Positions 1 through 35,814 of a DNA stretch of 35,814 nucleotides are shown here, piece by piece. Both the position numbers and the translations under genes were made by a program. The stretch comes from Vulcanimicrobiota bacterium. GTDB lineage: Bacteria > Vulcanimicrobiota > Xenobia > Xenobiales > JADMJV01. Where the stretch lies: NCBI GenBank assembly GCA_022842865.1, contig JALHOV010000006.1:1-35814 (forward strand), given 5' to 3'. Below the pieces are notes generated by a model that saw only the letters and a program-made list of their open reading frames with translations, was not told the origin of the DNA and did not search any database. Position 1 is the first letter of the stretch. Every line of letters starts with the position of its first letter.

Positions 1-1044
1 ACCGTGGGTGGTCACCAGCAGCGGGTCGCGTTGTTTACTCACCACGGCCTCGTAGGCCAGGCGTGCTTTGCCGCGGGAGGCGATGAGGGCCTGGCGTGGT
101 TTCTCGTGGACCCAGAGAACGGCCCCGCAAGCCACCGCCCCGGGAGGCAGCAACACCTGGCAGCGAGCTTCGCGGTTGCCGGAGTCGTGATTGGCGAAAG
201 TCAGGTCCCAGTTCCATTGGGCGGTGGAACCGGTCGAGTCCACCCGGGCTGCCAGGTTCGATTGCTGCAGGCTCAGCCCAAGGCTGCGCCCGCCCACTTT
301 CTCCAGGCCCTGGTCGGGGTCGTCCACCACCATGAGGTCTTCGGTATCCTCGAGAAAGCGGCGGGCGCTGAGGGGAGGGGGGAAGTCGTTGAAAGCCGTT
401 CCGTAGGCCCGGAAAAAGAGTTCACGCACTTCCAGCGCGGGGGGAGGGCTGCCCATACAAATCACCATGGCGAGCGGAGATTTGGTCCAGCCGGCCTGGT
501 TGTAACAGGCTTCCAGTAGGGTTTGCTGGTCTCCGTAGCTGCGCAGCCAGCTCAGCCCGCGGGATCGGCTGGCGGGATTGCGCGCCAACTGCAGTCCGGC
601 GTAGGTCATGACGGCCGGAAGGGCCGATAACAGCATCAGCAGTAGGGCCAGCAGCACTCCTAACCAGCGCCCGGGCGGACGGGACGTCTGGGAGACGGAG
701 CGCAGACCCGTAAGGCAAAAGGGGAGCGCCAGCAGGGGTGATAACGAGCAAAGCCCCAGTCCGGCAAAAGGAATGGCCACCAGCGACAGCAGAGTCAGAG
801 GCAAGAACCACAGGGTGTACACTACCGCCACCACCTGGGCCATTCCGCAGAGCACTCCCAGGCCACGCCGATGCTCGGGTCGGGCCAGCAAGATCCAGGC
901 ATTGCTGGCCGGGATGGTCAACCACAGAACGGAGTAGATGGGTCCGGGCAATGGGTCAAAGAAGGTCTGTGCGCATATATGCGTCTTCTTCTCCACGAAC
1001 CAGGCCACCAGCGGTAACAGAACACCAAATAGAAATCGCAGCAT
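1..1044 (-). CDS. Membrane-anchored VIT-domain protein (partial, C-terminus outside window)
   Basis: The frame is open from an ATG at 1044 to the left edge, giving 348 residues with no stop. The first ~155 residues are strongly hydrophobic, with several likely membrane segments (about residues 1-16, 35-53, 62-110 and 128-150). They are followed by a soluble part. Residues ~280-348 match the start of a VIT (vault/inter-alpha-trypsin) domain: Leu-Pro-Pro-Gly-Ala-Val, then LWVHEKPRQA, KARLAYEAVV and RDPLLVT in the usual order and spacing. VIT domains often precede a von Willebrand A domain, which would lie outside the window. Some PEP-CTERM-associated integral membrane proteins have this layout, but I cannot confirm the subfamily. 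It is divergent from the prepilin-like gene, with about 100 bp between them. Its role is unknown. Confidence 0.75.
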   Translation of the reverse strand, partial: MLRFLFGVLLPLVAWFVEKKTHICAQTFFDPLPGPIYSVLWLTIPASNAWILLARPEHRRGLGVLCGMAQVVAVVYTLWFLPLTLLSLVAIPFAGLGLCSLSPLLALPFCLTGLRSVSQTSRPPGRWLGVLLALLLMLLSALPAVMTYAGLQLARNPASRSRGLSWLRSYGDQQTLLEACYNQAGWTKSPLAMVICMGSPPPALEVRELFFRAYGTAFNDFPPPLSARRFLEDTEDLMVVDDPDQGLEKVGGRSLGLSLQQSNLAARVDSTGSTAQWNWDLTFANHDSGNREARCQVLLPPGAVACGAVLWVHEKPRQALIASRGKARLAYEAVVSKQRDPLLVTTHG

Positions 1045-1147
1045 GGTCCTGATTATCACGACAAGCACCGGTGTCGGTCAACATGGGACAGGATCCACGG
1101 GCGACTCACTGGCAAGACTTTACCTTGAGAAGGGCGAATCCCCGTCG

Positions 1148-3031
1148 ATGAAAAGCCGGGTTCGCCGTGGGTTCTCGCTGGCAGCGGCCCTTTTGTCATT
1201 TTTGGTTGCCTTCGTGGTACTGTCCACGGTGGCCACAACCTCTACCTTCAGTTTGCGCATGGCGGTCCAGTCGGAAAATGGGCAAACGGCCCAGCGGTTG
1301 GCCAATTCCATCGTCCACCAGGGGGTGGCGGCCATCGTCAAAGACCCGTCCTTTCACACCGACCTCAACCTGTTGGAAGGCGAGGCCAGCGCCCAGCTCA
1401 CCTTTCAAAAGGATCGCGGGATTCCCCATTGCACCAACAACTGGGAAGGCGACTCGCCTTTGGGCTGGGGACGGGGCGTGCCTCGTGGCATGATTCACCT
1501 GATTGGCGTGGCCACATGCAGAGGCGTCGAGCGTCGAGTGGAAACGTTGGTGGATATGCCCGTTTATCCTATGACGGTGGCCTGTAGCGGGCCTTTGACG
1601 CTGGAGAACTCCACCGTGGGTAGCGTCAAGGATGAAATTCTCGACCAGGACCTGGCCGTCATCCTGGCCGCCCCGCTTGGCCCTGCCAATGTGGGTTCCA
1701 ATTCGGCCAAGGCGGGCAGCTCCATCGAGTTGCTGCAAAATTCTCATATCACCGGCTTTGTGCAGAGCTGCGGCGGAATCAAGAACCAGGGAGCCCGGGT
1801 GGATGGAGAGATCCGGGAGCTTTGGCCGAAACCTTCGGAGTTGCCGGAGATGTCGGCGGCTACGTTCGATCCGCGCAGGCCCGATCCGTCGGACGAGAAC
1901 GTTATCTACACCAAGCTGCCAGCCGGCACCTATGCCGACCTCGATGTCAACGCGCACAACGTAGTTTCTGGCAATCTAGAAGTGAATGGAGCCCTGAACC
2001 TTAACGACTCACTGCTCTTTGTGGACGGAGATCTGACCGTCAAGGGGGGCCTCAATGGCCAGGGCGCCCTGGGCGTGCGCGGTCGCGTCAAGATATCCGG
2101 CGCCAGCCACTTGCGTGCTCAAAGTCGAGTGGCGGTGGTCGCCGACGGCAACATTACCCTGCTGGGAGAGGACAGAGCCTCGCAACGGTTCGAGGGCATT
2201 TTGTATAGCAAGGGCACCATCGAGGTGCAGAGCGTGACCCTGTTGGGATCCTGCATTCAGAACGCCCCGGCCGGCTCACCGGCCAACCAGATCGGGGTGG
2301 TCATTACGGATTCCAATGTGTTCTTCAGTCAGCGCACCTCGGCGCCGTCATTTAACCCTCCGGTCGACACCTTGTTATCGGCCGTCGGTGGCTCGGCTGC
2401 CATCGAGGATGTCAAAGGCCCGTCCAGCCGGGAAAATGACAGCCTGGTGGGCAAAACCACGGTTCGCCGCAATCGGGCGGGAGCGCCAGCCGGGCCGGGA
2501 AATCAGCGCGAGCGCAACAATTCCTGGACCGCCGATGACGTCATTGTTCTGCGCATGCAATTTGACGCCCAAAACAATCCCCGCTTCGCCAGGACGGGCT
2601 GGGGTATGGCGAACCAGGGGCCTGAATTGAACGGGGACGGCTCCCCCCTGATCCATGGGTACTACTTTGGAAGCCCGTCCGCTTTGATCGACCAGATGGG
2701 TCAAGGGGCGGGTCCCTATTCCGAGGCCGAGCTGTTTGCGATGCTGGCCGACACCACTCACTCCTACCCCCCTAGCGGGAAGAATAACGTGCCGAATATC
2801 CATGCTCGCGGCGTCGATTTGTCCGGCGGTTATAACGAGTTCGGGGATGGCTGCGATGTGAACGAGGAGGCCTTCCGCGCCGCACTTCGCGACACCGTGA
2901 ACACCCTCATCCAGCGCAGTCAAAAACTGCGAAATCGTTCTCCAGACCCCAAGTCCTTTTACTCTCTGGACCCCAGCCGATTTTTGAGTCGCAGTCGAGC
3001 AGTTCATTTGCATTACTGGAGAGAGTTTTGA
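1148..3031 (+). CDS. Prepilin-like secreted protein with beta-helix-like central region
   Basis: The protein has 627 residues from ATG 1148. The N-terminus is a type III (prepilin) signal: basic MKSRVRRG, a cleavable Gly8-Phe9, then a ~25-residue hydrophobic helix (FSLAAALLSFLVAFVVLS). This is how type IV pilins and pseudopilins begin, but the mature residue 5 is Ala and not the usual Glu. Residues ~257-341 show short regular hydrophobic/Gly/Asn repeats (NLEVNGALNLNDSLLFVDGD), resembling bactofilin or PilX-like beta-helical segments. The frame stays open upstream to 938, but the signal sequence argues for 1148. A GAGAAGGG stretch lies about 13 bases upstream, which is long for a ribosome site. 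It is probably a large minor-pilin-like surface protein; the function is inferred from the signal and fold only. Confidence 0.7.
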   Translation: MKSRVRRGFSLAAALLSFLVAFVVLSTVATTSTFSLRMAVQSENGQTAQRLANSIVHQGVAAIVKDPSFHTDLNLLEGEASAQLTFQKDRGIPHCTNNWEGDSPLGWGRGVPRGMIHLIGVATCRGVERRVETLVDMPVYPMTVACSGPLTLENSTVGSVKDEILDQDLAVILAAPLGPANVGSNSAKAGSSIELLQNSHITGFVQSCGGIKNQGARVDGEIRELWPKPSELPEMSAATFDPRRPDPSDENVIYTKLPAGTYADLDVNAHNVVSGNLEVNGALNLNDSLLFVDGDLTVKGGLNGQGALGVRGRVKISGASHLRAQSRVAVVADGNITLLGEDRASQRFEGILYSKGTIEVQSVTLLGSCIQNAPAGSPANQIGVVITDSNVFFSQRTSAPSFNPPVDTLLSAVGGSAAIEDVKGPSSRENDSLVGKTTVRRNRAGAPAGPGNQRERNNSWTADDVIVLRMQFDAQNNPRFARTGWGMANQGPELNGDGSPLIHGYYFGSPSALIDQMGQGAGPYSEAELFAMLADTTHSYPPSGKNNVPNIHARGVDLSGGYNEFGDGCDVNEEAFRAALRDTVNTLIQRSQKLRNRSPDPKSFYSLDPSRFLSRSRAVHLHYWREF

Positions 3032-3287
3032 GGGGAGTTCGCTTAGCGCGGCTTGAGCGACCAGGGCCAGGTCCACTTCGGTGGGCGAGAGGCCGCTGAC
3101 TCCAACAACGGCGGGATAGCCCTAAATTGCCCCCATCTTGAGCCTGCGGTCGCAGCAGAGCTGCTCCACTCCGGCGAAAAAGTAAGTGGGCCAATTTAGA
3201 CCACAACTCAAGTGAAGGGTAGCGGCCTTCGGCCTAACTAGCCAGGAGAGACTGAGACGTTGGTCGCCGACGCCCCGAGGGATTACA

Positions 3288-5471
3288 TTGGATTTCACCG
3301 AATTGGGCTGGGTGGACATCAAAAGGGTGCAGTTCTCGCCGGCTCGACCGTTAGAACCGAAACGAATCGAAGAACTCAAGGCACAGGTGACGCGCCAGGT
3401 CGGCGATTGCGTGACACGGGGCAGTTACGACAAACAGGCCCTGGGTGAGTCCATGCTGCAACTGGCTCAGGCGGCACGCGGCTTGCGACTCCACGGCACC
3501 ACCGCCAGAGCCCTTGATTTCAACAAACAGATCGGGTTGCTGCACGCCTCGGCCAACAAAATTGCCTCCTATTCCGCTCTGGCCGCCACGGGTGGCACTG
3601 TGGGACTTGGTGCTGCCACCAGCCTGGACTACCTGGCCCAGCAGGAGCAGGTTTTTGGCAAGGCAGTGGAGCGCGTTTTTGGCGCTACAGAAGTAGAAAA
3701 GGTCCCCGCTAAGTCCGGACCACGGCTGGGTTTGATCGAGTTTGTGGAGGTTCCGGCCGGACCTTTTAAGAGCGGTTACGATCACCAGGAGGTCGAGCTT
3801 CCGGCCTACCGCCTGAGCAAGTATCCGGTGACCAATCAGCAGTATCTGGAGTTTGTCGCCACCACGGGCTACAAGTCTCAGGGCAGTTGGAACGTTCCCG
3901 AGGAGGGTCGTTATCCGGGCGGGGAGGACTCGCCGGGCAATCATCCGGTCGTCAACGTGACTTTTTACGACGCTCAGGCTTTTTGCCAGTGGGCCGGTGT
4001 TCGTCTACCCAAGGAGGCCGAGTGGGAGAAGGGCGCGCGCGGCACGGATGGGCGCAAGTATCCTTGGGGCAATGAATGGCGCCCGGATCTGTTGAACTAC
4101 GACGGCAGCGGCACCACCCCGGTCCAGGAGTTCGAAAAGAAGGGCAACGTGAGCCCTTATGGAGCGGTCGACATGGTTGGCAACGTGCTGGAATGGGTCG
4201 ACACCGGACCTACTCGCCGTCCGGGCGCGGTGCTTTTGAAGGGTGGAGCTTTCACCAATTATCTGCCCGATAGTCTGGACGTGCAGCCCTTTGATTGCAT
4301 CCGCCACACCTCGGAAAATCCCGAAAGCAGCTACGCCGGGTTCGGTTTTCGGGTGGTCTGCGATGATGTCGAGCCCGATATTTTGGACGAGGTCACCTGG
4401 ATGGGCAAGGCGCCCTCGAAAGGCCCGGGCCGGTCGGAGTCGGCGCCTCCTCCGGAGCAGTCGCCGGTAATGGAGCCCCTGTTGGTGACGTTAGGGGAGA
4501 GGCTGAAGAACCTGCAGACCGGCGACCCTGTGCCGATTCGGTCGTTTCAGGAGACGCTGCAGGAGGTGGCCACTCAGGCCAGAGCCAGCGCCCCTTTGAC
4601 TTCCGGACCCGAGTCTAGCGCCCAGAATGCGGCCATTGCCAAAGTCATGGCAGCGGCCAATCGCCTGGCCTATCTCGCGGTGGCCGCGGCCACCGGGAAT
4701 ATCGCCTCCTGTGTGACGGTGGCGCAGAAGGCCATCGAGATGAATCTTGAGGTGATCGGCATGAACTTCGCTCAGGCCACCCAGGTGAGTGAGGTGGAGG
4801 CCATTCAGGTCAGCTCCAGGGACACCGCCCAATTGGACTGGGTCAAGGTGCCTGCGGGCGAATTTGAGTTTGGCCGCAACGGCGAAAGGGTCCACCTGGA
4901 CGACTACGAGATCAGTAAATATCCGGTGACCAACGCCCAGTATTTGGAGTTCACCAAGGCCACCGGTTACAAGACCGGGGGCGGCTGGCACGCTCCCCGA
5001 GAGGGCCAATATCCGCAAGGCGAGGACTCGCTGGGGGATCATCCAGTGGTGAACGTCACCTACTTTGACGCTCAAGCCTTTGCCAAGTGGGCCGGCGGCC
5101 ACATTCCCAACGAGAAAGAGTGGGAAAAGGCGGCCCGAGGCACGGAGGGCCTGACCTATCCCTGGGGCAACGACTGGCGGCCCGATGCAGTCCATCACGA
5201 TGCGGAATTGACCCGCTCCGTCTACGTCAGCGAGCGGCACGGCAACGTCAGTCCCTACGGTGCCGTGGACATGGTCGGCAATGCCCTGGAGTGGACCGAC
5301 GACTCCACCACCGAGCGGCCCGGTTCGGTGGTGCTGAAAGGCGGTGCCTGGAGCAATGGCTCGTCCAGTCTCAAGGTCTTTAATAATGTCCGCCGCACCA
5401 CCGAAAATCCGGCCGGAGCTTACCGCGGATTTGGCTTTCGGGTGGCCCGCAAGCCCGAGGATACTCTCTGA
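3288..5471 (+). CDS. Tandem two-domain SUMF1/FGE-sulfatase-fold protein
   Basis: The protein has 727 residues from a TTG start, with a CGAGGG site about 7 bases upstream. It consists of two copies of the same unit: an Ala-rich helical segment (~25-135 and ~385-500), then a formylglycine-generating-enzyme-fold domain (~148-356 and ~516-722). Both domains show the family landmarks: VPAG near the start, ISKYPVTN or LSKYPVTN, HPVVNVT, W-A-G...P-xE-xEWEK, YPWGN, NVSPYGAVDMVGN, LKGGA and a closing GFGFRV. The paired cysteines that bind copper in true FGE are absent from the C-terminal Arg/Asn segment: copy 1 has DCIRHTSENP and copy 2 has NNVRRTTENP. The protein is therefore probably not a formylglycine generator, and more likely uses the fold for binding. 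There is no signal peptide or membrane segment. Confidence 0.85.
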   Translation: MDFTELGWVDIKRVQFSPARPLEPKRIEELKAQVTRQVGDCVTRGSYDKQALGESMLQLAQAARGLRLHGTTARALDFNKQIGLLHASANKIASYSALAATGGTVGLGAATSLDYLAQQEQVFGKAVERVFGATEVEKVPAKSGPRLGLIEFVEVPAGPFKSGYDHQEVELPAYRLSKYPVTNQQYLEFVATTGYKSQGSWNVPEEGRYPGGEDSPGNHPVVNVTFYDAQAFCQWAGVRLPKEAEWEKGARGTDGRKYPWGNEWRPDLLNYDGSGTTPVQEFEKKGNVSPYGAVDMVGNVLEWVDTGPTRRPGAVLLKGGAFTNYLPDSLDVQPFDCIRHTSENPESSYAGFGFRVVCDDVEPDILDEVTWMGKAPSKGPGRSESAPPPEQSPVMEPLLVTLGERLKNLQTGDPVPIRSFQETLQEVATQARASAPLTSGPESSAQNAAIAKVMAAANRLAYLAVAAATGNIASCVTVAQKAIEMNLEVIGMNFAQATQVSEVEAIQVSSRDTAQLDWVKVPAGEFEFGRNGERVHLDDYEISKYPVTNAQYLEFTKATGYKTGGGWHAPREGQYPQGEDSLGDHPVVNVTYFDAQAFAKWAGGHIPNEKEWEKAARGTEGLTYPWGNDWRPDAVHHDAELTRSVYVSERHGNVSPYGAVDMVGNALEWTDDSTTERPGSVVLKGGAWSNGSSSLKVFNNVRRTTENPAGAYRGFGFRVARKPEDTL

Positions 5472-5523
5472 CCTGAGCGGGCAATCCGTCGTCCGCTGGT
5501 TACACAGATCGGACCCAGGGTAA

Positions 5524-5714
5524 CTAGCCAGGCCCCTTCGGGAGGGTCTGGCGAATCGGGTCATAGTGGCGCACCAATACCTCGGAAAAATAGATCGGCC
5601 GTCCGCCATAGCGTGGGGCGGCGAAAACCGGCACCCCCAGCCCAGACCACAGAGAAAACCGAGCTCCACCCGGCCAGCCAGAAGACGTCGCTCTAGGGCG
5701 GTTTCCCAAGCTTC
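5524..5714 (-). pseudogene. Remnant of a PhnD-like ABC transporter substrate-binding protein
   Basis: Directly after the Uma2 stop codon, the minus strand encodes two matching pieces in different frames. One reads LERRLLAGRVELGFLCGL; the other reads PVFAAPRYGGRPIYFSEVLV followed by RHYDPI, then a stop. In phosphate/phosphonate-type periplasmic binding proteins these motifs occur in this order, with about 20 residues between them that are missing here. Neither frame has a plausible start or a full domain. I read this as a short, deleted and frameshifted relic. The family assignment rests on my memory of the motifs and has not been tested by a search. Confidence 0.45.
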
Positions 5715-6467
5715 TCAGTCGCCTCTGAGCCGGCGCAGCTCCGCTTGGAGCTCGTTCAACTGAGCCTCGGCCTTTTCGGCCCGCTCTCGCTCCCGTTCGG
5801 CCCGCTCTCGCTCCCGCTCGGCCCGCTCTCGCTCTTGCCGGGCCTGCTCGCGCTGCTCCTGGCCGACCTCTCGGCCCGTCGTCAGCAGTTCCGACGCCGG
5901 GGTGCGCAACCGAATCCAACCATCCAGAACTCCCAGCCAAAGACCCAGCGAGTTTACCCAGTACCACCCATCCGCCGCCGGACTTAGCGCAACATAGTGG
6001 CCGTGGCTGAGATGGAAACCCTCGATAGCCAGAGTCTCGGGATGGATGAGAAAATAGTCTTCCGTCTTGAAGACATCTCGATAAACACAGAATTTGTGAC
6101 CACGATCTCGAGATTCCGTGGTCGGAGAAACGAATTCAAAAATGGTGGTGGGCAGTAAGCCACCCTCTTCCCAGCTGACCCACTTGGTTTGACCGGCGCT
6201 CTTGCCCCCAGCCACCACATAAAAATCGGGACCCAGTCTGCGGATTTTGCGACTCCCCGGGGGCACGAAGTAGATAAAGGTATCGCCGCTCACAAATCCA
6301 TCCCGGCCGCTCTGCTCGAAATGATGGCGCAGTGGATCGATCAAATAGATCCGTGTTTGATCGCAGACCCAGTCCGAATCCATCGGTTTACCATCCGTAT
6401 CCGGCAGTTCTTTCCCTCGAGGCAGCCTGAGGGGCTTGGTCTCACAATGTGGTCTTTGAAGGGACAT
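5715..6467 (-). CDS. Uma2-family (DUF820) putative endonuclease with coiled-coil tail
   Basis: The protein has 250 residues, a normal length for the family. The PD-(D/E)xK-type core is visible: Asp81 in LGPDFYVV, Glu111 in IFEFVSPTT, then Asp121 and Lys125 with Tyr129 in DRGHKFCVYR, and a YFLIHPE segment that matches the family's Y-W-L-V-D-P. The N-terminal ELPDTDGKPMDS is also typical. Residues ~195-250 form a highly charged coiled coil made of Arg-Glu-Arg-Ala-Glu repeats, encoded by a 21-bp tandem repeat. Uma2 proteins are widespread in Cyanobacteria, often in many copies. Their cellular role is unsettled, and nuclease activity here is inference. It is a single gene with decayed genes on both sides. 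The ATG at 6467 has no strong ribosome site. Confidence 0.85.
   Translation of the reverse strand: MSLQRPHCETKPLRLPRGKELPDTDGKPMDSDWVCDQTRIYLIDPLRHHFEQSGRDGFVSGDTFIYFVPPGSRKIRRLGPDFYVVAGGKSAGQTKWVSWEEGGLLPTTIFEFVSPTTESRDRGHKFCVYRDVFKTEDYFLIHPETLAIEGFHLSHGHYVALSPAADGWYWVNSLGLWLGVLDGWIRLRTPASELLTTGREVGQEQREQARQERERAERERERAERERERAEKAEAQLNELQAELRRLRGD
5775..5837. repeat. Three 21-bp tandem repeats inside the Uma2 coiled coil
   Basis: There are three head-to-tail 21-bp units (5775-5795, 5796-5816, 5817-5837) with consensus TTCGGCCCGCTCTCGCTCCC plus G. They differ at only a few positions. On the coding (minus) strand each unit gives seven residues of the Arg/Glu/Ala coiled coil, so changes in copy number would keep the frame and lengthen or shorten the coil by one heptad. 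Confidence 0.85.
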
Positions 6468-6626
6468 TCACTCGAAATTCGGGCCCTTTGCTGGATTTCC
6501 CCTGTGGAGGAAATTCGCCGCAGCCCAAAGGAACTGCCTGGAAGTGAATTGTCACCCTCAAAGCTGAGAGTCTGCGGCCGAGCAGGTTCGCTGGATCAGT
6601 TCGAATGAATTCTCTCGGATGCCGAG

Positions 6627-7029
6627 TTGGCCACGCCGACAGTTGGCAACTGCCGATTGCCAGACCTGGCCGGTTTGCTCGTTCTGGTGGTGAATGACTG
6701 GCGCGACGTGCGCGATCTGGTTCGCAGCTATCTGGAAGAAGCTGGGGCCAGCGTGGACCCCGGTTGGCGGTGGCCAGGCAGCCCTGCGAGCCCTTGTCAC
6801 CTAAGGTCGGGCCAGAAATGAGCCCTTGCTTGACCTCAGGTTGCACGCTCAGGTGGGGGCCCACTCGTGACACTGTCTCAACCTGAGCATGGGCGGTTGT
6901 CTTTTGGAGTTCAACGAGCATTTGCGAGAGGGTGACCAGATCCGACTTGGGCTGGGCGCCAGCCAACTCGAAAGTTGTCTGGTCGTTAGCGCCCGGGCAT
7001 CGGCATCCAGGTTGGAATGGGACGTGAGC
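6627..7029 (+). pseudogene. Decayed REC-PilZ response-regulator gene
   Basis: From a TTG at 6627 the plus strand reads LAGLLVLVVNDWRDVRDLVR then SYLEEAGASV, the beginning of a CheY-like receiver domain. The second of the usual acidic pair survives, while the first is Asn. A +1 shift after ~6752 continues as GGGQAALRALVT, the expected next receiver segment, and meets a TAA. The same frame then reads DLRLHAQVGAHS, a TGA, and LNLSMGGCLLEF followed by EHLREGDQIRLGL, which resembles a PilZ domain. It stops resembling anything where the neighbouring minus-strand gene ends at 7030. One frameshift, two in-frame stops and the loss of half the receiver domain, including the phosphorylated Asp, show that it is dead. 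REC-PilZ proteins respond to phosphorylation and cyclic-di-GMP. Confidence 0.6.
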
Positions 7030-9078
7030 TTAGCTCGGCCCCTTGCCATTGCTCTTGCCGTTGCCGCGCTCGCCGCTATGACCGGGCGGTCCGCCCCCGC
7101 TATTGCCTTTGCCGGGACCACCGGAATCGGCGCCGATTGACTCCCCGGAAGAAGCCGTTTCTTTGGGAGAATTGGCGGCCGCGGCCGCGGCCAGAGATGC
7201 TTCACCCAGATCGCCCCCTTCGGATGCGCCACTCCGATTTTTGGAAACGCCCGAAAGATTGTCTTTAGACAAAGAATCGCTTCCTTGATTCAAGCTGTTG
7301 AGCTGAACCACGGTGTCCTTCCCGGACTTTCTAACGGTGGGCCCGCTTCCCGATTGAGACCGCATCTCGGCTGAGGAGGAAGCGGGTAGCGTTGAATCCC
7401 TGGCCTCACTGACATTGGGAGACTGAGCTTTTTCACCGACCTGATGCTGTTGGCTGTCAGGGTTTTCGGAAGTCTGAGTTGGTTTACTCTCGCTCAGATC
7501 GGTTTGCAGGGAGCGGAGCTGTTCGACGTTCTCACGGGCTGCGGCGGCGTTGCGGCGATTTTTCTGCAGGCTGGTCAGAGCCTGATCGCGGGCCGCCGCC
7601 ACCTCGTCGAACTGGCCTTTCAAATCCTGACTGTGACTGGTCAGGTCTTTCAGACGATCCTGGTCTTCCTGCGCGGCGACGCTGTGGGCGCGAGCACGAT
7701 CCTGTGTGATCTTCCGGCTCTCCTGTTGGGCGTTTAAGCTGCTTCGTGATTGCTCGAGCGAACTGCGCTCGGCCTGCGCGGCAGCCTGTCCGGTCTGAAT
7801 GGCGGCCTCAGCATCCTGCTGTCGCTTCTGAGCCGCCTCTTGCTCTTTCTGAGCGGCGGCCAACTGACTTTGGGCCGAGGTGACGGCCTGCTGTTGCTGG
7901 GCCGCAGCCGCGTTGGCGGTTTCCTGCTTGGCCTGATTGCCCTTGCCATTGCTGTTGGCATTCCCGGGAGCGGTCGGAGTGGGAGCGCTTTGCAGACTGC
8001 TTACCTGGCTTTGTAACTGGGAGACGCTCTGCTGGCTGGAACTGAGGTCGGAGGCCGACTGATCGCGCACCCGAGCATTATCCTGAACCTGTGTGTCCAG
8101 TTGAGTAATGCGTGCAAGACTGCTTTCTCCGGCCTTCTGGGTGGCTGCGATGCTCTGCGTCTGTTGCTCCAGCAACTGGTTATCTCGTTGCATCAGCCCG
8201 CTACTTTCGGCGCTAGCAGCCCTCTGCTGGCCCTTAGCCGATTCCAACTGATCTTTTTGCGCGTTCAATTGACCTTCGCGACCCCGCGAGGTCTCCAGAG
8301 AGGTCTGGGCGGCGTCCCCACGTCGTTTGGACTCGTCTTCCACGGCGCTCTGGCGGCCTAGCTCTTGACGAACCGTCAGATCCGACTGTTCGGGATCATC
8401 GTCATGCAATACCAGTTGGTTGTCGGTGATGCCCCGCGTTTCCCCCAAACTGTCCGAGGCGGTGGAAATCCGTCCGCGGTCGTAGTTCAAAGTGCCCCGA
8501 GAGGCGATGCCCCCGTCGTCGGCCGCAGCGGTGGCCACGGCCGGTGTCGAGGCGGAGGACGACGAACTGGTTCCCGAGCTGGCGTCCTCCGCGGTTTGGC
8601 TTTCCGCGGGCGGCGGAGTTTCGGCTTGAGGGCGGAAGATCTCTGCGGCCGCTCGAGCTGTCTGGCTGGCAGGGATTCCTTGCGTTAACGCCTGTTGACG
8701 GTTTTGCGAGGACAGATTGAGGTCTTGGCTGGCGGGATCTTCGGCCGCCCGGCGCGGTCGTCGGTCAAGCAAGGGCAAATCGAGGGGAATTTCCCCGGGC
8801 ACAAAGCTGACTGGTTCGGCACTGTTGTTGCTCTCGGGGACGGTGCTCGGAGCTAGCTCCGGCTCAGCGCTGGCAGTGGCCTCGAAAAAATTGAACTTGG
8901 GCTTGTCGCGCAGCATGCCTTCCAGGTTTTCGGCCAGGCGCTTGGAGCCAACCAGGCCTGCAGCGGCAAATTGCTGGACTTCGCTGGGCTTGAACTGGAG
9001 TTGCGCCTGCGAGGGCAGGGTGTTGAGTTGCTCGCGCTGGATGCGCAGGGCCTGCTGCTCAGCGGCCAGGTTGCGCAT
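7030..9078 (-). CDS. Long Gln/Ser/Ala-rich coiled-coil protein, unknown function
   Basis: The protein has 682 residues from ATG 9078. This is the first good start after the upstream gene's stop at 9107; the frame stays open further upstream only by overlapping that gene. There is no signal peptide and no membrane segment. Residues 1-60 are helical (RNLAAEQQALRIQREQLNTL) and residues ~60-250 are low-complexity Ser/Ala/Pro/Glu. Residues ~260-570 are a long coiled coil rich in Gln, Ala and Ser with a Pro/Gly/Asn break (PTPTAPGNANSNGKGN). The C-terminus is Gly/Ser/Lys-rich (KGNSGGGPPGHSGERGNGK). I do not recognise the family. It follows the HEAT-like gene by 28 bp and is probably co-transcribed with it. 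A structural or scaffold role is possible but unsupported. Confidence 0.65.
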   Translation of the reverse strand: MRNLAAEQQALRIQREQLNTLPSQAQLQFKPSEVQQFAAAGLVGSKRLAENLEGMLRDKPKFNFFEATASAEPELAPSTVPESNNSAEPVSFVPGEIPLDLPLLDRRPRRAAEDPASQDLNLSSQNRQQALTQGIPASQTARAAAEIFRPQAETPPPAESQTAEDASSGTSSSSSASTPAVATAAADDGGIASRGTLNYDRGRISTASDSLGETRGITDNQLVLHDDDPEQSDLTVRQELGRQSAVEDESKRRGDAAQTSLETSRGREGQLNAQKDQLESAKGQQRAASAESSGLMQRDNQLLEQQTQSIAATQKAGESSLARITQLDTQVQDNARVRDQSASDLSSSQQSVSQLQSQVSSLQSAPTPTAPGNANSNGKGNQAKQETANAAAAQQQQAVTSAQSQLAAAQKEQEAAQKRQQDAEAAIQTGQAAAQAERSSLEQSRSSLNAQQESRKITQDRARAHSVAAQEDQDRLKDLTSHSQDLKGQFDEVAAARDQALTSLQKNRRNAAAARENVEQLRSLQTDLSESKPTQTSENPDSQQHQVGEKAQSPNVSEARDSTLPASSSAEMRSQSGSGPTVRKSGKDTVVQLNSLNQGSDSLSKDNLSGVSKNRSGASEGGDLGEASLAAAAAANSPKETASSGESIGADSGGPGKGNSGGGPPGHSGERGNGKSNGKGPS

Positions 9079-9106
9079 CTGCTCAAAGCGTTTGTCGCGC
9101 GGATGG

Positions 9107-10093
9107 TCACCTATGCTGGTCGGCGTCGCCGCTGATTTCCCGGGACATCCCCAACTCAAGGGACAGGGAAGCTGAGACGAGATTTTCGTAGCTGGAGAAT
9201 TCTGATTGAAGCTCCGGAAGGAAGTAAGACTCCAGAGAGCCATTGTGATCAGGATCACTGCCCCAACTGAACGCTTCTAAATAGAGTCTTTCCCACGGGG
9301 TGGGCGGTGGGATCTGACGCAGGCTGTCGGCTTGCCAGTTCAACCGGCAACGCAGCCAACCCAGGAATAGACGCTGCAGTGTTGCTGAGGTAAGTCCGCT
9401 ACGAAGTTGGTTGGACAACCAAAGAAGGTCCAGATCGAGGAGCCGACCCGCCATCCAAGACCAGTGGAGATTCCCTGTCCCCGTATCGTCGAGTTCATAA
9501 CGCTCCTGGTTGAGCATTGCTTTGAACAACTCTTTGGCTTCGCCCCCGACCAGGGCTAAGCCCAGAATCAGGCCCCCGAGACAGTCTGTCGAGGCCTGGT
9601 CACACCAACACCGTAGACGGGGCAAGACGTTCGGCCAGCCAGCCCGGACTGCCAGAGCTGGAAGCATTTCTGTAAACAGACTCCGTCCCTCTTCGAAGTC
9701 TAGACGGGCTAGAATCTCTCGACGCAGTTCGGAGAGGTCCAGTCCCAACAACCCCATCACAGCATCGCGGGCTGCGAACCAGTCCCCCGAGCAGACAGCC
9801 TCCCAAGCGGCTGGAGCCACCTCCTGGACGGCGAACCGCCCCAGCAAAGAAAATCCGCCCTCGGGGACTCCCGACCTCTTCCACACTTTCCAAAGCCTTT
9901 GCACCTGCTTCTGACAGCCGTGGCGCAGCAAAACGTCGAAGGCTAAATTGGATTCAGGATGCGCGCAAAGAAAGTCTGTGATTCTCTCGGTGTCGGCGTC
10001 GCTGGCCAATGCGCACAGGGTCTTGATCAGGACGGGATGCAGGTTGGGATCCGTTTGCTCATCAAGCAAACGACGGGTCAAATAGGATTCCAT
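9107..10093 (-). CDS. Helical-repeat (HEAT-like) protein, unknown function
   Basis: The protein has 328 residues from ATG 10093. It has no signal peptide and no clear membrane span. The sequence is a series of amphipathic helix pairs (LIKTLCALASDADTERITDF, FDVLLRHGCQKQVQRLWKV, REILARLDFEEGRSLFTEML) in the style of HEAT or TPR-like solenoids. It is unusually rich in Trp and Leu. I do not recognise a named family. It lies 28 bp upstream of the coiled-coil gene on the same strand and faces the STAS gene across a 214-bp spacer that contains a strong hairpin. No function can be given. Confidence 0.65.
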   Translation of the reverse strand: MESYLTRRLLDEQTDPNLHPVLIKTLCALASDADTERITDFLCAHPESNLAFDVLLRHGCQKQVQRLWKVWKRSGVPEGGFSLLGRFAVQEVAPAAWEAVCSGDWFAARDAVMGLLGLDLSELRREILARLDFEEGRSLFTEMLPALAVRAGWPNVLPRLRCWCDQASTDCLGGLILGLALVGGEAKELFKAMLNQERYELDDTGTGNLHWSWMAGRLLDLDLLWLSNQLRSGLTSATLQRLFLGWLRCRLNWQADSLRQIPPPTPWERLYLEAFSWGSDPDHNGSLESYFLPELQSEFSSYENLVSASLSLELGMSREISGDADQHR

Positions 10094-10225
10094 CTAGTAG
10101 AAGTTCGGCGTCTCGGCGCGATTGAAAGCCAGTTCCACCGGTCGAACAATACTCAGGAAGCACCCAAGCACCTGCTTGCGATCAAACAAACACGACTCGG
10201 CGTTATTCGTCGCGGCCTTTGCGCC

Positions 10226-10265
10226 CCGGCAAAGCCTGGTAGACAAATCTACCAGGCTTTGCCGG
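10226..10265. repeat. Perfect 18-bp inverted repeat with 4-base loop
   Basis: The left arm CCGGCAAAGCCTGGTAGA (10226-10243), loop CAAA and right arm TCTACCAGGCTTTGCCGG (10248-10265) pair perfectly. It lies in the spacer between two divergent genes, so it is upstream of both and cannot be an ordinary terminator for either. There is no T-run on either side. It may be a REP-like mobile hairpin, an operator, or a block to read-through between the divergent units. I saw no second copy in the window. Confidence 0.85.
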
Positions 10266-10307
10266 AGCGGAATTTGCAGGTGGCCCATAGCTAAAACAGA
10301 AACGCTG

Positions 10308-10655
10308 ATGGCTATGTTAATTACAACCGCCCAGATAGAAAACGTGTTTATCATTCAGCTTCCTGTCGGCGCCTTGGATGCAGCCACGGCCCGGGAATTT
10401 CGTCAGGAAGCCGACCAATTGTTGGGTGAACACCAAAAAGTGGTGCTCGACTTCACCAAGGTCACTTTTGTGGATAGCGCGGGCCTGGGGGTGGTACTGG
10501 CCTTCCTGCGACGGGTAACCCAAGCCGGGGGAGATTTGAAGGTGTGCGGATTGAACAAAGGCGTCAAAGCACTCTTTCAATTGGTGCGCATGCATCGCAT
10601 TGTAGAGATTTTCGAAACGGTGGAGGAAGCCACCAAAGCCTTTGCGAGCGCCTGA
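10308..10655 (+). CDS. STAS-domain anti-sigma-factor antagonist
   Basis: The protein has 115 residues, the full length of a stand-alone STAS domain of the SpoIIAA/RsbV class. The landmark is VTFVDSAGLGVVL, where Ser57 is the residue normally phosphorylated by a partner kinase. FTKVTF and GGDLKVCGLN also fit. An alternative ATG lies two codons downstream (10314). The next gene's TTG start overlaps its end by 14 bases, so the two are probably translationally coupled. In such systems, unphosphorylated STAS protein binds the anti-sigma factor or another partner. It opens the polysaccharide locus, and the REC-PP2C-HATPase gene that could act on it ends the locus. Confidence 0.9.
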   Translation: MAMLITTAQIENVFIIQLPVGALDAATAREFRQEADQLLGEHQKVVLDFTKVTFVDSAGLGVVLAFLRRVTQAGGDLKVCGLNKGVKALFQLVRMHRIVEIFETVEEATKAFASA

Positions 10656-11778
10656 GCTAAGGCTCTACTGCTTCATCGACGCACTGGGATGGAAGCTGGC
10701 AGAGCAGCACGGTTTTTTGCAGGATCTGCTGGTCACGCGTGCCCCACTGGGCACTCTGCTGGGCTATAGTTCCACCTGTGACCCTTCCATCCTCACCGGC
10801 AAGCTGCCGCGCGAGCACGGCCACTTCAGCTTTTTCTACTACGACCGGCTGGGGTCTCCGCTGCGCTGGTTAAGCCCCCTGCGCTGGCTGCCCAAGCAAC
10901 TCACCTCTCGAGGTCGCGTGCGCCACTGGATTTCCAAACTGGTGGCCAAGGCCTACGGATACACCGGCTACTTTCAGCTTTACAACGTGCCCTTCGAGGC
11001 CATGGCTTACCTGAATTATTCCGAGAAGCGCGACATCTATCAGTCCGGAGGCATTCTGGGAGGGCAGGCCACCTTTCTCGATCGCTGGCGCGCTTCGATT
11101 CCCTATGCTCTCTCCAACTGGCGCCACAGCGAAGAGCGCAACCTGCAAAGCCTGACTCAGGACCTGGGGCGGCCCCAGCGAGCCTATCTATATTTGGCGG
11201 CCATGGACGCCGTGCTCCATCGCGATGGCACCCAGGCTGCCTCGGTGCGACAGAAGTTGCAGTGGTATGAGAAGCAATTGCGCCAGCTGGTTGACCGGGC
11301 TTCGGGCCATTACGATCAGGTCAAACTCTATCTGTTCTCCGACCACGGTATGACCGATGTGGTTCGCTCCCTCGACCTGCGCACTCCGCTGGAGCGCATG
11401 CCGCTGGTCTATGGCCAGGATTACGTGGCCGTCATCGACTCCACCGTGGCGCGCTTCTGGTTTCTCAAGCCAGAGGCCGAGCGGCAAATTCGGGACTGGC
11501 TGTCGGGTGTGGCCGGAGGGCATCTCTTGAGCGAGCAGGAGTTGCATGCTTACGGGTGCGATTTTCCGGGCCATTTTTATGGCCAGCTCTGGTATCTGGC
11601 TGACCCGGGCGTGCTCTTCTGCCCGGGACACCTGGGCGAAAAGCCGCTGGCGGCCATGCATGGCTATGATCCGGAGCACCCGGACAGTCCCGGATTTTTT
11701 GGTGCAAGCCACGAAATGTCGCAGACTCCGGCCGGACTGTGTGACCTCTATGATCTTTTCTGCCAGGACCTGCCCTGA
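10642..11778 (+). CDS. Alkaline-phosphatase-superfamily phosphodiesterase/phosphotransferase
   Basis: The protein has 378 residues from a TTG that overlaps the STAS gene. Metal and nucleophile motifs of the type I phosphodiesterase/AP superfamily are in order: Asp13 in CFIDALGW; a nucleophile segment GYSSTCDPSILTGKLPREHG (Thr45 the likely nucleophile, followed by the usual T-G and H-G); Asp234-His235 in LFSDHGM; and His340 in MHGYDPEHP. There is no signal peptide, so it is probably cytoplasmic. In a polysaccharide locus it might hydrolyse a phosphodiester or transfer a phospho-substituent such as glycerol phosphate. The substrate is not visible in the sequence. The next gene starts at the ATGA that contains its stop. 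Confidence 0.8.
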   Translation: MRAPELRLYCFIDALGWKLAEQHGFLQDLLVTRAPLGTLLGYSSTCDPSILTGKLPREHGHFSFFYYDRLGSPLRWLSPLRWLPKQLTSRGRVRHWISKLVAKAYGYTGYFQLYNVPFEAMAYLNYSEKRDIYQSGGILGGQATFLDRWRASIPYALSNWRHSEERNLQSLTQDLGRPQRAYLYLAAMDAVLHRDGTQAASVRQKLQWYEKQLRQLVDRASGHYDQVKLYLFSDHGMTDVVRSLDLRTPLERMPLVYGQDYVAVIDSTVARFWFLKPEAERQIRDWLSGVAGGHLLSEQELHAYGCDFPGHFYGQLWYLADPGVLFCPGHLGEKPLAAMHGYDPEHPDSPGFFGASHEMSQTPAGLCDLYDLFCQDLP

Positions 11779-12614
11779 TGGAGTCGCTGTGGGTGGTCAT
11801 GCGCTCCCGCAACGATGCCTGGGTGGTCGAATCGACCCTGCAGGCCTTGCGCCAGCAAACCCTCCCTCATCGCCTGCTGGTGATGGACAACGCCTCCACC
11901 GACGGCACCCGAGAAATTGCCCAGCGTTTTGCTGATCAACTGGTAGACGTGGCCGAGGGCCAGTACGTGCCGGGTCGGGTTCTCAATCAGGCCATGAACC
12001 TGGTGGATTCCTCTCAGGTGGTTTTCCTCAACAGCGACTGCACCCCTCAGCATCCGGAATGCCTGGCCGAGCTGGTGCGGCCCTTTGAAAACCCTCAAGT
12101 TGGGGCCGTTTATGGTCGCCAACAAGCCCGCCCCGACTGCTTTCCCATCTTCGTTCGCGACACGTTGCAGATGTATCCGGACGGTGCCGCCCCGGCCTGG
12201 CGGGCGGCCTTCTCCATGGCCAGTTCGGCGGTGCGTCGCGCCACCTGGGAGCAGATCCCCTTTCGCGAAGACCTCAGCTATTCCGAAGACATCGACTGGA
12301 GTCAAAGCCTGCGTGCGGCCGGCCACCAGGTGGCCTACGCCTCTGCCTCGCGCGTAATGCACTCGCACAACTATACCCTGTCCCAGTGGTTCCGTCGCCA
12401 GCGTGGGGAAGGCAAAGCGGACGCCCAGATGTTCTCCTTATCCACGTGGGAGGCCAGCTTTCTTCGCTACACGCTGCTCCCACTGGCCCGCGCCTGTTGG
12501 AAAGATTGGCGCTACTGCGCGGCTCGGGGAGAATGGATCTGGCTGGCCAAAGCTCCCTTTTATCGGGTGGCCGGATCTTGGGGTCGTCGTCGGGGATTTC
12601 TGGAGGCACGATGA
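11778..12614 (+). CDS. Family 2 glycosyltransferase
   Basis: The protein has 278 residues. The GT-A fold signatures of family 2 are present: an opening MRSRND, VMDNASTDGTREIA, NSDCTPQHPE (a D-x-D equivalent with a single Asp), and SEDIDWSQSLRAAGHQVAY for the base-containing ED motif. The sequence resembles rhamnosyltransferase-like family 2 enzymes. No membrane segment is obvious apart from a mildly hydrophobic stretch near residue 235. It would add a sugar to the lipid-linked repeat unit at the cytoplasmic face. The ATG overlaps the previous stop by four bases (ATGA). The donor and linkage cannot be read from the sequence. Confidence 0.88.
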   Translation: MESLWVVMRSRNDAWVVESTLQALRQQTLPHRLLVMDNASTDGTREIAQRFADQLVDVAEGQYVPGRVLNQAMNLVDSSQVVFLNSDCTPQHPECLAELVRPFENPQVGAVYGRQQARPDCFPIFVRDTLQMYPDGAAPAWRAAFSMASSAVRRATWEQIPFREDLSYSEDIDWSQSLRAAGHQVAYASASRVMHSHNYTLSQWFRRQRGEGKADAQMFSLSTWEASFLRYTLLPLARACWKDWRYCAARGEWIWLAKAPFYRVAGSWGRRRGFLEAR

Positions 12615-13627
12615 GGCTTGCGCCTCGCGCCAGCGCGGAGTTTGACGAATGGCTGTTCCAGCATTTACAGGAGCTGGGCAAGCGATGTCAGGATCGCCTG
12701 GGCTCGGCTCTGTGGGCCCTCGTTCTAGGCGGGGGTTACGGTCGCGGCGAAGGTGGAGTTCTCAAGCAAGGGGACCGCGAGCGACCCTATAACGATCTCG
12801 ATCTTTTTTTACTGGTGCATCACCAACCTGAGCCGTCGATTCTGCTCGATCTCAGCAAAACCTATCATGAGATCCTGGGGGTGGACGTCGACTTCAGCCG
12901 TCCCTACACTCGCCGTGAAGTAAGCCACTGGCCCGGCTGCCAGATGTTTTTCGATCTGGTCCAGGGCTACCAGCTACTGGCCGGCGATGCGGCCTGGATC
13001 GAGGCCGTTCCCCAGCACTGCTGGAACCCGCCTCCTCGGCTGGAAGCGAGCCGGCTTTTGCTCAATCGGGGAGCGGGCCTGCTTTGGGCCCTGCGCGTGG
13101 CCGAGGGAATCGAGAAGGCTCCCGATCAGGACTTTGTGCGGCGCAACGCCTACAAACTCAGACAGGCTCTGGGAGACGCCCTTTTGCTCTTGCACGGCGG
13201 CTACCAGAGTCGCTATCAGGGACGTCCGGAAAAGCTGCGACAAGTCCCCGGGGTGGAAGCAAACATCCTCACCAATTATGAACGCAGTCTGGAATTCCGA
13301 CTGGCGCCGGGGCCCGAATTTGGGCCGCAACCGCCGGTCGCGGAACTCCAGGCCGCCGTGCAGGCCTGGCTCAAAATCTTTTTGCACTGCGAGTCCACTC
13401 GGCTGCAGCAGCCCGCCTGGACCGACCCGGCCCGGTATTTGCAAGACCCGCGCCCGCGCGAGCCTTTCGCCTGGAAAGAGGTGGCCCGCAACCTGCGCCG
13501 CGGCCGTCTCAGCCTGCAGTCTCGCCGCCAGGCGCTTTACCTGGATCTGGTGGAACTGCTCAGCCAGGGGCGTTGGGCCGACCCGCAGGCGGCTCAATGG
13601 CTGCAGCGCTGGCGAGAGAACTGCTGA
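12611..13627 (+). CDS. Nucleotidyltransferase-fold protein
   Basis: The protein has 338 residues from ATG 12611, which has a good ribosome site (GGAGG, 4 bases upstream) and overlaps the GT2 stop. The open frame extends upstream to 12386, but only inside the GT2 gene. Residues 37-66 carry the pol-beta-type nucleotidyltransferase signature LVLGGGYGRGEGG followed by YNDLDLFLLV, so Asp62 and Asp64 are the metal ligands. The rest is helical with no family I recognise. Related proteins sit in other surface-polysaccharide loci next to flippases and glycosyltransferases. It could transfer a nucleotide or nucleotide-activated group, but the substrate is unknown. Confidence 0.75.
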   Translation: MRLAPRASAEFDEWLFQHLQELGKRCQDRLGSALWALVLGGGYGRGEGGVLKQGDRERPYNDLDLFLLVHHQPEPSILLDLSKTYHEILGVDVDFSRPYTRREVSHWPGCQMFFDLVQGYQLLAGDAAWIEAVPQHCWNPPPRLEASRLLLNRGAGLLWALRVAEGIEKAPDQDFVRRNAYKLRQALGDALLLLHGGYQSRYQGRPEKLRQVPGVEANILTNYERSLEFRLAPGPEFGPQPPVAELQAAVQAWLKIFLHCESTRLQQPAWTDPARYLQDPRPREPFAWKEVARNLRRGRLSLQSRRQALYLDLVELLSQGRWADPQAAQWLQRWRENC

Positions 13628-15153
13628 TGGCAGCTCGATCCGCGGTGAGCGCCACCCTGATCAGCTACCTGAGCTACGGTGTCGGTATCCTGTCCAGTGC
13701 GCTGCTCATCCCTCTCACCATTCAGGCCCTGGGGGACAGCCAGTTTGCCCTTTGGAGTCTGACTCTCTCGGGTCTGAGCCTGTTGTCCTTGTTGGAAGGG
13801 GGCCTGGCCACGGCCTGGATGCGCTTTGCCTCGGCAGCCCCCGATGGCGAACGCTTGCAGCGCGGGCTCACCACCATGTTGGGCACCTACCTGAGGGTGG
13901 TGGCCGTGGGACTGCTGGTGTTAACCGCAATCAGCTTTTTTTATCCCGCCTGGGCCGGCGCCCCGGCCGAAGTAGCCCGGCCCTTGCTGTGGATCCTGGG
14001 AGCCCGTCTCTTTTACGCCACCTTGCCGCTCACGCTCTTTCGGGTGCTCCTGCACGGCTTGCACCACACCGTGCCGGCCCAAATTTGGGCCACCTTCCAT
14101 CAACTTCTCTACGTCGGCCTGGCGGCCGCCTGGCTGACCCACTCCGGCGGAATCCTGGGGCTGGCCTGGCTCAATCTGGGAGTGGCCCTCTCGGAGAATC
14201 TAGGCTATGTCTGGATGGCCTATCGGCGCGTCCCGGGCCTTCGTCTATTCCCCTGGCAGCGCGACCTGCCCATGGCGCGAGAATTCCATGTCCAGGCGGC
14301 GGCGGGAGCGGTAGTGCAACTGGCCTCGCTGGTGCTGTTAAAAACCGACCCCATTTTGGTCAAAGCCGTGCTGCCCTTGCAGGCGGTCGCCTTGTATGCG
14401 GTGGCCCTGAAGGTGGCCGAGAACTACCTGATGTTCCTCAAGCAGTTTCTGCCCGTGCTCACCCCCCGCCTGGGCGCCGCCGCCGCGCGCCGTGACATGG
14501 ATGCCTTACGCCGCCTGATCATCCAGTCTTCTGGCTGGGCCACCGTCCCGGCCATGGCTCTGGGACTGCCCTTCTGGCTGGGAGCAGAGGGATTGCTGGA
14601 GCACTGGGTGGGTCCCAACTATGTGCCGGCCGCTCCGGCCTTAAAGATTTTGCTCTTGTCGGGACTGCTGTCTCTGCCCCAGATGGTGATTTCTTCGGCC
14701 CTGGCCATGTCAGGACTGCTGGCCGCCAACGCTCGGGCCGCTCTGCTGGCCACGCTGTTGAATCCCATCGCCAGTTTGCTCTGGGCCCGGGCGGTGGGCC
14801 TGCCCGGAATCGCCCTGGGCACCTTGACGGCCACCCTGGTGGTCGATTGCCTGGTGGTCTTTCGCTCGGGCTCGCGAATCTTTGAACTCAGCCTGTGGAG
14901 TTGGGCCAAAGCCTGGCTGCGCCTGCACCTCCCCGGCCTGCTGCTGGCGCTGCCCTTGTTGGCGTTGACTCGCCATTGGGGCGGCCTGCATCTGCTCAAC
15001 TGGTGCCTGTGGGCGGGGCTGGGGGCCTTGCTTTATGGGCTGGCGGTCTTGTTTGGCTTGCCCGCCAAAGAGCGCGCGCTTCTCAAAGACTTGCGCAAGC
15101 GAGGCGCCCCTGATGCCACCTCGTCGGCCAGTGCCGAGGCCACCCCGGCCTGA
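13627..15153 (+). CDS. Wzx-type polysaccharide flippase (MOP superfamily)
   Basis: The protein has 508 residues from an ATG whose first base is the last base of the previous stop (TGATG). It contains about 12-14 hydrophobic segments across its whole length, beginning ATLISYLSYGVGILSSALLI. It has a typical N-terminal PLTIQALGDSQFALWSL and a mid-protein EFHVQAAAGAVVQLASLVLL. These are the features of polysaccharide transporters that flip undecaprenyl-linked repeat units to the periplasm. The last 30 residues are polar (LLKDLRKRGAPDATSSASAE) and their coding sequence overlaps the end of the convergent polymerase gene by 121 bp. It ends the first operon of the locus. Confidence 0.88.
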   Translation: MAARSAVSATLISYLSYGVGILSSALLIPLTIQALGDSQFALWSLTLSGLSLLSLLEGGLATAWMRFASAAPDGERLQRGLTTMLGTYLRVVAVGLLVLTAISFFYPAWAGAPAEVARPLLWILGARLFYATLPLTLFRVLLHGLHHTVPAQIWATFHQLLYVGLAAAWLTHSGGILGLAWLNLGVALSENLGYVWMAYRRVPGLRLFPWQRDLPMAREFHVQAAAGAVVQLASLVLLKTDPILVKAVLPLQAVALYAVALKVAENYLMFLKQFLPVLTPRLGAAAARRDMDALRRLIIQSSGWATVPAMALGLPFWLGAEGLLEHWVGPNYVPAAPALKILLLSGLLSLPQMVISSALAMSGLLAANARAALLATLLNPIASLLWARAVGLPGIALGTLTATLVVDCLVVFRSGSRIFELSLWSWAKAWLRLHLPGLLLALPLLALTRHWGGLHLLNWCLWAGLGALLYGLAVLFGLPAKERALLKDLRKRGAPDATSSASAEATPA

Positions 15154-16397
15154 ATAGTGTAAAGATAAATGACCGGGGTCAGACGGAAGGCCCATTCTAA
15201 AAACCCGATCAAATAAAGAGCCTGAAAGCCAATGGGAAAGCCCAACAGGAGGGTGGCGGGCAATCCCCGTCCCTGGCGGCCCACCCACAGCGGCCGAATC
15301 CAGAAGCCCGCCCACACCAGCACAAAAAAAACCAGGCCCGGATAGCCCATCTCGGCGGCCGTCAGGCGATAGATGTGGTGAGCCACACCGGCCTGTTCCT
15401 CGTTGGCCATCACCTTAATGTGTCCGTTGTAGCGTTCCTCCGTGGTCAGCACGTAGGAAAAGCTGTTCAAGCCCACTCCAAAAAAGTTGTCCTTGGCCAT
15501 CAAGTCGGCGGCAATGTTAAATTCGGTGCGAGCCATTTCACTCTCTTCGGGGGCGGTCTCAAACCGGTTGATAATGGTGCCCAGCGCTTTCAGGCCGCCT
15601 AAAAACGCCAGTGTCATGATAGCCAGGGTGAGCAAGCGCACGCGCCGACTGGGAAAGCGCAGATTGGATAGCCCCACCACCATCAGCAGGCTCAGTCCAC
15701 ACAAAACCAGGCCGGCTCTGGATTGAGTGGCCAGCACGGCGAACATCAATCCCAGCGAGGCGGCAATTCCCCACAAAGACTTCCAGCGGGGCAAGCGAGG
15801 GTTACAACTGGCCCACAGGTAGAGGACCGGCAAAACCAGGATGACGTACATGGGAATGGTGTTGGAATGATCAAACGGCCCCTTGATCCGATACATACCG
15901 AACAGATACTTCTGCTTCAGGGCCAAAAAAGTCATCCAGGTGCCGATGCCCAGATAGGCGTGGGCCATATGTTCCATGGTCAACCCTGCGCGAAAACTGT
16001 TGGCGGCCACCCAATAGACAAAATAGAGCTTGAGCAGTTTGTAGAAGGTAAACCAGGCGTAGATGGGCACCGGCGCCTTCAGGGTGGCGATAAAACAGCA
16101 CAGACCGTATCCCAGCAAAGGCAGCGAATTGTAGGGAAACCATTTGACCCCTCGCTTGCTGGCCACCAGCGGAAAAACCGCCAGAAAGATCAAGTCGGTG
16201 AGGGTCACTTCGAAGCCCCGGTCGGGTCCGCGATAATCCTCCATGGAAATAAAGTGGATGCGGGTAGAATTGGTAACCATCGTCAAGAAGGTGGCCAGAG
16301 CCAGCAGCCAACCGAGGTAGCGTCGGTTGCTCTGGGCCAAAACAAACATGGCCGGGACCGCCACCACCGCAAATAGCGCAAAAATTGCGTATTTCAA
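15033..16397 (-). CDS. Wzy / O-antigen-ligase-like polysaccharide polymerase
   Basis: The protein has 454 residues from TTG 16397, preceded by GGAGG at 6-7 bases; the frame is open further upstream but without a better start. There are about ten membrane segments (first: YAIFALFAVVAVPAMFVLA). A large periplasmic loop carries the O-antigen-ligase/Wzy_C-type pattern: AVLATQSRAGLVLCGLSLLM before it, then NFFGVGLNSF and AGVAHHIYRLTAAEMGYPGL. Members polymerise or ligate lipid-linked glycans outside the inner membrane. It is the only minus-strand gene inside the locus, divergent from the GH9 gene (80-bp spacer) and overlapping the flippase tail-to-tail. Confidence 0.85.
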   Translation of the reverse strand: MKYAIFALFAVVAVPAMFVLAQSNRRYLGWLLALATFLTMVTNSTRIHFISMEDYRGPDRGFEVTLTDLIFLAVFPLVASKRGVKWFPYNSLPLLGYGLCCFIATLKAPVPIYAWFTFYKLLKLYFVYWVAANSFRAGLTMEHMAHAYLGIGTWMTFLALKQKYLFGMYRIKGPFDHSNTIPMYVILVLPVLYLWASCNPRLPRWKSLWGIAASLGLMFAVLATQSRAGLVLCGLSLLMVVGLSNLRFPSRRVRLLTLAIMTLAFLGGLKALGTIINRFETAPEESEMARTEFNIAADLMAKDNFFGVGLNSFSYVLTTEERYNGHIKVMANEEQAGVAHHIYRLTAAEMGYPGLVFFVLVWAGFWIRPLWVGRQGRGLPATLLLGFPIGFQALYLIGFLEWAFRLTPVIYLYTIQAGVASALADEVASGAPRLRKSLRSARSLAGKPNKTASP

Positions 16398-16477
16398 AGT
16401 GCGCCTCCATTCGGTCCGCCTGGATGCGGGCCTCTCTGGCGGGAAGAGTTTGGCGGGTCCAAACGAAGGGGCTCCCC

Positions 16478-18862
16478 GTGACAACCGGCATCGGCAAAAC
16501 AGGACTGCTGTTTTTGGTCGCCCTCTGGACCTCCGCCTGCCAGGCCCAGCCTCAGCCGGAAGCATTTCTCCAGCCTATTTCGGCCACGGTGCTGGAGGTG
16601 GAATTGCGCTCTCCGGCCGATGCACCCGCCCGCACCGAGCCCCTCGAGGTGCTGGTGGACGGGCGGCCCTGGGCGGGGCGCTCAGGAGTGCGGCGCCGGG
16701 TCAGTGAAGTGACCCAGGCTGGCCGAGCCACCCTGACCACCTGGCTCTTTTTTGAAGGCCAGGTTCCGCTCCGGGAGGGTCAGAAGCTGTCGCTCAAGGG
16801 CCCCCAATGGCACTTGCGGGGGCAATTTCACCAGCAGCGACCGGCCCAAGCGCTGCACCTCAACTTGCTGGGTTATGCGGCCACCGCCAGCAAGCGGGCC
16901 TGGGTCGGAGCGGATCTGGGTAGCCTGGGTCAACTCGCCGTGAACCCCCGGTCGAACTGCCAACTCCTCGACCCAAAAGGCCAAACGGTCTGGAAGGGAA
17001 GGCTACAGCCCGGTACAGATCGGGGTTGGCCCTGGCCCTCGCCCTATAGCCAGCTCTACTCGGTAGATTTCAGCGCCTTCCAGACCAGCGGAAGCTACCG
17101 CCTGGAGGTGGAGGGACTGGGTCAGTCGGCGCCCTTTCGCATCGGTCCGGAGCCTGCTCTAGACCTGGTGCGCACTCTGGCCCTGGGTTTGTATCATCAA
17201 CGCTGCGGAGCCCCCAACCAACTTCCCTACACGCGCTTCCTGCACCGGGCCTGTCACACGCGGCCCGCCGCCGTACCCCGGGCCCAGGACACCAACTACC
17301 TGCGCTTGTTGCTGCAAACGACGGGTCTTAAAAGTCTTCAGGAACTCCATTTTCCCTGGTCGGGAGTCGAACCGGTGGACGTTTCCGGGGGCCACCACGA
17401 CGCGGGGGACTACAGCAAGTATGTCATCAACAGCGCCCGCTTGATACACAGTTTGATGCTGGCGGTGGACCATTTCCCGCAGGCCGCCCGCCTCGATCAA
17501 CTGGGGTTACCCGAAAGCGGCGATGGCGTCAGCGACCTGCTCCAGGAAGCCTTGTTGGAAGCAGATTTCCTCAGCCGTATGCAAGACCGGGACGGCGGTT
17601 TTTCGTTTATGGTCTACCCGCAGACGCGTCGCTACGAAGACAACGTGCTGCCCGATCAGGGAGACGCCCAATTTGTCTATCCCAAAAACACGGCGGCCAC
17701 CGCCGCCTGTGTAGCGGCGCTGGCCCAGTGCGCCCAATCCCCGGCCCTGCGCAAACTCGATCCCGCCCGCGCTGCGCGCTACCTCAAACAGGCCCGCCAG
17801 GGCTGGAATTTTCTCGAGCAGGCCCGGCAGACCTATGCAGAGGGCTCAGCTTACCAAAAGATCACCCACTACGGAGACCGCTTTCAGGACCGCGATGAGT
17901 GCGCCTGGGCCGCGGCCGAACTGCTGCTGGCCAGCGGCGAAGCCAGCTATGCAAACTACCTGACCAGGCACTTTCGCCCCCAAGATCCGGCCACGCGTTT
18001 TTGGGGCTGGATGAGGCTTTGCGAGGGGTATGGTTGCGCTTTACGTCAGCTGGCCTTGGCGCAGCCGCTGCCCCAGCTGACGCCGGAATACCAGCGGGCG
18101 GTGCGCAGCGAAGTGCTGGGCTGGGCCGACGACCTGACCGAAGCCTCTCGGGGCTGCGCTTATGGGCTGGCCCTGCCCTTCCCCAGCAAACGGGCAGTGC
18201 GGGCCGGCTGGTTTTTTGCGACCGATCAGGCCTTCGATCTGCTGGTCGCTCAGCACATTCAGTATTCCCCCGAACGGCAACAGGCCTTGCAAAGCCAGCT
18301 GGACTATCTACTGGGGGCTAATCCCAATGACCGCTGTTACCTGACCGGATTTCCGTCGTCTCCCCGTCACATCGTCAGTCAATTCGCCCGCAACGACGAG
18401 CGCCAGTTGCCCCCCGGCGGTTTGCTGATCGGCAACATTCAGGAGGGCCACGCCGAAAGACGTTGGAGCCAACTCAGCCTTCCCCCCGACAACCAGACGG
18501 CCAGCGGCTACCCCCTGCTGCAGCGGTTTTGCGACGGATTTTACCTGCCCGGCGAAGCCACTGTGGACAACCAGGCCCGCGCTCTGGCCCTGGCGGCGGC
18601 CCTGAGCCCGCCCACTCCACCCTGGAAGCCCCAAGAACTGCGATTCAATCGAACCGCAAGCGGCGACTGGAGCGTGGAGGTCAGCGGAGCCAGTCTGATT
18701 TGGGAAGTCCCCGGAGAGGTGGGCCAGGGCCCGCTATTTCATCCTCGTTCCCGAGATTTTCCCTGGTTAGAAGTAGAAGCCCACTGGCCCGACGGCCGAC
18801 GGGCATTCGGGCGCTGGACCTCAAATGAAAATAGCCACCCGGCAGAGAAACCCCGCCCATGA
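16478..18862 (+). CDS. Family 9 glycoside hydrolase (endoglucanase-like), exported
   Basis: The protein has 794 residues from GTG 16478, with GAAGGGG about 5 bases upstream. Translation extended to 16385 would bury the signal peptide. The first ~24 residues form a signal sequence (TGLLFLVALWTSAC) with a possible but non-consensus lipobox at Cys21. Residues ~30-230 look like the Ig-like domain that precedes many GH9 catalytic domains. The catalytic domain shows VSGGHHDAGDYSKY, with Asp308 and Asp311 as the nucleophilic-water/base pair, and FYLPGEATVDNQA, with Glu693 as the acid. The His motif before it (SSPRHIVSQFARND) is degenerate compared with the classical one. It probably cleaves the beta-glucan-like backbone of the exported polymer during synthesis or release. 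It heads the second operon. Confidence 0.88.
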   Translation: MTTGIGKTGLLFLVALWTSACQAQPQPEAFLQPISATVLEVELRSPADAPARTEPLEVLVDGRPWAGRSGVRRRVSEVTQAGRATLTTWLFFEGQVPLREGQKLSLKGPQWHLRGQFHQQRPAQALHLNLLGYAATASKRAWVGADLGSLGQLAVNPRSNCQLLDPKGQTVWKGRLQPGTDRGWPWPSPYSQLYSVDFSAFQTSGSYRLEVEGLGQSAPFRIGPEPALDLVRTLALGLYHQRCGAPNQLPYTRFLHRACHTRPAAVPRAQDTNYLRLLLQTTGLKSLQELHFPWSGVEPVDVSGGHHDAGDYSKYVINSARLIHSLMLAVDHFPQAARLDQLGLPESGDGVSDLLQEALLEADFLSRMQDRDGGFSFMVYPQTRRYEDNVLPDQGDAQFVYPKNTAATAACVAALAQCAQSPALRKLDPARAARYLKQARQGWNFLEQARQTYAEGSAYQKITHYGDRFQDRDECAWAAAELLLASGEASYANYLTRHFRPQDPATRFWGWMRLCEGYGCALRQLALAQPLPQLTPEYQRAVRSEVLGWADDLTEASRGCAYGLALPFPSKRAVRAGWFFATDQAFDLLVAQHIQYSPERQQALQSQLDYLLGANPNDRCYLTGFPSSPRHIVSQFARNDERQLPPGGLLIGNIQEGHAERRWSQLSLPPDNQTASGYPLLQRFCDGFYLPGEATVDNQARALALAAALSPPTPPWKPQELRFNRTASGDWSVEVSGASLIWEVPGEVGQGPLFHPRSRDFPWLEVEAHWPDGRRAFGRWTSNENSHPAEKPRP

Positions 18863-20061
18863 AAATTCTGGTGGTTGGCAATCTTTATCCTCCGATCGTT
18901 TTCGGAGGGTATGAAATTCTCTGCCGGCAGGTGGTGGAACTACTGCAAGCCAGGGGCCACCAAATCGAGGTGGTTTGCAGCCAGCACGGAGCCGATCGGG
19001 CCCCCTGGGAGGCCGGGGTGGAACGTTCCCTCCACCTTACCACTGATTTTCCCGCCCCCGGCCAGCGCGTGGACCGGGTCGACTTCCACCCCGCCTCGCT
19101 GGCCCGAGTTTCCCGCCTGAACCGACGGTTGCTGGCCCCCGTGATGGACCGTTTTCAGCCGGATCTGGTCTTCGCCTGGTGCCTCAATCGCCTGGGCCTG
19201 GCCGGGCTGCAACTGGCTCAACAGCGAAACCTGCCCTGCTGCTACACCCTCAACGACGAACATCCGCGCCAGTTTCGTCCCAGTCCCGGCCGGGGCCTGA
19301 AGGCGCGACTCAAGCGCTGGCTGGAGCGCACCCTCTGGAAAGGCTCCACCCTGGCTTCGCTGCGCCCCTTTCCCGTCACCGCCATCAGCTATGCTCTGCG
19401 CGACCGGCTGCTCGATCTGGGAGTTCCCATCGCCCACGCCCGCATCATCCATCAGGGCATTCCGCTGGACAACTTTCCCTTCCAACCGCTGGCGCGCCAA
19501 CCAGGCCAGCTGCTGCGCGTGCTTTACGTGGGGCAACTCAGCCAGAACAAGGGTTGCCACACCTTGCTCAAGGCATTCCAGGATGCGGCGGTGGCGGGGG
19601 GAGCCGAACTGAGCCTGGTGGGCGATGGCGTGCCCGACTACGAGCAACATCTGAAAGAACTGGCCGCCCAAAGCCCCCATCCCGAGCGGATCCAATTTTT
19701 GGGGCGCTTGCCCCACGGCGAAGTCGCCCGCCAATACCGCAACCATCATGTGCTGGTCTTCCCCTCCGAGTGGGAAGAACCGTTCGGACTGACCCATTTA
19801 GAAGCCATGGCCAGCGGCTGTGCCGTCTGCTCCACCACCACCGGTGGCACCAAGGAGCTGATTCGTCATGAAAAGAACGCGCTGGCCTACACCGCTGGCG
19901 AGGTGATCCAGCTCATATCCAGCCTGTCGCGCATCGAGCAGAATGAGGAGCTGCGCCTGCAATTGATCCAGGGCGGCCGCCAATGGGTGGAGACCCATCA
20001 TTCGCTGGAAAGCTATGTCTCACGACTGGAGTCCTTTTTGCAAGCATGTCTGAAGCGTTAG
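18859..20061 (+). CDS. Family 4 glycosyltransferase
   Basis: The protein has 400 residues. The N-terminal Rossmann domain opens KILVVGNLYPPIVFGGYEIL, the donor-binding domain has VLYVGQLSQNKG, and the retaining GT-B E-x7-E motif is EEPFGLTHLEAM. The ATG overlaps the GH9 stop (ATGA). It is a close paralogue of the gene at 22082, which shares the same unusual opening. It would add a sugar to the repeat unit in the cytoplasm. The donor and acceptor are not readable. Confidence 0.9.
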   Translation: MKILVVGNLYPPIVFGGYEILCRQVVELLQARGHQIEVVCSQHGADRAPWEAGVERSLHLTTDFPAPGQRVDRVDFHPASLARVSRLNRRLLAPVMDRFQPDLVFAWCLNRLGLAGLQLAQQRNLPCCYTLNDEHPRQFRPSPGRGLKARLKRWLERTLWKGSTLASLRPFPVTAISYALRDRLLDLGVPIAHARIIHQGIPLDNFPFQPLARQPGQLLRVLYVGQLSQNKGCHTLLKAFQDAAVAGGAELSLVGDGVPDYEQHLKELAAQSPHPERIQFLGRLPHGEVARQYRNHHVLVFPSEWEEPFGLTHLEAMASGCAVCSTTTGGTKELIRHEKNALAYTAGEVIQLISSLSRIEQNEELRLQLIQGGRQWVETHHSLESYVSRLESFLQACLKR

Positions 20062-22085
20062 AGCCGGTCGGCGCGGCCGAGGGGGAAAGCTCGCTTCCGA
20101 TCGATCCGGTCGGACTATTCCTACGCATCCGGGCCCGCTGGCTGTGGCTGCTTTTGGCTATAGTCGCCTCCGTGGCCATTGCCTCTGCTGTCAGCCTGCG
20201 TCTGGGAACGCGCATCTACAGCGCCGAGACCCTTTTGCTCTATCGTCCCGTCAAAGGCAACACCGACAGCCTGAACCTGCAAACCCAGCTCAGTCTCATC
20301 AAAACCCAGGCCAACCTGGCCGAAACCCGCAAGCGTTTGGGACTCAAGACCAACCTGGAAAGCCTGGGCCGCGATTTTGAGGTGAAACTGCAGCGCAACA
20401 CCGATCTGCTGGCGCTCCAGGCGCGCGACAGTGATCCGAAGCTGGCCGCCGCCAAGGCCAAAACATTGCGCGACGTCTTTTTGGAACAACAAGATACGGC
20501 CCGCAAAGCCAAGCTCAAGAACACGCTGGTGGACCAGGAGAAACGACTGCAGAAGGTTCAGAACGACCTCAAACAGTCGGAAATCACCCTGGAGACCTTC
20601 ACCCTCAAAAATCACATTATCGATCTGGACAAACAGGCTCAGTGGTATCTGGAGCAAGTGACCAACCTCCAGGTTTTGTATGAGCAGGCCAAGGTGGAAC
20701 GTTCCTCGGTCAGGCTTCAGGCCAGCAATATTGATCGCATTATCAGCGACCTCAAAGCACGCATCGAGAGAGAGAAAAAAGAGAACGCCAACATGGCCAA
20801 TCTGGGCGACCTGAATATTCAGGCCCAGCGGCTACGCGACGAGCTCCACGACGACAAGCAACAGCGTTCCGGAACGGCCCTGTTAAAGCAGAAAAAATTA
20901 GAGTACGAGCGGGCCGTGCGCTTGCGCGAACGCGGCCTGATCTCTCAATCCGAACTGGACAAAGATCTGGCCGCCTACGAGAGCCAGAAAGCTCTCACGG
21001 TCGACACGCCTCAAACCAAGGAATGGAAAACCCAGATCGACGCCATCAACGCCATGGCCGTTCCCAAAGGAAACACCGTGACCGCCAGCGGCACGGTACT
21101 GCAGCAGGTGACCTTAAAGTCTTTTGATCTGCAGCTGAGCCTGGTCACCCAGGACCAGAAAGTCAGTCGCCTGGAAGGGGCCATTCGAACGGCTCAGGCT
21201 CGCCTGGATCAAATTCCCAAGCTGCAGCAGACCTTCCAGGCGCTGACCCGCGAAGTGGCCACTCGGGCGGCCGAAAAATCCAACCTGGAGGGGCTGCTGG
21301 GCGAAACCCGGCGTGCCTTTGAGTCCAAGGGCAATGACTTTACGGTTGCCTCTGAAGCCTCGGTGCCGCTGACCCCGACCGAAACTACCCGACGCAAGTT
21401 TTTTGTGCTGGGCTTTCTGCTGCTGGGGGGCGCTTCCACCCTGGGAATTCTGGCGCTGTGTTTGCTCGACGACAAATTGCTCACGCCCAAGGAACTGTCG
21501 CTGGCTCTCGGGGGAGCTCCTGTCGGTCAGACCTTTGCCTCGCCCCGGCCGCTCGACGGCGCCTTCCTGTCGCGCCAGCTTCGGCGCCATCTGCCCCGCA
21601 GTAAGGCTTCCCTGGCCATCGTCTCCGCCACTGCTGGAGAAGGCAAAAGCCAGCTGATGGCTGAGCTGGGCAAGGCCTGGGGTGAACAAGGGGAGCGCCT
21701 GGCCACCATCGATTTACAAACCAGCAGCCAAAACGGACAACTTCCCCAACTCCCCCAGGGCTGGAGCGGCACTCACTGGCACCCCTCCGGTCAAAGCGCG
21801 GTGTCCCTCTCCCAATTGAGCGCCGAGCAGCTGAAGCCCTGGCTACAGGGCTTGCACGAACACTTCAGCCTGGTGCTGCTGGAAGCGCCGGCGGCCGAAA
21901 CCGGGGTGGCCGCCGATCTGCTGGCGGCCAGTTGTGATCAGGTGTTGGTGGTGGCGCGGGCCCGACGCACCCAGAAGAAGGCGGTCGCCCTTCTGAAAGA
22001 GCGGCTGGGTAAGGAAGGTGAAGCCCCGCTGCAGGGCGTGCTCACCGCCACCCCTGAATGGTTTCGCTTCGGGACCAAAGCATGA
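20046..22085 (+). CDS. Wzz/GumC-type chain-length protein fused to kinase-like ATPase domain
   Basis: The protein has 679 residues from ATG 20046, overlapping the previous gene by 16 bases. A membrane segment lies at ~35-55 (WLWLLLAIVASVAIASAVSL), followed by a long periplasmic coiled coil (~130-430). The Pro-rich ASVPLTPTE motif comes just before a second membrane segment (KFFVLGFLLLGGASTLGIL). This is the layout of polysaccharide co-polymerases. The C-terminal domain has a Walker A (SATAGEGKSQL, residues 527-537) like bacterial tyrosine kinases. However, the Walker A' position reads LATIDLQTSS and not the usual D-x-D, and there is no C-terminal Tyr cluster. It probably controls chain length; kinase activity is doubtful. 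Confidence 0.85.
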   Translation: MSEALEPVGAAEGESSLPIDPVGLFLRIRARWLWLLLAIVASVAIASAVSLRLGTRIYSAETLLLYRPVKGNTDSLNLQTQLSLIKTQANLAETRKRLGLKTNLESLGRDFEVKLQRNTDLLALQARDSDPKLAAAKAKTLRDVFLEQQDTARKAKLKNTLVDQEKRLQKVQNDLKQSEITLETFTLKNHIIDLDKQAQWYLEQVTNLQVLYEQAKVERSSVRLQASNIDRIISDLKARIEREKKENANMANLGDLNIQAQRLRDELHDDKQQRSGTALLKQKKLEYERAVRLRERGLISQSELDKDLAAYESQKALTVDTPQTKEWKTQIDAINAMAVPKGNTVTASGTVLQQVTLKSFDLQLSLVTQDQKVSRLEGAIRTAQARLDQIPKLQQTFQALTREVATRAAEKSNLEGLLGETRRAFESKGNDFTVASEASVPLTPTETTRRKFFVLGFLLLGGASTLGILALCLLDDKLLTPKELSLALGGAPVGQTFASPRPLDGAFLSRQLRRHLPRSKASLAIVSATAGEGKSQLMAELGKAWGEQGERLATIDLQTSSQNGQLPQLPQGWSGTHWHPSGQSAVSLSQLSAEQLKPWLQGLHEHFSLVLLEAPAAETGVAADLLAASCDQVLVVARARRTQKKAVALLKERLGKEGEAPLQGVLTATPEWFRFGTKA

Positions 22086-23236
22086 GAATTCTGATTGTCT
22101 CCAACCTCTATCCCCCCGAAATTCAGGGCGGTTATGAGATCCTGTGTGCCCAGGTGGTAGGCTGGTTGCGCGCGCGAAACCACGAGGTGTTGGTGTTGAC
22201 CAGCTCGGGGTCCGAAAGCGCCGAGGAGATGCGTAATCTCCGCCTGTCCTCCCCATTCCCCGCTCCGGCCCGGCGCGGTCGAGTCCATCAGCTTCGGCTT
22301 CATCGCTTCAACTACAGAGCCACAGCTGAGGCCATCGCTCGGTTCCGTCCCGAACTGATCTTCATGTGGAGCCAGCTGCGCTTAGGAAGTGGACCGGCCC
22401 GCGCCGCCGAAGCCTCAGGGATTCCCGTTGTTTACACCTGGAACGACGATCATATTTTAGGCCTTGCCCCGGTGCAATGGGGCCTCACGCCGCGCCGACT
22501 CGTGGGCGCTCTCTCAGACCGAAGCTGGGCGCGAGCGGCCACCTGGAGCGGCCTAAAATTTCGCCGGGCCGTCACCATCAGCCACAAGCTGCGCGAAATT
22601 CTTCAGCGCGGCGGCTACCCGGGTGAGCTCCAGGTTGTTTATCAGGGCATCCGTCTGGAGGATTTTGGCTGCAAACAAGAGCCCGGTTCCATGGGAGCCC
22701 CGGGGCGACTGCTCTACGTGGGCCAACTTCACCACTACAAGGGGGTGCATACGCTGCTGGAAGCGCTCCCTCACTGTCCCGATTGGACCCTGACCATCGT
22801 GGGCGCCGGCAACCCGGATTATGTGCAAAAACTCAAGGAAAGCGCCAAACCGCTGGGGGAGCGCGTCTCCTTTTTAGGCCGCCTGCCCCACGCTCAACTG
22901 GCGCAAGTCTATCAAGAGCACGATGCCTTTGTTTTTCCTTCCATTTGGGACGAGCCCTACGGCCTGACCCACCTGGAAGCCATGGCCTCGGGACTTCCGT
23001 TGCTGGCCACCCTGCACGGCGGACACGGGGAGCACTTGCGCGACGGAGTCAACTGCCTGGGGTTTCTGAAAGGCTCGGCCGAGGAACTGGCGCAAGCACT
23101 GCGACGTCTTCAAAGCGACCCCGCTTTGGCCCGTCGCCTGGCCCTGCAGGGCCGAGAACTGGTGGTTCAAGAGTTAAATTTCGAGCGCTATGCGCGCGAG
23201 CTAGAAGAGGTGCTCGCATGCGCTTTGACTCCATGA
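22082..23236 (+). CDS. Family 4 glycosyltransferase (paralogue of 18859 gene)
   Basis: The protein has 384 residues, with the ATG in an ATGA overlap. It opens ILIVSNLYPPEIQGGYEILC, nearly matching the gene at 18859. It has LLYVGQLHHYKG in the donor domain and DEPYGLTHLEAMASG for E-x7-E. Similarity runs over the whole length, so the two genes flanking the Wzz gene most likely arose by duplication. It is probably a second sugar-adding step with a related donor or acceptor. Confidence 0.9.
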   Translation: MRILIVSNLYPPEIQGGYEILCAQVVGWLRARNHEVLVLTSSGSESAEEMRNLRLSSPFPAPARRGRVHQLRLHRFNYRATAEAIARFRPELIFMWSQLRLGSGPARAAEASGIPVVYTWNDDHILGLAPVQWGLTPRRLVGALSDRSWARAATWSGLKFRRAVTISHKLREILQRGGYPGELQVVYQGIRLEDFGCKQEPGSMGAPGRLLYVGQLHHYKGVHTLLEALPHCPDWTLTIVGAGNPDYVQKLKESAKPLGERVSFLGRLPHAQLAQVYQEHDAFVFPSIWDEPYGLTHLEAMASGLPLLATLHGGHGEHLRDGVNCLGFLKGSAEELAQALRRLQSDPALARRLALQGRELVVQELNFERYARELEEVLACALTP

Positions 23237-24459
23237 AAATCGTGCATATTCCCCGCCGTTTTGCGCTCGACCACTGGGGCGGGACCGAATCAGTGCTGCT
23301 GTCCTATTGCGATCATCTGACCCGGCTGGGTCAGAGTCAGAAGATTTTCACCAGCCGGGCTCTGCAAAGCGATCCGGTGACCCAGCTCAAGGGCGTCGAG
23401 ATCCGTCGTTTTGATTATTTTTATCCCTACTTTGGACTCAGTCCGACCAAAAAGGACTTGCTTGACCGCAAAGGCGGCAACCTCTTTTCCTGGTCTTTGG
23501 CCTGGGCGCTGGCCTGGGAACCCGGCCTGAACTTGATCCATCTGCACACCGGTAAACGTCTGGGAGGTCTGGCTCGCTGGGTAGCCCGGCTGCGTGGCAT
23601 TCCCTACGTGGTCTCGTTGCACGGCGGTGTGTACGATGTGCCCAGTGCCGAAGCCGACAGCTGGACCGAGCCCACCCAGGGCCATTTTGAGTGGGGTAAA
23701 GCGCTGGGCTGGCTGGTAGGTTCGCGACGGGTCTTAGACGATGCCGCCCTGGTTTTGTGCTTAGGCCGCAAAGAGCAGCAGCTCTTGCAGCAGAAGCATC
23801 CGCACACCCGGATTGAAGTGTTTCCCAACGGCGTCGACGCCGAAGTCTTCGCCACCGGTCAGCGGGACCACTGGAGGAACCTGTGCCGCTTAGCTCCTCA
23901 AGATCGTCTGCTGCTGTGTGTGGGTCGTATCGATCCGCAGAAAAATCAGGAATTTGCGCTGCGCCTGCTGGAGCAGCTGCCGGCCCACTATCACCTGCTG
24001 CTGCTGGGCTCGGCCACCAATCAGGAATGCCTGCAGCGCCTGCAACGCCTCAGCCAAGAATTGGGAATCGAGCAGCGGGTTCACGGCTGGCGGGCCTCCA
24101 GCGGGCAGGAACTGGTGGACGCTTACCACGGCTGCGACCTTTTTCTTTTGCCTTCGCTGCACGAGCCCTTTGGAATCGTCGTGTTGGAAGCCTGGGCGGC
24201 CGGTCGCCCGGTGCTGGCCAGCGCCGTGGGCGGTTTGTGTGACCTGATTTCCGAGGGAGAAACCGGCTGGCTCTATCCTTCCGGGCAACTGGAGGAAGCT
24301 CGCCGCAAAGTGCTGGCCCTGGAAGATCAGCCCGAACTGGTGGCCGCCGTGGAGGCTCGTTGCCGGCAGCTTTGCCAGCAAAAATACGCCTGGTCGGCGC
24401 TGGCCCAAAAACTGATCGAGCTCTATCGGGAGGTTTTGCATGCGCATTCTGGTCGTTAA
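23218..24459 (+). CDS. Family 4 glycosyltransferase
   Basis: The protein has 413 residues from ATG 23218, chosen because AGAGG lies 7-8 bases upstream. An in-frame ATG at 23233 forms an ATGA overlap with the previous stop and is an equally common arrangement; it would remove five residues. Motifs: WGGTESVLLSYCDHL at the acceptor side, VVSLHGGVYD, LLLCVGRIDPQKN, and HEPFGIVVLEAWAAG for E-x7-E. The donor is unknown. It is part of the run of GT4 genes that builds the repeat unit. Confidence 0.88.
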   Translation: MRFDSMKIVHIPRRFALDHWGGTESVLLSYCDHLTRLGQSQKIFTSRALQSDPVTQLKGVEIRRFDYFYPYFGLSPTKKDLLDRKGGNLFSWSLAWALAWEPGLNLIHLHTGKRLGGLARWVARLRGIPYVVSLHGGVYDVPSAEADSWTEPTQGHFEWGKALGWLVGSRRVLDDAALVLCLGRKEQQLLQQKHPHTRIEVFPNGVDAEVFATGQRDHWRNLCRLAPQDRLLLCVGRIDPQKNQEFALRLLEQLPAHYHLLLLGSATNQECLQRLQRLSQELGIEQRVHGWRASSGQELVDAYHGCDLFLLPSLHEPFGIVVLEAWAAGRPVLASAVGGLCDLISEGETGWLYPSGQLEEARRKVLALEDQPELVAAVEARCRQLCQQKYAWSALAQKLIELYREVLHAHSGR

Positions 24460-25561
24460 CGAATACGCCGGAAAGCTGGGCGGAGTGGAGCAATACCTGG
24501 CCAACATCGTGCCCGCCTTGCGCCAGCGGGGACATCAAGTGGCGCTGCTTTACGAGCGACTGGCCCCCCGCGAGGGCCCGGAGTTTCTGGGCCTGTTTGA
24601 CCACCATTATCAGGACCTGGATGCAGCCCTGGCCGACTTTGAGGCCGAGGTGCTTTTTTTGCACCGGGTCTCTACCATCCGCCCCTATTTGGAGCTCGCC
24701 CAACGGCGCGTGCGCTACGTGCACGACCACGATTTGTGCTGTCCGCGCCGGCACAAATATTATGTCTGGAATGGCCAGGCCTGCCAACACAAAGCCGACT
24801 GGCGCTGCTGGCTGGATCTGGCCTTTGTGCGCCGAGACCGAGCCAGGCCGCTGGGCCTGGCCTGGGTTTCGCTGGCCGACCACCAGCAGGAACTGAAGGC
24901 TCACCAAAAGCTGGATGCCCTGCTGGTGGGCTCGCGCGCCATGCAAAACGAGCTGGCCATGAATGGCCTGACTCGAGCTCAAGTGGTGCCTCCCTTGATT
25001 CCCCTGGAGGAGCACGCCCCCGCCCCGGCCAGCCAGCCCCGCATTCTTTATGTCGGGCAGCTCATTCGCGGTAAGGGCGTCGATCTTTTGCTGTCCGCGC
25101 TGGAAGGTTTGCCCGGCGAGTGGAGCGCCTGCCTGGTGGGTGATGGCAACGCCCGGCCGGCTCTCGAGAAGCAAATCCTGCGCAAGGGCCTGACGGAACG
25201 GGTGCAGCTGGCGGGCTGGGTCTCGGCCGAGGAGCTTCATCAACATTACCAAGAAGCGCAACTGGTGGTGGTTCCGTCGAGATGGCCAGAACCTTTTGGA
25301 ATGGTGGGACTGGAGGCCATGAACTGGAGCAAACCGGTAGTCGGCTTTGACATCGGCGGCATTCCCGACTGGCTGGAACACGGCAAAACCGGCTGGCTGG
25401 TGCCGGCCGGCGACTGTCGCGCCCTGGGGGCGGCCATCCAGCATCTTTTGGAACGCCCGGAACTTTGCCAGCAACTGGGCCAACAGGCTCAGATCCGGCT
25501 GCGCGAGTCGTTCGGATTTGACCCCATGATCACTCGCCTGGAAGGGGTGTTGCGTGGTTGA
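24440..25561 (+). CDS. Family 4 glycosyltransferase
   Basis: The protein has 373 residues; GGGAGG precedes the ATG by about 7 bases, and the start overlaps the previous gene by 20 bases. It opens RILVVNEYAGKLGGVEQYL, has ILYVGQLIRGKGVDLLL in the donor domain, and ends with PEPFGMVGLEAMNWSKPVVG. A Cys/His-rich patch at ~95-120 (VHDHDLCCPRRHKYY, then CQHKADWRC) is seen in some GT4 relatives. Its function in the pathway is inferred from context only. Confidence 0.88.
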   Translation: MRILVVNEYAGKLGGVEQYLANIVPALRQRGHQVALLYERLAPREGPEFLGLFDHHYQDLDAALADFEAEVLFLHRVSTIRPYLELAQRRVRYVHDHDLCCPRRHKYYVWNGQACQHKADWRCWLDLAFVRRDRARPLGLAWVSLADHQQELKAHQKLDALLVGSRAMQNELAMNGLTRAQVVPPLIPLEEHAPAPASQPRILYVGQLIRGKGVDLLLSALEGLPGEWSACLVGDGNARPALEKQILRKGLTERVQLAGWVSAEELHQHYQEAQLVVVPSRWPEPFGMVGLEAMNWSKPVVGFDIGGIPDWLEHGKTGWLVPAGDCRALGAAIQHLLERPELCQQLGQQAQIRLRESFGFDPMITRLEGVLRG

Positions 25562-26696
25562 GTTTGGCGTCAGCACCTATGGCGCGGACGGAGGCCGTTC
25601 CGGCATCGGCTCCTACTTGAGCGAAATTTTACGCGTATGGGAGCGACAGGGCAAAACCCGCCGGTTGGAGTTGCTGCTCGACCCCGAAGAGGTCGATTAT
25701 TGGAGAGGAGTGGCTCCTTCGGCTCGGCAGCGCGTGCAGCCGCGCGGTTTGCGACGCAACGTGCCGGGAGTTCTCTGGCACCTGCTGATGTTGCCCTGGA
25801 TCGCCTGGAGACAGGGTTATCGTCGCTTGTTTTTGTGCGCCTCCAATCGACGCTCCCCCTGGTGGTGTCCCTGTCCGATGGTGGGCACAGTTCACGATCT
25901 GGCCGGTCTGCGCATGCCCGGTAAATACAGCCGCTGGCATCATCTTTACCTGAGCAAACTGCTTCCTCGCTTGATTCGGCGCCTGCGCGTGGTGCTCACG
26001 GTCAGTCAGGCCAGTGCGCGCGACATTGAGGAACTGGTCGGCATTCCGGCCGAGCGGGTGGTGGTCACCCCGTTGGCGGCCGATCTACAGCGCTTTTCCC
26101 CCGGGCCTCCCGCAGAAGCGCGCCAAAGACTGCAGGCAGATTACTCTTTGCCCGAACACTACGTGCTTTACCTGGCCCGCCTGGAGCATCCCGGCAAAGG
26201 TCATGTGCCTTTAATTGAAGCCTGGGACCGTCTGCTGGACGAGGTCGAAGTGAAAGCAGATCTGGTGTTGGCCGGCAGTCCCTGGGACGGCTATGCCGAG
26301 ATCGAGGCCGCCCTGGCCAAAGCCCGTCATCGCGAACGAATTCGTCTGCTGGGATTTGTCCAGCATGCCCACATTCCCGATCTCTACCGGGCCGCCGACG
26401 CGGTGGTCTTCCCCAGTTTTTACGAGGGTTTTGGCCTGCCCGTGCTGGAGGCCATGGGCTGCGGGCGCGCGCTGGCGTGTTCCAATCGCGCCTCCTTGCC
26501 GGAAGTGGCTGGCTCGGCCGCCCTGCTCTTTGACCCGGCCCAACCGACCGAGATCCGGGAGGCTCTGCAGCAACTTCTGCAAAACCCCGACCTGAAAGCA
26601 CGGTTGGAAGTGGCCGGGCTGCAACGCGCCCAATGTTTCTCCTGGGAAAAAACCGCCGATCAAACATGGACTGCTCTCACGAGCGAAAGGGAGTAA
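25554..26696 (+). CDS. Family 4 glycosyltransferase
   Basis: The protein has 380 residues from a GTG that overlaps the previous gene by 8 bases. It shows GGRSGIGSYLSEIL at the N-terminus, VGTVHDLAGLRMPG, VLTVSQASARDIEEL, YLARLEHPGKGH, and YEGFGLPVLEAMGCGRAL for the donor site. This resembles mannosyl- or rhamnosyl-type GT4 enzymes of the WbdB/MtfB style, but the donor is not certain. It is the last of the five GT4 genes, four bases upstream of the initiating transferase. Confidence 0.9.
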   Translation: MVEFGVSTYGADGGRSGIGSYLSEILRVWERQGKTRRLELLLDPEEVDYWRGVAPSARQRVQPRGLRRNVPGVLWHLLMLPWIAWRQGYRRLFLCASNRRSPWWCPCPMVGTVHDLAGLRMPGKYSRWHHLYLSKLLPRLIRRLRVVLTVSQASARDIEELVGIPAERVVVTPLAADLQRFSPGPPAEARQRLQADYSLPEHYVLYLARLEHPGKGHVPLIEAWDRLLDEVEVKADLVLAGSPWDGYAEIEAALAKARHRERIRLLGFVQHAHIPDLYRAADAVVFPSFYEGFGLPVLEAMGCGRALACSNRASLPEVAGSAALLFDPAQPTEIREALQQLLQNPDLKARLEVAGLQRAQCFSWEKTADQTWTALTSERE

Positions 26697-26699
26697 CCA

Positions 26700-27419
26700 A
26701 TGTCACGCTTAGAAATGGTCGAAGAACTCTATCGGCGCTATGGCGATCCCCAAATGGATCGGCAGCGACGAGTACGCTTTTTGTGGAAACGCTACGCCTG
26801 GGTGACCGTCATCGGCGGCGCTCGCCTGCTCAAACGGGCCGTTGATGTGAGCGCCTCAGGGTTGGGCATTCTGGTATTGAGTCCACTCTTTCTGCTGGTA
26901 GCCCTGGCCATCAAAGCCACCGATCGGGGCCCGGTGCTCTTCTGGCAAAGTCGGGTCGGACAATGGGGGCGTGAATTTCCCTTCCCCAAATTTCGCTCCA
27001 TGGTGGTCAACGCCGAAGCGCTCAAAGACCAACTGCTGCAACAGAACCAGCACGGGGAGAGCGTCACTTTTAAGATGAAAAAGGACCCCCGCATCACCTG
27101 GATCGGTCGTTTGATTCGACGCACCAGCATTGATGAGTTGCCACAACTCTGGTGCATCTTGCGCGGGGATATGTCGCTGGTGGGCCCCCGTCCCCCGGTC
27201 CCGCGCGAAGTCGCCGTCTACACTTTAAAGGACCGCCGACGCCTTGACGTCATTCCCGGGCTCACCTGCATCTGGCAGGTGGAGGGCCGTGGTGACGTTC
27301 CCTTTGACCAACAGGTGGAGATGGACCTGGCCTATATCGAAAGCCAATCGCTCTGGTTTGACATCAAACTGCTCTTGAAGACGGTTCCGGCCGTGCTCAC
27401 CGGTAAGGGAGCTTACTAA
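26700..27419 (+). CDS. Initiating phosphoglycosyl transferase (WbaP/PglC superfamily)
   Basis: The protein has 239 residues with an AAGGGAG site 7 bases upstream. It has the monotopic PGT core: a re-entrant hydrophobic helix (~50-70, SASGLGILVLSPLFLLVALA), DRGPVLFWQSRVG, FPKFRSM, the catalytic Asp145-Glu146 in TSIDELPQL, RGDMSLVGPRPP, IPGLTCIWQV and the closing DIKLLLKTV. These enzymes transfer a sugar-1-phosphate from a nucleotide sugar to undecaprenyl phosphate and start the repeat unit. It lacks the long N-terminal domain of full-size WbaP. The complete motif set is in contrast to the two following genes. Confidence 0.92.
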   Translation: MSRLEMVEELYRRYGDPQMDRQRRVRFLWKRYAWVTVIGGARLLKRAVDVSASGLGILVLSPLFLLVALAIKATDRGPVLFWQSRVGQWGREFPFPKFRSMVVNAEALKDQLLQQNQHGESVTFKMKKDPRITWIGRLIRRTSIDELPQLWCILRGDMSLVGPRPPVPREVAVYTLKDRRRLDVIPGLTCIWQVEGRGDVPFDQQVEMDLAYIESQSLWFDIKLLLKTVPAVLTGKGAY

Positions 27420-27420
27420 C

Positions 27421-28608
27421 TTGGGCCTGCTGGGGACTTCCTGGTGGCAGCGGTTGGGAGCCATTCCCTGCCTGCCCTTGCTGGCCTGGGAAGTGCTGCG
27501 CGGCCGCACCGCCCGCCGCCAACTGGTTTGCTGGGGTCCGTCGCAGTTGCTGCTGTGGATGCCGGACGATCAGGGGCCTTTGGGATTTTTCGCCCTTCTC
27601 AACCTGCTGGCGGGCACCATGGCCTGGGTGGGGCCCTCGCTGAGCTTGCGCGAACAAGCAGCCCAAGCCGATTCTCGCTGGTGCGATTTTTTGCCGGGGG
27701 TCTTCTCCTTGAGCGATCTGCGCCAGCGCACCGGCATCGCCTTTTCCGACCGAGCCGAAATCGAGGATCAATACGCCGCCACCCGGGGCCTCAAAAAAGA
27801 CCTGGCGCTGGTCGTGCGCTCCCTGCTGGTGAGCTGGCTGCCCCCGGCACCTCCGGTTTGTCCTGAGCGTTTGTCTCTCTTTGGCTTCAATCTGGCCAAT
27901 CCCACCATGGCGGAAGCCCTGGATCAGCTGGTGCAGTGGACGCAGGCTCCCCAGCCACGACTGGTGGGTTTCTTAAACGCTCACTGCATCAACGTCTCCT
28001 ATCGCAACTGCGAATACCGGGAGACCTTGCGCAACTGTGATTGGTTGCTGTCCGACGGCTTCGGCCTGCGCCTGGCCGGCTTGCTGCTGCAGCAACCCAT
28101 TCGTGACAACGTCAACGGTACCGATCTGTTTCCCCCTTTGTGCGACCGCCTTCAGGCCAACGCCACTCGGGTCTTTCTTTTTGGGGCCAAACCCGGAGTG
28201 GCCGAGGCGGTGGCCCAATGGATGGCCGTCCACGCACCCGGCCTGGAAGTAGTGGGTGTCCAACACGGCTTCCTGGCGGCCGACCAGCAGGAGCCATTCC
28301 TGCAGCGACTACAGCAGTGCCGACCCCAACTCACCCTGGTGGCGCTGGGGGTTCCTGCCCAGGAGCTGTGGCTGCAACGCAATCGAGAGAAACTTCCGCC
28401 CGGACTGTATCTGGCCGTGGGCGGGTTGTTCGATTTTTACAGCGGCCAGACCCCGCGAGCCCCCCAGTGGCTTCGGGAGATTGGCCTGGAGTGGGCCTAT
28501 CGTCTCTGGCAAGAACCTGGTCGCATGTGGAAGCGCTACCTGGTGGGAAATTTCGTGTTCGCCTTCCACGCCTGGAAAGAGTATAGAAAGCAGGGGATCC
28601 ATCGATGA
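27421..28608 (+). CDS. WecG/TagA/CpsF glycosyltransferase with degenerate PGT module at N-terminus
   Basis: The protein has 395 residues from TTG 27421, two bases after the PGT stop. Residues ~155-395 are a WecG/TagA (GT26) domain: FLNAHCINVSYRN, LLSDGFGLRLAG, NGTDLFPPL, FLFGAKPG and LGVPAQELWLQ. Such enzymes usually add the second sugar to the undecaprenyl-linked one. Residues ~50-140 align with the C-terminal half of the PGT gene upstream: NLLAGTMAWVGPS matches its ILRGDMSLVGPRP, FLPGVFSLSDLRQ matches its IPGLTCIWQV, and AEIEDQYAATRGLKKDLALV matches its closing helix. The Asp-Glu pair is replaced by Leu-Gly. It is a fusion of a dead PGT half and an intact glycosyltransferase. Confidence 0.82.
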   Translation: MGLLGTSWWQRLGAIPCLPLLAWEVLRGRTARRQLVCWGPSQLLLWMPDDQGPLGFFALLNLLAGTMAWVGPSLSLREQAAQADSRWCDFLPGVFSLSDLRQRTGIAFSDRAEIEDQYAATRGLKKDLALVVRSLLVSWLPPAPPVCPERLSLFGFNLANPTMAEALDQLVQWTQAPQPRLVGFLNAHCINVSYRNCEYRETLRNCDWLLSDGFGLRLAGLLLQQPIRDNVNGTDLFPPLCDRLQANATRVFLFGAKPGVAEAVAQWMAVHAPGLEVVGVQHGFLAADQQEPFLQRLQQCRPQLTLVALGVPAQELWLQRNREKLPPGLYLAVGGLFDFYSGQTPRAPQWLREIGLEWAYRLWQEPGRMWKRYLVGNFVFAFHAWKEYRKQGIHR

Positions 28609-30005
28609 ATTTCGAGTCCTATCCAGTCATCATCACGGCCTTGGGTCTGCGCGGCAATGGTCAGGAAGAAGAGCGGGCCTGGGACCTGATGCCGGTGGGC
28701 GATCGGCCCTGGATTCAACATCAGTTGGAGCACCTGATCCGCTGTGGTCAGAAGGATCTCACCTTTATTCTTTACCATGAGCCGGCCGCCATCCAGAAGC
28801 TGCTGGGCGACGGCGAACGTTGGGGAGCGACCATCCGCTACCGCCTGGCTACCGACCCGAAACAACCCCTGGCCTGCCTGCGCGCGGTCGATCTGGAAGG
28901 GCCGGTGGTGGTCGGCTCAAGCCTGGTGCTGGCCCCGCCCGAGCTTTTTCAGGCGGACTCAGCGCCCGCCTTGCTGAGCCTGCAGCAGCGGCCCCTACCC
29001 TGGCTGCGGCTGACTCCGGAACAATTTCGCGAGTCCGTTCGCGAGGACTGGCCTGCTCTTTTGGAGCGCCATCAGCCCGCTCAGTCCAGTTCCTGGGAGG
29101 AATACCAACTTCTCGACGGTCAAGACCTGCTGGCCCGCAATCAGGACTTCCTGACCAAGCACTGGCCGGTGCCACCGTTGGCCCGCGAAATCGAACCGGG
29201 TTGCTGGGTTGGCCGCGACGTGGTGCTGCATCCCAGCGTTCAAGTTACCCCTCCCTGTTACATCGGGTCCCACTGCCGGGTGGGCCGCTTAAGCCAGGTC
29301 GGTCCAGGAGCGGTGATTGGTGCCGGCTCGATTTTGGACGACAAGTGCGTGGTGGTCCATTCGGTGGTCACCCCCGGAACCTATCTGGGAGCCGGTCTAG
29401 AATTGCAGGAAATGACCGCCGGGCCCGGCTTTTTGCGGATGGCCGATGGCGACCCCATCCCCGTCCCTGACCCCAGTCTGCTGGGCTACAGTCGTCCCGC
29501 TTTCCGCTGGCGCCAACGAATCTGGCAGCGCACCCTGGCCTGGTGCTGCCTGCTGCTCTTTGCTCCCCTGCGCTGGCTCCGTTCGAAACCCGTGCAAACC
29601 GAGGCCATGAGTTTCGTGAGCGCCGGCCTGGCCGAGGACCCGGGCAGCTGGAAAGAGCAACACCTGGTCGGAAGCTTAACCCAGGTGACCAGCCTGCGCC
29701 AGCACTTTTGGCAGGTCTTTTTACCGGCGCTGCCCGCTTGCGCTCAGGGAAAGTTGGCGCTGGTGGGCTGCACGCCCCTGAATTCAGATAGCCTCAACTC
29801 CTGTCCAGCCTACCGTCGTCGTCGCTACCTTCGTCGCGGCCCCGGCCTGGTCAGCGAGGCGCTGGTGCAGTTTGGGCCCAGAGCGGACGAAGAAGAACGG
29901 GAACTGGCCGAAGCTCTCCAGGCTGCCCAGGGCGGAGGAGTCTACCCGCTGGCTCTGCTGGGCAAGTATCTGCTGGGGGTTCTAGCGGATGCGCCTCATC
30001 CTTAG
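28605..30005 (+). CDS. Degenerate sugar nucleotidyltransferase - left-handed helix - PGT-like fusion
   Basis: The protein has 466 residues; the ATG overlaps the previous stop (ATGA). Residues 1-190 resemble a GT-A sugar-1-phosphate nucleotidyltransferase (MPVGDRPWIQHQLEHLIRCG) but lack the G-x-G-T-R loop and the usual Lys. Residues ~200-275 are hexapeptide left-handed beta-helix repeats (GRDVVLHPSVQVTPPCYIGS, VGPGAVIGAGSILDD). Residues ~300-465 include a hydrophobic segment (TLAWCCLLLFAPLRWL) and a PGT-like tail: KLALVGCTPL, RRGPGLVSEALVQFG and a closing hydrophobic helix. At the catalytic Asp-Glu position the sequence reads Val-Phe. It is probably not an enzyme of either class and may act as a scaffold, a sensor of nucleotide sugar, or a partner of the active PGT. 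Confidence 0.7.
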   Translation: MNFESYPVIITALGLRGNGQEEERAWDLMPVGDRPWIQHQLEHLIRCGQKDLTFILYHEPAAIQKLLGDGERWGATIRYRLATDPKQPLACLRAVDLEGPVVVGSSLVLAPPELFQADSAPALLSLQQRPLPWLRLTPEQFRESVREDWPALLERHQPAQSSSWEEYQLLDGQDLLARNQDFLTKHWPVPPLAREIEPGCWVGRDVVLHPSVQVTPPCYIGSHCRVGRLSQVGPGAVIGAGSILDDKCVVVHSVVTPGTYLGAGLELQEMTAGPGFLRMADGDPIPVPDPSLLGYSRPAFRWRQRIWQRTLAWCCLLLFAPLRWLRSKPVQTEAMSFVSAGLAEDPGSWKEQHLVGSLTQVTSLRQHFWQVFLPALPACAQGKLALVGCTPLNSDSLNSCPAYRRRRYLRRGPGLVSEALVQFGPRADEEERELAEALQAAQGGGVYPLALLGKYLLGVLADAPHP

Positions 30006-31542
30006 CCTGGCCCTGGTATTTTGCCTGGGCCAACCGTGCTTCCCCCAACCCGTTCCCCATGAACCGAGGCCGGCCGCATCCGCCGGCTCTCGCTGGGAGG
30101 CGGATGAGCACGATAGCTACCTGACCTGGAACAAAGATCTGGAACCGAGCAACGCCTTGCGCCTGCATCTGGACGAATCCCTCGCTTTTGGTCTGCAGCA
30201 CAACCTGACGCTTTGGGTGGCCGAAGTGGAGCCGTCCCTGGCCAAAACCGAAGAGACGCTGGCGGCCGGGCTCTTTGACCCGCTCTTTCGCTCTCTGGTC
30301 TCGCGCGGAGGACTGTCCCAGCTCTTTGCTACCGATATTAACCAAATCCTCGGCTACAACCAGCAACTTTTGACGCGTGCCGGACTGGAACAAACCACCT
30401 CGATGGGCGTTCGCTACAGCGTCGAGTACCGCACCGGCACGGACAGTTTTCTGCAGAGCGCGTTGGGGCTGGGTGGCATCAGCAGACGAACTACCAGCAC
30501 CTTTTTTAATCTGGTGGTGCCGCTTTTGCGTGGCGCCGGTCGGGATGCCAACGAGGGGCCTTTGCGCGCCGCCGAGTTTCGCACCCGCAGAGCCACCTCT
30601 TTGCTTTCGGAGCGAACCCTGGAAACGGCCGCCCTGATCCAGAAGACCTATTGGGAGCTGGTGGCCAAGCGCAAGCAAATGGGCATACAGCTGCGAGCCC
30701 AATCCCACGCGCGGCGCTTGCGGACTTACCTGGAAATTGAGATTGCCGAAGGACGAGCAGCCCCGTATGAAGCCTTCGAAGCCGAACAGAATCTAGGTCT
30801 GATCGAAATCGAACTGGAGGATCGCCGGCGCGGTCTGATTTTGCAGGAGCAATATCTGCTGCGCGTCATGGGCCTGGACCCCAACCTGGGCAGGGTAGTG
30901 CCCCTGGACGACTTGAGCGCCCCCGACGAGCAAAGTTCGGATCTGCAGGCCTGGGTGGAAAAGGCTCTGGCCGGTCGTCCGGAAATCCGAGCGGCCCGCC
31001 TGGAAATCGAGGCCCTGCAAGCGGAAAGTGTCACCTTGACCAATCGCTTGCTGCCTCAGTTAGATCTGATCGGCGATTACCGCACCAGCACCGGCAGCAA
31101 CTTGTTGGGCACCGATGCCTGGCAGGTTTCGCTGCAATTGAGCCTGCCGATTGGCAATCACCAGGCACTGGCCCGGGCTGAGCGCAAGAACCTGGAACTG
31201 AAACAGGCGCAGCGGATCGTCGAGCGCTCCCTGCAAGACATCGTCAACGACACCAGCCTGGCCTACAAATCCCTCGGATTCCACCAAGAGAGATGGCGAA
31301 GAGCGCAAATGACTCGCAGTTACGCGCTGTTGCGCAGTCAGGCCGAAGGGGAACGCTTTTTGGCCGGTTTTACCCCCGCCCACCGGGTGGTCTTTGCTCA
31401 ACAATATGAAGTCCTGTCCCTTCAGAAGGAAGCCGAGGCCAAGCTCGACTACACGCTCTCCCGAGTCGACCTGGAGAGAGCGGTGGGGGCTGCCCTTCCC
31501 GAACTGCTGGAGAAAGCTCGCCGAACGGGAGAAGGCCCTTGA
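29989..31542 (+). CDS. TolC-family outer-membrane channel protein
   Basis: The protein has 517 residues, overlapping the previous gene by 17 bases. A signal peptide (MRLILSLALVFCLGQPCFPQ) is followed by two repeats of long amphipathic helices, typical of the outer-membrane efflux protein family: LHLDESLAFGLQHNLTLWV, LIQKTYWELVAKRKQMGIQL, RPEIRAARLEIEALQAESV and VSLQLSLPIGNHQALARAER. It forms or resembles a trimeric channel across outer membrane and periplasm. No Wza/OPX-type channel gene is visible, so it may be the export route for the polysaccharide. Its place between the assembly genes and the regulator supports co-expression. Confidence 0.88.
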   Translation: MRLILSLALVFCLGQPCFPQPVPHEPRPAASAGSRWEADEHDSYLTWNKDLEPSNALRLHLDESLAFGLQHNLTLWVAEVEPSLAKTEETLAAGLFDPLFRSLVSRGGLSQLFATDINQILGYNQQLLTRAGLEQTTSMGVRYSVEYRTGTDSFLQSALGLGGISRRTTSTFFNLVVPLLRGAGRDANEGPLRAAEFRTRRATSLLSERTLETAALIQKTYWELVAKRKQMGIQLRAQSHARRLRTYLEIEIAEGRAAPYEAFEAEQNLGLIEIELEDRRRGLILQEQYLLRVMGLDPNLGRVVPLDDLSAPDEQSSDLQAWVEKALAGRPEIRAARLEIEALQAESVTLTNRLLPQLDLIGDYRTSTGSNLLGTDAWQVSLQLSLPIGNHQALARAERKNLELKQAQRIVERSLQDIVNDTSLAYKSLGFHQERWRRAQMTRSYALLRSQAEGERFLAGFTPAHRVVFAQQYEVLSLQKEAEAKLDYTLSRVDLERAVGAALPELLEKARRTGEGP

Positions 31543-33191
31543 GCAATAACCTCCGGGTGATGGTGGTCGACGATGATTTGCTGTTACTCAAGATGTTGCG
31601 ACGCCAGGTGGAAAGACTGGGCTTTGTCTGTGAAACCTGCTCCAGCTCGGAAGAGGCGCTGGAAAAACGCCAGGAACGGCCCTATCGCATCTTGCTTTCC
31701 GATTGGGAACTACCGGGCTTGTCCGGTCTGGAACTGTGTCAACGGGTGCGCGCCGAAGAACAATATACCTATGTGCTGCTGCTGACCGGCACGGAAGGAC
31801 CCGAGGCCAAAATCCAGGCCCTGGACGCAGGGGCCGACGCCTTCCTGGCCAAGCCCGCCAGCAGTGCCGATCTGCGCGCTCACCTGCAAATCGCCCAGCG
31901 CATCCTGGATCTGCAGTTTTCGCTCGAGCGCCGCCTGCAGGAGCTGGAGGGAGCCAACCGCTACCTGGTTGAGCAGGTCGAGTTGCGCCAGCAGGCTGAG
32001 GCGAGTCGAGACCAGATTACCCGTTCGGCACGGGAGTTCGAGCTGCGCGTGGCCGCCCACGTGCAACAACGGTTGCTGGTCTCGTCCGCTCCCGCCGATC
32101 CCTTCCTGGACATCGCCACCTACAATCGACCCTCGCGAGACGTGGACGGAGACTTCTTGGATTTCTTTCGCCAACGGAGCGGTCTGGACTGGGTGGTGGG
32201 CGACGTTATGGGCAAAGGCGTGCCGGCGGCTCTGCTGGGCGCCGGACTCAAAACGCAGCTCTTACGATTGCTGGCCGAGCATCGAGCTGGCAGTCTCGAC
32301 TCCGTCATCACCCAGCTCAATCGAAGGACCTGTGAGGACCTGGTCAGCCTGGACAGTTTTGTCACACTTTTTTATGCCCGCTTTGACCTGACCACCAATT
32401 CGCTGGAGTTTGTTGACGCCGGGCACACCAAACCGCTGGTCTATTCGTCGCGGCTGGGCGCCACCTCGGAGCTGGAGGGTCCGAACTGCCCGCTCGGCTT
32501 CACCCCCTTCGAAGTCTATCAGGGAGGCCAGTTGGTGCTGAGCCGAGGCGACCGAATCGTTTTTTATTCCGACGGCCTGACCGAGGCCACCAATGCTTCG
32601 GGAGACCAGTGGGGCCTGGAAGCCTTCAAAGCGTCCTTCGAACGCTCTCCCCACGGCAGCGCCAAGGATTGCCTGGAATACATTCTGGCGGAACATCAAG
32701 CTTTTGTGCACGATCCCAAAGAAAGCGACGACCTGAGCTTAATCGTCGTGCAGGTCTCGGATTTGCCCGAACCAGGGGCGCTCAGGGTGTCCGTTTTACC
32801 GTTTGCCAGCGACCTGGCTCGTCTGGAAGAGATTCGGGCGTTTGTCTCGGAGGAAGTCTCCCAGGGTTCTTCTCGAGAAGCCGAGGAGATGTGGTTGTCT
32901 CAATTGCAGCTGGCGGTCAGTGAGCTGGCCTCGAATATCATTCGCCATGCTTACGCCGGCAAACCAGGTCAATGCCTGTTCTTAATGGTTTCGCTCTTCG
33001 CAGAGGAGGTGGTGATTCGGCTCTACCATTCCGGCCAACCACTTCCTTTGGAAAAGCTGCAGCCGCTCGAACTGAAATCACCGCAGGAAAGTGGAATGGG
33101 GATGTATATCACCCAGCAGGTCACCGACCGTCTGGCGGTGGGCCAGGAACGCTCTTTCCATTGGATTGAATTTGCCAAGAAAATTCCTTAA
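31539..33191 (+). CDS. REC - PP2C (SpoIIE) phosphatase - HATPase regulator
   Basis: The protein has 550 residues from a TTG that overlaps the TolC stop (TTGA), with GGGAGAAGG upstream. The receiver domain (1-125) has Asp11-13, phospho-acceptor Asp55 in LLSDWELPG, Thr83 and Lys105. A coiled linker follows (~130-180). The SpoIIE-type PP2C domain (~185-405) has VDGDFLDFF, VVGDVMGKGVPAALL, FVDAGHTKPL, YSDGLTEATN and SDDLSLIVV, so its metal ligands look intact. The RsbW-like HATPase domain (~415-550) has an N-box (SELASNIIRHAY) and ESGMGMYITQQ. Its G1 box reads YHSGQP, with Ser where Asp is expected. Phosphorylation of the receiver probably switches the dephosphorylation of a STAS protein, most simply the one at 10308. 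Confidence 0.9.
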   Translation: MSNNLRVMVVDDDLLLLKMLRRQVERLGFVCETCSSSEEALEKRQERPYRILLSDWELPGLSGLELCQRVRAEEQYTYVLLLTGTEGPEAKIQALDAGADAFLAKPASSADLRAHLQIAQRILDLQFSLERRLQELEGANRYLVEQVELRQQAEASRDQITRSAREFELRVAAHVQQRLLVSSAPADPFLDIATYNRPSRDVDGDFLDFFRQRSGLDWVVGDVMGKGVPAALLGAGLKTQLLRLLAEHRAGSLDSVITQLNRRTCEDLVSLDSFVTLFYARFDLTTNSLEFVDAGHTKPLVYSSRLGATSELEGPNCPLGFTPFEVYQGGQLVLSRGDRIVFYSDGLTEATNASGDQWGLEAFKASFERSPHGSAKDCLEYILAEHQAFVHDPKESDDLSLIVVQVSDLPEPGALRVSVLPFASDLARLEEIRAFVSEEVSQGSSREAEEMWLSQLQLAVSELASNIIRHAYAGKPGQCLFLMVSLFAEEVVIRLYHSGQPLPLEKLQPLELKSPQESGMGMYITQQVTDRLAVGQERSFHWIEFAKKIP

Positions 33192-33203
33192 GCGGGAACG
33201 ACG

Positions 33204-33539
33204 ATGGCCGACCATATTCGGGTGAACTATTTTTTCCTCTGGTTGGGTCAATGCATCCTGCTCGCGCTGGCCGTGCTTCGGGAATCTCAGGCCTTCTGGC
33301 TCAACAGCGGAGGTTATCCCGTCTGGCTGCGCGAGCTGGTCGAGTCCGGTTTTTACCCCTACCTGCTCTGTCTCTCGGTCCTGCACTGGAGCTGCTGGCC
33401 GGGCCGCTCAAAAAGTCTCTGGAACTGGACCCTGTGGGGGTTCTGCACCTTCCTTTGGGGGGTCAGCATCCTCTGGTTCAGCTGGAACAACCTCGAGAAC
33501 CTATTTTCCGGGCGCGGCCTGCACGAGCATCCGTTCTAA
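33204..33539 (+). CDS. Small membrane protein, unknown function
   Basis: The protein has 111 residues with three likely membrane segments: ~8-26 (NYFFLWLGQCILLALAVL), ~49-64 (FYPYLLCLSVLHWSCW) and ~74-92 (WTLWGFCTFLWGVSILWFSW). It is rich in Trp and Cys. I do not recognise the family. It starts 12 bp after the regulator gene and may be the last gene of the long operon. Its end overlaps the convergent TPR gene by four bases. Confidence 0.6.
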   Translation: MADHIRVNYFFLWLGQCILLALAVLRESQAFWLNSGGYPVWLRELVESGFYPYLLCLSVLHWSCWPGRSKSLWNWTLWGFCTFLWGVSILWFSWNNLENLFSGRGLHEHPF

Positions 33540-34357
33540 GGAGGCTTGCTCTGATTTAATTCGGTTTGCAGTTGTCGCGACAATTCCGGATCCAAATTGC
33601 GCAGGAGATTCACTTCCTTTTCCGCGCCGATCAGGTCTTTTTGCAAAAGGTTGGCCCGGCCCAAATAGAGATGAGCAAGCCTCAGACCCGGTTCCAAGGA
33701 CACTGCTTTGCGCAGAGCCAAAACGGCCTCTTCGATTTGGCCTGAGCGCAACAGGGCATAACCCAGCTCCAACCAGCTGGCAGCCATCATGGGCGCTCCC
33801 TGCAACGACAATCGTAGCTGCACCGCCGCCTGGGGGAACTCACCCCGCTCGTTCAGACACCAACCCATTCGGTAATAAACCAGGGGGTCTCGACAGCCAC
33901 GGTCCAGTGCCTTCTGATAAGCCGCCAGGATGAGCGGGGTCTCGCGCTTAAAATCGTAAAGCACGTCCCCCAAAAATCGATAAGACTGGAAAGACGGATC
34001 CAGCTCAGCCGCCCGCGTATAGGCCTCGCAAGCCTTTTCGACGTTGCCCAGGCGATACAACGCATATCCGAGCTCATTCCAAATGCGAAAGTCTTTGGGC
34101 CAACTCAGCGAGGCCCGGGTCAGAAGCGGCACCGACAGGTCAAACTTCCCCTGCTGGTTATACACCCAGCCACTCCCGTAGAGCGCTTCTTTGCAGGCGG
34201 GCTGCTCGGCAAGTATGCCCTTGTAAACCCCCAGAGCCTCAACCCACTTGTGCCCGACCAAAAACCGATCGGCCACCTCCAAACGGGTGGACAGGGGACT
34301 CGGTTCACACAGCCCGGGCTGCGTCAAAACCAGAAGCAACCAGAGTCGGCCAAACAT
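33536..34357 (-). CDS. Secreted tetratricopeptide-repeat protein
   Basis: The protein has 273 residues from ATG 34357, chosen because it begins with a signal peptide (MFGRLWLLLVLTQPGLCEP); an open extension to 34447 has no such start. About six TPR units follow: WVEALGVYKGILAEQPACKE, FRIWNELGYALYRLGNVEKA, FQSYRFLGDVLYD, PLVYYRMGWCLNERGEFPQA, AASWLELGYALLRSGQIEEA and LRLAHLYLGRANLLQKDLIG. Periplasmic TPR proteins often help assemble envelope or polysaccharide machinery, but no partner is shown here. It is a single gene. Confidence 0.8.
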   Translation of the reverse strand: MFGRLWLLLVLTQPGLCEPSPLSTRLEVADRFLVGHKWVEALGVYKGILAEQPACKEALYGSGWVYNQQGKFDLSVPLLTRASLSWPKDFRIWNELGYALYRLGNVEKACEAYTRAAELDPSFQSYRFLGDVLYDFKRETPLILAAYQKALDRGCRDPLVYYRMGWCLNERGEFPQAAVQLRLSLQGAPMMAASWLELGYALLRSGQIEEAVLALRKAVSLEPGLRLAHLYLGRANLLQKDLIGAEKEVNLLRNLDPELSRQLQTELNQSKPP

Positions 34358-34451
34358 GCAGGCGATTTCGGATTGCCGACCCCCAGTCCCTGTGCCAACG
34401 CGCAGCCCCCCTTGAAAAATACCAATGGACTCCGGGACAAATCTCACGAAA

Positions 34452-34518
34452 ACCTCAGTATTGGTACTCTATTCGCAGAAGATCAGCCCGGTTACTATGA
34501 TTATAGAGAACCTGAGGT
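34452..34518 (+). promoter_or_regulatory. Possible 5' leader stem hiding the EF-hand ribosome site
   Basis: ACCTCAG (34452-34458) can pair with CTGAGGT (34512-34518), and inside it CTCTAT (34467-34472) can pair with ATAGAG (34503-34508). The outer right arm contains the GAGG ribosome site of the EF-hand gene. If this part is transcribed, the stem would cover the ribosome site. The arms are short and the inner loop is 30 bases, so this may be chance. Confidence 0.25.
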
Positions 34519-34524
34519 ATTGAT

Positions 34525-35085
34525 ATGAAGAAGTTTCTAATTTTAACCGGCCTGGTAGGCGCACTCGCCCTGCCGGCTATCGCCCAGCAGAATTGGCGCC
34601 AGTATGACCGCAACAATGACGGTCGGATCACGTTTGCAGAGCTGCGCGACAGCGGCATCAAGGTGAATCAGCAGATCCGCGCCCTGGACCGCAACAACGA
34701 CCGGGTGCTTTCCGGCCGCGAGTTGCGCAACGTGCAGTTCAGTCAGGTCAACAATAACCAGAATTATTACAATCAGAACCCTTACAGCACTTACCAGCAG
34801 CCCTACAACGCCAATGTTCCGGTCAACGGATACCACTGGTCGGTGCTGGACACCAACCGCAACGGGACGCTGGAACGGCACGAACTGCAGGCGGCCGGCT
34901 ACCAGGGCGCAAACACGAACTACAACATGTATACGGTGGACCTGAATCGTGACGGTTACATTGACCAGCGTGAGGCCCAGCGCGCCGGCTACAACGGTAA
35001 CAACGGCTACAACGGCTACAACAACAACAATGGCTCGACCATTTTGAACCTGTTACAGGTATTGCCAAGTCTGTTGAACCGCTAG
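34525..35085 (+). CDS. Secreted EF-hand protein with four calcium-binding loops
   Basis: The protein has 186 residues with GAGG 7 bases before the ATG. The signal peptide is KKFLILTGLVGALALPAIA. Four 12-residue EF-hand loops are visible: DRNNDGRITFAE (28-39), DRNNDRVLSGRE (55-66), DTNRNGTLERHE (109-120) and DLNRDGYIDQRE (139-150). Loop 2 lacks the Gly at position 6 and loop 3 has Asn at positions 3 and 5; loops 1 and 4 look the best. They pair as 1-2 and 3-4 around an Asn/Tyr/Gln-rich middle (~75-100), and an Asn/Gly/Tyr-rich tail precedes a hydrophobic end (ILNLLQVLPSLL). It probably binds calcium in the periplasm or outside the cell. It is a single gene ended by a hairpin terminator. Confidence 0.88.
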   Translation: MKKFLILTGLVGALALPAIAQQNWRQYDRNNDGRITFAELRDSGIKVNQQIRALDRNNDRVLSGRELRNVQFSQVNNNQNYYNQNPYSTYQQPYNANVPVNGYHWSVLDTNRNGTLERHELQAAGYQGANTNYNMYTVDLNRDGYIDQREAQRAGYNGNNGYNGYNNNNGSTILNLLQVLPSLLNR

Positions 35086-35100
35086 ACACCGACAGTTTTT

Positions 35101-35132
35101 CGAAAGCCACCTGAGAAGTCAGGTGGCTTTCG
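35101..35132. terminator. Hairpin terminator between convergent genes
   Basis: A perfect 14-bp stem (CGAAAGCCACCTGA / TCAGGTGGCTTTCG) with a GAAG loop lies 15 bp after the EF-hand stop and 4 bp after the end of the convergent DUF2867 gene. The AAAG...CTTT edges give a short T-run inside the right arm on either strand, so it could act in both directions. There is no long T-run after the stem on the plus strand. Confidence 0.75.
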
Positions 35133-35136
35133 CGAG

Positions 35137-35814
35137 TTAAGGCCGCGCCGCGGTCCTGGCCGGGCCGTAGGTCAATCTCATGCCAGCTGCCCGCGCGATT
35201 CCTTTGAGCATTCCCGAGAACACAAAGTTGTGCAATGGGGAGACAGACCACCAGTAGAGGATGCCCAGCAGTCCGCGCGGGACAAACCAGGCGGTTTGCA
35301 CTAACCGGGTCGAACCGTCGGCTTCGGGGAACAGCTGGAAGTCCAGGATGGCCTGACCCGGCACCTTCATCTCGGCCAACAAGCGCAGTCGTTGGTTGGG
35401 TCGGACTGCCAGGACTCGCCATAAATCGAGAGCGTCTCCCGCCAACACCGTGTCCGGGTCGCGCCGACCTCTGCGGTCACCAGGTCCACCTACCAGCGTG
35501 TCCATAAGGCCACGCAGTCGCCACAGAACCGCCCCGTAATACCAACCTGTCTTACCGCCAATGCGGATTACATGGCGCCACAATTCCTCGGCACCGCCTT
35601 GGACGACGATTTCGCGTCGGTCTGAATAAACCGTTCCACCGGCCCAATTGGCGTCGCCCGGGAACGTGGTCTCCTCGGGTGGGAGAAATCCAGCGTCGCT
35701 CCAATGGGTTTCGAGATCGTGGGCCAAGGAGAGCCGCAGAGCCCGCCGGATGGCTTCCTGGCAAGTCAAAAGCTCCTGAGGGATGAGCTGCTGGATGTCA
35801 TTTTCCGAGCAAAC
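35137..35814 (-). CDS. DUF2867 domain protein, probably C-terminal part of an SDR-family protein (partial)
   Basis: The frame is open from the right edge to the stop at 35137, giving 225 residues. Typical DUF2867 features are present: EAIRRALR at the linker, VYSDRREIVV, VIRIGGKTGWYYGAVLWRLR, LAGDALDLWRVL, LRLLAEMKVPGQAILDFQL, TRLVQTAWFVPRGLLGILYW and the closing HNFVFSGMLKGIA. The segment before it (NDIQQLIPQELLTCQEAIRR) resembles the linker that joins an NAD(P)-binding SDR-like domain to DUF2867, so the N-terminal part probably lies outside the window. An internal start near 35769 is less likely. The function of the domain is unknown. Confidence 0.8.
   Translation of the reverse strand, partial: VCSENDIQQLIPQELLTCQEAIRRALRLSLAHDLETHWSDAGFLPPEETTFPGDANWAGGTVYSDRREIVVQGGAEELWRHVIRIGGKTGWYYGAVLWRLRGLMDTLVGGPGDRRGRRDPDTVLAGDALDLWRVLAVRPNQRLRLLAEMKVPGQAILDFQLFPEADGSTRLVQTAWFVPRGLLGILYWWSVSPLHNFVFSGMLKGIARAAGMRLTYGPARTAARP

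Follow-up and report, generated by a model that had tools for sequence, protein, structure and literature searches.

The reading we favour, with moderate confidence, is that a STAS protein and a REC-PP2C-HATPase regulator encoded at the two ends of a Wzx/Wzy-type polysaccharide locus in a Vulcanimicrobiota genome constitute a partner switch dedicated to that pathway. Judged from sequence comparisons, its output would be the membrane complex initiating the repeat unit, with no sigma factor involved. Partner switches are known mainly as controls of sigma factors. Here the pair also adjoins sugar genes of like kind in at least three further phyla and is sometimes fused to one of the enzymes. This suggests direct on-off control of the polymer machinery, bypassing gene expression. 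The window, meaning the whole stretch of 35,814 nt that was analysed, is an entire contig (G000:C6) of a draft genome of 8.0 Mb in 809 pieces. Features identified in it are as follows.

10226–10265, no strand: perfect 18-bp inverted repeat with loop CAAA, read directly, between upstream minus-strand genes and the STAS start
10308–10655, plus: single-domain STAS protein (SpoIIAA/RsbV-type), candidate phospho-acceptor Ser57 at codon 10476–10478 (Pfam STAS, TIGR00377, SpoIIAA alignment)
10642–11778, plus: PDE, type I phosphodiesterase/nucleotide pyrophosphatase-like (Pfam PF01663, 1.5e-16)
11778–12614, plus: GT2 glycosyltransferase (profile match)
12608–13627, plus: NT, conserved locus protein of no Pfam family, start inferred (orthologues in G015, G1167, G1492, G781 and G577)
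13573–15153, plus: Wzx-like flippase (NF041503, 2.3e-10, below cut-off)
15033–16565, minus: Wzy/O-antigen-ligase-like polymerase, start uncertain (PF04932, 2.6e-12)
16385–18862, plus: GH9 cellulase-like hydrolase with Ig-like N-terminal domain, start uncertain (PF00759, 1.1e-50)
18859–20061, plus: GT4a, GT4 glycosyltransferase (profile match)
20043–22085, plus: Wzz/Wzc-like polysaccharide co-polymerase with C-terminal kinase-like region (PF02706 and TIGR01007, weak)
22082–23236, plus: GT4b, GT4 glycosyltransferase (resembles GT4a and GT4s of like loci)
23236–24459, plus: GT4c, GT4 glycosyltransferase (orthologues of 41–47% identity in like loci)
24440–25561, plus: GT4d, GT4 glycosyltransferase (comparison with like loci)
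25554–26696, plus: GT4e, GT4 glycosyltransferase (profile match)
26700–27419, plus: priming phosphoglycosyltransferase (PGT), intact Asp-Glu dyad in SIDELPQLW (PF02397, 3e-64)
27421–28608, plus: degenerate PGT-like extension followed by a WecG/TagA glycosyltransferase (PF03808, 1.5e-55; PF02397, 23.9 bits, below cut-off)
28605–30005, plus: nucleotidyltransferase-like domain, left-handed beta helix (LbH) and degenerate PGT-like C-terminus (PF00132; RmlA-like N-terminal fold)
29989–31542, plus: TolC/OEP-like outer-membrane protein (PF02321, 1.3e-22)
31539–33191, plus: REC-PP2C(SpoIIE)-HATPase regulator (Response_reg, SpoIIE, HATPase_c_2)

Pfam and NCBIfam profile searches place a locus of Wzx/Wzy type between the two switch genes, where the original prediction had an exopolysaccharide locus: a PGT, glycosyltransferases, a flippase, a polymerase and a co-polymerase are present, with weak matches for the flippase and the co-polymerase. 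Two details needed correction. The Wzy-like polymerase lies on the minus strand, so the locus is not one operon, and no Wza/OPX export protein was found among the window proteins scanned, a TolC/OEP-like protein being there instead. Because genes of the locus overlap or nearly abut except around the minus-strand Wzy, it likely comprises at least two transcription units.

The STAS protein (Pfam STAS, 4.6e-21) scores 71.9 bits against TIGR00377, the anti-sigma factor antagonist family (cut-off 53.45), and 72.7 bits against the SpoIIAA equivalog TIGR02886, which is below the cut-off of 114.75; it matches SpoIIAA structures at 2.8e-13. Taking the ATG at 10308 as the start, Ser57 directly follows Asp56 in the motif DSAGLG and aligns with Ser58 of SpoIIAA, which bears out the earlier description of a STAS antagonist with Ser57 in DSAGLG. 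A serine after the aspartate is kept in all 12 unseeded STAS proteins in which the motif was read (the two-halves set plus G126). The best relatives, at 42–48% identity, come from Acidobacteriota, Planctomycetota, Armatimonadota, betaproteobacteria and Myxococcota, and adjoin PP2C-HATPase or polysaccharide genes; STAS proteins of the organism's own order reach at most 36–38% identity to the window protein. The window genome has 12 STAS genes in 8.0 Mb. Membership of an anti-sigma antagonist family would also suit a classical partner switch, in which the dephosphorylated STAS protein frees a sigma factor encoded elsewhere from its anti-sigma kinase and the sigma factor drives the locus. At least 23 Sigma70_r2 genes in the window genome are in keeping with this, as is the fact that HsbR/CrsR-type proteins work in this way (PMC6482189). 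We nonetheless regard it as unlikely, given the linkage and the fusions described below and the finding that, as first noted, no sigma or anti-sigma factor genes are seen among the window proteins.

In the regulator, Pfam domains follow in the order Response_reg (9.8e-24), SpoIIE (1.3e-39) and HATPase_c_2 (3.8e-14). All five PP2C aspartates (D205, D222, D345, D397 and D398) are kept, and the phosphatase motifs can be called intact, as was predicted. The same is not true of the kinase. Set against GHKL motifs rather than HsbR/CrsR sequences, the HATPase domain retains the N-box (Glu462/Asn466) and G2 (Gly519/Gly521), but the G1-box Asp is replaced by His497, and the motif set is incomplete. Acidobacterial relatives have His or Tyr at this position in 7 of 8 rows read (G1353 has Asp) and betaproteobacterial ones have Tyr, Asn, His or Met, whereas planctomycete and desulfobacterial proteins keep the Asp. 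From these alignments the replacement looks like a subfamily trait, and it makes a kinase step by this domain doubtful. The domain order does differ, as was claimed, from the kinase-REC-PP2C arrangement of SypE (PMC3610818); it is not new, however, being that of HsbR and CrsR (PMC6482189). That shared order, together with the kept N-box and G2 and an altered G1 that could suit a role in binding only, is compatible with a CrsR-like variant. In it, a sigma factor of RpoS type would be held by the regulator's own HATPase domain and set free by STAS, with the locus as one of its targets. We consider this improbable, and less probable than the classical switch: no sigma or anti-sigma gene is seen in the window, no sigma partner came to light, and the regulator is swapped among loci while the enzyme linkage persists, quite apart from the tie to one enzyme set and the WecG-STAS-STAS fusions.

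Relatives of the regulator were sought with its PP2C-HATPase part alone as the genome query. Five PP2C-HATPase-type matches were found in the 8.0 Mb of the window genome, and the regulator's nearest paralogue there, at C572, couples an H-NOX/PAS-like sensor to PP2C-HATPase. Given these counts of STAS and PP2C-HATPase genes and the recurrence of the linkage in other phyla, the pairing in the window exceeds what chance would give. Among loci, the sensor parts differ (REC, HNOBA, GAF, PAS or Cache), while STAS and PP2C-HATPase are constant. EPS-linked phosphatases do not group in the phosphatase tree, which implies at least four separate changes of EPS label and is weak owing to its long branches, and we rejected common descent of one regulator as the source of the linkage.

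Linkage was surveyed with the window WecG protein as anchor, in genomes drawn evenly. Loci were classed as having the PGT-like extension when the WecG match starts before residue 100, and as lacking it when the match starts near 150. Thirteen unseeded loci bear the extension: those of G126 (from the order of Mitsuaria sp. WAJ17), G577, G781, G801 and nine genomes in the phylum of G065. The 30 control loci without it comprise 4 from Burkholderiales, 2 planctomycete, 4 acidobacterial and 20 from the window's own phylum, the phylum labels being taken over from the seed genome. Stretches read around the loci were mostly 20 to 40 kb, some being shorter at contig ends. STAS and SpoIIE-type phosphatase genes occur within about 20 kb in 12 of the 13 extension-bearing loci, spread over Burkholderiales, Planctomycetota and Acidobacteriota, versus none of the 30 controls, where one planctomycete locus has STAS alone (Fisher p 8.5e-10, a value that ignores relatedness, G781 and G801 being closely related). 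The G126 phosphatase gene is found in the adjoining stretch, some 8 kb past STAS, and in G1353 the PP2C and HATPase parts occupy separate open frames. Seed genomes (G058, G064 and other betaproteobacteria) were excluded from these counts and show the same linkage. In relatives, then, the two genes are kept together at one kind of locus and not at unrelated ones, which supports the view that they are parts of one module. Nothing in a classical switch calls for linkage to one particular enzyme set, but the pair tracks loci with the extended WecG and not the others.

The locus itself is accessory, being absent from same-genus genomes, in none of which close orthologues of the STAS protein or the regulator were found. 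Two loci weigh against the favoured reading: G015, from the window's class, has most of the locus without the extension, STAS or PP2C-HATPase, and G1492, the sole exception among the 13, has the enzymes with no switch nearby. The accessory character and the case of G1492 would accord with the regulators being carried along without function on polysaccharide islands that spread among phyla. We give that explanation very little weight. Gene order in the locus is reshuffled among phyla but the pair is retained, the changes of EPS label in the phosphatase tree would have to be accommodated, catalytic and phospho-site residues are retained, and fusions exist.

Comparison of layouts shows which aspects of the window are general. 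L073 (Planctomycetota) has PP2C-HATPase, STAS and PDE in that order, its PDE being 48% identical to the window's. G1167, from the phylum of the Bryobacterales genome, has PP2C-HATPase, STAS, PDE, GT2, NT, Wzy, Wzx, Wzc, GT4c, GT4d and GT4e in a row, adjoined by divergently oriented PGT, WecG and LbH genes; this is nearly the window locus, except that the phosphatase adjoins STAS. PDE orthologues of 48–49% identity adjoin STAS in both of these loci and lie in the same locus in G577, and STAS adjoins LbH or PGT in G577, G060 and G1329. As the phosphatase gene mostly adjoins STAS in relatives, the framing of the biosynthesis genes by the two switch genes, proposed as a feature of the system, is peculiar to the window and was discarded as a signature.

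A second arrangement joins the switch to the enzyme. Of 345 genomes drawn from the phylum of G069 (Desulfobacterota side), 8 encode WecG-STAS-STAS fusions; Pfam recognises both STAS domains in all but two of these, where it sees a single one. The Asp-Ser pair is present in the second STAS domain of all eight and in the first of six. In G069, a desulfobacterial genome, the order is PGT, WecG-STAS-STAS, LbH, and REC-PP2C, STAS and RsbW-like genes stand together farther off on the same contig. A REC-PP2C-HATPase gene lies within 10 kb of the fusion in G997, G1044 and G948, and in G997 and G1044 a lone STAS gene separates the two; at the other 5 of 8 fusion loci no PP2C-HATPase was found within roughly 10 kb on each side. 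In the acidobacterial G1393, a single frame encodes GAF-PP2C-HATPase-STAS and is followed directly by PGT, WecG and LbH. These fusions are hard to account for by a classical switch. Taken with the conserved tie to one enzyme set, they fit direct control of an assembly enzyme better than control of a sigma factor, and so favour the output that had been suggested from the window. The fusion WecGs do not carry the PGT-like extension, and the two arrangements may therefore not share a mechanism.

The Asp-Glu dyad is catalytic in monotopic PGTs. It is intact in the priming PGT of every row aligned and altered in every aligned WecG extension and LbH C-terminus, single members retaining one residue (Asp in the WecG of G1393 and in the LbH of G781 and G801). 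Each extended locus encodes one dyad-bearing priming PGT and two PGT-like domains without the dyad, one on WecG and one on the beta-helix protein; betaproteobacterial WecG and LbH mostly form a single polypeptide. Against Bac_transf (PF02397), the WecG extension scores 76 and 87 bits in two homologues, above the cut-off that the window protein misses, and the LbH C-terminus of G1220 reaches 39.4 bits. The structure model of WecG is good over the WecG domain but has a pLDDT below 50 over most of the extension, whose assignment therefore rests on sequence; the LbH model has a mean pLDDT of 62, with PDB matches only for its RmlA-like part.

From these patterns we infer a scheme of phosphorylation, binding and complex formation with a direction of switching. 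The initiating complex would consist of the PGT, the PGT-like-WecG protein and the LbH-PGT-like protein. A histidine kinase encoded elsewhere would phosphorylate REC, upon which the PP2C domain would dephosphorylate STAS at Ser57. SypA is active in its unphosphorylated form (PMC4517449), and by analogy STAS without phosphate would then bind the WecG/PGT complex and turn it on. Release would follow once Ser57 is phosphorylated again, either by the HATPase domain or by a different RsbW-like kinase. The two dyad-less domains probably associate with the active PGT and serve the switch as scaffolds. In the Myxococcus xanthus system, EpsW~P activates the priming PGT EpsZ through direct contact, and the authors' model has PGT dimerisation as the controlled step (PMC12802240); dyad-less domains could join such pairing. 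The most general form of the proposal, that in at least five phyla an unphosphorylated STAS protein, whether free-standing or joined to WecG, controls the opening steps of polysaccharide synthesis through catalytically dead PGT-like domains paired with the single live priming PGT, is more tentative, and we put it at slightly short of an even chance.

The closest parallel is SypA–SypE of Vibrio fischeri. There, as in the window, a lone STAS protein with a conserved Ser and a PP2C-bearing response regulator are encoded inside a polysaccharide locus; the STAS protein is phospho-switched at the Ser by a regulator with both Ser kinase and PP2C domains, and acts below transcription (PMC3610818, PMC4517449). 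The target of SypA was not identified (PMC4517449, PMC8256260) and has been open for years, and a switch that is linked, and sometimes fused, to an enzyme set offers a concrete candidate. The accessible parts of the SypA–SypE literature describe no WecG-STAS fusion or paired PGT-like domains, and in the openly readable literature we found no paper naming this locus type or a WecG-STAS protein. HsbR–HsbA of Pseudomonas aeruginosa and CrsR–CrsA of Shewanella likewise combine a REC-PP2C-HATPase protein with a partner STAS, but their known outputs, FlgM/FliA, HsbD and RpoS, differ from the polysaccharide enzyme proposed here (PMC6482189). EpsW–EpsZ resembles our proposal in that a signalling protein directly activates the priming PGT of a Wzx/Wzy pathway (PMC12802240); unlike the window pair, EpsW is a phosphorylated single REC domain, with no STAS or PP2C. 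If the proposal is true, the switch would be a second route besides EpsW–EpsZ for signals to reach the first Wzx/Wzy step, and the dyad-less PGT-like domains provide a further testable handle. Two cyanobacterial cases are known to us from the available part of one source (PMC8256260). Anabaena all4160 resembles WecG-STAS in joining STAS to an envelope-polysaccharide glycosyltransferase, but its STAS is N-terminal, and that part describes no regulator pair. HmpU/V/W of Nostoc punctiforme, according to the same part, ties PP2C, STAS and kinase to hormogonium motility and polysaccharide, with kinase and phosphatase separate and outside a Wzx/Wzy locus. Within the window, the 18-bp arms of the inverted repeat upstream of the STAS gene occur as these two copies only.

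The single intact priming phosphoglycosyltransferase (PGT) of the window is adjoined by two PGT-like domains that lack the Asp-Glu dyad, and this set of one intact and two dyad-less domains is found again across phyla. Both dyad-less domains lie within 27421-30005, one carried on the WecG/TagA glycosyltransferase (WecG) and the other on the left-handed beta helix (LbH) protein. The N-terminal domain of the LbH protein (28605-29000) is nucleotidyltransferase-like; because the usual Gly-rich nucleotide motif seems to be missing from it, this may be a third inactive domain. At the place expected for Wza the window encodes a TolC/OEP-like protein (29989-31542), whereas the planctomycete G781 has a Poly_export/SLBB protein in its stead.

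The polysaccharide locus also includes a GH9 cellulase-like enzyme (16385-18862), with a counterpart (38% identity) in the version of the locus in G015, a genome of the same class. There, most of the enzyme set adjoins nonribosomal peptide synthetase genes (C15, stretches L177 and L201), and the locus is devoid of STAS, of the N-terminal PGT-like extension of WecG and of the LbH protein. In G997, the PGT gene (L219:7692-8890), which appears to be split into pieces, is placed between STAS and a WecG-STAS-STAS fusion.

Shortly 5′ of the STAS start in the window is an inverted repeat (10226-10265) whose two 18-bp arms match perfectly and flank a loop of 4 bases; it is not accompanied by a T-run, and no further copy was found within the window. 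The closest paralogue of the REC-PP2C-HATPase phosphatase in its own genome is a long sensor protein (40% identity; G000:C572, L010:445-3146), adjoined by an open frame that looks like an H-NOX domain. By eye, two tandem formylglycine-generating-enzyme-like segments were seen in one protein at 3288-5471.

Follow-up and report, generated by a model that had tools for sequence, protein, structure and literature searches.

Predicted non-catalytic phosphoglycosyl transferase relatives beside a live enzyme in a candidate exopolysaccharide priming module

Monotopic phosphoglycosyl transferases (PGTs; PF02397, with PglC and WbaP among them) are grouped into Sm-, Bi- and Lg-PGTs. As published, Bi-PGTs are fusions with the catalytic domain of the PGT, small PGTs are reported to be monomeric, and the WbaP dimer is held together by accessory domains, not by the PGT core (PMC10942596). 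TagA, of the WecG/TagA/CpsF glycosyltransferases, is active only when membrane-bound and binds the membrane through a C-terminal appendage (PMC6493773). GMPPB is regulated by GMPPA, a paralogue that lacks catalytic activity and binds GDP-mannose (PMC11228364). Initiation of EPS synthesis in Myxococcus xanthus, which involves the PGT EpsZ, a single-domain response regulator and the BY pseudokinase EcpK, offers an exopolysaccharide pathway with direct PGT contact and a pseudoenzyme partner (PMC12802240).

The window analysed here is a stretch of 35,814 nucleotides from a Vulcanimicrobiota bacterium (assembly GCA_022842865.1, contig JALHOV010000006.1), in which three consecutive genes carry PGT-like modules downstream of three GT4 genes. 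We refer to the pseudo-PGT domain of gene 2 as pPGT2 and to that of gene 3 as pPGT3.

About 23215-24459 and 24440-25561: the two more distant upstream GT4 genes
25554-26696, + strand: GT4 glycosyltransferase (Pfam), closest of the three upstream GT4s
26700-27419, + strand: gene 1 (P0001), live small monotopic PGT, 239 aa
26832-27398, + strand: PGT domain of gene 1 (PF02397, E 3e-64, full length)
27132-27137, + strand: catalytic Asp145-Glu146 of gene 1, within TSIDELPQL
27421-28608, + strand: gene 2 (P0002), 395 aa, TTG start
27421-27858, + strand: pPGT2, residues 1-146 of P0002 (PF02397 3.4e-5; family profile versus PglC 1.6e-17; hhalign 99.8%)
27865-28551, + strand: WecG/TagA/CpsF glycosyltransferase domain of gene 2 (PF03808, 1.5e-55)
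28605-30005, + strand: gene 3 (P0003), 466 aa
28605-28994, + strand: degenerate nucleotidyltransferase-like domain, residues 1-130 of gene 3 (NTP_transferase 0.0075; Arch_glmU 8e-10)
29169-29474, + strand: left-handed beta-helix (hexapeptide), residues about 189-290 of gene 3 (Hexapep 9.1e-9; strands in the model)
29481-30002, + strand: pPGT3, residues 293-466 of gene 3 (family profile versus PglC 1.6e-14; hhalign 98.5%)

Gene 1 had been called a full PGT with Asp-Glu in TSIDELPQL by a sequence-only reading of this DNA, and this was borne out. It carries the complete PF02397 domain, the Asp-Glu dyad and the KFRSM and VGPRP motifs of a catalytic monotopic PGT, and by sequence it matched WbaP (30us) at 2e-48 and PglC (8e37) at 1.4e-26.

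Leu54-Gly55 occupy the position of the catalytic pair in gene 2, so that Asp-Glu is absent. Its Bac_transf match (residues 59-136 against profile positions 94-175) scored 23.9 bits and thus stayed below the cut-off of 27 bits; a genome-wide search recovered the same sub-threshold match. The same reading had described this region as the C-terminal half of a PGT with Leu-Gly at the pair. The pair was read correctly, but more than a half is present: Pro19 of the reentrant helix is retained and only part of the middle is gone, the segment between reentrant helix and catalytic loop comprising 36-63 residues in the gene 2 family versus 83-85 in live PGTs. The WecG domain of gene 2 is complete, including the C-terminal region and the catalytic Asp (Asp212, aligned with Asp65 of TagA 7mpk at 1.9e-38), and the model superimposed on TagA with a TM score of 0.95 of the target. 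TagA, however, has no N-terminal PGT-like domain.

The end of gene 3 had been noted as a PGT-like tail with Val-Phe at the pair. Val371-Phe372 indeed replace Asp-Glu and the tail is a PGT relative, but the protein is more than that tail, since the nucleotidyltransferase-like domain and the beta-helix precede it. The GxGTR signature loop of nucleotidyltransferases is missing from gene 3 and from those homologues that have its N-terminal domain. Pro321 of the reentrant helix is kept. A direct Pfam search of gene 3 returned no PGT match.

Profiles of both families matched PglC (8e37) over the whole domain, that of pPGT3 being built from 31 homologues, and both aligned with live PGTs in hhalign (percentages in the list above). 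The pPGT3 profile recovered PGTs in 16 of 16 genomes tried. In the alignment, the catalytic Asp was present in 50 of 50 live domains, in none of the 25 pPGT2 and in none of the 31 pPGT3 domains, and the catalytic Glu in one pPGT2 and no pPGT3 domain. The reentrant-helix Pro was found in 24/25 and 30/31, respectively (54 of 56 dead domains overall). Regular expressions did find 'DE' in the dead domains of L108, L138, L187 and L188. In L187 and L188 it lies downstream of the GPRP motif, off the catalytic site; L138 is dead by alignment despite the match, and L108 stands outside the alignment. As the sequence-only reading had claimed, the modules of genes 2 and 3 are, judged from these matches and the loss of the catalytic pair in both, non-catalytic members of the monotopic PGT superfamily. 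By sequence they share its reentrant helix, scaffold and motif positions. What sets them apart is the absence of Asp-Glu, a shortened active-site stretch and the fusion partner, WecG in one case and a nucleotidyltransferase-helix scaffold in the other.

Such domains might instead be active through other residues in a different transfer reaction. Dead domains retain the PG turn as well as the glycine in KGDM and in VGPRP, and the GPRP arginine persists in 14 of 25 pPGT2 domains. But this arginine is left in only 5 of 31 pPGT3 domains, the Asp nucleophile is missing in 56 of 56, many different residues stand at its position, and the stretch preceding it is about 15-50 residues shorter than in live PGTs. 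We consider this explanation very improbable.

Predicted structures, proposed earlier as a check of the fold, gave a divided answer. AlphaFold confidence was moderate in both regions, and the gene 3 model shows a helix-break-helix (300-318/320-325) at the reentrant position. In the gene 2 model the reentrant-helix region is a single unbroken helix of low confidence, and whole-chain Foldseek searches with the gene 2 and gene 3 models yielded TagA or nucleotidyltransferases, with no PGT among the top 50.

The occurrence of PGT-like modules in three consecutive genes could mean that gene 1 was duplicated locally not long ago and that the copies then decayed without function. This is refuted by the phylogeny, the presence across phyla and dN/dS, and we give it practically no credence. 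Live domains separate from pPGT3 with support values of 100/100 and 100/99. The two dead domains of the window group among foreign dead domains of matching type, and the tree rules out a recent duplication within this genome. It places dead and live domains in distinct lineages that diverged long ago. With dN/dS of 0.05-0.40, well below 1, the dead domains are by this measure under purifying selection; pp2 values were left out for L092/L095, L097/L111, L105/L108 and L127/L138, where the live PGT had been scored with the pp2 profile. Of the original proposal that the dead copies arose by duplication beside the live PGT, it holds that they are in frame, under selection and present in many genomes, but they are not recent duplicates of their neighbour.

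The suggested search for the same gene order elsewhere was successful. Loci were gathered across phyla by a WecG-based scan of genome contigs; the complete module is found again in Acidobacteriota, Pseudomonadota and Myxococcota, and nine phyla besides Vulcanimicrobiota have one or both dead domains. The module is not a local accident. Cultivated carriers include Methylovulum psychrotolerans and Thiohalocapsa halophila. When the gene 3 tail alone was used for retrieval, pPGT-WecG adjoined it in 19 of 19 loci and a live PGT in 14; five loci have pPGT-WecG and gene 3 with no PGT nearby. The three upstream GT4s travel with the module, the order GT4-GT4-GT4-PGT-WecG-gene 3 being found in Spirochaetota (L092, L105, L114 and L128), a phylum in which gene 3 is present and pPGT2 absent. 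The front of gene 3 occurs without pPGT3 in L077, L079 and L082, and within the window's own phylum only one further genome has the gene 3 tail. A contig scan with a two-sequence alignment of the tail gave no match, its patterns being ill-suited to distant relatives, and plasmid searches returned ordinary nucleotidyltransferases only, or no match.

The analysis establishes homology and conservation, the absence of the catalytic residues, the arrangement of the genes and the existence of natural fusions. Our favoured reading, held with slightly more confidence than doubt, is that the three genes form a Wzx/Wzy-type exopolysaccharide priming module with the dead PGTs as membrane seats and docks. 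Judged by their families, gene 1 would take a phosphosugar off a nucleotide sugar and place it on undecaprenyl phosphate, and the WecG domain of gene 2 would add the second sugar. pPGT2 and pPGT3 have lost Asp-Glu and do not have the full active-site stretch, yet they retain the reentrant membrane helix and, on the C-terminal side, the PGT scaffold. Most likely they would hold the WecG domain, together with the scaffold of gene 3 formed by its dead nucleotidyltransferase and beta-helix, at the inner leaflet. Putatively they also dock both beside the live PGT; lipid-linked sugar could then be handed directly to WecG and onward to the GT4 enzymes. Because they recur beside the same partners under selection, the dead copies probably hold the first pathway steps together at the membrane.

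In seven loci (L078, L080, L083, L085, L093, L110 and L199) pPGT, WecG and PGT form one polypeptide, and these natural single-chain fusions suggest docking. In 11 loci WecG is fused directly to the live PGT and pPGT2 is then absent, as expected if pPGT2 brings both together. This either-or pattern is not strict, since pPGT2 and a WecG-PGT fusion co-occur in seven loci. A contact between PGT and pPGT would be without direct precedent, since small PGTs are described as monomers and WbaP dimerizes via accessory domains. The PGT-less loci, the Spirochaetota without pPGT2 and the three loci without pPGT3 also count against docking.

Alternatively, the pseudo-PGTs could be plain inner-leaflet anchors, whose reentrant helix and amphipathic scaffold would keep WecG and the scaffold of gene 3 in place without touching the live PGT specifically. 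An anchor for WecG makes sense under either reading, since enzymes of the WecG/TagA type require membrane association to be active (PMC6493773), and the reentrant-helix Pro is nearly invariant while catalytic positions vary freely. But one helix would suffice for anchoring, yet selection maintains the PGT scaffold at the C-terminal end, and the seven loci that join pPGT and live PGT in one chain need no second anchor. We regard this explanation as unlikely, though worth keeping in mind.

A regulatory role of gene 3, in which the dead nucleotidyltransferase binds a nucleotide sugar and pPGT3 relays feedback to the live PGT, would parallel GMPPA and GMPPB. Foldseek matches for gene 3 were led by tlr0611, followed by GMPPA/GMPPB; gene 3 shares the nucleotidyltransferase domain and left-handed helix of the GMPPA/eIF2B type, the loss of its signature loop recalls the non-catalytic GMPPA, and a pseudo-nucleotidyltransferase with a beta-helix is the layout of GMPPA. 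Direct contact also controls the initiating PGT in M. xanthus (PMC12802240), although the roles of pseudoenzyme and PGT partner fall there to a tyrosine pseudokinase and a response regulator, neither of which is a pseudo-PGT. Unlike proteins of the GMPPA/eIF2B type, gene 3 is bacterial, sits in an exopolysaccharide operon and ends in a pseudo-PGT. Against regulation, no catalytic partner of nucleotidyltransferase type was noted next to the module, and pPGT2 would be left unexplained. We consider such regulation quite unlikely; it is compatible with docking.

Extending the docking reading beyond this locus, pseudo-PGTs may represent an unnamed, widespread scaffold class that builds a membrane priming complex for exopolysaccharides in many phyla, made up of PGT, WecG and a scaffold of two dead enzymes linked through a beta-helix, contacts the live PGT and channels the lipid-linked sugar, a proposal we advance tentatively. 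The open literature searched held no description of pseudo-PGTs or WecG-PGT fusions. A conserved set in which an initiating enzyme has turned dock or anchor would offer a handle on the membrane organisation of early Wzx/Wzy enzymes, and it bears on how scarce undecaprenyl phosphate is committed. The module is practical for this purpose, with small parts, cultivated carriers and natural single-polypeptide versions. For annotation, neither a weak Bac_transf match before WecG nor an unannotated tail after a hexapeptide protein need be a working PGT.

Assembly contamination was considered as a source of the contig and rejected. A repeat of 127 bases on this contig is also present on about 30 further contigs of the genome and in congeners, and the contig is therefore most likely native.

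All three open reading frames proposed in a sequence-only reading of the window have the positions given there, and all are on the plus strand:

26700-27419, plus strand: gene 1, live monotopic phosphoglycosyl transferase (PGT)
27421-28608, plus strand: gene 2, pseudo-PGT domain (pseudo-PGT2) and WecG
28605-30005, plus strand: gene 3, nucleotidyltransferase-like domain, beta-helix and C-terminal pseudo-PGT domain (pseudo-PGT3)

A single base separates the gene 1 stop from the gene 2 start codon, and genes 2 and 3 overlap by four bases. Gene 1 encodes a typical small monotopic PGT (PF02397, E 3e-64; PDB matches WbaP, 2e-48, and PglC, 1.4e-26). Gene 2 matched WecG (E 1.5e-55) and, below threshold, PGT (E 3.4e-5); its WecG domain is intact and the alignment with TagA takes in the catalytic Asp. 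Gene 3 contains hexapeptide repeats and matched a nucleotidyltransferase weakly, while direct Pfam searches gave no domain match for the last 170 residues. Since its front aligns with sugar nucleotidyltransferases, yet the GxGTR loop is absent there and in its homologues, gene 3 appears, from its sequence, to be two dead enzymes with the beta-helix as joint.

Using homologues from a WecG-based scan of genome contigs and from whole-genome searches, we built family profiles for gene 2 (25 homologues) and gene 3 (31 homologues). Both matched PglC (8e37), with E 1.6e-17 over positions 3-158 and E 1.6e-14 over positions 304-475, respectively. As hhalign against 50 live PGTs gave 99.8% for pseudo-PGT2 and 98.5% for pseudo-PGT3, and a whole-genome search with the pseudo-PGT3 profile recovered PGTs in 16 of 16 genomes, PGT homology of both modules is secure at the level of sequence profiles. 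Fold comparison lends weaker support. The two AlphaFold models (mean pLDDT 81 and 86) show a low-confidence N-terminus in gene 2 and a predicted helix-break-helix just ahead of Pro321 of gene 3, like a reentrant helix; Foldseek, queried with full chains, returned no PGT among the best 50 matches for either protein.

That two of the three modules are non-catalytic was borne out in a merged alignment of 50 live, 25 pseudo-PGT2 and 31 pseudo-PGT3 domains. The catalytic Asp is present in 50/50, 0/25 and 0/31 and the catalytic Glu in 50/50, 1/25 and 0/31, respectively; 16 additional pseudo-PGT2 sequences from independent loci all lack the pair. The reentrant-helix proline is retained (24/25 pseudo-PGT2, 30/31 pseudo-PGT3), the GPRP arginine less often (14/25 and 5/31). 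Live domains have 83-85 residues between the helix proline and the Glu position, pseudo-PGT2 domains 36-63 and pseudo-PGT3 domains 50-68.

In a maximum-likelihood tree of 80 live and dead domains, whose long branches limit fine placement, live PGTs form one side of a branch with 100/100 support and pseudo-PGT3 is supported at 100/99; pseudo-PGT2, which may or may not be a single clade, falls between them. The window's dead domains group among foreign domains of the same type, away from its own live PGT, and so are not recent duplicates of it. For close pairs, excluding saturated and mis-scored ones, dN/dS was 0.03-0.15 (live), 0.05-0.37 (pseudo-PGT2) and 0.06-0.40 (pseudo-PGT3). That is, the dead domains are clearly under purifying selection, and the constraint is weaker than on the live enzyme.

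Among WecG-seeded loci, the live PGT, pPGT-WecG (the gene 2 type) and gene 3 with its pseudo-PGT were found together in Acidobacteriota, Pseudomonadota and Myxococcota; in Myxococcota pPGT-WecG and PGT are fused into a single chain. Sets from Armatimonadota, Planctomycetota, Lentisphaerota, Actinomycetota, Spirochaetota and Cloacimonadota carried one of the two dead domains. Because this sample was selected through WecG, we drew a second one with the pseudo-PGT3 domain alone. This domain occurs, one copy per genome, in 4 of the 121 genomes from one family and in 18 of the 151 from one order. All 19 new loci read had pPGT-WecG upstream; 14 had a live PGT (one within a pPGT-WecG-PGT fusion), and the remaining five a membrane-protein gene in its place. 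Such patchy occurrence suggests that the cluster is an accessory one spread by horizontal transfer. Within the window's own phylum, the gene 3 tail was found in only one other genome. At one locus (L006:1-2056), a gene 3 homologue without the nucleotidyltransferase part meets opposite-strand sequence resembling a BY-kinase tail, its front part missing, which reads like a rearrangement or an assembly join.

What might the dead domains do? In seven loci pPGT, WecG and live PGT form a single chain, and in eleven WecG is joined to a live PGT without pseudo-PGT2, which fits a role of pseudo-PGT2 in uniting both enzymes. Simple PGT-PGT pairing is disfavoured, since small PGTs have been described as monomeric and it is accessory domains that hold the WbaP dimer (PMC10942596). 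Docking of pathway enzymes by dead PGT domains is therefore the best reading, though unproved. Compatible with it, the pseudo-PGT may be a plain membrane anchor: TagA enzymes are active only when membrane-bound (PMC6493773), and a reentrant-helix domain would keep WecG at the membrane. Gene 3 may likewise, by analogy with GMPPA (PMC11228364), be a nucleotide-sugar sensor, which is compatible with both docking and anchoring. Further one-chain links within the pathway join WecG to GT4, the latter resembling the window gene at 25554 in loci L122, L140 and L153 (by reading) and the gene at 24440 in L118.

The component enzymes are of known kinds. Neither Pfam nor NCBIfam names the two pseudo-PGT domains, and we found no description of recurrent dead PGT domains or of a double-pseudoenzyme scaffold in the openly accessible literature.

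Around the three genes, the window contains:

Within the window: Wzz domain (domain match)
10642-12614 and 16385-18862: PF01663 phosphodiesterase-family protein with adjoining GT2-like protein; GH9 protein
13573-15153: flippase-like protein (by reading)
15033-16565, minus strand: polymerase-like protein (by reading)
22783-24459: GT4 open reading frame
31539-33191: response regulator-SpoIIE phosphatase-HATPase protein

Given the Wzz domain and the flippase- and polymerase-like proteins, we read the window as a Wzx/Wzy exopolysaccharide locus. Three GT4 enzymes like those upstream accompany the set in several phyla. In Spirochaetota and other groups, the PF01663 protein with its GT2-like neighbour, and the GH9 protein, are likewise found around the module; conservation of the locus therefore extends beyond the three genes. 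The mechanical start of the 22783-24459 frame lies far upstream; GT4 similarity begins at about 23215-23280, probably close to the true start. Proteins similar to the response regulator-SpoIIE-HATPase protein, a possible conserved switch, lie near the module at loci L077, L081, L086, L087, L097 and L123. Finally, an intergenic repeat about 127 bases long (3117-3243) has no match in Rfam. Copies of it, at roughly 76-98% identity, lie on some 30 contigs of this genome, with neighbouring copies on contigs C51, C176 and C382, and in congeneric genomes as well.
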